Source: Pseudomonas denitrificans (nom. rej.) (GTDB lineage Bacteria > Pseudomonadota > Gammaproteobacteria > Pseudomonadales > Pseudomonadaceae). From it: 64,000 bases of DNA. Each line of letters begins with the position of its first letter. The stretch's first letter is position 1. Under the pieces are notes generated by a model. The model saw only the letters and a list, made by a program, of their open reading frames with translations, ran no database searches and had not been told where the DNA came from. The stretch covers positions 1,550,001-1,614,000 of the forward strand of contig NZ_CP043626.1 in assembly GCF_008807415.1 (NCBI RefSeq). The letters are read 5' to 3'. Shown here in pieces: positions 1-64,000 of this stretch. The translations under genes were made by a program, and so were the position numbers.

Positions 1-2368
1 CTGTTGGGCACGTAGAGCTTGAGCACGGCTTCCGGGGTCATCCGGTCGCCTTGTTCGGCCTGCACCACCACGCGCTGCTGGCGACCCGCGTTGGCGAAGT
101 CGTTGATTACCGAGGAGCCGAACGCGGTGGACAGCGCGCTGCTGATGGACTCGAAGCTGACGCCCAGGGTGCGTGCCTTCTCGCGGTCGATCTCCAGGCG
201 CAGCTGGGGAGCTTCGGCGAGGCCTTCCATCATGGCGTAGAGGATCTTCGGGTTGCCGTTGGCCTCGCCGAGCAATTGGTCGCGGGCCGCCAGCAGCGCT
301 TCGCGGCCGAGGCCGGCGCGGTCCTGCAGGCGCAGCGAGAAGCCGCCGGAGTTGCCCAGACCGTCGATCGGCGGCGGGGTCACGGCCATGATCGCGCCGT
401 CGCTGATGCCGGCGAAGCGTTCGTTGATCGCCGCGGTTTCCGCCTCCGCGGACTGCGATTTGTCACGCACGGACCAGTCCTTCAGGGTCGGGAAGGCCAG
501 CGCGGCGTTCTCGCCCATGCCGGAGAAGCTGAAGCCCATCACCAGGAAGGACGAGGCCACGGCCTCGCGGGACTTGAGGAACTGCTCCAGCTCCTGGCCG
601 GTGACGTCGGCGCGCGCACGGGTGGCGCCCGGCGGCAGCTGGATGTCGACGATCATGTAGCCCTGGTCTTCCACCGGCACGAAGGATTCCGGCAGGCGCA
701 GGTAGCTGTAGCCGAGCAGGGCGACGATGCCGGCGTAGATCAGCATGTAGCGCCCGGCACGTTTCACCAGCGCGGTGTTGAGCAGCGTGTAGCGCTCGGT
801 CAGCCGGTTGAAGCCACGGTTGAAGGCGCCGAAGAAGCCGCGCTTCTCGTGGTGACCTTCGGGGATCGGCTTGAGCAGCGTCGCGCACAGCGCCGGGGTG
901 AAGGTCAGGGCGAGGAAGCCGGAGAACAGGATCGACACCGCCAGCGACAGGGAGAACTGCTGGTAGATCACGCCTACGGAGCCAGCCATGAATGCCAGCG
1001 GCATGAACACCGCCGACAGCACCAGGGTGATGCCGATGATCGCGCCGGAGACCTGGCCCATCGCCTTGACCGTGGCGGCGGCCGGGGAGAGGCCTTCCTC
1101 GGCCATGATCCGCTCGACGTTCTCCACCACCACGATGGCGTCGTCCACCAGGATGCCGATGGCCAGCACCATGCCGAACATGGTCATCATGTTCACCGAG
1201 AAGCCCAGCAGGTACATCATCGTCAGCGTGCCGAGCAGGCACACCGGCACCACGATGGCCGGGATCAGGGTGTAGCGCACGTTCTGCAGGAACAGGAACA
1301 TCACCAGGAACACCAGCACCATGGCTTCGATCAGGGTGTGGATCACCTTCTCGATGGCCACGTCGACGAAGCGCGAGGTGTCGTAGGGCACCGAGTACTC
1401 GACGTCGTCGGGGAAGTTCACCGACAGCTCGGCCAGGCGCTCCTTCACCAGCGCGGCGGTCTGCAGCGCGTTGGCGCCGGGGAGAGCTGGATGGCACCGG
1501 CCACGGTGGGCTTGCCGTCCAGGCGCGCGGTGAAGTTGTAGCTTTCGCTGCCCACTTCCAGGCGCGCCACATCGGCCAGCTTGACGGTGGAACCATCCGG
1601 ATTGGCGCGCAGGACGATGCGGCCGAACTCCGCCGGGTCGTCCAGGGTGCCTTTCACGGCGAGAGTGGCGGTCAGCTCCTGCTCGGTGCTGCCGGGGGAG
1701 GCGCCGAAGCTGCCGGCTGGTACCTGCACGTTCTGCCCGCGAATGGCGTTGCCCACGTCATCGATGGACAGCCCGTAGCCGACCAGCTTCTGCGGGTCGA
1801 TCCACACGCGCATGGCGGCTTCGGAGGAGAAGAACTGCAGCTTGCCGACGCCTTGTACGCGGCGCAGCTCGTTGTTGATGTTGCGCGCGGCGTAGTCGCC
1901 CAGGGCGGTGGTATCGGTGCGCGCGGAGCCTTCCTTGTAGTTGAGCGCGTAGATCAGCAGGAAGCCGGCGCTGGTCTGCTCGACCTCCAGCCCTTGCGTG
2001 AGCACGGCCTGGGGCATGCGCGCCTCAGCCTTCTTCAGGCGGTTCTGCACGTCGACCTGGGCCAGCTCCGGGTTGGTGCCGGGCTGGAAGGTGACCACCA
2101 CTTCGGCCATGCCGTTGGAGTTGCTGGTGGACTCGAAGTAGAGCAGGCCCTTGGCGCCGTTGAGCTCCTCCTCGATCACGCTGGTGACCGAGTCCACCAG
2201 CACCTGCGCCGAGGCGCCGGGGTAGGTGGCGGTGACGGTGATCTGCGGCGGCGCCACGCTGGGGTACTGGGCCACCGGCAGCAGCGGGATGGCCAGCAGG
2301 CCGGCCAGGGAAATGAACAGCGCCACCACCCACGCGAAGTTGGGGCGCTTGATGAAGAACAGTGACAT
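1..2368 (-). CDS. mexD: RND efflux pump inner-membrane transporter MexD (partial, frameshifted)
   Basis: Inner-membrane proton-drug antiporter of the MexCD-OprJ tripartite pump. The N terminus MSLFFIKRPNFAWVVALFISL, the ATYPGAS and SVTSVIEEELNGAKGLLYF segments and, in the second frame, GANALQTAALVKE and the VDDAIVVVENVERIM segment of the transmembrane proton relay all match the HAE1 RND family; I recognise MexD from recall of the P. aeruginosa protein. The frame breaks at a G run (1479-1482 on +): CCCC is read where CCCCC is needed to continue LSPGAN. Beyond it the reading frame stays open to the left edge (about 789 of the usual roughly 1040 residues; last full codon ends near base 3). It starts 26 bp after mexC, same strand, as in the known operon. 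oprJ would be expected further left. As read the protein would stop early; sequencing error is the likelier cause. Confidence 0.93.
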
Positions 2369-2394
2369 GGGAATTCCTCGCGGCGATCCTCGCC

Positions 2395-3546
2395 TTACTG
2401 GCGCGACGCCTGCTGTTGCTGCTGGGCGTGACGGGCTTCGACCTTGGCGCCCGGCTGCAGGCCGGTGAGGCCGCCGACGATGACCTGGTCGCCGCTGGCC
2501 AGGCCCTGGCTGATCTGCCAGCGCGAGCCCTGCATGGCGCCGGTCTGCACCTGGCGGGTCTCGACGCGGCTGCCTTCGCCGATCACCAGCACATGGGCGG
2601 TGCCATCGGTGGCGCGCTGCACGGCGCGTTGCGGCACCAGGATGGCCTTGGCGTCGGTGCCTTGCGGGGCGGTGACGCGCACGTACATGCCCGGCAGCAG
2701 CAGGCCGTCGGCGTTGTCGAACTTGCCGCGCAGCGAAACCTGGCCGGTGCCACGGTCCACCGAGATATCGGTGAACAGCAGTTCGCCCTGGCGCTCGTAC
2801 TGGGTGCCTTCGACGCGCAGGCTCAGGGCCTGGCTCTGGCCGGCGGGGAGGTTGCCGCTCTTGAGCGCTTCACGCAGGCGCAGGGCATCGGCCACCGGCT
2901 GGGTGAAGTCGGCGTAGATCGGGTCCAACTGCTGGATGCGCGCCATCAGCGTGGCGTCGCCCTGGCCGACCAGCGCACCTTCGGTCACCAGCGCACGACC
3001 GATGCGCCCGGAAATCGGCGCCTTGACCGAGGCATAGCCCAGGTTCAGCCGTGCGGTTTCCAGGTCGGCCTGGGCCGAGCGCACCGAGGCCTGGGCGCTG
3101 CGCAGGTCGGCGGTGGCGGTGTCGAAGTCCTGCTGGCTGACCGCTTCGATCTTCACCAGTGGCTCGTAGCGCTTCACCCGTGCCTGGGCTTCCTGCTGCG
3201 CGGCCTGGGCCCTCGCCAATTCTCCTTCGGCGCGGGATACGGCGGCTTTCAACGGCGCCGGGTCGATCTGGAAGAGCAGGTCGCCGGCCTTCACGTCAGC
3301 GCCTTCCTCGAAGCGCTTCTGCATCACGATGCCCGCTACCCGCGCGCGCACTTCGGCCACGCGCATCGGCTCGATGCGCCCCGGCAACTCCGAGGTCAGG
3401 GTGAGAGGCTCGGTCGCTACCGCCACCACATCCACCGGGCGCGCCGCCTCGGCAGCTGCCGGCGGCTCGCCGGATTGTCCGCAACCCGCCAGTGCCAGCG
3501 CTGTCACCAGCGCACTGATTGTCCCTACTGCACGCAACCTGCCCAT
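2395..3546 (-). CDS. mexC: RND efflux periplasmic adaptor lipoprotein MexC
   Basis: Periplasmic membrane-fusion protein linking MexD to the outer-membrane channel. 383 aa with a lipoprotein signal: the lipobox LAGC places the acylated Cys at residue 22. The biotin-lipoyl-like and hairpin segments are visible (PGRIEPMRVAEVRARVAG, then FQIDPAPLKAAVSRAEGELA), followed by APISGRIGRALVTEGALVG and the beta-barrel part QLDPIYADFTQP. These read as near-identical to P. aeruginosa MexC rather than MexA. The gene is the first of mexCD, divergent from nfxB across 196 bp. The C terminus is Gln-rich. Expression should be repressed by NfxB through the palindrome in the intergenic region. Confidence 0.95.
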   Translation of the reverse strand: MGRLRAVGTISALVTALALAGCGQSGEPPAAAEAARPVDVVAVATEPLTLTSELPGRIEPMRVAEVRARVAGIVMQKRFEEGADVKAGDLLFQIDPAPLKAAVSRAEGELARAQAAQQEAQARVKRYEPLVKIEAVSQQDFDTATADLRSAQASVRSAQADLETARLNLGYASVKAPISGRIGRALVTEGALVGQGDATLMARIQQLDPIYADFTQPVADALRLREALKSGNLPAGQSQALSLRVEGTQYERQGELLFTDISVDRGTGQVSLRGKFDNADGLLLPGMYVRVTAPQGTDAKAILVPQRAVQRATDGTAHVLVIGEGSRVETRQVQTGAMQGSRWQISQGLASGDQVIVGGLTGLQPGAKVEARHAQQQQQASRQ

Positions 3547-3602
3547 GTTTCACCCGGGGTCTGTCTTTCTAAGAGGTTGCGTATGATCTTTCCGAAGCTA
3601 AA

Positions 3603-3622
3603 ATGAGTCAATATTGACTCAT
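3603..3622. promoter_or_regulatory. Perfect 20-bp palindrome, probable NfxB operator of mexCD
   Basis: ATGAGTCAATATTGACTCAT is a perfect inverted repeat in the nfxB-mexC intergenic region, 57 bp upstream of the mexC start codon. NfxB is known to repress mexCD-oprJ and its own gene, so this is the best operator candidate; binding itself is inferred. Confidence 0.7.
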
Positions 3623-3742
3623 GTGAAACAAGTGTGAGCAAAAGTGTCATTTCCTTTGGTAGGTTGGGACTTTTTCTGCACAATGCAGCTATCCCACCCT
3701 TTCCCTTGACCCTCTGACCGGTCACCGACCCGAGGCCCGCTG

Positions 3743-4303
3743 ATGTCCCTGACTGCCCATGATGAACGACTCCTCAAGGCGCTTGCCGCCGCCATCGTCG
3801 ACCGCCCGCGAGCGACGCTGAAGGAGCTCGCGGAGTCGGCAGGGGTGAGCAAGGCGACGCTGCACCGCTTCTGCGGCACGCGCGACAATCTGGTGGAGAT
3901 GCTCATGAGTTACGGCGAGCGTGTGCTCAATCAGGTCGTCAGCAATTGCGAGCTGGAGAGCGCCGAGCCGCTGACTGCGTTGCGCAAGTTGATCCAGGAG
4001 CACCTGACGCACCGCGAAGTGCTGGTCTTCCTGATGTTCCAGTACAGCCCCGACAGCCTTGACCCGTGCATGGACGGTCGCTGGCAGTCCTACAGTGATG
4101 CGCTGGATGCCTTCTTCCTCCGCGGCCAGCAATCCGGCGTGCTGCGCATCGACGTGACGGCGGCGGTGTTCACTGAACTCTTCCTGTCGATGATATACGG
4201 CATGGTCGATGCGGAGCGGCGCGGGCGCGCGGCCAGCTCCAGTTCGGCGACCGTGCTGGAGCAGCTGTTCCTGAACGGCGCAGCGGCGCCTGCCAAGGCC
4301 TGA
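3743..4303 (+). CDS. nfxB: TetR-family repressor NfxB
   Basis: Transcriptional repressor of mexCD-oprJ; loss-of-function mutations in P. aeruginosa nfxB give fluoroquinolone resistance. 186 aa, usual length. The N-terminal helix-turn-helix is clear (residues about 20-55: RPRATLKELAESAGVSKAT then LHRFCGTRDNLVEML), and the C-terminal half has the typical MVDAERRGRAASSSSATVLEQLFL stretch, which I recognise from NfxB. The reading frame is intact. It is divergently transcribed from mexC, which fits auto- and cross-repression from the shared intergenic region. Confidence 0.95.
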   Translation: MSLTAHDERLLKALAAAIVDRPRATLKELAESAGVSKATLHRFCGTRDNLVEMLMSYGERVLNQVVSNCELESAEPLTALRKLIQEHLTHREVLVFLMFQYSPDSLDPCMDGRWQSYSDALDAFFLRGQQSGVLRIDVTAAVFTELFLSMIYGMVDAERRGRAASSSSATVLEQLFLNGAAAPAKA

Positions 4304-4394
4304 CGCACTTCGATGCGGGATTAGCGGGTGGTGGCTGGAAGTGGTTTTCCGTACCATTGCCGGCCCTTCGTGATCCCCGCTTCCGAGTAGAAAA

Positions 4395-5840
4395 ATGAAA
4401 CCCGCCCGCCTGCGTGCCGATGTCCTGGCCGGACTCACCACGTCCTTCGCGCTGGTGCCCGAGTGCATCGCCTTTGCCCTGGTCGCCCACCTCAACCCGC
4501 TGATGGGGTTGTACGGCGCCTTTATCCTCTGCACCCTCACCGCCCTGTTCGGCGGGCGCCCCGGCATGGTGTCCGGCGCCGCCGGTTCGATGGCGGTGGT
4601 GATCGTCGCGCTGGTCGTGCAACACGGCGTGCAGTACCTGCTGGCGACCGTGCTGCTGGCAGGGGTGGTGATGATCCTGTTCGGCCTGCTGCGCCTGGGC
4701 AAGCTGGTGCGGATGGTGCCGCACCCGGTGATGCTGGGCTTCGTCAACGGCCTGGCGATCGTCATCGCCATGGCCCAGCTCGAGCATTTCAAGGACGGTG
4801 AACACTGGCTCAGCGGCAACCCGCTCTACGTGATGCTGGGTCTGGTCGCCGTAACCATGGCGGTGGTCTATGGGCTGCCGAAGCTGACCCGTGCGGTACC
4901 GCCGGCGCTGGTGGCAATCCTGGGTGTCGGGCTGGCGGTCTACCTGCTCGGCCTGCCGACCCGCACACTGGGCGACATGGCGCACATCGCCGGTGGCCTG
5001 CCGCAGTTCGCCTTGCCGGACATCCCGTGGAACCTGGAAACCCTGCGGATCATCGCGCCCTATGCCTTCCTCATGGCGATGGTCGGCATCCTGGAAACCC
5101 TGCTGACCCTCAACCTCACCGACGAGATCACCGAGACCCGCGGCTTCCCGGACCGCGAGTGTGTGGCCCTGGGCGCGGCCAACATGGTCTCCGGTGCCTT
5201 CGGCGGCATGGGCGGTTGCGCGATGATCGGGCAGACCGTGATCAACCTCAGTTCCGGCGGCCGCGGCCGGCTTTCAGGCGTGGTGGCGGGAGTGATGATC
5301 CTGCTCTTCGTGCTGTTCCTCTCACCGCTGATCGAGCGCATCCCGCTGGCGGCGCTGGTGGGCGTGATGTTCGTGGTGTCCCAGCAGACCTTCGCCTGGG
5401 CTTCGCTGCGGGTGCTGAACAAGGTGCCGGTGAGCGACGTGCTGGTGATCATCGCGGTGACCGCCATTACCGTGGCCACGGACCTGGCTACCGCGGTGTT
5501 CTGCGGGATCATCCTGGCGGCGCTGGACTTCGCCTGGAAGCATGCCCGCGAGCTGTACGCAGACATCCATGACGAGGCCGATGGCAGCAAGCTGTACCGC
5601 GTCCACGGTACGCTGTTCTTCGCTTCCACCACGCCCTTCCTCAATCAGTTCGACCCGGCCGGCGACCCGCAGCAGGTGACCCTGGACTGCGCGCACCTGA
5701 GCTTCGTCGACTATTCCGCCATCGCCGCGCTGATGACCCTGCGCGAGCGCTACAGCAAGGCCGGCAAGCACCTGCGGGTGGTGCACCTGTCCGAGCGCTG
5801 CAAGCAGTTGCTCAAGCGGGCCGGCGCGCAGCACGCCTGA
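4395..5840 (+). CDS. SulP-family anion transporter with STAS domain
   Basis: Inner-membrane anion transporter of the SulP/SLC26 family (sulfate, bicarbonate or similar anion). 481 aa. The N-terminal family signature is seen as DVLAGLTTSFALVPECIAFAL, followed by about ten hydrophobic segments. A C-terminal STAS domain starts near residue 390, with the characteristic VTLDCAHLSFVDYSAIAAL nucleotide-binding-like loop. The substrate cannot be told from sequence. It is monocistronic: REP-type hairpins follow the stop, and nfxB ends 91 bp upstream on the same strand. No good Shine-Dalgarno precedes the ATG; the start rests on the family N terminus. Confidence 0.85.
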   Translation: MKPARLRADVLAGLTTSFALVPECIAFALVAHLNPLMGLYGAFILCTLTALFGGRPGMVSGAAGSMAVVIVALVVQHGVQYLLATVLLAGVVMILFGLLRLGKLVRMVPHPVMLGFVNGLAIVIAMAQLEHFKDGEHWLSGNPLYVMLGLVAVTMAVVYGLPKLTRAVPPALVAILGVGLAVYLLGLPTRTLGDMAHIAGGLPQFALPDIPWNLETLRIIAPYAFLMAMVGILETLLTLNLTDEITETRGFPDRECVALGAANMVSGAFGGMGGCAMIGQTVINLSSGGRGRLSGVVAGVMILLFVLFLSPLIERIPLAALVGVMFVVSQQTFAWASLRVLNKVPVSDVLVIIAVTAITVATDLATAVFCGIILAALDFAWKHARELYADIHDEADGSKLYRVHGTLFFASTTPFLNQFDPAGDPQQVTLDCAHLSFVDYSAIAALMTLRERYSKAGKHLRVVHLSERCKQLLKRAGAQHA

Positions 5841-5873
5841 GTTGCGGAGCGGGCTGGCAGGGTTGTGTGTTTT

Positions 5874-6063
5874 GTAGGATGGCGTGGAGCGAAGCGATAC
5901 CCATCGATCCCTGCGCCAGCAGCATGGGTATCGCTGCGCTCCACCCATCCTGCGGTCCTGTTTGCGGACCAGAAGCGGGCATAGCACGTAGGGCGCATAA
6001 CCCGGAACGGGTTATCCGCCGATACCGCGTCGGCGGATAACGCTGGCGCGTTATGCGCCCTAC
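5874..6063. repeat. Composite REP-type repeats (type A hairpin then type B hairpin)
   Basis: Type A (5874-5953) is a long imperfect inverted repeat starting GTAGGATGG and ending CCATCCTGC, with inner arms GCGATACCCAT and ATGGGTATCGC. Type B (5988-6063) starts GTAGGGCGCATAAC and ends GTTATGCGCCCTAC, with an inner pair around GGCGGATAAC. The same two units recur near 30.2, 37.5 and 38.6 kb. They lie between the convergent SulP and autotransporter genes and could act as transcription or mRNA-stability boundaries. Confidence 0.85.
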
Positions 6064-6100
6064 GGCCCTGTTTGCGGACCGGGCATGGGCTTGGCGAGCT

Positions 6101-9100
6101 TCAGAACTTCACCTTGAAGCCCAGGATGCCCTCGTAGCTGCGCCCGTCGCCGTCCAGGGCGCGCTGGTAGCCCAGCGAGCCAGTCACGCTGGTGCGGTCG
6201 TTGAGCTGGTAGTCCACGCCCAGGTTGAGTTCGCCCCAGCTGCCGTCCATGTCGGTGCCGAAGGGGATGTAGCCGTCCGCCGAGGAGAACTCGGTCTTGG
6301 CCTTGCCCTTGAACTCGTGCCACAGGCTGGGACGGACCCAGACGCTGGTGCGCTGTTGCTTGCCGTGGTCGTCCTCGCGGAACCAGTCCTTGTCGACGCG
6401 CACGCCCAGGCGGCCGGTCAGCGAATCCACATCTTCGAAACGCACGTCGGCGGCGTCGTCATGGCTGTCATCGAGTTTCAGCTTGCTGACGATCAGTTGG
6501 GCCTGCGGCTCGACGTGCAGGGTCTTGTCGGAGTCGAGCTTGAACGGGTAGCCAGCCTCCAGCGAGGCGGTGATGCCGTGGCCGCGGGTCTTCAGCGAAC
6601 CGGCGTCGTTGGCGCGCGCTTTGAGGTCGAAGCGGTTGAACTGCACGACGCCGTCCAGGTACCAGCCTTCCGGGCCGAAGTGCGTCCAGTAGCCGCCTAT
6701 GCCGTAGGAGCGCAGGGTGTCGTCGCCGGCGTCCTGGCCATCGGTGTGGTCGACGCTGCCCTTGATCCGCCCGGCCTGCAGCGAGAGCCCGGCCTGGTCG
6801 GTGCTGCCGTCGGTGTCTTCGCTGCGGTAGAGGTCTGCGCCGACCTGGAAGGCCTGGATGCGGTAGTCGTAGTCCGCGCCATTGCCCAGTTTGTCGGAGC
6901 CTTTCTGGTGAATCAGACGGCCCCAGCCCAAGGATGGGCCGTAGCTGTCCACTTCCTCGCTGGGCAACGGATCGTTGACGTTACGGCGTTCCTCGCCGAC
7001 CCGCTCGTGCAGGGTGTCGACCAGGGCGCGGCTGTAGTTCAGCGCCATGGCGGGGAGGGCGCTGTACAGCGAGGTTTCGGCGCGGTAGTTGGGCCGGGAG
7101 GACGGTGCCGAACGCTCCGGCGAGACCGGCTCGACAGGTGTCACCGGTGTCGTGGGATCAACCGGGCCGACAGGATCAACCGGACCAACAGGATCAACCG
7201 GATCGACAGGGTCAACCGGATCGACCGGCGCCGCTTCCTGGTTCGAGCGCAGGTACCAGGCCTCGCCGTTGCTGTCGTCCAGGCTGGCCCGGTGCAGGGT
7301 GTATTCGTAGGGGCCGGCCTTGACCCGGTTGAGCAGGCGGAAGGCGTCCGTCTCGGTGGTGCCGCCGTTCACCGCGTCCACCACCTTGATGCCGTTGCCC
7401 TGGGTCAGGGCGCCGGGACCGCCGGCATTCCTGATCAGCAGGTTGCTCTCGCCGTCGGCCTTGCCGCCGTCGATCACCAACTGGTCGGAGGGTGAGTCGT
7501 CCTTGTACAGGTAAGTATTCAGGGCGAGGGTGCCGTTGGCGCCGTGGTAGTCGTTGCTGGTGAGCTTCTTGTAGCCGCCGTCAGCGCTGAAGTCGATCAG
7601 GCTGGCGCTGTTGGTCAGACTGCTCAGGTTGGAATCACCGGTGAGCTGCCACAGGCTGCTGTCCCGCAGGGTCACATCGGAGTGGCTGCCCGTGGCAGTT
7701 TTCGCCGAGCCGCTGACCAGCGAGGTCGAGAGATCGATGCGGGCATTGCCGGCAGCGGCCTCACTCTTGCCCACACCTTGCCACTGGCCGGTTCCCATGT
7801 CCGGGATGCTGTTGCCGTCGCTGGCGATCGCCTCGTCGACGCTCAGCCACTGGCCGCTACCGCTTGCCAGGCTATGGCTGAGGGCGATATCGGCGGCACC
7901 GGCAGTGGCGATGGTGGCGCCGTCGCGGTTGCTCAGCGAGCCGTGGTCGATGCTGATCCTTCCCGGTTGTGCATCGGTGCCCTGGGCATAGAGGGCTGCG
8001 GACTGATCGCCGGTGGCGTTGACCACGAGGCGCTCGGCATCGACGCTGCCGGCATTCTTGGCCACCACGCCGTGGCCCAGTGCGCCGCTGGTGCCGACGC
8101 TGACATTGTCCAGCTGCACGCTGGCGGTATTGCTGGCCAGCACGCCGAGGGCCTGTTCGCCGGTGGTGGCGACGGTGCTGTTGAGTGCGCTCAGCGCAGC
8201 GCCGGATTCGGCCCGCAGCCCGTGGGACTGGATGCCGTGGGTGGCGACGCTGGTATTGCTCAGGTCCAGTGTCGCGCTATCGTCCTTGTACTGCCGGCTG
8301 ACCAGCACCCCCGTGGCATGGTCGCCGAGGGTTTCCACACTGACGTGGTCCGCCGTCAGGCTGACCGCGCCGGGCTTGATCGAGCCGATGCCGGCGTAGA
8401 GGCCGACGGAGTATTCGCCCTCGGTCTTCACGCTGAGGTTATCGAGGATCATGCTGCCGCCGTCGTCCACCGCCGCGCCGTAAGCCTGCGAGCCCGTGGT
8501 GCGCACACTGGTGCCGTCGGCCATCAGCAAGGCACCGGGATTGCGCGCTGCCAGGCCGTGGGGGAAGGTGAGGTTGCCGGCGGTTGGCGAGCCACTGCCG
8601 GTGGTGGTGACCGATCCGCCGTGGACGGTCACGGTGGCGCCCAGGTCGGCGATGATGCCCATGGCGTTGTCGTTGCCGTGGGTGGTGACGGTCACGTCGT
8701 TGACGGTCAGTGTCGAGCCGGGCGCTGCGGAGGAGGAGCTGCCGGCGCCCAGCGCGGTGGAGTAGTTGCCGGAGGTGGTGACGCTGCCGTGTTCCACGAC
8801 AACATCGGCGCCTTCGCGCACCTGCACGCCGTAGCTGGTTTTCTGTGTGGTGCGCACATCGCTGGTGGTCATCTTCAGCGTCGAGCCGGCGCCTTCCACC
8901 AGTACTCCGGGGGACCAGGGCCCGGCGCCTCCGGGTTGAGCGTCGACCGAGACGCTGCTGTTGTCGAGGGTGGCGTGGCCGCCTCCGGTGACGTTCAGGC
9001 CGATGGCGCGATTGCCGTCGACCGCGATGCTGGAATTTGCCACGCTGCCGGTGGAGCCGGCACCTTCGATGGACACACCATGGCCGTAGTTGATGCCGTG

Positions 9101-10654
9101 CACATCCAGCGCGATGTCGGTCAGGCTCACCGCGCCGCCGCCCATGGCCCGCGCCCCGGCGGCCGGGTTGACGACGCTGCCGGTGCCGTGCACCGAGACA
9201 CTGCCGTTACTCAGGCTGACGCTGCTGCCGGTGCCTTCTGCGCGTGCACCGCCAACGTTGCTGCCAGTGCTGAGGATGTTGCTGTCAGCGGCTTCGATGG
9301 TGCTTCCACCTGTAGCGTGCAGGACAGCCGTCGTCGTGGTGCTGGTGGCATTGCCGCTGACGTTGATCTCGCTGTGTCCAAGGCTGATGTGCGCGCCGTC
9401 TTCCGCGCGGGCGGCACTGGCGCTGCCTCCGCCTATGTTCAGCAGTGCGTCATTGGCCTCGATGCGGGTGTTGGCGCCCGTCGCCAATAGCCCGTGACTC
9501 AGGCTCAAGGGATTTTCATTGTCCACCGGCGAGGCGACAGACACCGCGGCGCCGCTGGTGCGGATTTCAGTGCCGGCCAGGTCCACCTGGGCGCCATCGC
9601 GCGCCCAGATACCCACTGAGCCTTTGCCAGTGGTAACTATCTCGCTGCTGTCGATGGCGACCTGGGTAGCGCTGCCAGCGGCCAGCACGCCATGGCCATA
9701 GCCGCCGGCAGTGCTTACATTGCTGTCGGTGAGGCGGACCTGGGCGCCGTCGTCAGCGCGTACGCCATAGGCGGAGCCGTTGCTGGTGGTCACGTCGATT
9801 CCCTCGGCGGACAGCGAACTGCTGCCACCCACCTGTATGCCGTGGGCCCCACCAGTGCTGCTGTTGCGCGCGCCGCTGGTGGCAATTGCGACGCCGTCCA
9901 GGCTGGCGCTCGCGCCGTTTTCCAGTGACAGGCCGACCGCGCCCCAGGACTGGGTGATGACCGAGCCACCGGACATCTCCAACTGCCCCCCGTCGACGAC
10001 CACTCCGCGGTTGTTGGTGCCTTTGGCGCCGCCGCCGACCAGTATGTCGGTATCGGTCAGGCGGGCTTCGCCATTGACGTCGATCTTCATTCCGGTCAGT
10101 TCGTTGGCGGTGATGGCGACTCCGGCGGTGGTCTTCGGATCGAGTGCGATGCTGCTGCCGGTCATCCGCAGGGTGTCGCCGGCAGCGACGTGCACGGCGG
10201 TCTGTCCCTTGGCCGCCGCCGCGCTGGTGGCGCTGCTTTCGATGCGCCCGCCGGCATAACCCAGGTTGCCGTTGCCGCTGGTCCGTATCCCGCTGGTGTT
10301 GGCGGCGGCCAGGCGGATGGTGGTATCGGCATGGTCGCCGCTGACGATGCCGGCGTTGCCGGCCAGCGTCACGCTGATCGGTGGCGGGGCGCCCAGCAGG
10401 TCCACGCCGGCGAAGGCTTGCGGTGCTTCGAGGGCGGCCTGCAAGGCGATGTCCAGGTAGGAGGGATGCGGCGGGTCGAAGAGCACGCCGGCTTCGGAGG
10501 GTTGGTTGAGGTCTTCGGAATCGGTCTCGGCGACGTTGTCCTCGGCTTCGGCGCGGATGATGCGCAGGCCGAAGGCGCTGGCCAGCACGAGGCTGATGGC
10601 TTGGGCCAGGCGGGAGTGGCTGAGACCGGAAAGGAAGGGCTGGTTGGCTTTCAT
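6101..10654 (-). CDS. Autotransporter adhesin (pertactin-like passenger, type Va secretion)
   Basis: 1517-aa self-secreting surface protein. An atypical N-terminal export signal ([16 protein letters not shown]) is followed by a long passenger rich in short repeated motifs such as [17 protein letters not shown] and [13 protein letters not shown], typical of right-handed beta-helices of the pertactin/AIDA type. A Pro-Val-Asp repeat linker (about residues 1143-1175) precedes the C-terminal barrel (about 280 aa, beginning [22 protein letters not shown]). The barrel ends in Phe (LGFKVKF), the usual Bam-recognised terminal residue. The gene is divergent from the neighbouring response-regulator-like gene across 154 bp. 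A good RBS (GGAGGC region) precedes the ATG. The binding target is unknown. Confidence 0.92.
7155..7226. repeat. 18-bp tandem repeat encoding the PVDP/PVGP linker
   Basis: Four consecutive 18-bp units (consensus GGATCAACCGGATCGACA on +) encode the hexapeptide-like Pro-Val-Asp-Pro-Val-Asp/Gly series between the autotransporter passenger and barrel. Copy number is likely to vary between strains by slippage and would change linker length in frame. Confidence 0.85.
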
Positions 10655-10808
10655 GGCAGCCTCCAGGAGGCAAGGAAAAATTGCCGCCAGTCTCCGGGGA
10701 GCGTCCGTTGGTGAATGTCGGAGCCGCTGTCATCAGCTTGTAGGAGTGACTCCCGCCTTCAGGGCTGGTCTACGCTGGTAGCGGGACAAGCAAGGAGGGA
10801 GACAGGGA

Positions 10809-12529
10809 ATGAGTACCATCCTGCTGGTCGACGGCCAGCCGGTGCTCCGTGACGGGGTGCGCGCGCTGGTCAGTCGTGCCGGGCACCAGGTGATCGGCGA
10901 GGCGGACAACGGCCAGGATGCGCTGACGCTTTGCCGCGAACGGCGCCCGGACGTGGTCATCATCGAGTTGGCGATTCCGCGCCTGGGCGGCCTGGATGTG
11001 CTGCGTCGCCTGCGCGCCGCGATGGATGGCGTGCGCCTGCTGGTGTTCAGCGCGCAGGAGCGTGAGGTTTATGCCGGCCGTGCACTGCAGGCGGGCGCGG
11101 ATGCCTTCGTCGGCAAGGACGAGCCGGCCGCCGAGCTGGAGAAGGCGCTGGCCGCCGTGCTGCGCGGGCGCAGCTACTTCCCGCGCGGAGCCACGCAAGG
11201 GCCGAAGGCGACCGACGCCGATGGCCGGGCGGAGCTGGAGCGCCTCTCCGGCCGCGAGCTGACGGTTCTGGAAATGCTTGGCCGGGGGCTCTCCAATAAG
11301 GAGATTTCCGACCAGCTGAGCCTGAGTTACAAGACCATCAGCACCTACAAGATGCGCCTGCACCAGAAGCTCAATGTCAGCAGTGACGTGCAGTTGCTGC
11401 AGGTGGCGCAAAGCCTCGGGCTGCTGGCCGCGGAAGGGACGACCGTGGCGCCGGCCGATCCGCAGCTCGAGCATGAGCTGGGCCTGCTGCGCGCATTGCT
11501 CGATGCTACGCCCAACCCCATGTTCGTGCGGGATATGGATAGCCGCCTGCTGCTGTGCAACCTCCCGTTTCTCAACCGTGTCGGCAGGACTTTCGAGGAA
11601 GTCCGTGGCGGGTGTTTCGAGGATGCCCACTGGCTGTCACCATCGTTGCGCGAGCGCACGGCGCAGCGCTATCGCGAGGCGGTGCTGCGCGAGGAGCCGA
11701 TCGCCGAGGAAATATCGCTGGATGATTCGACCATCGTCGGCACCTACTTCGCCTGGTGCGTGCCGCATCGCTCCGCGGATGGGCGGATGCTGGGAATGCT
11801 CGGTGGAATGCTGTCCCTGGACGAGCGCGACGAGCAGTTGGCGGAGCTGCGTAGCGGCCTGTTCGAGAGCCGTTATCGCAGCCATCTGAAGACCAACCTG
11901 CTGGCCAGGATCGTGGCGGATTTCCGTGAACAGCTCGGTGGGCTCGATGCCTCCGTGCGGCGATCCGGCGAAGAGGACGTGGTCACGTTGGCGGACGTTG
12001 AACTGGAGGCTTCGCGCGGGGCCTGCAGTCGATGCTGGCGAGCCTGCGCCAGCTGGATGCCCTGCTCGACCTTCAGCACCATGTGGCCGAGCGGGTCAGT
12101 GAGGCGCACGAACTGGGCCGGCTCACCGAGGAAATCCTGCAGCCCCAGCGCGCGGAGCTGCAGGCCGCCGGTTACCGGCTGGATCTCGGGCCGGGGGTGC
12201 TCAGCCTGAGGAAGGTCTGGATCGACGCGGGCTACTACCGCCAGCTGCTCGAAGCCTTGATCGAGGCGGTGCCACGTAACCCGGACCACGCAACGATCCG
12301 CTTGCAGCTGAGCAACTGGCGGTATCTAAAAGGGCTCCTGCGCCTGCGTATCGAGGTGTCGCCCTGGCAGTGCCTGGCAAGGCTCGTGGACACCGGCGAG
12401 CCGGCGAGCTGGGCGCGGGCGCGGGTACAGCGGATGGTGCTGTTGTTCCATGGGGAGTTGTCGCAGCTGGAGGGCGAGCAGGGCGAAGGCCTGTTGCGCC
12501 TGGAGTTCGACCTGCCCCTGGTCATCTGA
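10809..12529 (+). CDS. REC-HTH(LuxR)-PAS-kinase-like transcriptional regulator (frameshifted)
   Basis: Probable regulator of the adjacent adhesin genes. Corrected length is 573 aa. A receiver domain (residues 1-120) is followed by a LuxR/NarL helix-turn-helix (about 145-205, LSGRELTVLEMLGRGLSNKE), a PAS domain (about 225-340, ATPNPMFVRDMDSRLLLCN), and a C-terminal part resembling a degenerate histidine-kinase dimerisation/ATPase region. The receiver has Glu53 at the phosphoacceptor position (VVIIELAIPRLGG) and only one acidic residue in the metal pocket (VDGQP), while Ser81 and Lys103 are kept. The frame breaks at GGGG 12018-12021, where a fifth G restores GLQSMLASLRQLDALLDL. RBS AAGGAGGGAGA lies upstream. 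It is paralogous to the regulator at 21.8-23.5 kb. The target genes are inferred from position. Confidence 0.85.
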
Positions 12530-12535
12530 GCTGAC

Positions 12536-12742
12536 TCAGTGCTGCCGTTCGTTCATCTGCTGGTAAGCGTCCTCCAGGGCCTCGGCGTCCAGCAGCAGCT
12601 GGCGGGCGGCGCAGCGCATGCGGCGGTTCAGTTCCTGGTTGGCGATCAGCGGCGCCAGCTCGCGCAGGAGTTCGGCGGCCACTTCGTTGTTGAAGGCGGT
12701 GGAGCGTACGCTGCGCAGCGTACGCAGGTTCTGCTGTGACAT
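12536..12742 (-). CDS. Small conserved-looking protein co-transcribed with the TPS adhesin operon
   Basis: 68-aa protein, third gene after the TpsA and TpsB genes on the same strand (47 bp after tpsB). The start ATG at 12742 has a strong GGAGG five bases upstream, which chooses it over longer in-frame starts. It is predicted to be helical, Arg/Glu/Leu/Gln-rich, with two half-sites such as VAAELLRELAPLIANQELN, one cysteine, and no signal peptide or membrane segment, so it is probably cytoplasmic. Function not recognised; position suggests a role in expression or handling of the exoprotein. It ends 6 bp from the convergent regulator gene. Confidence 0.75.
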   Translation of the reverse strand: MSQQNLRTLRSVRSTAFNNEVAAELLRELAPLIANQELNRRMRCAARQLLLDAEALEDAYQQMNERQH

Positions 12743-12789
12743 GGAAACCTCCGGGGGAGGCGGCCGGATAGGCGGCCGCCCGTCGTGGT

Positions 12790-14538
12790 TCAGAACAGTT
12801 TGAGGAAGTTGAGGTAGAAACGCGGCGCCTTGCCGTTGTCGTCGTCCAGTTCCTTGGCCGAGACCGAGCGGGTCAGCGGGAAGGCGACCTCCGGCGAGAC
12901 GTAGGTGTCCTTGAACACCTGCAGGTGCGCGCCGAAGCCGGTGGAGGACAGGCTTTCGCTGCTGATCCAGTTCGGCTCCTCGCTCCACACCTTGCCGAAG
13001 TCCCAGAAGGCGTAGTACTGGGTCGGTACGGCGTAATCCCGGAAGGTATGGAGGCGGTTGTACTGCAGCTCGGCTTTCACCGCGAAGCCCTTGTCGCCGG
13101 TGATTTCCGACGGGTCGTAGCCACGGCCGAACTCGCTGCCGCCGACGCCGAACTGCTCAGGCGAGAGCAGCGTCTGGCCGAACGAGGTCTGTGCAGTACC
13201 GGCAATGTACAGATTCATGCCGTCGATGATCTTCGAAAGGTCCTGCAGACGCTGGGCGTCCACCTGCAGCTTGGTGAAGTCGGTCCTGCCGCCCTCGCGG
13301 GACGGGTTGGCGCGGTCTTCCTGGCTGGCGCCCATGATCTTCAGGCCCTTGCTCAGTTCGGCCTTGACCAGGTTCTTGCCGCCGAAACCGTCGAAGAAGT
13401 CGTAGCTGGCGCCGAGTCGGATGGCGCGGAGGCGGTCGTCGCTGGACGGCGGGTTGTGCGGATCGTCCAGGTACTCCGACTTGCCGTTGTACCAGGTGAA
13501 GGCCGCCGAGGTCTTGAAGGTCTGGTCGCGCTGGCGGACCCACGGGCGGGTGATGCGTACCGCGAAGGTATCGCCGGAGCTGTTGGCGTCGAGGAAGGAG
13601 TAGGTGTCGGCATGGCCGTCGTTGTGCTGGGCGAGGAAGCTCACCACGTCACCCTGGCCGCCCACCGGCAAGTCGTACTGGCCTTCGAAGAAAGTCATCT
13701 TGTCGCCTTCTACCGACCGCCCGGCTCGGATGCCCAGGTGGTCGCCACGGCCGGTGAGGTCGTTGACGCCGACCCCGCCGTAGACCTGCCAGGGCCCGAA
13801 GTAGCGGCTGTCGCGGTTGTCGAAGCCGAAGAAGCCTTCGTACTTGCGCACCTGGTTTTCGACGATCAGGTCGGTGCCTTGCTCCACCGGCGAGGCGGCG
13901 AGGGTGGCACGGCTCTGCTGGCCGGACAGGTCGTTCATCAGCAGCAGGTTGCGCTCGAGTGTGGCGCTTTTCGGCGGCACTTCCTGGCGGATGTTGTCGG
14001 CGTAGCGCTGCACGGCCTTGTTGCTGTCGCCCTGCAGTTTCACTTCGTTGACCCGGCCCTCGAAGACCTGGATCAGCAGTTCGCCGTTTTCCAGGCGCTG
14101 TTCGGGCAGGTAGGCGCGGGCCAGCAGGAAGCCGGCCTGGCGGTAGCGCTGGGTGATTTGCGCAACCACCGCGTTGACTTCGCCGAGGGTGACGCGGTGG
14201 CCTTCGAGCCTTGCGGTCAGCGACGCGAAGGCCTCGGGGGCGTAGAGTGTGGTGCCACGGATGATCACCTTGTCGACCTGGAAGCGCGTGGTGTCGTTGG
14301 GGTTCACCACCATCTCGGCTGGCGGGCCTTCGGTTTCGGGGACGACCACGGTGTCCGGCAGTTGCAGGGTCGAGGGCATCTGCGTGGAGCTTTCGCGGCC
14401 GCCGTCGGGGCGGGGAATTTCCACCCGGCCGGGGTCGAGCTGGGCCCGCGGCCCGGCGAACGCCGGGGCCTGGACCAGCAACAGGGCGGAGCACACGGCG
14501 ACCGCCAGGATGTGCAGTTTCGAAGGAATGCCTTTCAT
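12790..14538 (-). CDS. TpsB outer-membrane transporter of two-partner secretion (ShlB/FhaC family)
   Basis: 582-aa Omp85-superfamily pore that exports the upstream-encoded exoprotein. A signal peptide (LHILAVAVCSALLLVQAPAFA) is followed by a Pro-rich linker and POTRA domains (FQVDKVIIRGTTLYAPEAFASL, then YLPEQRLENGELLIQVFEGRVNEVKL). The C-terminal 16-stranded barrel region includes FGVGGSEFGRGYDPSEITGDKG, the conserved loop-6 type motif, where VRGY-like RGYD is visible. It ends in Phe (FLKLF). It starts only 2 bp after the tpsA stop, indicating a tight operon. It resembles CdrB-like transporters in context, but the assignment to that subgroup is inference. Confidence 0.92.
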   Translation of the reverse strand: MKGIPSKLHILAVAVCSALLLVQAPAFAGPRAQLDPGRVEIPRPDGGRESSTQMPSTLQLPDTVVVPETEGPPAEMVVNPNDTTRFQVDKVIIRGTTLYAPEAFASLTARLEGHRVTLGEVNAVVAQITQRYRQAGFLLARAYLPEQRLENGELLIQVFEGRVNEVKLQGDSNKAVQRYADNIRQEVPPKSATLERNLLLMNDLSGQQSRATLAASPVEQGTDLIVENQVRKYEGFFGFDNRDSRYFGPWQVYGGVGVNDLTGRGDHLGIRAGRSVEGDKMTFFEGQYDLPVGGQGDVVSFLAQHNDGHADTYSFLDANSSGDTFAVRITRPWVRQRDQTFKTSAAFTWYNGKSEYLDDPHNPPSSDDRLRAIRLGASYDFFDGFGGKNLVKAELSKGLKIMGASQEDRANPSREGGRTDFTKLQVDAQRLQDLSKIIDGMNLYIAGTAQTSFGQTLLSPEQFGVGGSEFGRGYDPSEITGDKGFAVKAELQYNRLHTFRDYAVPTQYYAFWDFGKVWSEEPNWISSESLSSTGFGAHLQVFKDTYVSPEVAFPLTRSVSAKELDDDNGKAPRFYLNFLKLF

Positions 14539-14540
14539 GG

Positions 14541-17500
14541 CTATTTCCCTCCCTTGATTGTGCTGCTAGTGGGTTTGAGGTCTTGGGGAATCACGCTGCG
14601 CTTGGCCTCGGGGACGATGAAGTGGCCGTCCTTGAAGAGGCTGTTGGCGTAGGTGAGTACGTCGCTGAGGTCCGCCGTCGTGCTGGCCTTGCCCTGGTAG
14701 GAGCGCGGTTTGCACACCAGCTGGACGGCGTAGCTGCGCACCACGGCGGGGGACACCGAGTAGTTGGCCGAGGCCGCCGAGGGCGACTCCAGCGCGGTGC
14801 AGCGGGCGTTGCCGGGGGACTGCGCGGTCATCGGCAGCGGCGGCAGTCCGGGTTGCTCCGGCGGTACCGGGGCGAGCGGACCGGTGATGGTCAGGGCGCC
14901 GTCCCTGAAGCTGACGCTGTAGTTGTTGCCGGCGCTGAAGGCCTGGTTCTGGCTGATGGCGTAGCTGCCGGCGTCCTCGCCGGGAGCACGCAGCAGCGAG
15001 CCCTGGGCGATCGAGGCCGGGTCCTGGCCCTTGAGGCCGCTGACGCTCCAGGTCAGCGTCGGGTCAGCCGCACCGTGCATCTTGCTCTGGTTGTCGGCAG
15101 TGACCACCAGCGGGGCGGGAGTGACCTGCAGGTTGCCGTCCCTGAACACCATGCGGTAGTTGCCGCTGGTGAGGGTCACGTTGCCCTGGGTGATGGCGTA
15201 GCCCTCGGGCGTGACGTTCTCGCCGGAGATGCGCGCCAGGCTGCCGGTGGTGACCGAGGCTTGGGTGTCGCCGTGCTTCAGGCCGCTGACGCTGTAGGTG
15301 AGCGTCGGGTCGAGGTCGCCGTAGACCTTGGTCTTGTTGTCGGCGGTGACAGTCAGCTCTGCGGGAGTGATCGCCAGCTTGCCCTCGTTGAAGGTCAGGA
15401 TGTAGTTGCCATTGGCTCCTACTGTGCCCTGGCCGATGACGTAGTTGCCGACGTTCTCGCCGGCCGCCCGCGAGGCCTGGCCACTCATGACCGACTCTTT
15501 CGTGTCGCCGTTCTTCAGTCCATTCACCCGGTAGGTGAGCGCTGGATCGATCTCGCCATAGACCTTGGAGTGGTCGTCGAAGTCGATCTGCAGCGAAGCG
15601 GGCGTGATGGTGAAGGTGCCATCCTCATAGTGCAGGATGTAGTTCTGGCTGGTGCTCTGCAGGTCACCTTTTCCGATGGCGTAGCCACCGGCCTTCACAT
15701 CTTCGCCGGCCTGGCGGGCCACGTTGCCGCTGAGCACCGAGGCCTTGTCATCACTGTGTTTGAAGCCAGTGACCTGGTAGCTGAGCGTCGGGTCAATCTC
15801 GCCGTACACCTTGGTCTTGTCATCAGCCCGCACCATGAGTGTGGCTGGAGTGATGTTGAAGGTGCCGCTCTCGTAGGTCAGGATGTAGTTCTGTGAAGCC
15901 TTGCCGGTCAGGCTCAGGGTGCCCTGGTTGATGGCGTAGCCGCCTTCCTTCACATCCTCGCCGGCTTGGCGCGCCAGCTGGCCGGCCAGAGCCTCTGTCT
16001 CCTTGTCAGCGCCTTTCAGGCCAGCGACCTTGAAGGTCAGGGTCGGATCAAGTTCGCCGTAGACCTTGCCGTCGTTGTTCGCCGTGACGTTCAACTGGGC
16101 CGGAGTGATGTGCAACGTACCGTTCTCGAACTCCAGGACGTAGTTGCTGCCCTGGCCGTTGTTCAGGCCCAGGCTGCCCTGGTGGATCGTGTAACCGCCG
16201 GCCCGGACATCCTCTCCAGCCTCGCGGTCGATAGCACCTTGCAATACAGATGCCTCCGTATCGCCGTTCTTGTAGCCGGTAATCACATGGCTCAGGAGAG
16301 GATCTGCATCGCCATAGACCTTGGTTTGATCATCGGCCTTGACGGTCAACGTGGCGGGGGTGATGGCCAGGTTGCCATTGACGAAGGAGAGGACGTAGTT
16401 GCTGTCCCCACCTACCGAAAGGTTGCCTTGGCCAATGCTGTAGTTGCCAACGTTCTCGCCGGTAGCCCGAGAAAGGTCACCGCTCAGGCCCAGATTTGCT
16501 TCGCTGTCAGAACCCTTGAATCCGGTCACGGTGTAGCTGAGAGTCGGGTCTAAATCGCCATAGACCTTGGTGTGGCTGTCAGCAGTAACTTCGAGGGTGG
16601 CCGGGGTCACCGTGAAGGTGCCGTTGGCGAAGCTCAGTACGTAGTTCTGACCCTTGCCGCTGGTGAGGTCGACGTCACCCTGGCGGATGGCGTAGCTGCC
16701 GACATTCTCGCCAGCATCTCTGACCACACTGCCTGCAACCAGCTGATCCTCGGTGTCTCCGTTCCTCATGCCGGTCACGGAGTAAGTCAGTTTGGGGTCA
16801 AAGTCGCCGTAGACCTTGGTGCTGCCATCTGCAGTGACCACCAGAGTCGCCGGGGTGATCGAGAAGGTGCCTGCCTCGTAGTGCAGGACATAGTTTTTCC
16901 CGACCCCACCATTGAGGTCTACAGAGCCTTGGTTGATGCCGTAGTTGCCGACGTCCTCGCCGGCCTGGCGAACCAGGGAGCCGCTGTTCATCACATCAGC
17001 TTCGACATCATTGCCCTTCAGGCCATCGACACGGTATTTGAGGGTCGGATCAGCCTCACCATAGACCTTGGTTTTGCCATCTGCGGTGACGGTCAGCGTG
17101 GCGGGGAGATGGTGAACACGCCATCCTTGAAGTCCAGGATGTAGTTCGAGCCAACACCGCCATTGAGATCCAGAGTGCCTTGGCCGATGCCGTAGCTCCC
17201 CACGTTCTCGCCAGCCTGACGGGCCACGGAACCACCGTTGAGTACGGAAGACTCTGTGTCAGTACCCTTAAACCCAGTGACCACATGAGAGAAGGTCGGA
17301 TCGGCATCGCCATAGACCTTTCCATCGTCCTTGGCGTGTACGGTCAACTTGGCCGGGATGATTGCCAATTGGCCATCGACGAAGGTGAAGATGTAGTTGC
17401 CTGATGCTGCATCTGTCAGGCCTACGTTGCCCTGCCCAATGCCATAGTTGCCGACATTCTCCCCGGTCTGGCGGGTGAGGGTGCCACTAACCACATCAGC

Positions 17501-20500
17501 TTCCTGGTCGCCGTTTTTCAGGCCGCTGATCTTGTAGGTGAGTTCTGGGTCAACGTCTCCATAAACCTTGGTATGCGAGTTGGCCTCAACCTGCAAGGAG
17601 ACAGGAGTGATGACGAAATCTCCGCCTGTGTACTGGAGGATGTAGTTCTGCCCGGCGGCACCCGTGAGGCCGACGGTTCCCTGGTTGATGGCATAGGTTC
17701 CAGCGTTCTCACCCGCGTCGCGGACGACCTGGCCACTGACCAGATCCTCTGCCTTGTCATTTCCTTTGTTGCCGGTCACCTGATAACTCAGCTTTGGATC
17801 AAGATCGCCGTAGAACTTGGTCATGCCATCAGCTTGCACTTTCAAAGTCGCCGGAGTGACAGTGAATACCCCGTCCTCAAAGTGAAGGATGTAATTCTGC
17901 GCAAGTTCTCCAGTCATTCCAAGAGTGCCTTTGTTTATTCCATATGCACCGACGTTCTCACCAGCCTCTCTGGAAATGGAGCCACTCAGAATGCTGCTCA
18001 GACTGTCAGTTTGCGCAAGCCCGGCTACAGAATACTCAAGGAGTGGATCAGCATCACCGTAAGTCTTACCGGCATCCAGCGCACGAACTCGAAGCTCAGC
18101 TGGAGTGATGGTGATTTGACCATTCATTAACGAGACTGAGTAGTTGTGCGCTATCGAAGGATCTAGATTGAAACTTTCAATCTGATTGACATAAGACCCA
18201 ACGTTGGTTCCTTGGCCAGAGATTTTTACCGAATCATTTCTGATCGTGTCGCCATTCATGAGACCTTGAGCAGTGAACCATGGAGCGGCGTGCGACATGC
18301 CGTCGTAGACGTATTGCGCGCTACCGGCCGTGAGAGTCAGCGGAGCAGGAGTGATAGTAAGCAGGCCATCCAAAATCCGAACAGTGTAGTTTGCAGATTT
18401 CGAAGGATCTAATGTCACACCATTGATCCTGGTGACATATGATCCTACGTCTCTGCCCTGTCCCGACAGGACTACATTCTTAATAACAGCCTCGTCACCA
18501 GGGATCAGCCCATAATAAGCATAACCATTAACAGACTGAGTGGTTCCGTTATATACGTAGTATTCATTTCCAGCCTGCATGACAAGTTCGGCAGGCACTA
18601 TTTCAAGCTTCCCGTCAACGAACTTGAGGGTGTAGTTTCCACCTGGCCCGTTGTTTAAGCCCAACCCACCCTGGTTGATGGCGTATCCACCAGGAATCAC
18701 ATCCTCGCCTGCCTCCCTGGCTAGTGCTCCGCCATTTAAAATATCAGCACCAGTCTGTCCGAGCTTCTCGCCGGCTACTTCATAATCTAATGTCGGATCT
18801 ACAGTGCCATACGTTTTGGCTTTGTCTTTAGCAGTGACAGTCAATTCAGCAGGGGTGACTGTCAGTTTCCCAGTGCCACTGTTGAGTTCATATCGTTTTT
18901 GCGCAAACGACCCGGCAGCCAGGCCACCCTTGATGTCGTACTGCCCGACATTCGATTGCTGGGTAGCCGCAGTTGTGGGCTCAGACTGAGTAATGCCGGT
19001 ACGCCCGAGCATCCGGTCAACGTAGTTGTCGATGCCGCTGACTTTCGAAGCCTGGGTGTTCTCGGTCAGGGATTGCGAGAGCGGTGGGTTAGCATCGCCA
19101 TAGGTGCGACTGGCATCAGCCGGAGTGGCGGTGACAGTAGCCTTGTTCGAGGTGATCTGGACGTTCTGTGCAGTCCTGTCCTGCGTCCTGAGGAATTGCA
19201 CCTTGGCGTTTTCGTAACGGGCATCCTTGGTGGTGTTGCTGCCGTCGTTCATCAACCAGCCGATCTGCGCCAGCACCGAGGTGGTGGTGGAGCCCAGCTT
19301 GATCGCCAGTTGCTGGGAGGACTGGGTCTGCTCGTTGTACTGGATTTCCGCCTGCAGCTGGGCGCCGGGGATGTAGTCGCCGAGCACGCCCCAGTAAGGT
19401 TTATTCGAAGAGTCCGAAGTGGTGCCGGCGACTGCTACGCCACCCACGCCAGACAGGGAGAATCCCACTGGCGCGCTCACTTCTACGCCGTTGCGAAGAA
19501 CCTTGGTCAGGCCATCCTTCGTGCCATCCGGGATGAACTGCCATTGGACGTTGTTGGTGTCTCTGAAGCTGAGCCCATTGACCAGGTAGTCTGAGCTGTC
19601 CAGATAGGTGAGCAGGGTTGCGGGGCTGATGGTTCTCCCATCACGCCCGGTATAGCTGGTGGCCTCGAAGATGATGTAATCGAACTGCTGCCCGCCAGCA
19701 CTGAGGGTCACACTGCGATAGGTTTCATTGGCGTGTTGATAGGACGTGATGTTCTGCGAACCAACCACAGATAGGGTGTAGGCCTTCACCCCGGTCAATT
19801 GCTCTCCGGTGTAGGGCGCCGTGACGGTGTCGGTAGTGATAGGTTCAGCGCCAGTGGCATTTGTCTGCGTGAAGCGGAAGATACCGTTGCTGGCCTGGCC
19901 TGCCAGCGTGCCGGCGTAGTTCAGCCCGCTTTCCATGCGCACACTCGCACCGTCCAGAGCTACCTTGTCGCCGATCAGTGCGGTGTTGTTGTCCTGGAAG
20001 ATCGATGCGGTGTCGCCGGTTTTCAGCCAGGCCACGCCAGAGCCGACATCGATGATCGCGCGCTTGTTGTAAGCCGCGTCCCCCGTGGCGCTTCCGGCGT
20101 TGTCGATCAGCCGGATGTCCCCCGTGGCGCTGATGTAGAGGTTGCCATCCTTGAGCAGGATCGGCGCACGGATATTGACTGCACCACTGGTGCGGGTCTT
20201 GTCCGTCCCGGTATAGGCGGAGACCGTACCTGCGTTGCCTGAGGAAATCAGGGCGAGAGTAGATTTGCTGGTTCGCCCGTCGTTGTTAACGGTCGCGAAG
20301 TTGGTGGCAATGATCGGGGCGTTGACGTTCAGGGTGTCAGTTGCATAGATCGTCACATTGCCTTGAGCCAGGCCGTTGACGATGGCGCTGGCAGCCACCG
20401 AGCCCTGGCCGCTGCCATCGGTGTCGGTCGCCTCGATGTTGACCGTGGCCGGGTCCAGCAGCCAGGTGCCGTCAGCCGTGCTGCCCTTGGTGGAGACGTT

Positions 20501-21745
20501 CGCGTCGGAGGTGACGGTCAGCTGCTGGCCGGAGGTTTCCACCACACCGCCGCGCTGGCCACCCTTGGCGCTTGCCTGGCCGGCGAAATGGGTCTTGCCG
20601 TCGCTCCAGACCACTACCTGGCCGCCATCGGTCTTGCCGTCGGCCTTGAGCTGGGCGCCCTTGGCCACGGTCGTGTTCTTCGCCGCCTGCTCGGTTCCTT
20701 TGCCTTGATAGCTGCCACCTACCAGCACCTTGCCGCCAGAACCCTGGGTGCCGCTGGCGTCGATCTTCGCGGAGCCGGCGACATTCACCTCGTCGCCCAG
20801 CACCTTGATCTGTCCACCATTGACCCCGGTGGCGCTGATGCTGCCGGTGACGTTGGTCTTCGCCGAATTACCCAGCACCACGGTGCCGCCGTCGGTGGAG
20901 ACGGAGTCGGCCAGTACGTTGCCGCCGACGTTGATCACCGAATCCAGGTGCTTGGCCGCGCGGGCGGCGCTCATCGCAACGGTGCCGTTGCCGACGTCGA
21001 TTTCGCCGCTGTTGTGTACGCCGCCGGTGACGTCCGGGTTGACGCTGTCCTTCTCGCCGGGCTCACCGCTCACGGCGATGTTCAGCAGGCCGTCACCGTG
21101 GAAGTCCAGGGTCGCCTGCGGGCCGGTCGCCAGTTGCACCATGCCCTTGCGCGCCTGGATTACGCCGGCGTTGTTCACCTGGGCGCCTAGCAGGGCGACC
21201 ATGCCGTTGTCATGCACGGTGATGCGGCCCTGGTTGGTCACGTTGCCGGTGAGCTGGATGTCCAGCTTGCCGCTCTCGGCGAACTGTTTAGCCTGTTCCT
21301 CGGTGAGGAAGCCGGCACTGGCGACCAGGGCGCTGGAGCTGATATGTGCCTTCGGGCCGATCCAGACGCCGTTGGGGTTCACCAGGATCAGCTGGCCGTT
21401 GGAGGTCACCGCGCCATAGATCTTCGACGGGTCGCTGCCGACGACGCGGTTGAGGGTGACGGACTTGCCGTCGGGCTGGTTGAAGGTGATGCGGTTGTCT
21501 GCGCCAACGCTGAAGCGCTGCCAGTTGATGGCGGTGCGCGCGCTTTGCGTGTTCACCGTCATCTCGTTGCCGTTCTGGCTGATGCTGCCGCTGCCGGAGA
21601 TGATGCTGCCGCCCTGGGGGAGGGCGTCGCCGGCCATGACGGTCAAGGGGATGCCGGCGCCGGCCAGCGCCACGGCGATGCACAGGATGTGCAGCCGGCT
21701 GGGGCAGGTGCCGTGGGAAGAGGTGTGCGAGGGTAGGTCTTTCAT
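14541..21745 (-). CDS. Two-partner-secretion exoprotein with TPS domain and about 17 MBG repeats (frameshifted)
   Basis: Large secreted adhesin; corrected length 2401 aa. An extended signal peptide is followed by the TPS/haemagglutination domain with the NPNG motif at residues 123-126, then a beta-helix part to about residue 900. After that come roughly 17 MBG-type Ig-like repeats of about 75-85 aa, most beginning LTVTADxxTKVYGDxDPxL and ending NYVLxFxxGTFxITPA; two are a variant with YVYNG/YVYDG. The only cysteines seen outside the signal region form a C-X28-C pair near the C terminus, second Cys 57 residues from the end. That layout recalls CdrA/HMW1 adhesins retained by a C-terminal cysteine hook. 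The frame breaks at GGGG 17103-17106 (one base missing within TISPATL). The stretch about 17.8-18.9 kb is noticeably more AT-rich than its surroundings. RBS GGAG lies 7 bp before the ATG. Confidence 0.92.
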
Positions 21746-21840
21746 GATGCTGCTCCATAGCGAGAGGGCTATGGGGCAAGCATCGGGTCAGGGCGCTGGC
21801 GCCCCCATCGGGGGTGCCTGAAAGCCGTGTAGTGCCCGCA

Positions 21841-23517
21841 CTAGTGCGGGGAACTACTGCGCACAAGCTTGAGCTGGATCAATCCGGCGCTGGGTGGTTC
21901 GTCCGCGCTGCCGGTCTGGAAACTGCCCTCGAACAGCTGGCAGATCAGACGCACCAGTTCCAGGCTCGGACGCTGGTCGAGGCTGGCCAGGCGCTCGGGC
22001 AGATCGGCCTGCGGGGCAAGCGCGAAGTTCAGCCGCCAGATGAGCACGCCGTGGGCCAGGTTTTCCACGCTGGCCTGCACCTCGCGGACCTTCAGCGCGG
22101 AGCGTTCGAGTGAGAAGCGTAGCGCCTTGAGCAGGTTGCGGTAGCGCGCGAGATCGACCCAGGCAAACTGGGGCACAGCGACGGGCCGCAAGGGCAGGTC
22201 GTCCAGCAGGCTGGCGGTCAGCTGGTTCAGCTCGCACACCTGCGGCGCTATCGGCTCGCTGCCGGTTTCGGTGCGCAGCAGTTCGCGCAAAATCAGCAGC
22301 TTCTCCTCCATTCTGCCGAGGCCGACGAAGGCGCCGGAGAGTGGTTCCTCTTCCGGGCGGTGCGCCACCGATGGCTGCAGCAATGCGTGCAGGTGGCGGA
22401 TTTCGTCCAGCAGGTCGTCGAAGCTGTACTGCAGGTATCGCGCGCGGGTGGCGCGCAGGCCATCCAGATAGGCCTTGGCCTCCTGCAGGTGCTGTACTTC
22501 GAGTTCGTGTTCGGTGATATCGACGAAGGAGCAGACCACGCCGATGGATTCGCCGGAGTCTTCGCACAGCGGCACACCGATCAGGCGGATGATGCGATGT
22601 TCACCGTGCAGGGTGCAGGCGATCACCTGGGTGAATGGCTTGTCGCCTGCCGCGCCAGTGAGGAAGTCGCGGCGCGCCAGAACACCATCGGCTTCATTGA
22701 CCACGCCCATTTCGAACATGCGCGACCCCAGCAACTGTTCCTCGCTCTTGCCGTAGACCTGCAGGAAGTAGCGATTGCAGGCCAGTAGCTCGCCTTCGCG
22801 GCTCCAAAGGCTGATGGGGCTGGGCAGGATGTCGAACAGCCGCGCGAGATCGCGGGTCTTGCTGGACGGTTCTGCCGGCGCGCGCACCAGGCTTTCCACC
22901 ACATTGTTGCTGAGCAGGCCCTTCACCTTGGCGGCTTCGACCAGGTCCACCAGCGAGTCGGTCTGCGTCTTCTCCAGCAGGCGTGCCTTGTAGGTGCTGA
23001 CAGTGCGGTCGCTGATCGCCAGTTCTTCGGCGATATCCTTGACCCGATAGCCCTGCGAGAGGTAGTGCAGGACCGTCAGCTCGCGTGGGGTGATGTGCTC
23101 GTCCGCGCCCGGTGCGTCGCCACCCGGATGCGGCGCCTGCGCGGGGAAGACCTTGCGCCCGCTGAGCACCAGGCGCACGGCGTCGTCCACTTCCTCGGGG
23201 CGGTCGCCCTTGTGCGCGAAACCCCGCGCGCCGGCTTCCAGGCAGAGTCCTTGGTAGTGGGCGGCGGGCAGGTGGGTGAAGACCAGGGTCTTCTGTTGCG
23301 GCCAGTCGCGGTGCAGCCGCCGCAACAGTTCGACGCCGCCCAAGCGCGGCAGGTCCAGTTCGAGAATAAGCAGGTCAGGGTGCAGGCGCTTGATCACGTC
23401 CAGCGCTTCGCGGCCATCGCCGACTTCGCCGACCACCTCGTGCCCGGCCGCCTCCAGGCGCTGGCGCAGGGCAGCGAGCATGAAGGGTTGCGGGTCGGCA
23501 ATGGCGATGCGGCTCAT
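21841..23517 (-). CDS. REC-HTH(LuxR)-PAS-kinase-like transcriptional regulator, second copy
   Basis: 558 aa, intact, same architecture as the regulator at 10.8-12.5 kb: receiver (1-120), LuxR-type HTH (about 142-205, ITPRELTVLHYLSQGYRVKD), PAS (about 222-350, ending FVDITEHELEV), then a segment like a degenerate histidine-kinase dimerisation helix and ATPase (PSLELVRLICQLFEGSFQTGS then GLIQLKLV). Glu53 replaces the phosphoacceptor Asp (LLILELDLPRLGG), and the metal pocket has ADPQ instead of DD; Thr81 and Lys103 are retained. It lies upstream of the tpsA gene on the same strand with 95 bp between, so it may drive the TPS operon. Control of the adhesins is inferred from position and the duplicated arrangement. 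Confidence 0.88.
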   Translation of the reverse strand: MSRIAIADPQPFMLAALRQRLEAAGHEVVGEVGDGREALDVIKRLHPDLLILELDLPRLGGVELLRRLHRDWPQQKTLVFTHLPAAHYQGLCLEAGARGFAHKGDRPEEVDDAVRLVLSGRKVFPAQAPHPGGDAPGADEHITPRELTVLHYLSQGYRVKDIAEELAISDRTVSTYKARLLEKTQTDSLVDLVEAAKVKGLLSNNVVESLVRAPAEPSSKTRDLARLFDILPSPISLWSREGELLACNRYFLQVYGKSEEQLLGSRMFEMGVVNEADGVLARRDFLTGAAGDKPFTQVIACTLHGEHRIIRLIGVPLCEDSGESIGVVCSFVDITEHELEVQHLQEAKAYLDGLRATRARYLQYSFDDLLDEIRHLHALLQPSVAHRPEEEPLSGAFVGLGRMEEKLLILRELLRTETGSEPIAPQVCELNQLTASLLDDLPLRPVAVPQFAWVDLARYRNLLKALRFSLERSALKVREVQASVENLAHGVLIWRLNFALAPQADLPERLASLDQRPSLELVRLICQLFEGSFQTGSADEPPSAGLIQLKLVRSSSPH

Positions 23518-23571
23518 CCTGGGGCTTCCTGCACTGGGGGGTGCAGCAAGGGTAGTCCAGTTGGCGAAGGA

Positions 23572-24084
23572 TCAGCTGGCGCAGGTCAACGGCAGCAGAC
23601 TCAGCGCCGCGAGATAGAGGCCCAGCCCGAAGACCGCGTGGGTTATCAGGCTGTGCAGGCGGGCCCTGGCCGGGCTAGCGGTCCTGCTCGCGGCGATGCC
23701 CAGGCCCAGCGCTGGCTGCATCAGCAGGAAGGGCATCGCCACGGTGGCCACGCCGAAGAGCAGCGCCGGCAGCAGGCTCGGCCGACACAGCCAGTCGCTG
23801 CCGGCCAGCGCGACCAGGGCAAGGGCGAAGACGATCCCGGTGAGGTAGTGGATCGCCCAGCCCAGCGGGCGTTCGCCGGAGATCGGCGCGGCCTTGCCGA
23901 TGGCGGTGTGGCGGAACCGCCTGCGCGGCATGTGGCCGACCCAGCGGCCGACCAGGGCATAGTCCAGCGAAGGCACGCCAAGCAGATGCCGGCGCAGGAC
24001 TGTCCAGCCGTCCATAAGCAGGGTGGCGCCGATACCGATGGCGATGGCGGATATCATCGTGGGAAGCAGGGCAGAGAGCGGCAT
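23572..24084 (-). CDS. DUF2938-family membrane protein
   Basis: 170-aa integral membrane protein with about four hydrophobic segments and the family-type motifs DGWTVLRRHLLGVPSLDYALVGRW and GERPLGWAIHYLTGIVFA. The start at 24084 is chosen for the AAGGA seven bases upstream; an ATG 36 bases earlier is less well placed. Function unknown; the family is widespread in proteobacteria. It is 54 bp upstream of the regulator start on the same strand and downstream of the MFS gene. Confidence 0.72.
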   Translation of the reverse strand: MPLSALLPTMISAIAIGIGATLLMDGWTVLRRHLLGVPSLDYALVGRWVGHMPRRRFRHTAIGKAAPISGERPLGWAIHYLTGIVFALALVALAGSDWLCRPSLLPALLFGVATVAMPFLLMQPALGLGIAASRTASPARARLHSLITHAVFGLGLYLAALSLLPLTCAS

Positions 24085-24142
24085 GGCAGGTTCCTTCGAG
24101 TGGGTCGATGGAACCAGCATCCCGGTTCAAGTGGACTTGAGG

Positions 24143-25339
24143 TCAAGCCTCGCCGGCGATGCGCTGGCTCAGCCTGGACCCCAGCACATAGAACACCCCG
24201 CCGCCGACGATGAAGGTGGCGAGCATGACGAACACCCAGTGCGGTGCGAACAGCGCGAGGAAGAAGCCCACCAGGATCGGCCCGAAGGCGCCGCCGAGGT
24301 TGGCCAGGTTCTGCGTGCCGTAGTAAACGCCGCGCAGATGCGGTGGGGCGATGCGGTCGATGAACATGTACTCGGCGGGGATCACGATGATCTCGCCCAG
24401 GGTGAACACCACCATCGCCAGCCCCCAGTGCACGAGGCTGTGGGAGAGGCCGAAGCCGACGATGCCGAGCACGAACAGGCCCAGGCCGACGATCAGCCAG
24501 CGTTGCAGGTGCTCGTTGCCGATGCGCTTGCCCAGCAGGTACTGCAGGGCGATCACCGTCACTGCGTTGACCCCGAGCAGCGTCTGGATCACCTGGTAGG
24601 CGTATTCCGCCGTGCCGGTGGCCACCAGGTACTGCGAGAGGTAGGCGGAGAACTGGCCGAACACCACGGCGGTGAGTACACCGCCGATGGTGAAGTACAT
24701 CAGCCGGTGGTCCTTGGCCAGCACCCCCATCACCGCGATGAACGAGGGCGGCGCCACGCCTTCGGCCGGGCGCATGCCACGGTCGCCGTAGCGCACGAAG
24801 GCCAGCAGGAACAGCGCGCCGAGGCTCGCCGAGAGCACGAAGGGCAGGTGCTGGCTCCAGTGCGCCAGGGCGGCGCCGATGAAGGGGCCGATGGCGTAGG
24901 CGAGGTTGATCAGGGTGTAGCGGATGGAAAACGCACGGCCCTGCTCGGCGGCCGGCAGCAGGCGGCCGAAGATGGTCTTCACCACCACGTCGGTGACCGA
25001 ATAGGCGAAGTTGAAGCCCAGCAGGAACAGGAAGAACAGCCACAGCTGGGTGGTCAGCAGCATGCCGGCAAAGGCGGCGACGAAGCAGGTGCCGAAGCCG
25101 AGGATCAGGCGGAAGCCGGGCAGGCGGTCGATCAGGAAGCCACCGTAGAGGCTGAGCAGCGAGCCGCCGAACAGCGCGCCGCCCATGATCAGGCCGATGC
25201 GGCTGACGGGCAGGTCGAACTGGGTCGAGAGGTAGATCACCAGGTAGGGCAGGGTGATGGCACGGCCCACGGTGAGCAGAAAGGTGCCGCTGAGCAGCAG
25301 GTTGACCTGTAGCGGATAACGCTTGAGCGCGGCGAGCAT
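24143..25339 (-). CDS. MFS transporter (drug/metabolite efflux type)
   Basis: 398-aa major facilitator with twelve predicted membrane helices. The N-terminal half carries a SRIGLIMGGALFGGSLLSLYGG segment, and the loop GFLIDRLPGFR corresponds to the family motif A region. The overall look (GRAFSIRYTLINLAYAIGPFIGAALA) is like the MdtH/YdeE group of efflux permeases. The substrate is unknown. It starts with ATG GCT-like MLAALKRYPLQVN after a GGAA-type site. Confidence 0.82.
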   Translation of the reverse strand: MLAALKRYPLQVNLLLSGTFLLTVGRAITLPYLVIYLSTQFDLPVSRIGLIMGGALFGGSLLSLYGGFLIDRLPGFRLILGFGTCFVAAFAGMLLTTQLWLFFLFLLGFNFAYSVTDVVVKTIFGRLLPAAEQGRAFSIRYTLINLAYAIGPFIGAALAHWSQHLPFVLSASLGALFLLAFVRYGDRGMRPAEGVAPPSFIAVMGVLAKDHRLMYFTIGGVLTAVVFGQFSAYLSQYLVATGTAEYAYQVIQTLLGVNAVTVIALQYLLGKRIGNEHLQRWLIVGLGLFVLGIVGFGLSHSLVHWGLAMVVFTLGEIIVIPAEYMFIDRIAPPHLRGVYYGTQNLANLGGAFGPILVGFFLALFAPHWVFVMLATFIVGGGVFYVLGSRLSQRIAGEA

Positions 25340-25449
25340 TCCTTGCCTCGGCTGACAGTGGGAGCAGGTAGGCTTCCGATCCTATCAGCACCAGCTTGGT
25401 GCATGGCAAGCGCCGGTGGCCCTGACGGGGCCCCGGCGTGCCCGCTGCG

Positions 25450-25662
25450 TCAGGTCCTGGGCTTTTCCCTGGCGCGCAGGGCCTTGACCGTCTCACCACC
25501 TACGCCCCAGCTGTCGGTGGGGATTTCCTGGATCACCACGAAGGTGCTCGCGGGCGGTTTGCGCAGGACCCGTTCCAGCAGTTCGGTGACACCTTCGATG
25601 AGCTGGCGGCGCTCGTCGGCGGTCACGCCTTCGTCGGTGACCTGGATGTTTACGTAGGGCAT
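25450..25662 (-). CDS. 4-oxalocrotonate tautomerase family protein
   Basis: 70-aa small tautomerase. After removal of Met1, the catalytic N-terminal proline is in place (MPYVNIQVTDEGV), and the typical helix TADERRQLIEGVTELLERVL and strand TFVVIQEIPTDSWGVGG follow. Members work as homo- or hetero-hexamers on enol/keto substrates; the substrate is not known here. The gene lies 32 bp downstream of the SDR gene, same strand, so the two may be co-transcribed under the divergent LysR. Confidence 0.88.
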   Translation of the reverse strand: MPYVNIQVTDEGVTADERRQLIEGVTELLERVLRKPPASTFVVIQEIPTDSWGVGGETVKALRAREKPRT

Positions 25663-25694
25663 GGCGGTTCTCCGTTGTTGTTGTGAGGGTTGGC

Positions 25695-26429
25695 TTACCA
25701 GACGCCGGTGGTGGAGCCACCGTCGACGTTGAGGATGGTTCCGCTGACGAAGGTCGAGTCGGTCAGGTAGAGCACCGCGTCGACGATATCCTGCGGGCTG
25801 CCGATCTCGCCACTGGGGGCGAGGCCGCGCAGGAAGGCGCGGGTGCCTTCGTCATCGGGGTGAAGCGGGGTTTCGATGATCCCCGGTGCCACCGCGTTGA
25901 CCTGCACGTGGGACGCCGCCAGCTCCAGGGCCAGACCGCGCACCGCGCTGTTCAGCCCGCCCTTGATCAGCACCGGCAGCAGCGCCGGCACCTTCACGTT
26001 GGGTTGCATGGCGATGGATGCGGTAATGCTCACGATGTGCCCCGAACCCCTGGCAGCCATGTGCTTGGCGGCGGCTTGCGACGGGTAGAAGAAGCCCTTG
26101 AGGTTGGTGTCGACGATGGCCTCGAGTTCTTCCTCGGTGTAATCGCCTACCGGCTTGGCGATGAAGATGCCGGCGTTGTTGATCAGGATGTCCACCTGGC
26201 CGAAGGCTTCGATGGCCTGGGCGAACAGGCGCCGGGCGGTGTCCGGCCGGGCGATGTCGCCGGCCACGGCGAGGAAGTTGTGCGGGTTGCCCAGTCTGGC
26301 GGCGGCTTCCTCGAGGCGGGCCTGGGTGCGGGCGTTGCCGACCACGTTGTAGCCGCGCTCCAGGTAGGCGCGGGCGATGGCGAAGCCGAGGCCGCTGGAG
26401 GCGCCGGTGACGATGACGGTCTTGCTCAT
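25695..26429 (-). CDS. SDR-family oxidoreductase lacking the canonical catalytic Tyr
   Basis: 244-aa classical-length short-chain dehydrogenase. The cofactor site TGASSGLG (residues 8-15) and the NNAG motif are present, and the catalytic Ser region reads HIVSITASIAMQ. In the YxxxK position the sequence is PVLIK, so the Lys is kept but the Tyr is replaced by Pro. The C-terminal half has APGIIETPL and the terminal VDGG motif. The start at 26429 is set by GGAGAGATCACC. It is divergent from a LysR gene across 133 bp and followed by a tautomerase gene. Activity may be altered or a neighbouring residue may substitute. Confidence 0.85.
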   Translation of the reverse strand: MSKTVIVTGASSGLGFAIARAYLERGYNVVGNARTQARLEEAAARLGNPHNFLAVAGDIARPDTARRLFAQAIEAFGQVDILINNAGIFIAKPVGDYTEEELEAIVDTNLKGFFYPSQAAAKHMAARGSGHIVSITASIAMQPNVKVPALLPVLIKGGLNSAVRGLALELAASHVQVNAVAPGIIETPLHPDDEGTRAFLRGLAPSGEIGSPQDIVDAVLYLTDSTFVSGTILNVDGGSTTGVW

Positions 26430-26509
26430 GGTGATCTCTCCGATAGTGGGGCGGGGCGGGGGTGCCCGCGTCTTGGAGGCCAATCTAGGCTGCAATCGCG
26501 ACTTGAAAA

Positions 26510-26542
26510 ATGAGGTTGACGGCATTTGAATTGATACCTCAT
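26510..26542. promoter_or_regulatory. Inverted repeat in SDR-LysR divergent promoter
   Basis: ATGAGGT (26510-26516) and ACCTCAT (26536-26542) form a perfect 7-bp inverted repeat separated by 19 bp, ending 20 bp before the LysR start codon. Position and dyad suit a LysR-type recognition site; binding by the neighbouring regulator is inferred. Confidence 0.5.
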
Positions 26543-26562
26543 GTAATCAATGGAGTCGCGCC

Positions 26563-27486
26563 ATGACCCGCCATTTCGACGATCTGCAACTGGGCAGCAT
26601 CGAGCTGTTCTGCCTGGCTGCGGAGACCGGCAGCTTCACCGCCGCCGCCAACGAGGCAGGTATCACGCCCGCGGCGGTGAGTCGTTCGGTGGCGCGGCTG
26701 GAAGAGCGCCTGGGTGTGCGCCTGTTCGTCCGCACCACGCGGCAGATGCGCCTGACCGATGACGGCCGCACCTACTTCGAGCAATGCCGGCAGGCGCTGA
26801 CCCAACTGGTGGATGCCGAGCGCGCGGTCAGCGGCGGCCAGAGCATCGCCTCGGGGCGCCTGCGCATCAGCGTGCCCACGCCCTACGCGCATTACCGGCT
26901 GTTCCCGCGGTTGCCGGAGTTCCGCCGGCGCTACCCGCAGGTGCAGGTCGAGGTGCATGTCAGCAACCGCAATATCGACTTCGCCAACGAGGGATACGAC
27001 CTGGCCATCCGTGGCCGCGACCCGGCGGACTCCAGCCTGGTGGCGCGGCGCCTGGAGGAGGCGGAGAACGTGGTGGTCGCCACGCCCGAGTACCTGTCGC
27101 GTGCCGGTACGCCGCGGACGCCGGAAGATCTCGCCGCGCACGAGTGCATCCAGTTCGAGCTGCCCAGCAGTGGGCGGCGTGTGCCCTGGTCCTTCCGGGT
27201 CCACGGCAAGCTGGTGGAGATCGAGACGACCGGTAGCCTCACGGTGCTGGAGGATTACCTGGCCACGGCGACCCTGGCCAAGTGTGGAGGCGGGTTGATG
27301 CAGGCATACCGTTTCACCGTGCAGGAAGAACTGGAGCAGGGCGAGCTGGTGGAAGTGCTGAAGGACTACGGCCAGACCACACGGCCATTCCTCCTCATCT
27401 ACCCCTACGCGCGCCATGTGCCGTCGCGCGTGCGGGCCTTCATCGAGTTCATGCTGGAGGCGCGTAACGACGGTGAGTCCTCGTAA
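26563..27486 (+). CDS. LysR-family transcriptional regulator
   Basis: 307 aa. The N-terminal winged HTH (residues about 8-65: SIELFCLAAETGSFTAAANE, then SRSVARLEERLGVRLFVRTT) is followed by a co-inducer domain of the CrgA/DsdC type (PTPYAHYRLFPRLPEFRRRYP, IDFANEGYDLAIRGRDPADSS). GGAG lies 7 bp upstream of the ATG. It is divergent from the SDR-tautomerase pair, the usual target arrangement for LysR regulators. Ligand unknown. Confidence 0.88.
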   Translation: MTRHFDDLQLGSIELFCLAAETGSFTAAANEAGITPAAVSRSVARLEERLGVRLFVRTTRQMRLTDDGRTYFEQCRQALTQLVDAERAVSGGQSIASGRLRISVPTPYAHYRLFPRLPEFRRRYPQVQVEVHVSNRNIDFANEGYDLAIRGRDPADSSLVARRLEEAENVVVATPEYLSRAGTPRTPEDLAAHECIQFELPSSGRRVPWSFRVHGKLVEIETTGSLTVLEDYLATATLAKCGGGLMQAYRFTVQEELEQGELVEVLKDYGQTTRPFLLIYPYARHVPSRVRAFIEFMLEARNDGESS

Positions 27487-27543
27487 GCGCGCCATGTAAG
27501 CGGGGCATGCCCGCGATCACGCGCATGGGGCTCTCCTACAGGT
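27486..27543. repeat. Degenerate REP-like hairpin (type C)
   Basis: A GC-rich dyad around GCGGGGCATGCCCGCGATC followed by CTCCTACAGG resembles the type C hairpin found at 37465 and 38585. It follows the LysR stop directly. Confidence 0.5.
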
Positions 27544-27580
27544 TGGCTACATCCCTCCGCCAACCATGCGAAGACTAGTC

Positions 27581-27605
27581 GCGAAATAAGATACGAAGTA
27601 TTCGC
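27581..27605. promoter_or_regulatory. AT-rich dyad upstream of TonB-dependent receptor, weak Fur-box candidate
   Basis: GCGAAATAAG then ATACGAAGTATTCGC is an imperfect inverted repeat 124 bp upstream of the receptor start, in the only AT-rich patch of this intergenic region. Fur control is expected for siderophore receptors, but the match to the Fur consensus is poor. Confidence 0.3.
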
Positions 27606-27728
27606 ATTTACAAAGAATTTACATCTGCATACACTTTGGCTCCCCGTCGGCGTCCACCAGCCGGCATTCGCCAACCGAGTCATTGCGCCAACAGAGCGCA
27701 AACCTCGCACCGAAGGATCCTCCAGCAG

Positions 27729-30134
27729 ATGAAAGACGTAGCCTCGGGCGCGCTCCTGCTCAGTCTCTCCACCCTTGCTCTCTCCGCGGTCGCCGCCCCC
27801 GTGGCCATCGACCTGCCCAAGCAGCCCCTGGCCGCTTCCCTGGAGCAATTGCAGTCCGCAACCGGAATGCGGATTTCCTATGACCGTGCCCAGATCGCCA
27901 AGGTTGGCGCGCCGGCACTCAAGGGCAACATGGAGCCGGGCGAGGCACTCGATCGTCTGCTGGCGGACAGCGGCCTGCAGGGCACGGTCAACGGCAACAG
28001 CGCACAGGTCAGCGGTGCCGTGCGCGGCGGCGCATCGGGCAATGACAGCGTCGATCTGGGTGCCACCGAGGTCGTCGGCGCTGCTCCTGTGGCGCCGGGC
28101 ACCACCGAAGGCACCGGCTCCTACACCACCGGCGTGATGCAGACTTCCACCAAGCTGAACATGACCGTCCGCGAGACGCCGCAGTCGGTGAGCGTGGTCA
28201 CCCGGCAGCAGATGGAAGACCAGAACATGCAGGACCTCGACGACGCGATTCGTGGCGTCACCGGCATGACTGTCCAGCAGTACGGGCCGGCCCGAGTGAG
28301 CTACGCCGCGCGTGGCTTCGATGTCGACAACATCATGTACGACGGCCTGGCCACCAGCATTTCCACCTACACCCAGGACGTGATTTCCGCCGCGGACCTG
28401 GCGATGTTCGACCGCGTCGAAGTGGTGCGCGGCGCCACCGGCCTGATGCAGGGCGCGGGCAACCCGGCCGCCGCCGTCAACATGGTGCGCAAGCGCCCGA
28501 CCCAGGACTTCCACATGAGCCTGGAAGGCAGCGCCGGCACCTGGGACCGCTACCGCAGCCAGGTCGACGTGTCCGGCCCGCTGAACAGCGAAGGCACCCT
28601 GCGCGGCCGCGCGGTGGCCGCCTACGAGACCCGCGACAGTTTCCAGGACGTGGTCAGCGGCGAGCGCGGTGTGCTTTACGGCATCACCGAGGCCGATCTG
28701 AACCCGGACACCACCCTGACCCTGGGCGCGTCCTACCAGAACGACAACAAAAACGACAACTGGGTAGGCCTGCCGGCACCGCTGGGTGGTCGTCACCTGG
28801 ACCTCAAGCGCTCCGACTACTACGGCGCCGACTGGTCCTACTGGGATACCACCACCACCCACCTGTTCGGCGACGTGGTGCACCGCTTCGACAACGGCTG
28901 GCAGATGAAGGTCGCCGCCGACAAGCTGTGGGCGCGCATCGACATGCTCGGCCTGTACAACAGCTGCTACTACACCGAAGGCTGCCCGACCATGACCATG
29001 GGGCCGGGCAAGTACGCCTACACCGATGACCACCAGAGCTACGACGCCTTCGCCAACGGCCCGTTCCAGGCCTTCGGCCGCGAGCACGAGCTGGTGTTCG
29101 GCGGCAGCTACCGCGAAGAGCGCTTCGACGGCCACGGCGGCTGGGGCGACCTGACCTACAACGACGGCTCGCCGGTGACCCCGTTCGACCCGACGAAGTG
29201 GGACCCCAGCTCGGTGCAGAAGCCGAACATCGACATGAGCCTCTGGAACATGAAGCTCGACCAGGAGCAGAAGGGCGCCTACGTCACCACCCGCCTGAAC
29301 GTCGCCGACCCGCTCAAGGTCATCCTCGGCGGGCGCCTGGACTGGTACGAGGCAGACCCGCACAACGACACCGGCACCCAGAAGGTCACCCGCAACGTCA
29401 CCCGTTACGCCGGCGTGGTCTACGACCTGAACGACGTCTATTCGGTCTATGCCAGCTACACCGACATCTTCAAGCCGCAGAGCAACTTCGATTCCAGCGG
29501 CAGCCTGCTCGACCCGATCACCGGCAAGAACTACGAGATCGGCCTGAAGGGCGAGCACTTCGGCGGCACGCTGAACACCCAGATCGCGCTGTTCCAGATC
29601 GATCAGGAAAACCGCGCCACCGACGACACCAGCGGTCCCTCGCCGTGTCCCAGCTCGCCGACCTCGATCTACTGCTCGCGGGCTTCGGGCAAGGTGCGCA
29701 GCCAGGGCGTGGACATGGAAGTCAGCGGCGCGCTGACCGAGAACTGGCAGGCGATGGCGGGCTACACCTACGTCGACGCCAAGTACAAGCACGACAGCAA
29801 CGAGGACAACGTCGGCAAGCCGTTCGACCCGAGCAAGCCGCGCCACCTGTTCAAGCTCGCCACCAGCTACACCCTGCCGGGCGAGCTGCACCAGTGGCGC
29901 GTGGGCGGCAACCTGGTAACCCAGAGCCAGACCGAGGACACCACCACCGGCTTCCAGCAGGGCGGCTACACGGTGACCAACGCCATGCTCGGCTACAAGG
30001 TCAACGAAAACATCGACACCCGGGTGAACTTCAACAACATCTTCGACAAGTACTATTACAGCGGCATCAGCTTCGGCAACCTGAACTACGGCGAGCCGCG
30101 CAACCTGATGTTCACGGTGAAGTACTCGATGTGA
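27729..30134 (+). CDS. TonB-dependent siderophore receptor with STN signalling domain
   Basis: 801-aa outer-membrane ferric-siderophore transporter. After the signal peptide (SLSTLALSAVAA), an N-terminal secretin/TonB STN domain (IDLPKQPLAASLEQLQSATG, about residues 24-100) is of the type that signals to a FecR-like anti-sigma factor. The plug follows (RETPQSVSVVTRQQMEDQNM, VEVVRGATGLMQGAGNPAAAVNM), then a 22-strand barrel ending in NLMFTVKYSM. Extracellular loops hold two Cys pairs (SCYYTEGC; CPSS and YCSR). No ECF sigma or anti-sigma gene is adjacent, so signalling partners would be encoded elsewhere. The ATG at 27729 is preferred to an upstream in-frame start because it leads directly into the signal peptide. 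A strong terminator follows. Confidence 0.93.
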   Translation: MKDVASGALLLSLSTLALSAVAAPVAIDLPKQPLAASLEQLQSATGMRISYDRAQIAKVGAPALKGNMEPGEALDRLLADSGLQGTVNGNSAQVSGAVRGGASGNDSVDLGATEVVGAAPVAPGTTEGTGSYTTGVMQTSTKLNMTVRETPQSVSVVTRQQMEDQNMQDLDDAIRGVTGMTVQQYGPARVSYAARGFDVDNIMYDGLATSISTYTQDVISAADLAMFDRVEVVRGATGLMQGAGNPAAAVNMVRKRPTQDFHMSLEGSAGTWDRYRSQVDVSGPLNSEGTLRGRAVAAYETRDSFQDVVSGERGVLYGITEADLNPDTTLTLGASYQNDNKNDNWVGLPAPLGGRHLDLKRSDYYGADWSYWDTTTTHLFGDVVHRFDNGWQMKVAADKLWARIDMLGLYNSCYYTEGCPTMTMGPGKYAYTDDHQSYDAFANGPFQAFGREHELVFGGSYREERFDGHGGWGDLTYNDGSPVTPFDPTKWDPSSVQKPNIDMSLWNMKLDQEQKGAYVTTRLNVADPLKVILGGRLDWYEADPHNDTGTQKVTRNVTRYAGVVYDLNDVYSVYASYTDIFKPQSNFDSSGSLLDPITGKNYEIGLKGEHFGGTLNTQIALFQIDQENRATDDTSGPSPCPSSPTSIYCSRASGKVRSQGVDMEVSGALTENWQAMAGYTYVDAKYKHDSNEDNVGKPFDPSKPRHLFKLATSYTLPGELHQWRVGGNLVTQSQTEDTTTGFQQGGYTVTNAMLGYKVNENIDTRVNFNNIFDKYYYSGISFGNLNYGEPRNLMFTVKYSM

Positions 30135-30152
30135 TCCGCCTGGCCTGAACGG

Positions 30153-30178
30153 AAAAGCCCCGCATTGCGGGGCTTTTT
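30153..30178 (+). terminator. Rho-independent terminator after the TonB-dependent receptor
   Basis: Stem GCCCCGC-ATT-GCGGGGC flanked by AAAA and TTTTT, 18 bp after the receptor stop codon. Confidence 0.9.
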
Positions 30179-30223
30179 CATGGCTTCGCCTTCACGGCCG
30201 GGCCGCTGGCCTTCGTTGCGTCC

Positions 30224-30419
30224 GTAGGATGGTGTGGAGCGAAGCGATACCCATCGATCTACCGGCAACTCCGTTGATGGGTATCGCAGGCTCCACCCAT
30301 CCTACGATCGAGTGTCCAGGGTGCCGAAGTTGTGGGGCCAACGCCTGTAGGGCGCATAACACGCCAGCGTTATCCGCCGCGAAATGTCGGCGGATAACCT
30401 GTACCAGGTTATGCGCCCC
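30224..30419. repeat. Composite REP-type repeats (type A then type B)
   Basis: Type A (30224-30306) has arms GTAGGATGG/CCATCCTAC and GCGATACCCAT/ATGGGTATCGC; type B (30347-30419) has GTAGGGCGCATAAC and an inner GGCGGATAAC dyad but a changed terminal arm (GGTTATGCGCCCCG). Same order as at 5.9 kb. Together with the terminator these fill the 350-bp gap between the receptor and the thioredoxin-like gene. Confidence 0.85.
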
Positions 30420-30484
30420 GCGCCCCTGCAGATGACGGACCTATAGCCGCGGGCCGTGCCCGCGAACGCGCCGACAAGGCGCGC

Positions 30485-30997
30485 TTACGCCCGGCCTTCA
30501 GCCTTCTCGAACAGCTCCAGCAGGTCCGTCAGCGTGCTTTCCAGGTACTCACCTGCACGGTACGCAGGCTTGAGCGCATCGCCACCTGCCACCACTTCCA
30601 GCGGTCGTTCGATGAAACGGCCTACCGGCTGGAAATCACCATCAAGCACCAGCACCACCGGGATCAGGATACGGTCCAGTTCCATGCGTTCACGCAGGTC
30701 GTCCTCGGCACGTCCCTTGGTGATTACCGCCAGCTCCACGCGCGGTTGCAGGCGCTGCAGATGGTCCATCACGGTGACATTGATCTGGCAGTCCGGGCAC
30801 CACATCTCACCGGCGATCAGCAGGCGGTAGCGGCCCTCGATGGCCTGGATGCGGCGCAGGGTGTCGGCGCTGATGGTGCCGGGTTCAGCCAACTGCTGCT
30901 GGACCTTGCGCACCCCGGCAATCTCGCCGGGCAGGCCGTGGGCGACGAAGGCGTCGAAGCCCTCGCCGATGGAGAAAAGTTCCTCGTAGGAGGCCAT
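30485..30997 (-). CDS. Thioredoxin-family protein (CPDC active site)
   Basis: 170-aa cytoplasmic thioredoxin-fold protein without a signal peptide. The redox motif WCPDC occupies residues 66-70 after the strand YRLLIAGEM, and the cis-Pro region is seen as ILIPVVLVLDGDFQPVGRFIERP. CPDC is unlike the CGPC of thioredoxin and occurs in a little-studied group of such proteins. RBS AAGGA lies before the ATG. No redox partner gene lies nearby, so the substrate is unknown. Confidence 0.82.
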   Translation of the reverse strand: MASYEELFSIGEGFDAFVAHGLPGEIAGVRKVQQQLAEPGTISADTLRRIQAIEGRYRLLIAGEMWCPDCQINVTVMDHLQRLQPRVELAVITKGRAEDDLRERMELDRILIPVVLVLDGDFQPVGRFIERPLEVVAGGDALKPAYRAGEYLESTLTDLLELFEKAEGRA

Positions 30998-31055
30998 GGG
31001 GATTTCCTTGAAGCGGGTGATGGCTCATCCCAGCAGAAATCCCCGTGGCGGGCAA

Positions 31056-31499
31056 TCAGCTCTTGGCGGTCTGCGCCTTGGCGGCTGCCAGGTAGGGCGC
31101 CAGGCGGCGGCCCATTTCCTCGCCCAGAGCCTGCAGGCCGCTGAGCGGGCGGACCATCACCTCGAACTCGACGATCTTGCCGTCCTCGTCGAAGCGGACC
31201 ATGTCGATACCCTTGAGGTCCTTGCCGTTCACCGTGGCGCTGAACTCCAGCACCACGTTCAGGCCGTCGCCGGTGGCCAGTTCGCGGTGGTAGGTGAAGT
31301 TCTCGAACACCTGCAGCACGGTATTGAGAATGGTCGAGACCACCGGCGCGCCGGGGTAGGGCGAGTGCGCCATGGGCGAGCGGAACACCGCGTTGGGCGC
31401 CAGCAGCTGCGGCAGGTTGGACAGGTTCTTGGCAGCCACCATCTGGTGCCAGCTGGCCAGCGAAGCGGCGGCCTGGGGGTGCAGGTTCAGTGCGGTCAC
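31056..31499 (-). CDS. NTF2-like / SnoaL-like fold protein
   Basis: 147 aa with the cone-shaped NTF2-like fold pattern: an N-terminal helix pair (AAASLASWHQMVAAKNLSNL), then APNAVFRSPMAHSPYPG and strands such as VVLEFSATVNGKDLKGIDMVRFD and KIVEFEVMVRPL. The start is GTG with AGGAGG six bases upstream. The family includes isomerases and ligand-binding proteins; no specific function is assigned. Confidence 0.78.
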   Translation of the reverse strand: MTALNLHPQAAASLASWHQMVAAKNLSNLPQLLAPNAVFRSPMAHSPYPGAPVVSTILNTVLQVFENFTYHRELATGDGLNVVLEFSATVNGKDLKGIDMVRFDEDGKIVEFEVMVRPLSGLQALGEEMGRRLAPYLAAAKAQTAKS

Positions 31500-31608
31500 G
31501 GGAATACCTCCTGAGAGTTCTTGTTGTTCACTCAGGACGATACGGCCGCTCCGGCAGGTCGCTCAATGATCGGAAATGACAGAAGACTGATCCTGGCGTA
31601 CAGCGCGC

Positions 31609-32112
31609 TCAGTGCGTCGCCGGGCTGATCAGGTAGCTCACCAGCTGCGGGTCGTCCCCCGGCTCGATGCTCTGCACCGGGCGCGGCAGGTCGGCGAACA
31701 CGGCTTTCCAGAAGGCCGCCGCCACTTCGTCCTGGGAATAGAAACGCACCAGCCAGGGGCCGGGATTGCCCAGCAGCACCTGGTTGGCCAGCGCGCGGCC
31801 TATCCCCGAGCGACGGTACTTCTTCAGCACGAACAGGTCCGATAGCTCCAGCGCGTCGATGCCCGGCAGCTCGCTGCCTTCCACCAGCAGGAAGCCGGCG
31901 ATGAAGCCGTCGGCGAGGATCAGGTTGGCGCTCCACTCCGGCTCGCTCCAGTAGCGCGCCAGGTGCTCCTCGTGGATGTAGAAGCGCCCATCGACCTCCA
32001 CGTCCTCGTCTTCCCAGTCCGACGACTCGTAGGCGTAGTACTGGTAGAGGTTGCGGATCAGGTCCTGGTGTTCAGGGCCGGTCTGCACCAGCTGGATGGA
32101 AAGATCGTTCAT
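31609..32112 (-). CDS. GNAT-family N-acetyltransferase
   Basis: 167 aa. The acetyl-CoA binding motif A is seen as LSDLFVLKKYRRSGIGRALANQ (about residues 90-112), with an acidic N-terminal region (YESSDWEDEDVEVDG) and an upstream strand GFIAGFLLVEG. The start at 32112 (MNDLSIQLV) fits the domain onset; longer in-frame starts add an unrelated extension. Acceptor substrate unknown. It is divergent from the Rrf2-type gene across 143 bp. Confidence 0.82.
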   Translation of the reverse strand: MNDLSIQLVQTGPEHQDLIRNLYQYYAYESSDWEDEDVEVDGRFYIHEEHLARYWSEPEWSANLILADGFIAGFLLVEGSELPGIDALELSDLFVLKKYRRSGIGRALANQVLLGNPGPWLVRFYSQDEVAAAFWKAVFADLPRPVQSIEPGDDPQLVSYLISPATH

Positions 32113-32255
32113 GGTCGATGGCTCGCGGGGAGACGGAAGAGGGCGCGTGAACGCCATTGTCGCCCATTCCCGTGGCAATGCCAGTGGCAGGCGGGTTTGA
32201 ACCGCGCCGCGGCGGGGTGCGATGATGCAGGCGCCTTCACCTTCGAGACCCCACC

Positions 32256-32687
32256 GTGCGAACCGACAGCCGCCTCTCGCGCATGCTCCACGTGCTGCTG
32301 CACATGGCCCGCGACGACCAGCCCGTGACCTCCGAGCGCATCGCCCAGATGCTCGGCACCAACCCGGCCGTGGTGCGGCGGACCATGGGCGGCCTGCGCG
32401 AGGCCGGCTACGTGCGCTCGGAGAAGGGCCACGGTGGCGGCTGGACGCTGGACTGCGACCTGGCCCAGGTCACGCTGCTGGATGTCTACCGCGCGGTGGG
32501 CAGCGAGCGCCTGTTCGCCATGGGCTTCGATAACGTGCACCCGGACTGCCTGGTGGAAAAGGTGGTCAACGACGCGCTGCAGGACGCCATGGAGCAGGCC
32601 ACCGCCATCCTCCTTGAACGCCTGGGCGCCGTGTCCCTGGCCGATCTCGCCGAACGCTTCACGGCGCTTTACCCGAAAGACCACTGA
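32256..32687 (+). CDS. Rrf2-family transcriptional regulator
   Basis: 143 aa with a GTG start. Winged HTH of the Rrf2 type: MLHVLLHMARDDQPVTSERIAQ, then NPAVVRRTMGGLREAGYVRSEKGHGGGW. Only one Cys is present (HPDCLVEK), so the three-Cys Fe-S ligand set of IscR/NsrR is missing and it probably senses something else. It resembles YwnA-like members. The following small membrane protein gene is 104 bp downstream and may be its target. Confidence 0.85.
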   Translation: MRTDSRLSRMLHVLLHMARDDQPVTSERIAQMLGTNPAVVRRTMGGLREAGYVRSEKGHGGGWTLDCDLAQVTLLDVYRAVGSERLFAMGFDNVHPDCLVEKVVNDALQDAMEQATAILLERLGAVSLADLAERFTALYPKDH

Positions 32688-32791
32688 TGATTCCTGGTTG
32701 AAATGCCGGTCGATGACCGGCATTGACCCTGTGCGCTCAATCAAGTTACTTTAAAAGTAACGAAAGATACCAAGCCCACCAGGAACCTCCC

Positions 32792-33178
32792 ATGATCGAT
32801 CTCTTGAACTCGCCGCTGGCCGGCGCGCTGTGGACCTGCCTTGCCCTGGCCATCGCCGCCTCCGCGCTGTCCATGACCGTCACCCAGACCGAACTCTTCG
32901 CACCCCTGCGCGCACTGGCCTGGAAGGTCCACCCGCAGGTCGGCCACCTGTTCCAGTGCTTCTACTGCTTCAGCCACTGGGTGGTGATCGCCGGCACCCT
33001 GGTCTACCGTCCGGTAGTGATCGCCAGTGGCTGGGCGCCTGTCGACTGGCTGGTGGCGACCTTCTTCACCATCGCCCTGACGGCGATGTTCTGCGGGCTG
33101 CTGTTCAAGGTGTTCCTCACCGCCATGGCCAAAGCCGTGAGCGAGCGGGAGCTGAAGAAGCTGTTCGCCAGCGAGTGA
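32792..33178 (+). CDS. DUF1360-like small membrane protein
   Basis: 128-aa protein with three hydrophobic stretches (LAGALWTCLALAIAASALSM, the middle HWVVIAGTLVY and ATFFTIALTAMFCGLLFKVFL). The motif FQCFYCFSHW gives the CxxC-x-x-HW pattern that I associate with DUF1360. AGGAACCTCCC precedes the ATG. It is followed at 16 bp by a methyltransferase gene, suggesting co-transcription. Function unknown. Confidence 0.65.
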   Translation: MIDLLNSPLAGALWTCLALAIAASALSMTVTQTELFAPLRALAWKVHPQVGHLFQCFYCFSHWVVIAGTLVYRPVVIASGWAPVDWLVATFFTIALTAMFCGLLFKVFLTAMAKAVSERELKKLFASE

Positions 33179-33194
33179 CCAGAAAGGACTCTGC

Positions 33195-33883
33195 ATGACC
33201 CCCGCCGAACTGATGGCCCCGTTCCACGACCCCGACGCCGCCGCGCGCTACACGGAGAACCCGCCGCGCTTCGTCCCCGGCCTGTTCGACCTGCACCGCA
33301 TGGTGGCCATCCTGCTGGCCGAGCAGGCGCCGCACGACGGCCACCTGCTGGTACTCGGCGCGGGCGGCGGCATGGAGCTGCGTGCCTTCGCCGAAGCCCA
33401 GCCGGCCTGGAGCTTCACCGGCGTTGACCCCTCCGCCGAGATGCTCGCGGTGGCCGCGCAGATGCTCGGGCCGAACGCTGGACGCGCTGACCTGCTGCAG
33501 GGCTACATCGACGACGCTCCGCCGGGCCCGTTCGACGGTGGCGCCTGCCTGCTGACCCTGCATTTCCTGCCCGAGGCGGAACGCCTGCGCGTGCTGCGCG
33601 AGATCCACGCTCGGTTGAGGCCCGGTGCTGCCTTCGTCATGGCGCACCTCTGTGTGCCGCAAGGGGCTGGCGAGCGGGCGCGCTGGCTGTCGCGCTACGC
33701 CGAGTTCGCCGTCAGCTCCGGGATGGAGCCGGGCAACGCGCAGCAGGCACGCAACGCCGTGGATGCGCACCTGAACATCCTCACCCCGAGCAGGACGAAG
33801 CGCTGCTCTGGGAGGCCGGCTTCAGCCGCATCGAAGCCTTCTACGTCGGCTTCGCCTTCCGTGGCTGGGTTGCACTCGCTTGA
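33195..33883 (+). CDS. Class I SAM-dependent methyltransferase (frameshifted)
   Basis: Corrected length 229 aa. SAM-binding motif I is HLLVLGAGGGMELRAFAEAQ, motif II FTGVDPSAEML, and an acidic post-motif FDGGACLLTLHFLP follows. The C-terminal frame is lost at CCCC 33784-33787: with a fifth C it continues EQDEALLWEAGFSRIEAFYVG and ends at TGA 33881-33883. AGAAAGGA lies before the ATG. Substrate unknown; YecO/CmoA-like general fold. As read, the tail would be replaced by unrelated residues ending at 33899. Confidence 0.85.
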
Positions 33884-33932
33884 TACGGACCTCTGCTAGG
33901 CTGGCGTCCCGTTTTGCGCTGGACGCCAGTCG

Positions 33933-34424
33933 ATGCAGATTCCTGCCACCCACGTCATCCACCAGACCGAACACTGGCTGCTCAACCACCATTTGGCGTC
34001 CGCCTTGCCGGGCTACCTGATGCTCGGTTCGAAGCAGCCGGTGGAGTCCCTGGCCGACCTGCCGGAAGCCGCGCTGGCGGAAATGGGCGTGCTGATGGCG
34101 AAGGTCCAGCGCATCCTCGAAGCAACACTGCAACCCAGATGGCTGTATATCGGCCGCTTCGGCCATTCGCCGGGCTTCCCCATCCACTTCCATTTCATCC
34201 CGGTATACGCCTGGGTCGAGGAAGCCTTCTGGGCCGATGAGCGCTATCGCTCATTAAGTCAGTTCGCCCATATCGAGGATGCCTCCACCCAGACCGACGG
34301 CGCGGAACTGACCCTGTTCGTCTGGCGTGAATTCGGCGAAGCGCCGGTGCCGCCCGCCGTGCAGGGGCCGTCGATCGAACAGGTGATCGAGCGGTTACGC
34401 GGGCGTTTCGTCCAGCCCCAGTGA
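33933..34424 (+). CDS. HIT-like family protein
   Basis: 163 aa. A histidine-triad-like core is seen as FPIHFHFIPVY (about residues 83-93), with preceding WLYIGRFGHSPG and the N-terminal region HVIHQTEHWLLNHHLASALPGYLMLGSK typical of HIT hydrolases acting on nucleotide conjugates. The HxHxH motif is HFHF with one His short of the full HxHxHxx, so activity is uncertain. Its 3' end overlaps the convergent LysR gene by 30 bp. Confidence 0.72.
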   Translation: MQIPATHVIHQTEHWLLNHHLASALPGYLMLGSKQPVESLADLPEAALAEMGVLMAKVQRILEATLQPRWLYIGRFGHSPGFPIHFHFIPVYAWVEEAFWADERYRSLSQFAHIEDASTQTDGAELTLFVWREFGEAPVPPAVQGPSIEQVIERLRGRFVQPQ

Positions 34425-35339
34425 CGCCAGCAACCAGTCATGGAACAACTGCGCCGCCGGTGACAGCTGGCGGTGGCGCAGGGACACCAGGTACTCGCCG
34501 CGCTCGGTGACCATGGCCAGGTCCGTCACCCGCTGCATCTCGCCGTTGGCCACCGCATCATCCGCCATGAACCCCCAGGCCAGGCCGATGCCCATACCTT
34601 GCTGCACGGCGCGGTAGGCGAGGGTGAGCTGGTTGAACACCGGGTCGCTCTCCGCCGGCTGGTAATCCTTGCCGAAGTGACCGAACCAGTCGTGCCAGTC
34701 CAGGCAGCTCCAGGCCGAGGTATCCAGCTGCACCAGCGATGCGGCGGCGAGCTGGTCGAGGGTGGTGATGCGGGATGCGTCGAAGTCCGGCCGGGCGACC
34801 GGGTAGACCACTTCGGGCAGCACGAAGCGGCTGTTCAGCGTGGTCCAGTCGCCCGCGCCGTAGAGGATGCCCAGGTCGAAGTCCACCAGGCTGGCTTCGT
34901 CGATCTCGTTGATCGCGTGGACATGCACGGCGATACCGGGGTGGGCCTTGTTGAATTCGATCAGCTTGGGGAACAGCCAGAACTGCGCCAGCGCGTGGGT
35001 CGCCAGCACCGACACGGCGTTGCTCTGGTGCACGTTGCGGATGCGCCGCACGCTGTGCTGCAGGCGATCGAGCAGCATGTCCACGGTGGTCAGCAGCTCC
35101 GCGCCGGCGGCGGTCAGGGTGACGCCGCGCGGTTTGCGCTCGAACAGCGGCACCTTGAGGCTGTCTTCCAGCGCGCGCATCTGCTTGCTCACCGCGCTCT
35201 GGGTGAGGAACAGCTCGGTGGCGGCCTGGGTGAAGCTGCCATAGCGGCCCACGGCCTCGAAGGTGATGAGGGTTTCCAGGGGCGGCAGGGTGCGCAGGTA
35301 ACGGCTGATGACGGCTCTCCGGTGAAAGGTATGAGGCAT
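34395..35339 (-). CDS. LysR-family transcriptional regulator (GcvA-type)
   Basis: 314 aa. The N-terminal part reads RYLRTLPPLETLITFEAVG then SFTQAATELFLTQSAVSKQM, the HTH of the GcvA/AmpR/TrpI subgroup. The effector domain contains VLATHALAQFWLFPKLIEFN and FDLGILYGAGDWTTL. It is divergent from a DMT-family exporter gene across 108 bp, which makes that exporter the likely target. Effector unknown. Confidence 0.88.
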   Translation of the reverse strand: MPHTFHRRAVISRYLRTLPPLETLITFEAVGRYGSFTQAATELFLTQSAVSKQMRALEDSLKVPLFERKPRGVTLTAAGAELLTTVDMLLDRLQHSVRRIRNVHQSNAVSVLATHALAQFWLFPKLIEFNKAHPGIAVHVHAINEIDEASLVDFDLGILYGAGDWTTLNSRFVLPEVVYPVARPDFDASRITTLDQLAAASLVQLDTSAWSCLDWHDWFGHFGKDYQPAESDPVFNQLTLAYRAVQQGMGIGLAWGFMADDAVANGEMQRVTDLAMVTERGEYLVSLRHRQLSPAAQLFHDWLLASLGLDETPA

Positions 35340-35447
35340 TCCTTGTGGGAATGTCTCGGTGCGGATTTATCCTTGGTCAGAACCTACCACAACCGCTACC
35401 GTGGCGGCTCTTTATGGGCATTCACTGAAGTATCGAGGTTGTTGGAG

Positions 35448-36398
35448 ATGAAACGCGGGGTGGTCTACGCAGGCATGGCAGGGGCAATCTGGGGTGGGGT
35501 GATCCTCGCGCCGTCGCTGGTGCCGGAATTCAACCCGCTGCTGATCAGTTCCGTGCGTTTCGCGCTGTATGGCGCCATCTCGCTGCTGATCGCGCTGCCC
35601 GTGGCCCTCGGCCTGCTGCGCCGGGTCAGCCGCGAGGACCTGTCGATGCTGATCCGCCTGTCCCTGGCCGGCAACCTGCTGTACTTCGCGCTGCTGTCGG
35701 CGGCGGTGCAGTTCGCCGGAGTGGCGGCGGCCTCGCTGATCAACGGCATCATGCCGCTGGCGATCAGCTACCGCAGCCGTTCCGAGCAGGACTCGCTGCC
35801 GTTGTCGCGGATGAAGATGCCGCTGGCGCTGGTGGCGCTGGGCATTCTCTGCATCAACCTCGATCCGTCGGCGCTGATGGCGGCCGGCAGCACGCCGGGC
35901 GAGCGCATCCTCGGCATCGTCTGCGGCTTCTCGGCGGTGGTCTGCTGGTCCTGGTTCGCCACGGCCAACGCTCGCTACCTGAAGGCCAGCCACTTCAACA
36001 GCCACGAATGGTCGACGCTGACCGGCGTGGTCACCGGGGTCATGGCCGTGGTGCTGGCGGGCGTCGGTGTACTGATTGCGCCGCAGGCGGTGCCGACCGG
36101 CATTTCCGCGGAGCGCTGGATGGTCTTCCTCTGGGTCTCGCTGTTCCTCGCCATCTTCGGCTCGTGGGTCGCCAATGGTCTGTGGAACGCCGCGACGCGC
36201 CGCCTGCCGATGAGCCTCGGTGGCCAGCTGATCGTCTTCGAGACGCTGTTCGCCTGCGCCTATGCCTACATCAACGAACAGCGGTTGCCCGGCCCGGTGG
36301 AGGCGCTGGCGATTGTCCTGCTGACCGTTGGCGTGCTCTGGGCCATCGGCCTGCACCGTGCGCCGGCTGAGGTCCCGGCGCGCGCCGTGGAGTCCTGA
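35448..36398 (+). CDS. EamA/DMT-family transporter
   Basis: 316-aa drug/metabolite exporter with ten hydrophobic segments in two EamA repeats (GVVYAGMAGAIWGGVILAPSL and ILGIVCGFSAVVCWSWFATA mark their starts; the second ends in ALAIVLLTVGVLWAIGL). GGAG lies close to the ATG. The in-frame reading extends upstream, but the homologous N terminus begins here. Probably controlled by the divergent LysR regulator. Substrate unknown. Confidence 0.87.
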   Translation: MKRGVVYAGMAGAIWGGVILAPSLVPEFNPLLISSVRFALYGAISLLIALPVALGLLRRVSREDLSMLIRLSLAGNLLYFALLSAAVQFAGVAAASLINGIMPLAISYRSRSEQDSLPLSRMKMPLALVALGILCINLDPSALMAAGSTPGERILGIVCGFSAVVCWSWFATANARYLKASHFNSHEWSTLTGVVTGVMAVVLAGVGVLIAPQAVPTGISAERWMVFLWVSLFLAIFGSWVANGLWNAATRRLPMSLGGQLIVFETLFACAYAYINEQRLPGPVEALAIVLLTVGVLWAIGLHRAPAEVPARAVES

Positions 36399-36399
36399 G

Positions 36400-37097
36400 T
36401 CAGGTCTTCGGGCTGCCTTCCAGGCGCGGGCTCCAGTCTTCCACTGCGCCGTTCTCCAGGCGCCGCGACAGGGTGCGGCGCCAGTTCGGTGGTAGCGGCA
36501 GTTCCAGGCATTCGCGCAGCACGTCGGCGTTCACTCGCTTGTCGAACAGCACGGCAGAAAGCCGTTGCAGCGACCAGTCGGAGTAGGGGCGCTCGACCAG
36601 TTCGAGCGACGCTCCGGCGGCCACCGCGCCTTCCTCCAGCACCCGGTAGTACCAGCCGGTGCGTCCCGATTCCTGCACACGCAGGGCCATCTGCGCCACG
36701 TCGAAGCGATCGTTGAGCTTCCAGCAGGGCATGCGCCCCTGGGAAACCTCCAGCAAGGCCGTGCCGGCGCGGATGCGGTCGCCCAGGCAGAGGTTCGCTT
36801 CGGTCCAGCCGGTGGTGCTGAAGTTCTCGCCGAACGCGCCGGGCTGGCCCAGCAGCGGGTGCGCGCCCAACTCGGCGACCCAGTCCGCGTAGTGCTCGCG
36901 GGGTAGTGGTGGATGGCCTTTTCGATGCCGCCGTGAACGCGCAGGTCGCCTTGCTCGTCGCTCTCCAGCCCCAGCGTGGTCACCGCCAGAATGTTCTGGC
37001 GCGGTTGCTTGGCGATGGCGCTGCGCGAACCGGGCCGGGTGAAGGGCACGGCTTGGCCGGTGAGGAGGGCGTCGAGGGAAACGGCGGGCAGGCTCAT
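36400..37097 (-). CDS. MOSC-domain protein (YiiM-like, frameshifted)
   Basis: Corrected length 232 aa. Molybdenum-cofactor sulfurase C-terminal domain protein related to E. coli YiiM, which is involved in detoxifying N-hydroxylated compounds. The segments DLRVHGGIEKAIHHYP, GAFGENFSTTGWTEANLCLGDR and GRMPCWKLNDRFD are seen, the last holding the conserved Cys. The frame breaks at GGGG 36900-36903 (+ strand), where one more base gives HHYPREHYADWVAELGAHP. The ATG at 37097 is used; a TTG 36 bp upstream is possible. It is convergent with the DMT gene, 1 bp apart. Confidence 0.85.
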
Positions 37098-37228
37098 GTC
37101 GGGATTCTCGGGCTTGGAAATGGTATCGACCAAAAACTACCTGGACAAAATCCGTCAGGACGGTAGGCTCTGTCAAGGTTTCGATTCGATACCAAGTAAG
37201 TTTCCCTTCGATTTCGCGAGAGTTCGCC

Positions 37229-37468
37229 ATGCACAAGTACCGCCTGACTATCCAGCGCCACGGCCAGTTGCTCGGCCATTTCGATTCCGATCTGCCCTGG
37301 GCTCGTGACGCCGTGCGCGCCATCGCCGAGAGCCTGGGCGGGCAGGATTTCGACCTGGAGCTGCAGGTCGCCGACAGCGAACGCCGCCTGCTGGAAAGCT
37401 CGCCAGCCGGCATCAAGGTGCTGGCCAGCGAGCCGTTGTTCCGCCCGGTGCCGTTGCACACCTTGTAG
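37229..37468 (+). CDS. Conserved hypothetical protein, 79 aa
   Basis: Small protein (MHKYRLTIQRHGQLLGHFDSD...) with a beta-beta-alpha-beta look: a polar strand pair, a helix ARDAVRAIAESLG and a strand FDLELQVADSERRLLES. No signal peptide. It reads like the small uncharacterised proteins common in Pseudomonas. The stop codon TAG is shared with the first bases of the REP cluster that follows. Function not recognised. Confidence 0.7.
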   Translation: MHKYRLTIQRHGQLLGHFDSDLPWARDAVRAIAESLGGQDFDLELQVADSERRLLESSPAGIKVLASEPLFRPVPLHTL

Positions 37469-37725
37469 GAACGGGCCATGCGCGCGATCGCGGGCATGGC
37501 CCGCTCCTACAGGTTGAATTCTGTGTCTGACGTAGGGCGCATAACCCGGCACGGGTTATCCGCCGGTTACGTTACGGCGGATAACGCTGGCGCGTTATGC
37601 GCCCTACCAGTGCGGCCGAGGCACTACGTAGGATGGCGTGGAGCGCGCGCGGGCAGCATGGGTATCGCTGCGCTCCACCATCCTGCAAAAGCCGCTGAGG
37701 CTGTCAGGTGCGCAGGTGGTTTTCC
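37465..37725. repeat. REP cluster C-B-A plus BRO 3' tail, copy 1
   Basis: Type C hairpin (GTAGGAACGGGCCATG ... CGGGCATGGCCCGCTCCTAC), type B (TAGGGCGCATAACCC ... GTTATGCGCCCTAC) and a shortened type A (37628-37687) run directly into the last codons of the BRO-N gene. The whole block is repeated in the same orientation at 38585-38869 with only scattered differences. Confidence 0.9.
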
Positions 37726-38180
37726 AGCAGGCCGACGGCGTCGCGCCAGCGCAGCCAGAGGTTGCCCTGCCAGTCCATCACCGGCAGCGACTCGCCCAGC
37801 AGGTGCTGCATGCGCCGGCGCGGCAGGCGGGCGTCGAGGTTGGAGGCGTCGCGCAGGGCGGGCACCACGTCGTTGGTCAGCCATTGGCGCAGGCTGCGGT
37901 TTTCCGGGTGGTGGCAGTAGATGAGCAGCAGGGCGTAGAGGCCGCTCTCGCTGACCAGCAGTTCCGGTTCGGTACTGCCGGCAAGGCGCTCGCGGCGGGA
38001 CTGGTCGTGGTCCAGCCGGCCGATGAGATGGGCTTCGACGGGGCGGTTGATCAGCTTGCTCAGGTCACGCACCACGAACCACGCCTGCTGCTCGATCAGC
38101 AGGGCGCGCAGTTGCCGGTTGTAGCGGACGAACAGGGTCGGGATCAGGCCGTCGTCGGCCGGGGAAATCGAAAGGTTCAT
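37704..38180 (-). CDS. BRO-N domain protein (phage antirepressor-like)
   Basis: 158 aa. The Bro-N domain spans most of the protein: RALLIEQQAWFVVRDLSKLI, then LLVSESGLYALLLIYCHHPE and RSLRQWLTNDVVPALRD, which is the conserved core of prophage antirepressors. AAGGAG lies 7 bp upstream of ATG. A 67-aa open frame overlaps its start by ATGA. No other phage genes are around, so this is a solitary domesticated or mobile cassette gene. Its stop-proximal sequence belongs to a repeated block found again 1.1 kb away. Confidence 0.82.
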   Translation of the reverse strand: MNLSISPADDGLIPTLFVRYNRQLRALLIEQQAWFVVRDLSKLINRPVEAHLIGRLDHDQSRRERLAGSTEPELLVSESGLYALLLIYCHHPENRSLRQWLTNDVVPALRDASNLDARLPRRRMQHLLGESLPVMDWQGNLWLRWRDAVGLLENHLRT

Positions 38181-38380
38181 GCTGTTGCTCCTTGTACGTT
38201 CAAGAAGCCGCCGCCCGAAACTGCCGAAGAGGGAGGCGGACCGTGCAAGGGTGGAAAACCAGCTTGTTCGTAAACGCCGGCCGGGCCAAAGCCCGCCTCA
38301 CACGGCCCGCCATAGACAGCGAAGCGAATCCGGCACCGAGGTGGTGCCGGACTGCCACTGCATACAGCGATTACGAACAA
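38177..38380 (-). CDS. Possible small ORF coupled to the BRO-N gene
   Basis: A 67-codon open frame (TTG start) ends in TGA overlapping the BRO-N ATG as ATGA, a translational-coupling layout. It is Pro/Gly-rich (RIRFAVYGGPCEAGFGPAG, then QAGFPPLHGPPPSSAV). There is no clear RBS and no ATG, and it spans a large inverted repeat, so it may be a structured leader instead. I recall similar leader-like frames before BRO/ash-type genes, but cannot verify this. Confidence 0.35.
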   Translation of the reverse strand: MFVIAVCSGSPAPPRCRIRFAVYGGPCEAGFGPAGVYEQAGFPPLHGPPPSSAVSGGGFLNVQGATA

Positions 38381-38398
38381 AGATCAGGTTTCCACACC
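38250..38398. repeat. Long imperfect inverted repeat in the BRO-N 5' region
   Basis: Left arm GGTGGAAAACC-AGC-TTGTTCGTAA (38250-38273) pairs with right arm TTACGAACAA-AGATCA-GGTTTCCACACC (38371-38398); the inner 10 bp match perfectly. Between them sits a further perfect stem, CCGGCACC/GGTGCCGG (38330-38350) with a 5-base loop. The rest of the 38181-38584 gap holds no convincing gene. Confidence 0.75.
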
Positions 38399-38584
38399 TG
38401 GCCACGATGACGCTGTGGCAGGGCGAAACGCTAAGCAGTGAGTTCGTAGGACCGCAACGCCGGAAAAGTGTAGGGACCTTCCCCTGCATCCCGCAGCGGC
38501 TTCACCTGATTGGCGTGCTGGCTTTCAGGAATTGCGAGACCGTCGGGCATTTCCGCACGAAAACCCCTGCACCCGCGTTCCCCT

Positions 38585-38869
38585 GTAGGAGCGAGCCATG
38601 CTCGCGATCGCGGGCATGGCCCGCTCCTACAGGATGAGTCCGGTGTCTGACGTAGGGCGCATAGCCCGGCACGGGTTATCCGCCGGTTACGTTACGGCGG
38701 ATAACGCTGGCGCGTTATGCGCCCGACCAGTGCGGCCGAGACACTACGCAGGATGGCGTGGAGCGCAGCGATACCCATCAACGCACACGCACGGCCGGCA
38801 TGGGTATCGCTGCGCTCCACCCATCCTACAAAAGCTGCTGAGGCTGTCAGGTGCGGAGGTGGTTTTCCA
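38585..38869. repeat. REP cluster C-B-A plus BRO 3' tail, copy 2
   Basis: Type C (GTAGGAGCGAGCCATG ... CATGGCCCGCTCCTAC), B and a full-length A (38749-38829), followed by TCAGGTGCGGAGGTGG, which is the reverse complement of the last codons of the BRO-N gene (ENHLRT stop). Identity with copy 1 then ends abruptly, 22 bp before the LysR stop. Confidence 0.9.
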
Positions 38870-38890
38870 TCGGGCACGGCGCAGAGCGCC

Positions 38891-39817
38891 TCAACCCAGC
38901 TTCTGCCCCAGCTCGCCGATGAACTGGCGCAGCCAGTCGTGGTGCGGTTTGTTGTGCCGGGCGATGTCCCAGAGCATGAAGCAGCGGAAGGACGGCACCG
39001 GGAAGGGCACCGGGCTGACGGTCAGGTCGGTCATCGCCGCGTAGCTCTCGGCGGCGAAGGTCGGGATGGTGGCGATCACTTCGCTGCTCATCAGCGTCGT
39101 CAGCGCGCCACTGAAGTGGGTGAAGGAGGCGGTGACCCGGCGCGCATAACCGGCGGCCTCGAACATGTCGTCGATGAAGCCGCGCCGGCCGTCATAGGAC
39201 ACCCGAACATGGTTCGCCGCGAAGTATTCCTCCAGGCCGATGGGCAGGTCCGCCGCACGACCGCGCGGGCGGTACAGGCAGGAGTAGGACGAGGAGAACA
39301 GCACCTGGGACGAGTAGCTGGTGCCGAAATCCTTCGGCTCGCTGCAGATCACCAGGTCCATGTCCGGGTCCTGCAGGGACTGTTTCCACAGCGAGCTGTT
39401 GCTCTGGTGGAAGGCGAAGCTCACGCCCAGGCCTTCGGCCGCCGCGGCGTTGACGATACGTGGCGCGAGGCAGGCCTCGATGTCGTCGGACAGCCCGATG
39501 TTGAACACATAGCTGGACTCGTGGGCGGAGAACTCCGGCTCGCTGCCCAGCACGCCGGAGATCGAGGTCAGCGCCTCGGCGATCTTCGGCGCCAGCTCCA
39601 TCGCCTTGCGCGTGGGCTGCATGCCCGAGGCGGTGCGGATGAACAGTTCGTCAGCGAAATGCTCGCGCAGCCGGCGAAGCGCCGCGCTCACCGCGCCCTG
39701 GGTCACGTGCAGCACGGCCGAGGCGCGGGTGGCGCTGCGCTCGGTCATCAGGCAGTGGAAGGTGAGCAGAAGGTTGAGGTCGATCCGCGAGATATTACGT
39801 ACGTTAATCCGGCTCAT
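38891..39817 (-). CDS. LysR-family transcriptional regulator (NodD/PcaQ-like group)
   Basis: 308 aa. Begins ISRIDLNLLLTFHCLMTERS, then TRASAVLHVTQGAVSAALRRL, the HTH type of LysR members that start with DLNLL. The effector domain (FNIGLSDDIEACLAPRIV and MDLVICSEPKDFGTSYSS) is complete. It is divergent from an MFS-nitrilase operon, 80 bp to the MFS start, so it probably controls uptake and hydrolysis of a nitrile-type compound. Ligand not identifiable. Confidence 0.87.
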   Translation of the reverse strand: MSRINVRNISRIDLNLLLTFHCLMTERSATRASAVLHVTQGAVSAALRRLREHFADELFIRTASGMQPTRKAMELAPKIAEALTSISGVLGSEPEFSAHESSYVFNIGLSDDIEACLAPRIVNAAAAEGLGVSFAFHQSNSSLWKQSLQDPDMDLVICSEPKDFGTSYSSQVLFSSSYSCLYRPRGRAADLPIGLEEYFAANHVRVSYDGRRGFIDDMFEAAGYARRVTASFTHFSGALTTLMSSEVIATIPTFAAESYAAMTDLTVSPVPFPVPSFRCFMLWDIARHNKPHHDWLRQFIGELGQKLG

Positions 39818-39897
39818 ATTTCCTAATCGTTTGCCCTGCGCCCGCGGGGATTCCTAGTCTGGCGTCCACACAACCATAACAAGGGATGGAGAATCCT

Positions 39898-41220
39898 GTG
39901 GACGCGATTTCGCAAAGCGTGGGTGCAAGCAGCATCCGTACCAGGGGCGGGCAGTCGGATATCCGCAAGCGGGCCATCGCGGTCGGCATCGGCAACTTCA
40001 TGGAGTGGTTCGACTTCGCCATCTACGGCTACTTCGCCGCAGTGATCGGCATGCTGTTCTTTCCCTCCAGCGCGCCGGGAGTCTCGCTGCTCTCGTCGCT
40101 GGCGGTGTTCGCCGTGGGCTTTCTTTCGCGGCCGTTCGGCGCGCTGATCCTCGGTCCCATCGGTGACCGCTTCGGCCGCCGCGCGGTGCTGATCATCACG
40201 GTGTTCGGCATGGGCGTGTGCACCACCATCATCGGCCTGTTGCCCTCCTATGAGGCAATCGGCATCGCCGCGCCGATCCTGCTGATCGCCATGCGCTTCA
40301 TCCAGGGCATGATGGTTGGCGGCGAGTGGTCCAGCGCCGGCATCTACATCGTCGAGAGCGCGCCGTCGAACCGCCGCGCCACCGCCGCCAGCGTGATCAC
40401 CGGCACCGCCGGGCTGGCCTTCCTGTTCGGCACCTTCACCGCTGCGAGCATTTCCTCGGCGCTGGATGATGCGCAGTTGGCGGCCTGGGGCTGGCGCCTG
40501 CCGTTCGTGGCGTCCATCGTGATGACCGGCATCGCCGTGTTCATCCGCCGCAAGCTGGGGGATACGCCGGTCTACGAGGAAATGGTGCGCCAGCGCGATG
40601 CGCTCAAGGCGCAGGCGCCGAGCAAGGCCGTGCGCCGCCGGGCGTTCATCACGACCTTCGCCTTCTCCGCGCTGTTCGGCGTGTCGCTGTACTACTTCAT
40701 CACCTACGCCAACAACCACCTGGTCAGCACCGTCGGCCTGCCGCGCAGCAGCGCGCTGTGGCTGTGCAGCATCGCGCTGGTGGTCTACGTGATCGTCAAC
40801 CCGCTGATCGGCCGCCTGAGCGACGCCATCGGCCGGCGCAAACTGTTGCTGGGCGCGGCCACTGCGCTGACTGTGCTGGCCTACCCGATCTTCCTGTTGC
40901 TCAACACCGGCAACCCGCTGGCGATCCTCGCCGGGCTCACGGTGATGGGCTTGCTGGTGGCGATCACCGCAGTGATGGACGTGGTGCTGCTCGTGGAGGT
41001 CTTCCCGGCATCGATCCGCTCCACCGGCGCGGCCCTGGGCCACAACCTGGCCCTGGCGATCCTCGCCGGCCCCGGTCCCTTCATCGCTGCAGCGCTGATC
41101 CGCCAGACCGGCGACGCGAACCTGCCGGCGGCTTATCTGGCGGCGGTCTCCCTGGTTTGCCTGGTGGTGCTGTGGAAGACCCTGCCGGAAACCCGTGACA
41201 ACGACATCAGCCGCTTCTAG
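39898..41220 (+). CDS. MFS metabolite:H+ symporter (ProP/ShiA-like)
   Basis: 440-aa permease with twelve helices. The family hallmark NFMEWFDFAIYGYFA near the N terminus and DRFGRRAVLIITVFGMG in the first cytoplasmic loop place it with the metabolite:H+ symporters (proline, shikimate, alpha-ketoglutarate, organic acids). The GTG at 39898 has GGAG six bases upstream; an ATG at 39886 is also in frame but badly spaced. The nitrilase gene follows at 45 bp, so the symporter likely imports the nitrile or the derived acid. Confidence 0.87.
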   Translation: MDAISQSVGASSIRTRGGQSDIRKRAIAVGIGNFMEWFDFAIYGYFAAVIGMLFFPSSAPGVSLLSSLAVFAVGFLSRPFGALILGPIGDRFGRRAVLIITVFGMGVCTTIIGLLPSYEAIGIAAPILLIAMRFIQGMMVGGEWSSAGIYIVESAPSNRRATAASVITGTAGLAFLFGTFTAASISSALDDAQLAAWGWRLPFVASIVMTGIAVFIRRKLGDTPVYEEMVRQRDALKAQAPSKAVRRRAFITTFAFSALFGVSLYYFITYANNHLVSTVGLPRSSALWLCSIALVVYVIVNPLIGRLSDAIGRRKLLLGAATALTVLAYPIFLLLNTGNPLAILAGLTVMGLLVAITAVMDVVLLVEVFPASIRSTGAALGHNLALAILAGPGPFIAAALIRQTGDANLPAAYLAAVSLVCLVVLWKTLPETRDNDISRF

Positions 41221-41265
41221 GCCCCCAAAAAATTCTCAGATAGTCAGCCCCAGACAGGAGTCCCC

Positions 41266-42195
41266 ATGACCCGTGTAGCAATCATCCAGGCCGCCTCCGT
41301 TCCCTACGAGCCCATGGCCAGCGTCGAGAAGGCCGCCGGCATCCTGCGCCGGGTGGCGGAGCAGGGCGCGAAACTGGCGGTATTCCCCGAGGCTTACATC
41401 GGCGGCTACCCCAAGGGCGCAGCCTTTGGCAGCGTGGTGGGCAACCGCAGTGCCGCCGGGCGCGAGCTCTATCAGCGCTACGTCGAGGGCGCCGTGGCGC
41501 TGGACGGCCCGGAGCTGGCCGCGCTGGCCGAAAGTGTCGAGCAGACGGGCGTGACCACGGTGGTCGGCATTATCGAGCGCCACGGCCGCACCCTCTACTG
41601 CACCGCCGTGACCCTGGCGCCCGGCCGGGGTATCGCCGGCTATCACCGCAAGCTGATGCCCACCGGGCAGGAGCGCTTGATCTGGGGTTTCGGCGACGGC
41701 TCGACCATCGAGCCGGTGCAGACCGAGTTCGGTGTGCTGGGCAGTGTGATCTGCTGGGAGAACTACATGCCGGCGCTGCGCCAGGCCATGTATGCGCAGG
41801 GTGTGCAGCTGTACTGCGCGCCGACGGCGGATGATCGCCCGACCTGGGCGGCGTCGATGCAGCACATCGCGCTGGAAGGCCGGGTGTTCGTGCTCTCGGC
41901 CTGCCAGGCGATCCGCCTTGGCGAGTACCCGCCGCAGCACCGCGAGGCTTTCGGCCTGGCGCATCAGGAAGACGACTACGTCATGCGCGGCGGCAGCATG
42001 ATCGTCAGTCCGCTGGGCGAGGTGCTGGCCGGGCCGGTGTTCGATTGCGAGACCGAGCTTTACGCCGACCTCGACATGGGCCTGCTGGAGCAGGGCAACC
42101 TCGACTTCGACGTGGTCGGCCACTACGCGCGGCCGGACGTCTTCGAACTCAAGGTCAATACTGCGCCACTGCGCCCGGTGACTTTCGAGGGTTGA
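41266..42195 (+). CDS. Nitrilase (carbon-nitrogen hydrolase)
   Basis: 309-aa nitrilase-superfamily branch 1 enzyme that hydrolyses a nitrile to the carboxylic acid and ammonia. The catalytic triad is in place: Glu42 in VFPEAYIGGYP, Lys129 in YHRKLMPTGQERL and Cys163 in SVICWENYMP. Length and motifs fit aliphatic/aryl nitrilases (about 310-360 aa), towards the short end. It is the second gene of an operon with the MFS symporter, under the divergent LysR. The natural substrate cannot be read from the sequence. Confidence 0.9.
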   Translation: MTRVAIIQAASVPYEPMASVEKAAGILRRVAEQGAKLAVFPEAYIGGYPKGAAFGSVVGNRSAAGRELYQRYVEGAVALDGPELAALAESVEQTGVTTVVGIIERHGRTLYCTAVTLAPGRGIAGYHRKLMPTGQERLIWGFGDGSTIEPVQTEFGVLGSVICWENYMPALRQAMYAQGVQLYCAPTADDRPTWAASMQHIALEGRVFVLSACQAIRLGEYPPQHREAFGLAHQEDDYVMRGGSMIVSPLGEVLAGPVFDCETELYADLDMGLLEQGNLDFDVVGHYARPDVFELKVNTAPLRPVTFEG

Positions 42196-42203
42196 TGGCA
42201 AGC

Positions 42204-42230
42204 GCCCGGCGCCGATGGGCGCCGGGCTTT
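42204..42230. terminator. Hairpin between convergent nitrilase and AKR genes
   Basis: Perfect 10-bp stem GCCCGGCGCC-GATG-GGCGCCGGGC followed by only three T on the + strand; a likely terminator for the nitrilase operon, weak U-tract. Confidence 0.55.
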
Positions 42231-42233
42231 CCC

Positions 42234-43238
<1,005 letters not shown>

Positions 43239-43341
43239 TCAGTCCTGAAGCGGGAAGGGCAGGAATGCCCGGCGAAACGTCTGGAATGGACTTTACTCAA
43301 GGACTTTCACCGTGATTAGACGGTTGAAACCGCATTCGCCT

Positions 43342-43390
43342 ATGAGCGTGGCTCATGGGTTATGGCGGGGCATTCATGAGGCTGCCTCAT
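43342..43390. promoter_or_regulatory. Paired dyads ATGAGS-N3-SCTCAT in the AKR/CMD divergent promoter
   Basis: ATGAGC-GTG-GCTCAT (43342-43356) and ATGAGG-CTG-CCTCAT (43376-43390) are two perfect 6-bp dyads with centres 34 bp apart. This is a tandem operator layout; the regulator is probably one of the two LysR proteins encoded downstream. The rest of the 43218-43474 gap shows no gene. Confidence 0.6.
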
Positions 43391-43474
43391 AGGTCCAAAC
43401 GCGTTTCGGCGCTTAATCGCAGGCGTGGCAGGGCCTAGCATGGTGCCCAGTCAACGGGTCAAGCGGAGAACACC

Positions 43475-43804
43475 ATGAGCGAACCAGCTTCCACCGCCCA
43501 CAAGGCTTTCGGCGATATCGCCCCGGCGCTGGCCGACTACACCGACCAGGTGCTGTTCGGCGATGTCTGGGAGCGCCCCGGGCTTTCGCCGCGTGACCGC
43601 AGCCTGGTCACCGTCTCGAGCCTGGTGGCGCGCTACCAGGCCAATGAACTGTATTTCCACCTGGGCAAGGCGCTGGACAACGGCCTGACCCGCGAGGAAC
43701 TGATCGAAGCCATCACCCACCTGGCTTTCTATTCCGGCTGGCCCACGGCCTCCACCGCGCTGGGCGTCGCCCGCCGCGTGTTCGCCGAGCGCGATGCCGC
43801 CTGA
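43475..43804 (+). CDS. Carboxymuconolactone decarboxylase family protein
   Basis: 109-aa all-helical CMD/AhpD-fold protein. The family core is FGDVWERPGLSPRDRSLVTVSSLVA and the helix NELYFHLGKALDNGLTREELIEAI. It lacks the CxxC of AhpD and so looks like the gamma-CMD type. In this setting (with AKR and alcohol dehydrogenase genes) a role in oxidative-stress or aldehyde metabolism is more likely than protocatechuate breakdown. First gene of a three-gene operon, 10 bp before the next. Confidence 0.87.
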   Translation: MSEPASTAHKAFGDIAPALADYTDQVLFGDVWERPGLSPRDRSLVTVSSLVARYQANELYFHLGKALDNGLTREELIEAITHLAFYSGWPTASTALGVARRVFAERDAA

Positions 43805-43814
43805 GGAGCATTCC

Positions 43815-44822
43815 ATGGAATACCGTTACCTGGGCCGTAGCGCCCTGAAAGTGTCGCCCCTGTGCCTGGGCGCGATGATGTTCGGCGGCGAGACGGACGA
43901 ACCGACCTCGCGCCGCATCATCGACAAGGCCTTCGAGCAGGGCGTCAATTTCATCGACACCGCCGACGTCTACCACAAGGGCCGCTCCGAAGAGGTGGTG
44001 GGTCGTGCGGTGGCTGCCCGGCGCGATGACTGGGTGATCGCCAGCAAGTTCGGCAACGCCCTGGGCGAGGGGCCGAACAACCGCGGCCAGTCGCGCAAGT
44101 GGATCTACCAGGCGGTGGAAGACAGCCTGCGCCGGCTGGGCACCGATTACCTGGACATCCTCTACTTCCACCGCACCGACGTCGATGCGCCGCTGGAAGA
44201 GGGCCTGCGTGCGGTGGGCGAGCTGATCCGCCAGGGCAAGGTGCGCTACTACGGCCTGTCCAACTTCCGTGGCTGGCGCATCGCCGAAGTGGTGCGCCTG
44301 GCCGACCAACTGGGCATGGACCGGCCGGTCTGCAGCGAGCCGCTGTACAACCTGGTGGACCGCACCGCCGAGGTCGAGCAATTGCCTGTCGCCGGCCACT
44401 ACGGCATCGGGGTGGTGCCCTACAGCCCGCTGGCCCGCGGCGTGCTCACCGGCAAGTACCGGCCCGGCGCCGAGCCGCCGGCGGATTCACGCGTCGGCCG
44501 TGGCGACAAGCGTATCCAGCAGACCGAATGGCGCCCCGAATCCCTGCAGATCGCCCAGCGCATCGCCGAGCATGCGATCGCCCGTGGCACTACGCCGGCA
44601 GCGTTCGCCCTGGCCTGGGTGCTGAACAACCCGCTGGTCAGCTCGCTGATTGCCGGCCCGCGCACCGAGGAGCACTGGGATGGCTACCTGCCGGCGCTGG
44701 ACCTCCAGCTGACCGCCGAGGACGAAGCCTTCGTCGACAGCCTGGTGCCGCCCGGCCATGCCTCCACCCCCGGCTACAGCGATCCCGCCTATCCCGTCGA
44801 AGGCCGCCCGGCCCGTCGTTGA
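43815..44822 (+). CDS. Aldo/keto reductase
   Basis: 335-aa AKR, paralogous in fold to the one at 42.2 kb but a different subgroup (shaker-beta/YghZ-like). Asp48 and Tyr53 (FIDTADVYHKG), Lys78 (IASKFG) and a His in LYFHRTD form the catalytic tetrad; GPRTEEHWDGYLPAL is the cofactor-binding tail. GAGGAG precedes the ATG at 43815. Second gene of the CMD-AKR-ADH operon, 34 bp before the dehydrogenase. Substrate unknown. Confidence 0.88.
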   Translation: MEYRYLGRSALKVSPLCLGAMMFGGETDEPTSRRIIDKAFEQGVNFIDTADVYHKGRSEEVVGRAVAARRDDWVIASKFGNALGEGPNNRGQSRKWIYQAVEDSLRRLGTDYLDILYFHRTDVDAPLEEGLRAVGELIRQGKVRYYGLSNFRGWRIAEVVRLADQLGMDRPVCSEPLYNLVDRTAEVEQLPVAGHYGIGVVPYSPLARGVLTGKYRPGAEPPADSRVGRGDKRIQQTEWRPESLQIAQRIAEHAIARGTTPAAFALAWVLNNPLVSSLIAGPRTEEHWDGYLPALDLQLTAEDEAFVDSLVPPGHASTPGYSDPAYPVEGRPARR

Positions 44823-44856
44823 AATCCATCCACTCGAAGCGTCAGGAGCAATACCG

Positions 44857-45900
44857 ATGAAGACCCTTGGATACGCCGCGCAGAACCCGCAGGACCCGCT
44901 CGGCCCCTTCACCTTCGAGCGCCGTTCGCTGCGCGACAACGACGTGGCGATGGACGTGCTCTACTGCGGCGTCTGTCATTCCGACCTGCACCAGGCCCGC
45001 AACGACTGGGGCTTCAGTCGTTACCCGATGGTGCCGGGCCACGAGATCGTCGGCCGGGTCACCGCCGTCGGACCGAAGGTGACGCGCTACAAGGTCGGCG
45101 ACGCCGTGGCGGTGGGCTGCATGGTGGACTCCTGCCAGGAGTGCGATCAGTGCCGCAAGGGGGAGGAGCAGTTGTGCCGGCAGGGCAATACCCAGACTTA
45201 CAACGGCGTTGATCGCGTGACCCGCGAAGCGACCCAGGGTGGTTATTCCAAGCAGTTGGTGGTGCGCGAGGAGTTCGTCCTGCGCGTGCCGGACGGCCTG
45301 GACCTGAGCAAGGCGGCGCCGCTGCTGTGCGCCGGCATCACCACCTATTCGCCGCTGCGTACCTGGAACGTAGGGCCGGGCAGCCGCGTGGGCGTGGTCG
45401 GTCTCGGCGGGCTGGGCCACATGGCGGTGAAGCTCGCCATCGGCCTGGGTGCCACGGTCACAGTGCTCAGCCGCTCGGCGGACAAGCGCAGCGATGCCAT
45501 GGAGCTGGGCGCCGATGCGCTGCTGGTGTCGTCGGATGCGCAGGCGATGAAGGCTGCGGCCAACAGCTTCGACCTGATCATCGATACCGTGCCGGTGAAG
45601 CACGATCTGAAACCCTACATGCCGCTGCTGGATATCGACGGCACGCTGGTGATGGTCGGGCAGGTTGGCCCCATCGACGAGATCAGCAGTATCCCGCTGC
45701 TGCTCGGCCGTCGGCGCATCGCCGGATCGCCCATCGGCGGCATCGCCGAGACTCAGGAAATGCTCGATTTCTGCGGCAAGAAGAACATCCTGCCGGAGTG
45801 CGAGATGATCCGCATGGACGAGATCAACCAGGCCTACGAGCGCATGGAACGCTCCGACGTGCGCTACCGCTTCGTCATCGATCTGGCCACGCTGTCCTGA
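44857..45900 (+). CDS. Zinc-dependent alcohol dehydrogenase (YahK/CAD-like)
   Basis: 347-aa medium-chain dehydrogenase. The catalytic zinc site is seen as CGVCHSDLHQ and GHEIVG, the structural zinc cysteines as DSCQECDQCRKGEEQLC, and the Rossmann motif as GVVGLGGLGHMAVKLA. This pattern fits broad-range NADPH aldehyde reductases such as E. coli YahK. CAGGAG precedes the ATG at 44857. Third gene of the operon; together the three suggest reduction of toxic aldehydes or ketones. Confidence 0.9.
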   Translation: MKTLGYAAQNPQDPLGPFTFERRSLRDNDVAMDVLYCGVCHSDLHQARNDWGFSRYPMVPGHEIVGRVTAVGPKVTRYKVGDAVAVGCMVDSCQECDQCRKGEEQLCRQGNTQTYNGVDRVTREATQGGYSKQLVVREEFVLRVPDGLDLSKAAPLLCAGITTYSPLRTWNVGPGSRVGVVGLGGLGHMAVKLAIGLGATVTVLSRSADKRSDAMELGADALLVSSDAQAMKAAANSFDLIIDTVPVKHDLKPYMPLLDIDGTLVMVGQVGPIDEISSIPLLLGRRRIAGSPIGGIAETQEMLDFCGKKNILPECEMIRMDEINQAYERMERSDVRYRFVIDLATLS

Positions 45901-45924
45901 CCTGCAACGCCTTGCGCCGGGCTT

Positions 45925-46818
45925 TCAGTCCTGATGGCGCAGGGCGTCTACCAGCACCGTGAAGGCGCGGGATTTCTGCCGCCGGCTCGGGTAGTAGAGG
46001 TGGTAGCCGGGGAAGGTCGGGCACCAGTCTTCCAGCACTTTCTCCAGGCGCCCGGCGGCGACGTGCTCGGTGACCATGTCTGCGGGCAGGTAGGCCAGGC
46101 CGAAGCCATCCAGCGCGGCACGCAGGATGTGCGGGCTGCTGTTGAAGGTCAGCTGGCCTTCGACCCGCGCCTTCACTTCGTGGCCGTCCCTGCTGAACTC
46201 CCAGGCCATCAGCCCGCCGTAGGTCGGCAGGCGCAGGTTCAGGCAGTCGTGGCTGGCCAGTGCCGGCACGTCCAGCGGCCGTCCCTTGCGCGCGAGGTAG
46301 GCGGGGCTGGCCACCACTGCCATGCGCAGGTCCGGGGCGATGCGCACGGCAATCATGTCCTTGGCCACCTGGTCGCCCAGGCGCACACCGGCGTCGAAGC
46401 GTTCGGCGGCGATGTCGGTCAGGCCGTAGTCGATGCTCACCTCGACCTTGATGTCCGGGTAGTCCGGCAGCACTTTCGCCAGCTTCGGCCAGAGCACGGT
46501 GCTGGCCGCATGCTCGGCGGCGGTGATGCGCAGGGTGCCGACCGGCTTGTCACGGAAGTCGCTCAGGGCCGCCAGCTCCGCCTCAATCTCCTCGAAGCGC
46601 GGCGCCAGCGTCTGCATCAGGCGTTCGCCGGCTTCGGTGGGGGACACGCTGCGGGTGGTGCGGCTGAGCAGGCGCAGGCCCAGGCGGGTTTCCAGCGCGC
46701 GGATGGTGTGGCTCAGCGCCGACTGGGAGACGCCCAGCTGCGCCGCCGCCTTGGTGAAGCTGCCTTCGCGCGCGACGGTGACGAAGGCGATCAGGTCGTT
46801 GAAGTTTTCCCTTGGCAT
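45925..46818 (-). CDS. LysR-family transcriptional regulator
   Basis: 297 aa. HTH: ENFNDLIAFVTVAREGSFTK, then SQSALSHTIRALETRLGLRL, of the large CrgA/YafC-like group; the effector domain reads VSIDYGLTDIAAERFDAGVRLGDQ. It is convergent with the ADH operon (24 bp gap) and downstream of the quinone-reductase gene on the same strand. It is a candidate controller of the reductase operon through the paired dyads at 43.34-43.39 kb. Confidence 0.87.
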   Translation of the reverse strand: MPRENFNDLIAFVTVAREGSFTKAAAQLGVSQSALSHTIRALETRLGLRLLSRTTRSVSPTEAGERLMQTLAPRFEEIEAELAALSDFRDKPVGTLRITAAEHAASTVLWPKLAKVLPDYPDIKVEVSIDYGLTDIAAERFDAGVRLGDQVAKDMIAVRIAPDLRMAVVASPAYLARKGRPLDVPALASHDCLNLRLPTYGGLMAWEFSRDGHEVKARVEGQLTFNSSPHILRAALDGFGLAYLPADMVTEHVAAGRLEKVLEDWCPTFPGYHLYYPSRRQKSRAFTVLVDALRHQD

Positions 46819-46876
46819 CTCGGCTCCGCTGCGTCCAGCGCGGCGGGGAGCCGCGCCGGGGCAGTGTATCCGATGG

Positions 46877-47878
46877 TTAGACGGTGACCACGACTTTGCC
46901 GAACTGCTGGTTGGACTCCAGGTAGCGGTAGGCCTCGGCTATCTCGTCGAAGGCGAAGGTGCGGGCGATCACCGGGCGCAGCGAGCCGTCTGCGAGGCCT
47001 GTGTAAATGAACTCCGTGGCTTCGCGCAGGCGCTGCGGATTTTCCAGCACTTCATAGACGCGGTAGCCACGCAGGACCAGAGAACGGCTCAGTACCTCGA
47101 ACAGCGGGAAGGGCGTGGGTTCGGGGCTCAGGCCGCCGTACTCGATGAGGATGCCGCCCTCGGCCATGGCCGCGGTCAGCGCTTCGAAGATCGGGCCGCC
47201 CACCGGGTCGAACACCACCCGGGCGCCGGCCTTGCCGGTGATCTCGAGCAGGCGCGAGCGCAGGTTCTCCTCTTCGCTGGCGATGACTTCGGCGGCGCCG
47301 GCCTGCAGCAGGGCTTCGCGTTTGGCCGAGGTGCGGGTCACGGCGATGGGCACCGCGCCCACGCGCCGGGCGATCTGGATGGCGGCGAGGCCGACGCTGC
47401 TCGATGCGGCAGTGATGACGACGAAGTCCCCCTCGTGCAGCCCGGCGACCTGAATCAGAGCGCCATAGGCGGTCAGGTACTGCATCCAGGTGGCGGCGGC
47501 GTCGTTCCAGGCCTGTCCCGGCGGGTTCTTCACCAGGCGAGCTTGCGGGACCACCAGATGCTCGGCGTGAGTCGGGTCTTCCTGCATCGAGGTCGGCGGC
47601 AGGACACTCACCGCATCCCCCGGAGCGAATCCGCGCACCGCGTTGCCCACGGCCTGGACCACGCCGGTGGCCTCCAGTCCCAGTCCGGAAGGGAACTGCG
47701 GGCTCTCGATGTAGCGGTCAGTGCGCAGCAGCGATTCGGCGCGATTCAGCCCCAGGGCCTTGACCCGGATACTCACTTCATCTGCGCCGGGCTGGCGAAC
47801 TTCCACCGGCTCTAGGCGCAGGACTTCCGGGCCGCCGATCTGGTGGAAACGAACGGCGCGGGTCTTGGTGCTTTCCAT
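46877..47878 (-). CDS. Zinc-independent quinone oxidoreductase-like alcohol dehydrogenase
   Basis: 333-aa medium-chain reductase of the QOR type: no zinc cysteines, a GLEATGVVQAVGNAV start of the catalytic domain and a cofactor motif VVITAASSSVGLAAIQIAR. The C-terminal FAFDEIAEAYRYLESNQQFGKVVV is typical. GGAG lies 6 bp before the ATG at 47878. Divergent from a LysR gene across 105 bp. Likely reduces quinones or enones; substrate not known. Confidence 0.88.
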   Translation of the reverse strand: MESTKTRAVRFHQIGGPEVLRLEPVEVRQPGADEVSIRVKALGLNRAESLLRTDRYIESPQFPSGLGLEATGVVQAVGNAVRGFAPGDAVSVLPPTSMQEDPTHAEHLVVPQARLVKNPPGQAWNDAAATWMQYLTAYGALIQVAGLHEGDFVVITAASSSVGLAAIQIARRVGAVPIAVTRTSAKREALLQAGAAEVIASEEENLRSRLLEITGKAGARVVFDPVGGPIFEALTAAMAEGGILIEYGGLSPEPTPFPLFEVLSRSLVLRGYRVYEVLENPQRLREATEFIYTGLADGSLRPVIARTFAFDEIAEAYRYLESNQQFGKVVVTV

Positions 47879-47983
47879 GTGATGCTCCAATACGAAAGTG
47901 ATTTGACGTAAAGCGACTATCAGTCATGGGAATTGCCCGATAAATGGCGTATAGAAACAGTTGGTCGAAATCAGGGGGTTCGA

Positions 47984-48893
47984 ATGGATCGTCTGACCAG
48001 TATGGAAGTCTTTGTCCGAGCGGTGGACCTCGGGTCCTTCGCGGCGGCAGCGGATGCCCTGGAAATGTCTGCACCGATGGTGGGCAAGCACGTGCGCTTT
48101 CTCGAGGAGCGCCTGGGCGCCCAGTTGCTGATGCGCAGCACGCGCCGGCAGAGCCTGACGGAGGCGGGGCGGATTTATTACGAGCGCTGTCGCATGTTGC
48201 TGGCCGATGCGGAGGCGGCGGACATCCTTGCCGCCGGCGAGGTGGCTGAGCCGCGTGGTCGGCTGCGGGTGGCGATGCCGGTGCATTTTGGTCGGCGCTG
48301 CGTGGCGCCGGTCCTGCTGGAACTGGCGCAGCGCTATCCGCAACTGGAGCTGGACCTGCGCTTCAGTGACCGCCTGACGGACCTGGCGGAAGAGCAGATC
48401 GACCTGGCGATCCGCACGGGGAACCGCAGCCCAGGGACGGCATCATTGCGCGGCGCATCGGCCGGCAGCGCATGGTGGTGTGTGCGGCGCCAGCTTATCT
48501 GGAGCAGCACGGGCGACCGGCGAGTATCGAGGAACTGGCCGCGCATCGGGTGCTGGTCTACCACCGCTCCGGACGGATCAATCCGTGGTTGTTCCCCGTG
48601 AGGGGTTGGAGCCGGCGGAGTTCGCGCCGAGCTCCCGGCTGCGTTTCGACGACCTGGCGGCCATTGCCGACGCAGCAGTGCGCGGCATGGGGCTGGCATG
48701 GTTGCCCTACTGGCTGGTACGCGAGGTCATCGAGGCGGGGGCGCTGGAGGAGTTGCTGCCGGGGCAGCCGGGCTTCCTCTACGACGTTCATGCGACCTGG
48801 CAGCAGACCACCCAGCTGCCGCGCAAGGTGCGGCTGGCAATCGATGCGCTGGTCGAGGTGATGCCCGGCCTTGTAATGCCGGCGCAGGAGTAG
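47984..48893 (+). CDS. LysR-family transcriptional regulator (two frameshifts)
   Basis: Corrected length 303 aa. The HTH is MDRLTSMEVFVRAVDLGSF, then KHVRFLEERLGAQLLMRSTRR. The frame is lost at GGG 48434-48436 and again at CCCC 48594-48597; adding one base at each gives a continuous effector domain (MVVCAAPAYLEQHGRPASIE, NPWLFPREGLEPAEFAPSSR, VRGMGLAWLPYWLVREVIE). Divergent from the QOR gene, its probable target. Either a pseudogene or two base-calling losses; the latter fits the pattern in the window. Confidence 0.83.
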
Positions 48894-48920
48894 GGCGGTC
48901 GTGCCGACCGCCTGAGGGTG

Positions 48921-49793
48921 TCACTTGGCCGGAGTGAGCTGCAGCACGCGGTCGCGGCCACCTTCGGCGAGCAGGTAGCCGCCCTTGCCGTCGGGCACGA
49001 TGGACTGCGGTGCCTTGAGGAATGACAGGATGGTGCGCGGTTCACCCTTGCCGTCCCACAGCAGCAGGCGCGCGCGGTGGGTGGAGTCTTCGCTGATCCA
49101 CAGGCCGCGCTGGTCGCACATCAGGAAGGTGGGCTGGTTCAGGCCGGAGAGCAGGACCGGGTCCTTGCCGTCGTCGCTGAACTGGTGCACCACGCCTTTC
49201 TTCTTTTCGGTGTAGAGCAGCTTGCCGTCGGTGCAGCGGGTGACGGATTCGGTTTCCTGCAGTTTGTCGCGCAGCACGGTCAGTTCGCCGTCGCTCCAGC
49301 GGTAGCGCAGCAGCCGACCATTCTCGCCACGATCCTCGATGGCATAGAGGTTTTCACCGTCGTCCCACAGGCCCTGGACGGACTGGCCCATGAACAGGTC
49401 GGTGACCTTGCCATCCCTGAGCAACTGCACCGGTTTGCCGTCGGATTCCTGGCTGAACACCCAGCCGCCCTGGGCGGCGATCATGCCGTCAGGCTTGGAC
49501 AGCCCGTCGACCATGACCCGGCGCTCGCCGTCGGCGGCGATACGCAGGATGTTGCCCTTGTCCTTCTTCAACTCCTGGCTGACCAGCAGGCCGCCATCGG
49601 GCAGCGGTACCAGCGACGCGGCTTTCTGCACGTTCTTGTGCAGCACCTCCACGGACCAGCCATCGGTGGCCTGCACCGGATAGAAGCCTTGCCAGGCGAA
49701 GAAGCCAAGGGCGGCCACGACAATGGCGCCGGTGCCGATCAGGGCAAAGCGAATCAGCGAGCGGCGGGGCGAACGCACGGAAGTCTGGGACAT
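48921..49793 (-). CDS. Membrane-anchored SMP-30/gluconolactonase-like beta-propeller protein
   Basis: 290 aa. One N-terminal membrane anchor (FALIGTGAIVVAALGFFAW) followed by a periplasmic propeller with repeated short blades such as GGLLVSQELKKDKGNILRIAADG, ENLYAIEDRGENGRLLRYRW and KGGYLLAEGGRDRVLQL. This resembles SMP-30/NHL-type sugar-lactone hydrolase folds, but no catalytic metal ligands could be assigned with confidence. Start at 49793 (MSQTSV) chosen for the anchor; a longer frame exists. Function unknown. Confidence 0.7.
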   Translation of the reverse strand: MSQTSVRSPRRSLIRFALIGTGAIVVAALGFFAWQGFYPVQATDGWSVEVLHKNVQKAASLVPLPDGGLLVSQELKKDKGNILRIAADGERRVMVDGLSKPDGMIAAQGGWVFSQESDGKPVQLLRDGKVTDLFMGQSVQGLWDDGENLYAIEDRGENGRLLRYRWSDGELTVLRDKLQETESVTRCTDGKLLYTEKKKGVVHQFSDDGKDPVLLSGLNQPTFLMCDQRGLWISEDSTHRARLLLWDGKGEPRTILSFLKAPQSIVPDGKGGYLLAEGGRDRVLQLTPAK

Positions 49794-50116
49794 GTATCGG
49801 CTGCCAAAACTGAAGGTGGGCAACACTGGTGCGATCCATTTGGATTTATGCCTTCCTGGCATCCAGCGCGCAGCCGGGCATGGTAACCAGACAGTTCATC
49901 GGTGAGCTAGGGTGAAACAGCGTGATAGACATCACGCGGGCAGGGCGGGTACGCCGGGGCAATCGTCGTATATCCGACCATATTGGGACGAATGTGCCGC
50001 GAATTGGCAGACATTGCCTAGGAAATTTGCGGTGTTTTGTCGCGTATGTGCTGATTTGCCGGCCATGCGGGAGAACTGGGAAGACGGCTTGATGGCCAAT
50101 GGCCTACAATTCCTGC
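49794..50116. other. Intergenic stretch upstream of the sRNA candidate
   Basis: About 320 bp without a convincing gene. It contains the GTGATAGACATCAC dyad at 49921-49934, of unknown role, and ends in the -10-like TACAAT at 50105-50110. Confidence 0.5.
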
Positions 50117-50183
50117 GTCCTTTGCTGAGGACAATCCAGACGGCTGTTGCGGACAGGAAGTCCGCAACAGCCGTTTTCTTTTG
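50117..50183 (+). ncRNA. Candidate small RNA ending in a strong terminator
   Basis: A CTACAAT element (TACAAT 50105-50110, without a clear -35, RpoS-like) lies just before a 67-nt stretch that ends in a perfect 15-bp terminator stem and a T tract, although both flanking genes are on the other strand. GGA motifs occur twice in single-stranded-looking positions, including the terminator loop context ACAGGAAGU, which resembles RsmA/CsrA sites. Identity with a known RNA is not established. Confidence 0.5.
50140..50183 (+). terminator. Strong Rho-independent terminator
   Basis: Stem of 15 bp, ACGGCTGTTGCGGAC and its complement, around the loop AGGAA, followed by TTTCTTTT on the + strand. On the - strand no T tract follows, so it does not serve the EAL gene. 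Confidence 0.9.
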
Positions 50184-50188
50184 TGTGC

Positions 50189-51430
50189 TTATTGCTCGGC
50201 CAGACGAATCACGGAGTCCGCTTTGGCCGACAGGACCTCGGGTTTCTGCAGGCGCGTCGGGACGCCCCGCAGCACTGGACCCAGCTCGCTGGTGCTGACG
50301 GGCTTGCCGAACAAATGCCCTTGCGCCGATTCGCACTCCAGGCTTTGCAGTTGACGATGCTGGCTGGCGTTCTCGACACCCTCGGCCACCACCATAAGAC
50401 CCAGTTCGCGGCCAAGGGCCAGCGCATTGCGAAGGACGATGTGGCGGCGCGGATCGCCGTTGTTGAGGTCGGCAAGGAAGGTTCGGTCCAGCTTCAGTTC
50501 GGTGAACGGCAGTTCGACCAGGCGCTGCAGCGTCGAGTGGCCGGAGCCGAAATCATCGATCGCCAGACCGCAACCGAGCAGGCGCAGGCGCAGTACGTTT
50601 TCCAGGCTTAGCGGCGGCGCATGCAGCGGCGAAGTCTCGGTCAGTTCGAAGGTGACATTTTTCGGGTCCATCTCCAGTCGACGGAATACACGTTCGACAG
50701 CGGAGGCGAAGTCCGTCTGCGCCAACTGCTCGGATTCCAGATTGAAGGAAAGCTCCAGGTCGGCGCGATTGTGCGCCCGCAGTGCCTCGATGGCCTGACG
50801 CATCAGTTCGAACAACCCTTTGTCGAGCTGCCCATTGCGACGCAGGACCGGCAGGAATTCGCCGGGCGCCAGCAGTTGCCCGTCTTCGCGCTGCCAGCGG
50901 GCCAGTACTTCGAAGCCGTAGATCTGTGCCGTGGCAACTGTCACCTTCGGCTGCAGGAAGGCGCGCAAGGCGCCGCTGCCCAGCACCTCGGCGGGCGTCC
51001 CTTCTTTGCTCTGCTCCCCCTGCTGAGAGAGTGCGGAACGCGCTTCCTGTGGCTGGAAGTCCGCCAGCAGTGCGCGCAGGCGCTCCAGCGTGGCGGCTTC
51101 GTTGCCGAGCCAATAGACCTTCAGACCCTGCACCTGCAGAAGATGGGCGAGGGCGGTCCAGGTACCCGGCGCCAGTTCGCCGCTGACCACAACGCCTTGA
51201 GCCAGCCCTTCTCGGGCCACAGTCTGGAGAAACTCCAGACGCGCCACCGGCTCGCTGCGCACATCGCAGATCAACAGGTGTACGCCACCCAGGCTGCGCA
51301 GGCGGTCCAGCGCGAAGGCGTTGCTGGATACCTCCGACAGGAAGCTGTAGCCGAGATGGTGCAGCGCGGTGACGGCGGTCGAGCGGTGCAGCCCGGAGGC
51401 CTGGAGTACCAGCGCGGAAAGGGGAGGCAT
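50189..51430 (-). CDS. EAL-domain cyclic-di-GMP phosphodiesterase with degenerate receiver-like N terminus
   Basis: 413 aa. The N-terminal 125 residues look like a receiver fold (VHLLICDVRSEP with Asp56) with weak conservation, then a linker and an EAL domain (about 150-400). EAL signature residues: Glu174 (EVLARW), Asn230, Glu262 (FELTETS), Asp292-Asp293 (IDDFGSGHST), Lys313 (LKLDRTF) and Glu350 (AEGVEN), so catalysis looks possible. The layout is like RocR. No kinase gene adjoins. It could influence biofilm and adhesin display, including the TPS adhesin region, but that link is inference. Confidence 0.87.
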   Translation of the reverse strand: MPPLSALVLQASGLHRSTAVTALHHLGYSFLSEVSSNAFALDRLRSLGGVHLLICDVRSEPVARLEFLQTVAREGLAQGVVVSGELAPGTWTALAHLLQVQGLKVYWLGNEAATLERLRALLADFQPQEARSALSQQGEQSKEGTPAEVLGSGALRAFLQPKVTVATAQIYGFEVLARWQREDGQLLAPGEFLPVLRRNGQLDKGLFELMRQAIEALRAHNRADLELSFNLESEQLAQTDFASAVERVFRRLEMDPKNVTFELTETSPLHAPPLSLENVLRLRLLGCGLAIDDFGSGHSTLQRLVELPFTELKLDRTFLADLNNGDPRRHIVLRNALALGRELGLMVVAEGVENASQHRQLQSLECESAQGHLFGKPVSTSELGPVLRGVPTRLQKPEVLSAKADSVIRLAEQ

Positions 51431-51797
51431 GGAGTTTTACTCACGGAAGATTGGCTTGGCACATTTTCGAAAACGACGCCCGCCATGTGAGGCAGGGGAT
51501 TCCAGTTCTTCTGTCAGTTAAATCCGACTCTGTGGGCTCGACCTGACTTCGGGTAGATGTATCCCTTCCGAAAGGAGACTGATGGTCGATCCCTTGAGGA
51601 GTTTTCATGCAGTAAATTTCTGCTCCAATCCCCATCGGTTGGCTCGCTCAGCTCTGGCATGCGCCTGCCACGCGGCACTCCGGTGAAACCCGCGGTCGAC
51701 CCTCGCGGTCCCACATGTTAGGGTCCTTGGGCTCCCTTTCACGTCCGCAACGGCTACCCACGGCCTGCGGCACGCCCTGAACATGGAGAAATGGCTC
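51431..51797. other. Divergent promoter region between EAL gene and trehalose operon
   Basis: About 365 bp with no supported gene. It must hold the otsB-GH15-otsA promoter; no clear sigma-70 or AlgU consensus was found by eye. Short open frames here lack RBS and coding character. Confidence 0.5.
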
Positions 51798-52610
51798 ATG
51801 TCACGTCCCGTACCAAGGGGACCTGTCGACACCGCCATGGTCCCGCATAGCGAGGCCTCAGCCACTGCGCTGCTGAACCTCTGGCTCAGCCGACCTCAGC
51901 AGACCGCACTGTTTCTGGATGTCGACGGAACCCTTCTGGACATCGCCGAATCTCCCGGCGCGGTCGTCGTACCGCCCGGGCTGCTCGATGCCCTCACGCA
52001 CCTGCACCGCCGACTCGACGGTGCCCTGGCCCTGATCAGCGGCCGCCCGGTCGAAGAACTCGACCGGCTCCTGCAACCCTTGCGCCTCGCCGCCAGCGGC
52101 GGCCACGGCGCGCACTGGCGCGAAAGTGGCGACCGCCCCTTGCGCCGCACCAGCAAAGACCTGCCTGCCTGCGTGCGAGTGCAGTTGAACGCCCTGGCGA
52201 ACCGGCATGTCGGTATCCAGGCCGAGGACAAGGGCAGCAGCTACGCGCTGCACTACCGCTCCGCACCTTCGCTCGCCGCAGCACTGCATGTCGAGTTGCA
52301 GGCTTTGCTGCGCGCGCCGGAGGGCGCAGGGCTGCGCTTGCTCAACGGCAAGCAGGTCTACGAAGTCGTCCCCGAAGGCGTCGACAAGGCCCAGGCGATC
52401 CAGCGGCTGCTGGGTATGCCTGGCTTCGCCGGACGGCTGCCGCTGTATATCGGCGACGACGTCACCGACGAACCCGCCATCGCGTTGATGCCGGCGCTGG
52501 GCGGCCTCGGCCTTTCGGTCGGGCGTGCCTTGCCCGGTGCCAGCGCGGTGTTCAGCGACGCGGCGGATGTCCGCGCCGCTCTGATGCAAGCAGGAGGAAT
52601 CAACCGATGA
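51798..52610 (+). CDS. otsB: Trehalose-6-phosphate phosphatase
   Basis: 270-aa HAD-superfamily phosphatase that dephosphorylates trehalose-6-phosphate, the second step of trehalose synthesis. HAD motif I is LFLDVDGTLLDIAESP, motif II LALISGRPVEEL and motif IV YIGDDVTDEPAI; the TPP-specific AASGGHGAHWRESG is present. The start at 51798 has GGAGA eight bases upstream; an ATG 15 bp earlier lacks a site. Its stop overlaps the next ATG (ATGA), so the operon is translationally coupled. It likely serves osmotic or desiccation stress. Confidence 0.93.
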   Translation: MSRPVPRGPVDTAMVPHSEASATALLNLWLSRPQQTALFLDVDGTLLDIAESPGAVVVPPGLLDALTHLHRRLDGALALISGRPVEELDRLLQPLRLAASGGHGAHWRESGDRPLRRTSKDLPACVRVQLNALANRHVGIQAEDKGSSYALHYRSAPSLAAALHVELQALLRAPEGAGLRLLNGKQVYEVVPEGVDKAQAIQRLLGMPGFAGRLPLYIGDDVTDEPAIALMPALGGLGLSVGRALPGASAVFSDAADVRAALMQAGGINR

Positions 52611-54405
52611 CGAACCGGCACGAAGGTGCTCTGGAACTGGGCCTGATCGGCAACTGCCGGGTGGCCGCGCTGGTCAATCCGCAGGCACGGCTGGTCTGGT
52701 GGTGCTACCCGAACTTCGATAGCGATCCGGCTTTTTCCCGGCTACTGGCCGGCGATGATGAGAAAGGCTTTGCCGATGTGGTGCTGGAGAACCAGGCCAG
52801 CAGCACGTCCGACTACCAACGCAACACGGCGATCATCACCACCGTGCTGCGGGACGACAACGGCGGCGCGGTGCGCATCACCGATTTCGCTCCGCGTTTC
52901 CTGCAGCACGGCCATGTCTACCGCCCTGCGCAGCTGTGCCGGTTGATCGAGCCCATCGAGGGCGTACCGAAGATCACCCTGCGTGTGCGTCCGACCCACG
53001 GCTATGGCAAGCCGAGCCAGGGCGCCACCGGCTCCAGCCATATCCGCTACCTGGAAGGTGATGAGCCGCTGCGCCTGACCACCGACGCGCCGCTGGCCTA
53101 TATCCAGCACGAAACGCCATTCGCCCTGCGCCATCCCGTGAGCCTGGTGATCGGTCTCGATGAACCGCTCGACAACGCTCCCGGCGAAGTGGTCCGCGAC
53201 TATCTCAAACGCACCCAGAACCACTGGCACGACTGGGTGCGCGGGCTGGCCATCTGCTTCGAATGGCAGCCGGTGGTGATCCGCTCGGCGATCACCCTGA
53301 AACTGTGCAATTTCGAGGACACCGGGGCGATCATCGCCGCTGCCACCACCTCCGTGCCGGAGGCGCCCGACTCGCAGCGCAACTGGGACTACCGCTATTG
53401 CTGGCTGCGCGATGCCTACTTCGTGATCCTCGCCCTCAACCGCCTGGGCGCCACGCGGACCATGGAGGGCTACATCGACTTCATCACCACCGTGGCCAGC
53501 GGTGATGCCGAGCTCAAGCCGCTGTACGGCATCATCCCCAATCAGGACCTCACCGAACGCATCGAGCCGGACCTCGCCGGCTTCCTCAATCACGCGCCGG
53601 TGCGGGTCGGCAACCAGGCGGTGGAGCAGAACCAGCATGACGTGTTCGGCTCGGTGGCGCTGGCGGTGCTGCAGAGTTTTGTCGACGAGCGCCTGCCCAA
53701 TCCCAGCAGCGAGGGCATGCTGCAACTGTTGGAGAACCTGGCCGCCAAGGCCGTGCACGCGGCGTTCGAACCCGACGCCGGCATCTGGGAATACCGCGGC
53801 CGGCAACGCATCCATACCCATTCCGCGCTGCTCTGCTGGGTCGCTTGCGACCGCGTCGGGCGCATCGCCAAACGCCTGGGCCGCAGCGAGGAAGCCGGCG
53901 GCTGGATGAACAAGGCGGCCAATCTGCGCGCACGCATCCTCGCCGAGGCCTGGAGCGAGAAGAAGCAATGTTTCACTGGCGCTTTCGGCCATGACGACCT
54001 CGATGCCAGCGTGCTGCTGATGAACGAGCTGGGCATCATCGAGGCCGATGACCCGCGGTTCATCGCCACGGTCGAGTGCATCGGTCGTGAGCTCAACGTC
54101 AACGGGCAGATGCTGCGCTATGCCGCGGCGGATGATTTCGGCGTGCCGGAAACCGCCTTCCTGGTGGTGAAGTTCTGGTACCTCGACGCGCTGGCGGCTA
54201 TCGGTCGCGTCGATGAAGCGCGCGAGTTGTTCGAGCAACTGATCGCCTCGCGCAATCGTTACGGACTGCTTTCCGAGGACCTGCACCCGGACACCGGCGA
54301 ACTCTGGGGGAACATTCCACAGACTACTCCATGGCCGGGCTGATCAATTCCGCCATGCGTCTTTCCATTGGCTGGGAGGAAGGTCTATGCCGCGCCTCGT
54401 GGTGA
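52607..54405 (+). CDS. Glycoside hydrolase family 15 protein (trehalase/glucoamylase-like, frameshifted)
   Basis: Corrected length 599 aa. Begins ELGLIGNCRVAALVNPQARLVW, the N-terminal domain of bacterial GH15, then the (alpha/alpha)6 part: WDYRYCWLRDAYFVILALNRLG, HDVFGSVALAVLQSF, DAGIWEYRGRQRIHTHSALLCW (the general acid Glu lies in WEYRG), ending TGELWGNIPQTYSMAGLINSAM. That last segment is frameshifted as read, one base missing near 54324. The restored frame ends at TGA 54403-54405, overlapping otsA by 19 bp. Placed between otsB and otsA, it may recycle trehalose or cleave an alpha-glucan. Confidence 0.88.
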
Positions 54406-55796
54406 TATCCAACCGGGTCGCGATCCCCGACGAGAACGGCCCGGCGCCGGGCGGGCTGGCCGTGGCGGTGGACGCCGCCATGCGCAACCGCGAGGGCATC
54501 TGGTTCGGCTGGAGCGGCGAGAAAGCCGAGGAGCCCGGCCCGCCGACCATGGTCCAGCGCGACAACCTGCAGTACATCCTCACCGACCTGCATCCGCAGG
54601 ACTTCGACGAGTACTACAACGGCTTTGCCAACCGCGTGCTCTGGCCGATCCTGCATTACCGGGTGGACTTGGCCGAGTTCAACGAGGCCGAGTTCGGCGG
54701 CTACCAGCGGGTCAACGAGTTCTTCGCCGAGCGCCTGAGCCCGCTGCTGGAGGAGGACGACGTCCTCTGGGTCCACGACTACCATCTGATCCCCCTGGCT
54801 TCGGCCCTGAGGCAGCGCGGGCATGGCAACCGCATTGGCTTCTTCCTGCATATCCCGATGCCGCCGGCTGACCTCATCACCGCGCTGCCGCATCACGACG
54901 AACTGATCCGCGCGCTCACCGAGTACAACCTGATTGGTTTCCAGACCGAGAACGACGCCAGCAACTTCGCCCGCTACCTGACCCGCGTGGTCGGCGCGGC
55001 AACCCCCGATGGCCGGCGTTATCACCTGGAGGACCAGCATTTTCGCGTCGGCGTCTTCCCGGTGGGCGTGGACGCGGCCGGTTTCCGCCGGCTGGCCGAA
55101 GAGGCCTCGCAGAGCCAGGCCGCCCAGGACCTGCGCGAAAGCCTGGGTGGACGCGCGCTGATGGTGGGTGTGGACCGTCTCGACTACTCCAAGGGCATCG
55201 TCAACCGGCTGGATGGCTACGAGCGCTTCCTCGAGCGCAACCCGGACTGGCACAACCGCGTCACCTGCCTGCAGATTTCACCGGGCAGCCGCCAGGACAT
55301 CCCTGAATATGTCGACATCGATGCCGCTGTGAGCGCGCGGGTAGGGCACATCAACGGGCGCTTCGGCGCCGTGTCCTGGGTGCCGCTGCGTTATGTGGCG
55401 CGCAACCACCAGCGCGCCGACATCGCCATGGTCATGCGCCACGCGCGGATCGGCCTGGTGACGCCGCTACGGGACGGGATGAACCTGGTCGCCAAGGAAT
55501 TCGTCGCCGCCCAGGACCCGGACGATCCCGGCGTGCTGATCCTCTCCCAGTTCGCCGGCGCCGCCGCCGAGCTGGGCGGCGCGCTGATCATCAATCCTCA
55601 CGACCGCGACGCCCTGGCCGACGCCATGCAACGGGCCCTGAGCATGCCGCTCAAGGAGCGCCAGGCACGTCATCGCGACATGTATGCGGTGTTGGAGGCC
55701 AACGACATCCGCTTCTGGGGGCCCAGCTTCATCGATGCGCTGACGCGGCCGGGCAGGGCGCTGAACTGGCTGTCGAACCATTACCTCAGCCACTGA
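54387..55796 (+). CDS. otsA: Trehalose-6-phosphate synthase
   Basis: 469-aa GT20 glucosyltransferase making trehalose-6-phosphate from UDP-glucose and glucose-6-phosphate. Features: LVVISNRVA start, VLWVHDYHLIPLASALR, DRLDYSKGIVNRL, VTPLRDGMNLVAKEFVAAQ; these include the substrate-contacting HDYHL and RDGMNLV motifs. Length is normal. It overlaps the corrected GH15 end by 19 bp. GGAGG lies about nine bases before the ATG. A perfect terminator hairpin follows the stop, ending the operon. Confidence 0.95.
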   Translation: MPRLVVISNRVAIPDENGPAPGGLAVAVDAAMRNREGIWFGWSGEKAEEPGPPTMVQRDNLQYILTDLHPQDFDEYYNGFANRVLWPILHYRVDLAEFNEAEFGGYQRVNEFFAERLSPLLEEDDVLWVHDYHLIPLASALRQRGHGNRIGFFLHIPMPPADLITALPHHDELIRALTEYNLIGFQTENDASNFARYLTRVVGAATPDGRRYHLEDQHFRVGVFPVGVDAAGFRRLAEEASQSQAAQDLRESLGGRALMVGVDRLDYSKGIVNRLDGYERFLERNPDWHNRVTCLQISPGSRQDIPEYVDIDAAVSARVGHINGRFGAVSWVPLRYVARNHQRADIAMVMRHARIGLVTPLRDGMNLVAKEFVAAQDPDDPGVLILSQFAGAAAELGGALIINPHDRDALADAMQRALSMPLKERQARHRDMYAVLEANDIRFWGPSFIDALTRPGRALNWLSNHYLSH

Positions 55797-55801
55797 AACG
55801 C

Positions 55802-55825
55802 AAAACCCCGCCATGGCGGGGTTTT
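55802..55825. terminator. Bidirectional Rho-independent terminator after otsA
   Basis: AAAACCCCGCC-ATGG-CGGGGTTTT region, a 24-bp palindrome placed five bases after the otsA stop and 18 bp from the end of the convergent 55-aa gene; it can stop transcription from both sides. Confidence 0.88.
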
Positions 55826-55843
55826 CTTCATGCATTCAAACGC

Positions 55844-56011
55844 TCAGGGCGCTGGTTTCTTCCCATCGGACTTTGCCCATTGCGACTTCCGCTCGACCTT
55901 CACTGCCAGTTGGCCAACGGGGATTTCCTGGATTTCGCCACCCTGGGAGAGGAAGGCGGCAATCTTTTCATCGAGCTCCGAACGTTCGCGAATCAGCTGT
56001 GAATCAGTCAT
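55844..56011 (-). CDS. Small hypothetical protein, 55 aa
   Basis: Short gene reading MTDSQLIRERSELDEKIAAF... to ...KSDGKKPAP. It is soluble and charged, with a probable N-terminal helix (LIRERSELDEKIAAFLSQ) followed by a strand (EIQEIPVGQLAVKVE). It is convergent with otsA and ends just past the shared terminator. The reading frame, start ATG and helix-strand pattern look like a genuine Pseudomonas small protein; function unknown. GGTGACTTC precedes the ATG, a weak RBS. Confidence 0.68.
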   Translation of the reverse strand: MTDSQLIRERSELDEKIAAFLSQGGEIQEIPVGQLAVKVERKSQWAKSDGKKPAP

Positions 56012-56252
56012 GAAGTCACCTTTGCGTTGGGCGCCAAACCGGCCCGGCCAGCCTACACGTCTTTGACCTGTCGCGTCGTAATTGCTCGACCATTTGTCAA
56101 AATCACCACTGGTCGTGAAAAAAAGCTATGAATTAGCGCCAAACCTTGTATTCTGCATGGGCTGCCTGCCCAGTAACGAGTTCCGCGACTTGATGTTCTT
56201 CTACAAGATGCTCCATCTCCTCGGCACCTCTTCACTACGCATTCAGCTCATC

Positions 56253-56273
56253 GCCGGTCGGCTTTCGGCCGGC
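56253..56273 (+). promoter_or_regulatory. Hairpin in the 5' UTR of the cold-shock gene
   Basis: GCCGGTCG-GCTTT-CGGCCGGC forms an 8-bp stem (one G-U) 28 bp before the cold-shock ATG, between a long upstream leader and the RBS TTAGGAGA. It may act in temperature-dependent expression. Confidence 0.45.
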
Positions 56274-56301
56274 CTTTAGCATTCTTTTAGGAGACAACAT
56301 C

Positions 56302-56511
56302 ATGTCCGATCGTCAAAACGGCATCGTCAAGTGGTTCAACGCTGAGAAGGGCTTCGGCTTCATCACCCCGGAAAGCGGCCCGGACGTATTCGTTCACTTC
56401 CGTCAGATCGAAGGCAACGGCTACAAGTCCCTCGACGAAGGCCAGAAGGTCAGCTTCGTTGTGACTGCCGGCCAGAAAGGCCCGCAAGCTGAACAAGTTC
56501 GCGCTGTCTAA
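56302..56511 (+). CDS. Cold-shock protein (CspA family)
   Basis: 69-aa single-stranded nucleic-acid-binding OB-fold protein acting as an RNA chaperone. RNP1 is KGFGFITPE and RNP2 is DVFVHFRQI, both complete; [13 protein letters not shown] is the typical start. It has a long leader and a hairpin before the RBS, as in cspA-like genes. It is close to P. aeruginosa CapB-type proteins by recall. A terminator follows 20 bp after the stop. Confidence 0.93.
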
Positions 56512-56530
56512 TCGACATCGCTGACGAAAG

Positions 56531-56556
56531 AGCCCCGCTTCGGCGGGGCTTTTTTT
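56531..56556 (+). terminator. Rho-independent terminator of the cold-shock gene
   Basis: Stem AGCCCCGC-TTCG-GCGGGGCT followed by seven T. Confidence 0.92.
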
Positions 56557-56606
56557 GCCTGCGATTTGTCCCGCTGACTCTTGATGACGCTTTCGGGGGC
56601 ACAAAC

Positions 56607-56639
56607 AAAAACGCCCGGTGCAATGCACCGGGCGTTTTT
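56607..56639. terminator. Bidirectional terminator between cold-shock and MFS genes
   Basis: CGCCCGGTGCA and its complement around a central A, flanked by AAAAA on the left and TTTTT on the right; suits the leftward MFS gene ending at 56665. Confidence 0.88.
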
Positions 56640-56664
56640 CGTGGCTGGGCGCTGAGCGCTCAGG

Positions 56665-57945
56665 TCATTCCTGTTGCGGGTCGAACTGCTTGTCGCGGAT
56701 CAGCAGGGCGGGGATGACGCCGCAGATGAAGTACGCCGCACCCATCACCAGGAAGCCGACGCCAATGGACATCTGCGTGGCGAGGAAGCCGATCACCGCC
56801 GGGGCGATGGCTGCGCCGATGCGGCCGATGTTGTACGCACCGCCGACTGCCGTGCCACGGAAAGCGGCGGCGAAGCTTTCGGTCATGTAGGTCGCGTTCA
56901 CGCCGTACGGGATGCCATAGAGGAAGCCGAACACCACCAGCATCCAGAGAATGTTCTCGGGGCTGTGGAACAGCACGATCACCGGCAGGAACACGGCGGT
57001 GCCCAGGGCGCCGAAGGAGAACACGGTGCGGCGGCCGAACCAGTCGGCGGCGACGCCGGCCAGTACCTTGCCGAGGATCATCGCGGCGTAGGTGCCCACC
57101 AGGTACGAGGTCATGGCCTTGAAATTCATGCCCATCTCGGTTTCCAGGTACGACGGCATCCAGTTGTTCACGCCGTAGTAGCCGAACTGCAGGAAACCGG
57201 CGGTCAGTGCCCAGAACAGGAACATGCGGCTGGCCTTTGGGTCGGCGAAGATCTGCTTGAAGGCATTCTGCCGGGGTGCAGTGGCTGCGCGGCCGGATGA
57301 GCCTTCGGCCTTGCGCTGCTGGCGTTCTGCTTGCGCCTGGACCCAGGCGGCGGGTTCGGGGATCAGCTTGCGCATCGCCACGGCCAGCACCACCGGGATG
57401 ATGGCGATGTAGAACAGGTAGCGCCAGCCATGGTTCGGCAGAATCCAGCCGGCCAGCAGGGTGGCGACGATGTAGCCCACCGACCAGCCGGCCTGGAGGG
57501 TGCCGAGAACGGTGGTGCGGTATTTGGTCGGCACGTATTCGGCCATCAGCGTGTTGCAGGCCACGTACAGGGCGCCGAGGCCCAGCGAGGCGACGAAGCG
57601 CGCGGCGGCGAACTGCCAGTAGTTGTGGGTCAGCCCGAGCACTGCGGTGCCGACCGAGAACAGCACGATGGTCCAGACCACGGTCTTGACCCGGCCGAAG
57701 CGGTCGCAGGCCCAGCCGCCGTAGATGCCGCCGAAGGCCATGCCGGCCAGGGTGACGCTGCCCAGGCTGCCGGCCTGGAGGTTGCTCAGGCCGAACTCCG
57801 CCTTGAGGCTGGTGAGGCTGTAGGAGAGGAGCATCAGGTCTGCGCCATCGATCAGCAGGCCGATGAAGCAGAAGGCGAAGACCAGGACCCAGGTCCTGCT
57901 CTGGGTGGCGGCGCTCGCAGCCGGTGCGGAAGCAGTGTTTTCCAT
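56665..57945 (-). CDS. MFS transporter, aromatic acid/H+ symporter-like
   Basis: 426-aa permease of twelve helices. LLIDGADLMLLSYSLTSLKAEFG in helix 1 and CDRFGRVKTVVWTIVLFS in loop 2-3 are hallmarks of the AAHS group (PcaK, BenK and the dicarboxylate permease DcaK). The second half has DWFGRRTVFSFGALG. It follows the acyl-CoA dehydrogenase gene (131 bp) in the IclR-led leftward unit, so it probably imports the acid broken down by the cluster. Confidence 0.88.
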   Translation of the reverse strand: MENTASAPAASAATQSRTWVLVFAFCFIGLLIDGADLMLLSYSLTSLKAEFGLSNLQAGSLGSVTLAGMAFGGIYGGWACDRFGRVKTVVWTIVLFSVGTAVLGLTHNYWQFAAARFVASLGLGALYVACNTLMAEYVPTKYRTTVLGTLQAGWSVGYIVATLLAGWILPNHGWRYLFYIAIIPVVLAVAMRKLIPEPAAWVQAQAERQQRKAEGSSGRAATAPRQNAFKQIFADPKASRMFLFWALTAGFLQFGYYGVNNWMPSYLETEMGMNFKAMTSYLVGTYAAMILGKVLAGVAADWFGRRTVFSFGALGTAVFLPVIVLFHSPENILWMLVVFGFLYGIPYGVNATYMTESFAAAFRGTAVGGAYNIGRIGAAIAPAVIGFLATQMSIGVGFLVMGAAYFICGVIPALLIRDKQFDPQQE

Positions 57946-58076
57946 GAACGAATTACCTGTTGTAGTTGTTGGCGGGGCGGTTGGCCGACCCTCGGTAAGC
58001 GTGCGTGCGAATCCTGCCGGCAGGCGCGTGGTGCGTGGCCACGCGCTGCCGAATCGGGTGCCTCAGAACTGGTGCA

Positions 58077-59231
58077 TCAGGACTGGGCTTCGCGGATCAT
58101 GTTGCGGGCGATGATCACCTGCTGGATCTGGGTGGTGCCCTCGTAGAGTCGGAACAGGCGGACGTCGCGGTAGAAGCGCTCGATGGCGTACTCGCTGACG
58201 TAGCCGGCGCCGCCGTGGATCTGTACGCAGCGGTCGGCCACGCGGCCGCACATCTCGGTGGCGAACATCTTCGCGCAGGAGGCCTCGGTGCTGACGTTGC
58301 GTCCCTCATCGCGCTTGCGTGCGGCGTCCAGCACCATGCAGCGGGCGGCGTAGATCTCGGCCTTGCTGTCGGCCAGCATTGCCTGGATCAGCTGGAACTC
58401 GGCGATCGGCTGGCCGAACTGCTTGCGCTCCAGGGCGTATTGCAGCGCATCGGCGAGCATGCGCTCGGCGGCGCCGACGCTCAGCGCGGCGATGTGCAGG
58501 CGGCCCTTGTCGAGCACTTTCATCGCGGTCTTGAAGCCCACGCCCTCGACGCCGCCGATCAGTTGGCTGGCGGGGATGCGCACGTTGTCGAAGATCACGT
58601 CACTGGTGTGCGCGCCTTTCTGGCCCATCTTGTGGTCCGGCTTGCCCAGGGAAATGCCCGGGGTGCCGCGCTCGACGATGAACGCGCTGATGCCGCCGGA
58701 GCCCTTGATCGCCGGGTTGGTGCGGGCCATCACGGTATAGATGCCGGCATGCGGGGCGTTGGTGATGAAGCGCTTGGTGCCGTTGAGCACGTAGAAGTCG
58801 CCATCGCGCACGGCGGTGGTTTTCAGCGAGGCGGCATCGGAGCCCGAGTCCGGCTCGGTCAGGCAGAAGGCACTGAGCAGTTCGCCGCTGGCGAGCCTGG
58901 GCAGGTAGTGGGCTTTCTGCTCCGGCGTGCCGTCGATCAGGATGCCGATGGAACCGATGCCGTTGTTGGTGCCGATGTAGGAGCGGAAGGCGGGGGAGGT
59001 GCGGCCGAGTTCGAAGGTGATGTTCACCTCTTCTTCCATGGTCGCGCCCAGGCCGCCGAACTCTTCGGGGATGGTCAGGCCGAACAGGCCCATCTCGCGC
59101 ATCTGCTGGACGATGTCCTGCGGGATCGCGTCGGTCTCGGCGACCTCGTTCTCCCGCGGGATCAGCACTTCGCCGACGAACTGGTGGATGGAATCCAGAA
59201 GTATCTGCAGCGTTTCTGGGTCTCGGATCAT
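58077..59231 (-). CDS. Acyl-CoA dehydrogenase
   Basis: 384-aa flavoenzyme introducing the alpha-beta double bond into an acyl-CoA, electrons going to ETF. FAD/substrate motifs: AFCLTEPDSGSDAASLKTTA and RFITNAPHAGIYTVMARTN; the C-terminal QIHGGAGYVSEYAIERFYRD is followed by Glu363 in LYEGTTQIQQ, the usual catalytic base. RBS GAGGAG selects the ATG at 59231 (a GTG 6 bp earlier is possible). Context of IclR, MFS and beta-oxidation genes suggests a dicarboxylyl-CoA substrate; that is inference. Confidence 0.9.
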   Translation of the reverse strand: MIRDPETLQILLDSIHQFVGEVLIPRENEVAETDAIPQDIVQQMREMGLFGLTIPEEFGGLGATMEEEVNITFELGRTSPAFRSYIGTNNGIGSIGILIDGTPEQKAHYLPRLASGELLSAFCLTEPDSGSDAASLKTTAVRDGDFYVLNGTKRFITNAPHAGIYTVMARTNPAIKGSGGISAFIVERGTPGISLGKPDHKMGQKGAHTSDVIFDNVRIPASQLIGGVEGVGFKTAMKVLDKGRLHIAALSVGAAERMLADALQYALERKQFGQPIAEFQLIQAMLADSKAEIYAARCMVLDAARKRDEGRNVSTEASCAKMFATEMCGRVADRCVQIHGGAGYVSEYAIERFYRDVRLFRLYEGTTQIQQVIIARNMIREAQS

Positions 59232-59290
59232 GTGCACTCCTCAAAAGGCCCGCGAGCGGGCCTGTCTTCCGAGGCACCGTCACCCGAGAT

Positions 59291-60157
59291 TCAGCGAGCG
59301 GCGGCACCTATGTTGTTGACCATGTTGATCAGGCGGGGCCCGATGTCGTCCTCGAGCTTCTCGCGTGTCAGCTGGAAGCTCGGGCCGCCGCAGTTGAAGG
59401 CCAGGAGCCCGTACTGCGGATGTACCAAGGGCACGGCGACGGAGTTGACGTCGCGGTGCCATTCGCCGATCGACAGGCAGTAGCCGTAATCGGTGAAGTC
59501 CCTGAAAGCACGGTCCAGACCCTTGCGGATGGCCGGCCAGTTTTCCGGTTCGCGCTGGCGAACGTGGTCGAGCAGGAATTCCCGCTCGTTCTCCGGCATC
59601 GCCGCGAGGCACGCGCGGCCCACCGAGCTCGCCGCCAGCGGCAGGTAACTGCCGATCTGCCGGCGCATCGTCATGTTTCCCTGGCCCTGCACGACGTCCA
59701 CGTAGACCATCTGCAGGCGGTCGCGGGCGGCCATGGCCACCGCCGCCTGGGCGTGGTTGGCCAGTTCCTCCATCAGCGGATGGGCCACCGCGCGGATCGA
59801 CAGGTTCGACAGCATCGCGTAGCCGAAACCCAGCACGCCGACGTCCAGCTGGTACTTGCCTGAATGCACCTCGCGCTTGAGGCAACCCAGGCGCATCAGG
59901 GTGTTGGTCAGGCGTGTCACGGTCGGCTTGGGCAGGTCGGTCTTGCGCGACAGGTCCTGGTTGCTCAGCACGTTTTCCCGTGGCGTGAAGCAACGCAGGA
60001 TCTCCAGGCCGCGAGCCAGGGCCGTCACGAACTGGCCGCTGTTTTCCTCTTCGCTCAGTGCCGTGGCGGGGTCATACAGTCCCCGTTCCAGCAGGCCGAT
60101 CTCACCTTCGTTTTTCGTCGGCGCAGCCGAGTCCATCTCCGTCTTGTTGCGGCGCAT
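59291..60157 (-). CDS. IclR-family transcriptional regulator
   Basis: 288 aa with a long N-terminal extension (about 45 residues) before the winged HTH (ALARGLEILRCFTPRENVLS, then TDLPKPTVTRLTNTLMRLG) and a C-terminal effector domain (VAMAARDRLQMVYVDVVQG, RRQIGSYLPLAASSVGRACLA). Close relatives control aromatic and dicarboxylic acid catabolism. Divergent from the enoyl-CoA hydratase gene; two copies of a 17-bp palindrome between them, one 43 bp from this gene start, are the likely operators. Upstream in-frame GTG at 60175 is an alternative. Confidence 0.9.
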   Translation of the reverse strand: MRRNKTEMDSAAPTKNEGEIGLLERGLYDPATALSEEENSGQFVTALARGLEILRCFTPRENVLSNQDLSRKTDLPKPTVTRLTNTLMRLGCLKREVHSGKYQLDVGVLGFGYAMLSNLSIRAVAHPLMEELANHAQAAVAMAARDRLQMVYVDVVQGQGNMTMRRQIGSYLPLAASSVGRACLAAMPENEREFLLDHVRQREPENWPAIRKGLDRAFRDFTDYGYCLSIGEWHRDVNSVAVPLVHPQYGLLAFNCGGPSFQLTREKLEDDIGPRLINMVNNIGAAAR

Positions 60158-60199
60158 GGTAGAACCCCTATTCACGGAAAATCAATAAAATAAAATACA

Positions 60200-60216
60200 G
60201 TTTCGTCAGGCGAAAT
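60200..60216. promoter_or_regulatory. IclR operator candidate, copy 1
   Basis: GTTTCGTC-A-GGCGAAAT, 43 bp upstream of the iclR-type start codon; identical to copy 2 except for two bases in the right arm. Likely autoregulatory site. Confidence 0.72.
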
Positions 60217-60362
60217 TGTAATGGGTCTGGACTGGTTAGTACAGGCGTACCCTTAAAAATATTCAAAGCCGCGTATTTAAAGGCTTTTAGAGGGTGTGTC
60301 GATCTTCACCGTTTACAGGCTGGATGAGGTGTCACTATGATGAAATCGAAATACGGAATGTA

Positions 60363-60379
60363 GTTTCGTCAGACGAAAC
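60363..60379. promoter_or_regulatory. IclR operator candidate, copy 2 (perfect dyad)
   Basis: GTTTCGTC-A-GACGAAAC, a perfect 8-bp dyad around one base, 21 bp upstream of the enoyl-CoA hydratase start. Size and symmetry fit IclR-family operators. Confidence 0.78.
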
Positions 60380-60400
60380 AGCTAAGAGGTCAGAGCTCCA

Positions 60401-61177
60401 ATGAATACCAGCGTGGTTCATCTCGATATCCAGGCCGATGGTGTGGCGGTCGTCCGCATCGACCGACCGGAAGCCAAGAACGCCTTGAATGCTGCCGTGC
60501 GCCAGCAGCTGGCCGAGCACTTCCGTACCCTGAGCGATAATCGCAACGTTCGCGCGGTGGTGCTGACCGGGGGAGAGGAGTGCTTCGTCGCCGGGGCGGA
60601 CATCCGCGAATTCGCCCAGGCCAGCCCCATCGAGATGTACCGCCGCCATACCGAGCTGCTGTGGGAGGCCATCTCGCGCTGCCCGAAGCCGGTGATCGCC
60701 GCCGTGAATGGCTTCGCCCTGGGCGGCGGCTGCGAGCTGGCGATGCACTGCGACATCATCGTCGCCGGTGAGTCGGCACGTTTCGGCCAGCCGGAAGTGA
60801 AGCTCGGGCTGATGCCCGGCGCGGGTGGCACCCAGCGGCTGATCCGCGCCGTGGGCAAGTTCCAGGCGATGCGCATTGCCCTGACCGGCTGCCTGATCAA
60901 GGCGCCGGAAGCCCTGGCCATCGGCATGCTCAGCGAGGTGGTGGAAGATGCGCGCACGCTGCCCCGCGCGCTGGAGCTGGCCGCCGAGATCGCCGCGCTG
61001 CCGCCGCTGGCCGTGGCGCAGATCAAGGAAGTGATGCTCGCCGGCGCCGACCTGCCGCTGGAGAGCGCCCTGACCCTGGAGCGCAAGGCCTTCCAGCTGC
61101 TGTTCGATTCGCAGGACCAGAAGGAGGGCGCCGCCGCCTTCCTGGAAAAACGCAAAGCCAGTTTCCTGGGGGAATGA
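60401..61177 (+). CDS. Enoyl-CoA hydratase
   Basis: 258-aa crotonase. The oxyanion-hole strand is FVAGADIREFAQASP, and the two catalytic glutamates lie in GGGCELAMHCD and FGQPEVKLGLMPGAGGTQRL. Length is typical, closest in look to PaaF-type hydratases. Its TGA overlaps the next gene start (ATGA), so hydratase and dehydrogenase are translationally coupled. First gene of the rightward unit, right behind the operator palindrome. Confidence 0.9.
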   Translation: MNTSVVHLDIQADGVAVVRIDRPEAKNALNAAVRQQLAEHFRTLSDNRNVRAVVLTGGEECFVAGADIREFAQASPIEMYRRHTELLWEAISRCPKPVIAAVNGFALGGGCELAMHCDIIVAGESARFGQPEVKLGLMPGAGGTQRLIRAVGKFQAMRIALTGCLIKAPEALAIGMLSEVVEDARTLPRALELAAEIAALPPLAVAQIKEVMLAGADLPLESALTLERKAFQLLFDSQDQKEGAAAFLEKRKASFLGE

Positions 61178-62715
61178 GCATGACCCTTTCTTTCCACATC
61201 GAGCGCATGGCCATCGTCGGCACCGGCGTCATGGGCAGCGGCATCGCCCAGATCGCCGCCCAGGCCGGCATCCAGGTGAAACTCTTCGACGCCCGTGACG
61301 GCGCCGCACAAACCGCCCGCGACAACCTCGGCCGGACCCTCGCCAAACTGGCGGAGAAGGGCAAGATCACCACCGCCGAGGCCGACGCCACCCTGGCGCG
61401 CCTGCTGGTCGCCGGCTCCCTGAGCGAGCTGGCGGATTCCGACCTGGTGGTCGAAGCGATCATCGAGCGCCTGGATGCCAAGCAGGCGCTGCTGGCCGAG
61501 CTGGAAGCCGTGGTCAGTGCCGAGTGCATTCTCGCGACCAATACCTCGTCGCTGTCGGTCACCAGCATCGCCCGTGGCTGCCAGCATCCGCAGCGGGTGG
61601 CAGGCTTCCACTTCTTCAACCCGGTGCCGCTGATGAAAGTGGTCGAGGTGATCGACGGCCTGGCCAGTGATCCGCAGGTCGGCGACAGCCTGGTGGCGCT
61701 GGCCGCGCGCATGGGCCATCGCGGCATCCGCGCCAAGGACACCCCCGGCTTCATCATCAACCACGCCGGCCGCGCCTACAGCACCGAGGCGCTGCAGATG
61801 CTCAAGGAAGCCATCGCCGAACCGGCCGACATCGACCGCATCCTGCGCGAGGGCCTGGGCTTCCGCATGGGCCCGCTGGAATTGTTCGACCTGACTGCGC
61901 TGGATGTTTCCCATCCGGTGATCGAGTCCATCTACAACCAGTTCTACCAGGAGCCGCGCTATCGCCCGGCGGCGCTGACCCGGCAGATGCTCGAGGCCGG
62001 TTTCGTCGGGCGCAAGGTCGGGCGCGGCTTCTATCGCTATGCCGACGGCAAGATGATCGATGCGCCCGCTCCGCAACCGGTGCCGAACGTGGCCGCCCTG
62101 CCGCCGGTGTGGATCGGTGCGGAGAACGACCAGGATCGCGAACTGCTCGGCGAACTGCTGAAGAAGCTTGGCGCGACCCTGGAGCAGGGCGCCCGGCCAA
62201 GCAGCGAGGCGCTGTGCCTGCTGGCTCCCTATGGCGTTGACGCCACCACGGCGTGCCAGAGCTTCGCTACCGACCCGGCGCGTACCCTGTGCATCGACCT
62301 GCTGCTGGATCTGCAACGCCACCGCTGCCTGATGCAGAACCCGGCGACCTCCAGCGCCATGCGCGACGCCGCCCATGCGCTGCTGGCGGCTGACGGCGTG
62401 GGCGTCACCGTCATCAATGACAGCGTCGGCTTCGTCGCCCAGCGCGTACTGGCGCTGATCGTCAACCTGGCTGGCGACATCGTCCAGCAGCGCATCGCCA
62501 GCGTCGATGACCTCGACGAAGGTGTGCGCCGTGGCCTGGGTTACCCGCAGGGCCCGCTGGCCTGGGGCGACAGCGTCGGCCCGGCGCGCCTGCTGAGCAT
62601 TCTCGAACGCATGACCGGCCTGACCGGCGACGCCCGCTATCGCCCCGGCCCCTGGCTGCGCCGCCGCGCCGCGCTGGGGTTGTCGCTGCGCCATGCCGAC
62701 CCCGCGCTGGGCTGA
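61174..62715 (+). CDS. 3-hydroxyacyl-CoA dehydrogenase (PaaH-like)
   Basis: 513-aa NAD-dependent enzyme. The Rossmann motif is MAIVGTGVMGSGIAQIAAQAG near residue 12; the catalytic His is in RVAGFHFFNPVPLMKVVEVI and the partner Glu in AIIERLDAK-like context. A second 3HCDH C-terminal domain repeat (VTVINDSVGFVAQRVLALIVN) makes it longer than the single-domain 280-aa enzymes, as in PaaH. ATG at 61174 overlaps the previous stop; an ATG 6 bp later is also possible. Confidence 0.9.
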   Translation: MSMTLSFHIERMAIVGTGVMGSGIAQIAAQAGIQVKLFDARDGAAQTARDNLGRTLAKLAEKGKITTAEADATLARLLVAGSLSELADSDLVVEAIIERLDAKQALLAELEAVVSAECILATNTSSLSVTSIARGCQHPQRVAGFHFFNPVPLMKVVEVIDGLASDPQVGDSLVALAARMGHRGIRAKDTPGFIINHAGRAYSTEALQMLKEAIAEPADIDRILREGLGFRMGPLELFDLTALDVSHPVIESIYNQFYQEPRYRPAALTRQMLEAGFVGRKVGRGFYRYADGKMIDAPAPQPVPNVAALPPVWIGAENDQDRELLGELLKKLGATLEQGARPSSEALCLLAPYGVDATTACQSFATDPARTLCIDLLLDLQRHRCLMQNPATSSAMRDAAHALLAADGVGVTVINDSVGFVAQRVLALIVNLAGDIVQQRIASVDDLDEGVRRGLGYPQGPLAWGDSVGPARLLSILERMTGLTGDARYRPGPWLRRRAALGLSLRHADPALG

Positions 62716-62748
62716 CGCCCGGCGTCCACCTCTTTCAAGGAGACCTCC

Positions 62749-63951
62749 ATGCTCAATGCCTTTATCTACGCCGGCCTGCGCACCCCCTTCGGGCGCCATG
62801 GCGGCGCCCTGGCCCCGGTACGCCCGGACGATCTGATCGCCCAGGTGATCCGCGAGCTGCTGGCCCGCACCAGCGTGCCCGGTGAAGCCATCGAGGACGT
62901 GATCCTCGGCAACACCAACCAGGCCGGCGAAGACAGCCGCAATATCGCCCGCCATGCCGCGCTGCTCGCCGGCCTGCCGGTGACCGTACCGGGACAGACG
63001 GTGAACCGCCTGTGCGCCAGCGGCCTGGCGGCCGTCATCGACGCGGCGCGTGCCGTGACCTGTGGCGAAGGCGAGCTGTTCGTCGCTGGCGGCGTGGAAA
63101 GCATGTCCCGCGCGCCCTTCGTCATGGCCAAGGCCGAGGCCGCCTACAGCCGCGACCTGACGGTGTTCGACAGCACCATCGGCGCGCGCTTCCCCAACCC
63201 GAAGATCATCGCCGGGTTCGGCAACGACAGCATGCCGGAGACCGGCGACAACGTAGCCCGCGAGTTCGGCATCAGCCGCGAGCAGGCCGACCGTTTCGCC
63301 GCGCGCTCCCAGGCCAACTATGAAGCCGCCCGCGAGGCCGGTTTCTTCGCCGGGGAAATCCTCCCGGTCAGCGTGCCTACTGGGCGCAAGACGCCGCCGA
63401 ACGTGGTCGAGCAGGACGAACATCCGCGTCCGTCTTCCGATGAAGCCGCGCTGGCGCGCCTGAAACCCTTGTCCGAAGGCGGCGTGGTCACCGCCGGCAA
63501 TGCCTCTGGCGTCAACGATGGCGCGGCCGCGCTGCTGATCGGCTCGGCTGCGGCGGGCGAACGCCACGGCCTCAAGCCGCTGGCACGGATTCTCTCGGCA
63601 GCGGCGGTCGGCGTGGAGCCACGCATCATGGGCGTCGGCCCGGTGGAGGCGATCAACAAGGCGCTTACCCGCGCCGAACTGACCCTCGCCGACATGGACA
63701 TCATCGAGATCAACGAGGCCTTCGCCTCCCAGGTGCTCGGCTGCCTGCACGGCCTGGGCGTGGACTTCGACGATGCGCGGGTCAACCCCAACGGCGGCGC
63801 CATCGCCGTCGGCCACCCGCTGGGCGCTTCCGGCGCGCGGCTGGCGCTGAGCGTCGCGCGACAACTGCAGCGCAGTGGTCAACGCTATGCGGTTATCAGC
63901 CTGTGCATCGGTGTGGGCCAGGGGCTCGCCATGGTTATCGAGCGCGCGTAA
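62749..63951 (+). CDS. Thiolase (3-oxoadipyl-CoA/acetyl-CoA acyltransferase)
   Basis: 400-aa thiolase. Active-site Cys in VNRLCASGLAAVI (about residue 89), His in GGAIAVGHPLGASG and the second Cys in SLCIGVGQGLAMV; INEAFASQVLG is the family NEAFA motif. AFIYAGLRTPFGRHGGALA resembles PcaF/PaaJ 3-oxoadipyl-CoA thiolases more than fatty-acid FadA. AAGGAGA lies before the ATG. Cleavage of 3-oxoadipyl-CoA to succinyl-CoA and acetyl-CoA would close the proposed dicarboxylate route. Confidence 0.9.
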   Translation: MLNAFIYAGLRTPFGRHGGALAPVRPDDLIAQVIRELLARTSVPGEAIEDVILGNTNQAGEDSRNIARHAALLAGLPVTVPGQTVNRLCASGLAAVIDAARAVTCGEGELFVAGGVESMSRAPFVMAKAEAAYSRDLTVFDSTIGARFPNPKIIAGFGNDSMPETGDNVAREFGISREQADRFAARSQANYEAAREAGFFAGEILPVSVPTGRKTPPNVVEQDEHPRPSSDEAALARLKPLSEGGVVTAGNASGVNDGAAALLIGSAAAGERHGLKPLARILSAAAVGVEPRIMGVGPVEAINKALTRAELTLADMDIIEINEAFASQVLGCLHGLGVDFDDARVNPNGGAIAVGHPLGASGARLALSVARQLQRSGQRYAVISLCIGVGQGLAMVIERA

Positions 63952-63973
63952 GCGCGCCTGCGAGGAATTGAAG

Positions 63974-64000
63974 ATGGGTGCTTTGAGCGGATACCGCGTA
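63974..64000 (+). CDS. Start of a probable CaiB/BaiF (family III) CoA transferase, partial
   Basis: The nine codons present read MGALSGYRV after GAGG-AATTGAAG; this is the usual beginning of CaiB/BaiF acyl-CoA transferases (GxRVLDL). A CoA transferase would supply the activation step of the pathway. The window ends here, so the call rests on little. Confidence 0.55.

What the first reader, a model, noticed from the sequence alone, without database searches (positions are those of the whole stretch)
1479..54324. Eight single-base losses, mostly in G/C runs, break seven otherwise intact genes
Frames are restored by adding one base at 1479-1482 (mexD), 12018-12021 (regulator), 17103-17106 (TPS exoprotein), 33784-33787 (methyltransferase), 36900-36903 (MOSC), 48434-48436 and 48594-48597 (LysR), and near 54324 (GH15). 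All eight are deletions and none is an insertion; six sit in runs of four G/C that should be five, one in a run of three that should be four, and the GH15 case is a CC read as C. Chance mutation would give insertions and substitution stops too. This looks like homopolymer under-calling, so these genes should not be recorded as pseudogenes without checking.
Basis: seen in the sequence. Interest (0 to 1): 0.8.

Follow-up and report, generated by a model that had tools for sequence, protein, structure and literature searches.

The report
Gene breaks from genome assembly errors
The broken genes are almost certainly sequencing mistakes: this Pseudomonas genome was assembled with many single letters missing, mostly in short runs of G or C, so the genes should not be called dead without checking the raw data.

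Summary
In detail: all eight places break a reading frame. At the seven that close relatives cover, every covering relative differs from the window by one base, window shorter (30 of 30 comparisons). The eighth (regulator) rests on distant protein homologues.

The interpretation also holds, and the cause is visible outside the window. The chromosome is one contig whose first 23,356 bases are repeated at its end (99.38% identical). These two copies of one stretch differ at 130 places, 121 of them indels; errors pile up toward each contig end, and 72 of 75 assigned single-base deletions lose G or C. It reads as an untrimmed, under-polished long-read contig.

In 299,087 three-way aligned bases, frame switches confirmed by both comparators are 20 deletions and 0 insertions here, against 0 in one relative and 1 in the other. 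The only lpxD gene is split. mutS is intact, and published Pseudomonas indel spectra are insertion-biased. No raw reads were available. Verdict: an artefact of a known kind, worth flagging.

The parts
3..2368 (-).
   Evidence: 4 of 4 covering relatives; RND_permease_1 for the intact copy of G018
10809..12529 (+). Regulator (response-regulator, LuxR-type HTH and PAS domains) with a frame break near 11996-12023
   Evidence: 5 of 11 homologue loci switch frame there; domains in the first piece, none in the second; not covered by the five close relatives
14541..21745 (-). TPS-secreted exoprotein with MBG_2 repeats, in two frames, break near 17103-17106
   Evidence: the one covering relative, G008, differs by one base; an open frame on both sides of the boundary between two fetched G008 stretches, in register; TPS and MBG_2 domains, the two pieces searched apart
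33195..33899 (+). Methyltransferase-domain gene; about its last 14% is out of frame after 33784-33787
   Evidence: 5 of 5 relatives; G008 and G010 proteins covered to 0.86 and 0.87 (the gene caller took other frames in the other three); Methyltransf_25
36406..37097 (-). MOSC / YiiM-like gene in two frames, break at 36900-36903
   Evidence: 5 of 5 relatives; MOSC and YiiM_3-alpha
47960..48890 (+). LysR-type regulator gene in three frames; breaks at 48416-48433 and 48593-48606
   Evidence: 5 of 5 relatives; HTH_1 and LysR_substrate in the intact copy of G008
51710..52610 (+).
   Evidence: 5 of 5 relatives; both comparators; T6PP (TIGR00685)
52607..54402 (+). GH15 gene; the last 26 of 599 residues are out of frame after about 54324
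   Evidence: 5 of 5 relatives; Glyco_hydro_15

Best explanation
The breaks are consensus errors of the assembly, not mutations of the living strain. The chromosome is held as a single contig with its circular overlap untrimmed and its consensus under-polished. The base caller or consensus step drops one base, most often in short G/C runs. Where read depth was thin (contig ends most of all, and perhaps some interior stretches) these losses remain and break genes. Shown: the duplicated 23.4-kb end, the indel-dominated differences between its two copies, the one-sided coding deletions, the split single-copy lpxD. Inferred: the long-read platform, low depth as the cause, and that each individual window site is an error.
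For: Terminal overlap 1-23356 = 6857129-6880508 at 99.38%, 130 differences: 121 indels, 9 substitutions. With G018 as arbiter 120 of 130 were assigned: 75 single-base deletions, 24 single-base insertions, 12 longer indels, 9 substitutions; 72 of the 75 deletions lose G or C; errors per 2-kb bin from the copy's own contig end fall 58, 31, 19, 5, 4, 2, with one more at over 20 kb. 103 of 109 single-base indels there lie in runs of two or more, against 44% of bases. Interior: 20 deletions and 0 insertions confirmed by both comparators in 299,087 bases, relatives 0 and 1. Only copy of lpxD split between residues 1-175 and 174-324 of the family. mutS intact. Start-end overlap of thousands of bases is described for Canu and NextDenovo assemblies (passages of PMC6966772); a MinION assembly named Pss508 had mostly false deletions among its indel errors, most often after runs of four to five (abstract and section 6 of PMC12007338).
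Against: No raw reads were seen. Errors at the contig ends include insertions (24 of 99 assigned single-base indels), whereas the interior breaks confirmed by both comparators include none, so the spectra are not identical. By gene calls alone the genic excess of deletions (25 to 4) over intergenic (18 to 11) was not significant, p = 0.07; it is only after protein confirmation (20 to 0, p = 0.0014). Three insertions were supported by one of two comparators (window 4379, window 62734, L188 652); they sit at gene starts and look like start-site differences. G005 has one such break by both comparators. The window itself has one-base insertions against its relatives at 26457, 37477 and 51438, none confirmed as breaking a gene. 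The GH15 break is on a single base, not in a run, and it and the methyltransferase break lie near 3' ends, where a survey expects real indels more than errors (passage of PMC3711429). rpoB, ftsZ, tsf and atpG are intact, which is no surprise at about 5 errors per 100 kb.
Confidence: 0.96

Rival explanations
1. The strain is a mismatch-repair mutator, and slippage in G/C runs really broke these genes.
For: Slippage also prefers G:C runs: 104 of 108 indels in MMR-deficient P. aeruginosa lines (passage of PMC4702332).
Against: In those lines insertions were 3.32 times commoner than deletions, and MMR-deficient P. fluorescens has an insertion bias too (passage of PMC4316635); 20 of 20 deletions would then have a chance of about 2e-13. 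mutS is one open frame of 870 codons without stops. lpxD could hardly be lost. A mutator cannot explain two disagreeing copies graded toward the contig ends. mutL and uvrD were not examined.
Confidence: 0.01
2. Ordinary recent pseudogenes under relaxed selection.
For: Several broken genes are of dispensable kinds (regulators, exoprotein, efflux, GH15); two breaks are near 3' ends.
Against: 20 deletions to 0 insertions, relatives 0 and 1; in wild-type P. aeruginosa lines +1 repeat-unit changes were commoner than -1 (8 indels in all). Of 40 single-base deletions and 17 insertions private to G000, 18 and 0 lie in DNA whose third-position substitutions stay in phase on both sides, as in genes under selection. 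No excess of substitution stops by a crude count: 7 of 222 genes in G000 against 14 of 303 in G005. lpxD is broken too.
Confidence: 0.02
3. Programmed frameshifting or phase-variable tracts.
For: A run of three or more lies within 3 bases at 17 of 20 confirmed sites, against 26% of random sites.
Against: Where relatives cover the site and their gene was called, they encode the protein in one frame; no run near a site is longer than six in the deposited sequence; the genes are unrelated.
Confidence: 0.005

Closest known systems
Gene-fragmenting indel errors of long-read assemblies (Kastor, PMC12007338; abstract and section 6 read)
   Same: Mostly false deletions among the indel errors, most often after runs of four to five, inflating pseudogene counts (assembly Pss508; that this is Pseudomonas syringae is recalled from the name)
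   Different: There A/T runs gave most errors although the genome is 59% GC; here 72 of 75 assigned deletions lose G or C. The platform is unknown here
Untrimmed start-end overlap of circular contigs (PMC6966772; passages read)
   Same: Sequence of the contig start repeated at its end, thousands of bases long
   Different: Here the two copies also differ by about 0.6%, which makes the error spectrum readable
Singleton frameshifted genes confirmed by BLASTp (GeneTack survey, PMC3711429; passages read)
   Same: Frame breaks in one genome, intact in others; the survey expects these to be sequencing errors rather than genuine indels
   Different: Here an internal duplicate gives evidence of error that does not rest on other species alone

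Membership tests
Long-read consensus indel error | Single-base indels far outnumber substitutions where one stretch was assembled twice | tested here: met
   121 indels (109 of one base) and 9 substitutions
Long-read consensus indel error | Errors concentrate in homopolymer runs | tested here: met
   103 of 109 in runs of two or more against 44% of bases; interior 12 of 20 near runs of four or more against 5.4% of random sites
Long-read consensus indel error | Deletion bias that related assemblies do not show | tested here: met
   20 deletions, 0 insertions by both comparators; relatives 0 and 1. By gene calls alone the contrast with intergenic DNA was p = 0.07
Long-read consensus indel error | Raw reads disagree with the consensus | not testable with these tools
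   no reads held
Untrimmed circular contig | Contig end repeats contig start up to the very first and last base | tested here: met
   1-23356 matches 6857129-6880508 of 6880508
Mismatch-repair mutator genome | Lost mismatch-repair gene | tested here: inconclusive
   mutS intact; mutL and uvrD not tested
Mismatch-repair mutator genome | Insertion-biased indels | tested here: not met
   0 insertions of 20 against 3.32 insertions per deletion published (passage)
Genuine pseudogene set | Only dispensable genes are hit | tested here: not met
   the only lpxD copy is split; its indispensability is from general knowledge and one passage
Programmed frameshift | Split frame conserved in relatives | tested here: not met
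   single frames in the relatives whose gene was called

The most novel reading that the evidence does not exclude
A minority of the nine window breaks, most likely those near the 3' ends of the GH15 and methyltransferase genes, are real recent losses in the strain, hidden among assembly errors; the excess in this window over the rest of the sample (p = 0.015) would then be partly biological.
Probability: 0.1. Interest if true: 0.2.

Novelty: not a real feature. Interest (0 to 1): 0.2.

Why it matters
By extrapolation from a non-random sample, this chromosome lacks roughly 350 to 460 single bases inside genes (13 confirmed in 257,559 bases outside the window, 20 in 299,087 overall). Its pseudogene list, and any claim that it lost efflux, regulatory or lipid A genes, is therefore unreliable. 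The untrimmed 23.4-kb overlap also holds genes twice. The duplicate end is a useful free test: any circular contig left untrimmed carries its own error measurement.

Tried and rejected
A first count that demanded identical gap positions in all relatives found none of the eight sites; this was a flaw of the test, because gaps in runs are placed differently, and it was replaced by net-shift tests. A gene-level pairwise count with a simple GC3 gene caller gave, in the sample part, 46 of 190 and 43 of 183 broken genes in G000 against 23 of 276 and 23 of 268 in the control pairs, and in the essential clusters 6 of 93 and 6 of 66 against 1 of 66 and 1 of 65; it has many false gene starts, so it served only as a lead. 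(by gene calls: genic 25 deletions and 4 insertions, ambiguous 7 and 7, intergenic 18 and 11) was filtered by protein evidence: of 79 small events tested in G000, 53 had no protein support and 6 had it from one comparator only (3 deletions, 3 insertions). In G018, 8 kb were fetched twice (L110 and L146 overlap), so one of its events was tested twice. Gene-called 'breaks' at window 33187, 62734, 4379 and 31612-32702 were set aside as start-site or antisense artefacts by judgement. A gene-level count near the contig join found 7 of 196 genes with a frame switch and none of the 16 within 20 kb of the join; I read this as each gene being matched to its better copy. A search for palindromic 4- and 6-base motifs at the sites, as a sign of methylation-linked error, found nothing clear (CATG 4 against 1.7 expected, GGCC 8 against 4.4, CCGG 7 against 4.0, of 20 sites). 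Run length at interior sites measured in relatives gave 11 of 20 outside any run; gap placement makes this unreliable, and it was replaced by the run-near-site test. G037, labelled same species, shares no close DNA with a 9-kb piece of the window (best match 70% over 470 bases) and could not serve. A paper search on platform bias listed one paper, not read; one on P. nitroreducens genomes was seen as a listing only.

Full report
What was checked. The window is positions 1550001-1614000 of a single-contig genome of 6,880,508 bases. Its nearest relatives are of the Pseudomonas nitroreducens group. Five relatives were aligned to the window: G018 (contig length equals that of L004, Pseudomonas sp. 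21), G008 (L001, P. nitroreducens 381H), G006 (L003, P. nicosulfuronedens), G010 (L002, Pseudomonas sp. CAN1), and G005, an unnamed single-contig genome.

The eight places. At seven of the eight, every relative that covers the place differs from the window by one base, window shorter: 4 of 4, 1 of 1, and 5 of 5 at each of the other five, 30 of 30 in all. Proteins of the relatives show the matching frame switches in the RND permease, MOSC, LysR (two) and GH15 genes, and a truncated match in the methyltransferase for the two relatives whose gene was called. The exoprotein is supported by G008 alone, in which an open frame runs across the place. The regulator lies in a stretch that none of the five relatives shares; 5 of 11 homologue loci show its two halves in two frames. 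GH15 loses only its last 26 residues from the frame. A ninth break, near 51765 in a trehalose-phosphatase gene, was missed.

Is it more than chance? In a three-way comparison of G000, G018 and G005 (extended to 299,087 aligned bases), indels of one or two bases private to one genome were tested at protein level: does the protein of each comparator switch frame there? G000: 79 tested, 20 single-base deletions confirmed by both comparators, 0 insertions; 3 deletions and 3 insertions by one comparator only; 53 without support. G018: 16 tested, 0 by both, 4 by one. G005: 38 tested, 1 deletion by both, 1 by one. A phase-of-substitution test on 214,572 of these bases passed 18 of 40 private single-base deletions and 0 of 17 insertions in G000, 0 of 5 and 0 of 5 in G018, and 0 of 10 and 0 of 6 in G005. 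By gene calls alone the contrast between genes and intergenic DNA was weaker (25:4 against 18:11, p = 0.07); with protein confirmation it is 20:0 against 18:11, p = 0.0014. G000 is more distant from the other two than they are from each other, which can explain its extra intergenic indels but not a 20:0 coding ratio. 12 of the 20 sites lie within three bases of a run of at least four, against 5.4% of random sites.

The direct evidence. The near-origin part of the chromosome was compared with G018, and frame events piled up at both ends of the contig. The reason is that the contig repeats itself: 1-23356 and 6857129-6880508 are the same stretch at 99.38%. I read this as an untrimmed circular overlap, so that one genomic stretch was assembled twice. 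The copies differ at 130 places, 121 indels and 9 substitutions. G018 decides which copy is wrong for 120 of 130. Errors fall steeply with distance from the copy's own contig end: 58, 31, 19, 5, 4 and 2 per 2-kb bin, and one beyond 20 kb. 75 are single-base deletions, 24 single-base insertions; 72 of the 75 deletions lose G or C. 103 of 109 single-base indels lie in runs of two or more. This assembly therefore drops G and C in short runs; that the copies disagree is shown inside the genome, and the relative is needed only to say which copy is wrong. A biological 23-kb duplication ending exactly at the first and last base of a contig, with differences graded toward both ends, is not credible.

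A gene expected to be indispensable. In the fetched clusters around rpoB, ftsZ, tsf and atpG, four genes carry single-base deletions in G000 by both comparators: lpxD in the tsf cluster, and an ATP synthase subunit I gene, a MarC-family gene and an amidase gene near atpG; a KinB-type kinase gene there is supported by one comparator. lpxD is found once in G000, as two pieces in different frames (family residues 1-175 and 174-324), and whole in both relatives; the next match in G000 is far weaker (42.6 bits) and has counterparts in the same place in the relatives. lpxD is named among 25 genes discussed by an essential-gene screen of P. aeruginosa (one passage of PMC3922391); a review says that seven lipid A enzymes matched candidate essential genes (passage of PMC9006449). 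That LpxD is needed for life in Pseudomonas is otherwise general knowledge. rpoB, ftsZ, tsf, atpG and mutS are intact, which is no surprise at this error density.

Rivals. Slippage in a mutator would also favour G/C runs, but MMR-deficient P. aeruginosa gives 3.32 insertions per deletion and MMR-deficient P. fluorescens is insertion-biased (passages of PMC4702332 and PMC4316635). Ordinary decay would hardly give 20:0 or break lpxD. Programmed frameshifting does not fit single frames in relatives.

Size of the problem. 20 per 299,087 bases extrapolates to about 459 (95% interval 280-708) in the chromosome; without the window, 13 per 257,559, about 346 (184-592). The sample is not random, and the window was chosen because breaks were seen in it; its density (7 in 41,528 three-way bases) is higher than elsewhere, p = 0.015.

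Known or new. Both ingredients are known: start-end overlap in uncircularised long-read contigs (passages of PMC6966772) and false deletions at homopolymers that fragment genes (abstract and section 6 of PMC12007338).

Noticed in passing
G000:C1:1-23356 and 6857129-6880508 (L213-L216), outside the window: Untrimmed circular overlap of 23.4 kb with 130 differences; genes there are held twice, which may add to the 2.13 contamination given for this genome.
   Followed up: yes
L190 about 15719 (G000:C1:303719): The only lpxD gene is split by a single-base deletion.
   Followed up: yes
L129 about 12468, L130 about 1724, L131 about 11077 and 12616, L132 about 8183, L133 about 1766, L144 about 1941, 5146 and 8075: Further genes broken in the same way by both comparators: a MexE-type adaptor, a TonB receptor, a helicase, a FAN1-type nuclease, two TauD-family genes, an MMPL-family gene, an ABC permease and an FAD-binding protein, named from intact relatives.
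   Followed up: partly
window 30223-30430: Short sequence that recurs dozens of times over the chromosome in both orientations (73 matches, itself included, for the query that holds it), like a REP-type intergenic repeat.
   Followed up: no
window 14541-21745: TPS exoprotein with many MBG_2 repeats, partly in a low-GC stretch (0.56 at 16-20 kb) that of the five relatives only G008 shares at DNA level.
   Followed up: no
window 10715-10797: The first 14 residues of the regulator homologue in L244 match the window in another frame than the rest, a possible further break upstream or a different start.
   Followed up: no
G037: Labelled same species as G000, yet its best match to 9 kb of the window is 70% over 470 bases; the label or an assignment looks wrong, or the region is strain-specific.
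   Followed up: no
L131 about 15897: Gene whose copy in G018 has an eCIS_core domain; one-base difference against both relatives, not confirmed by the protein-junction test.
   Followed up: no
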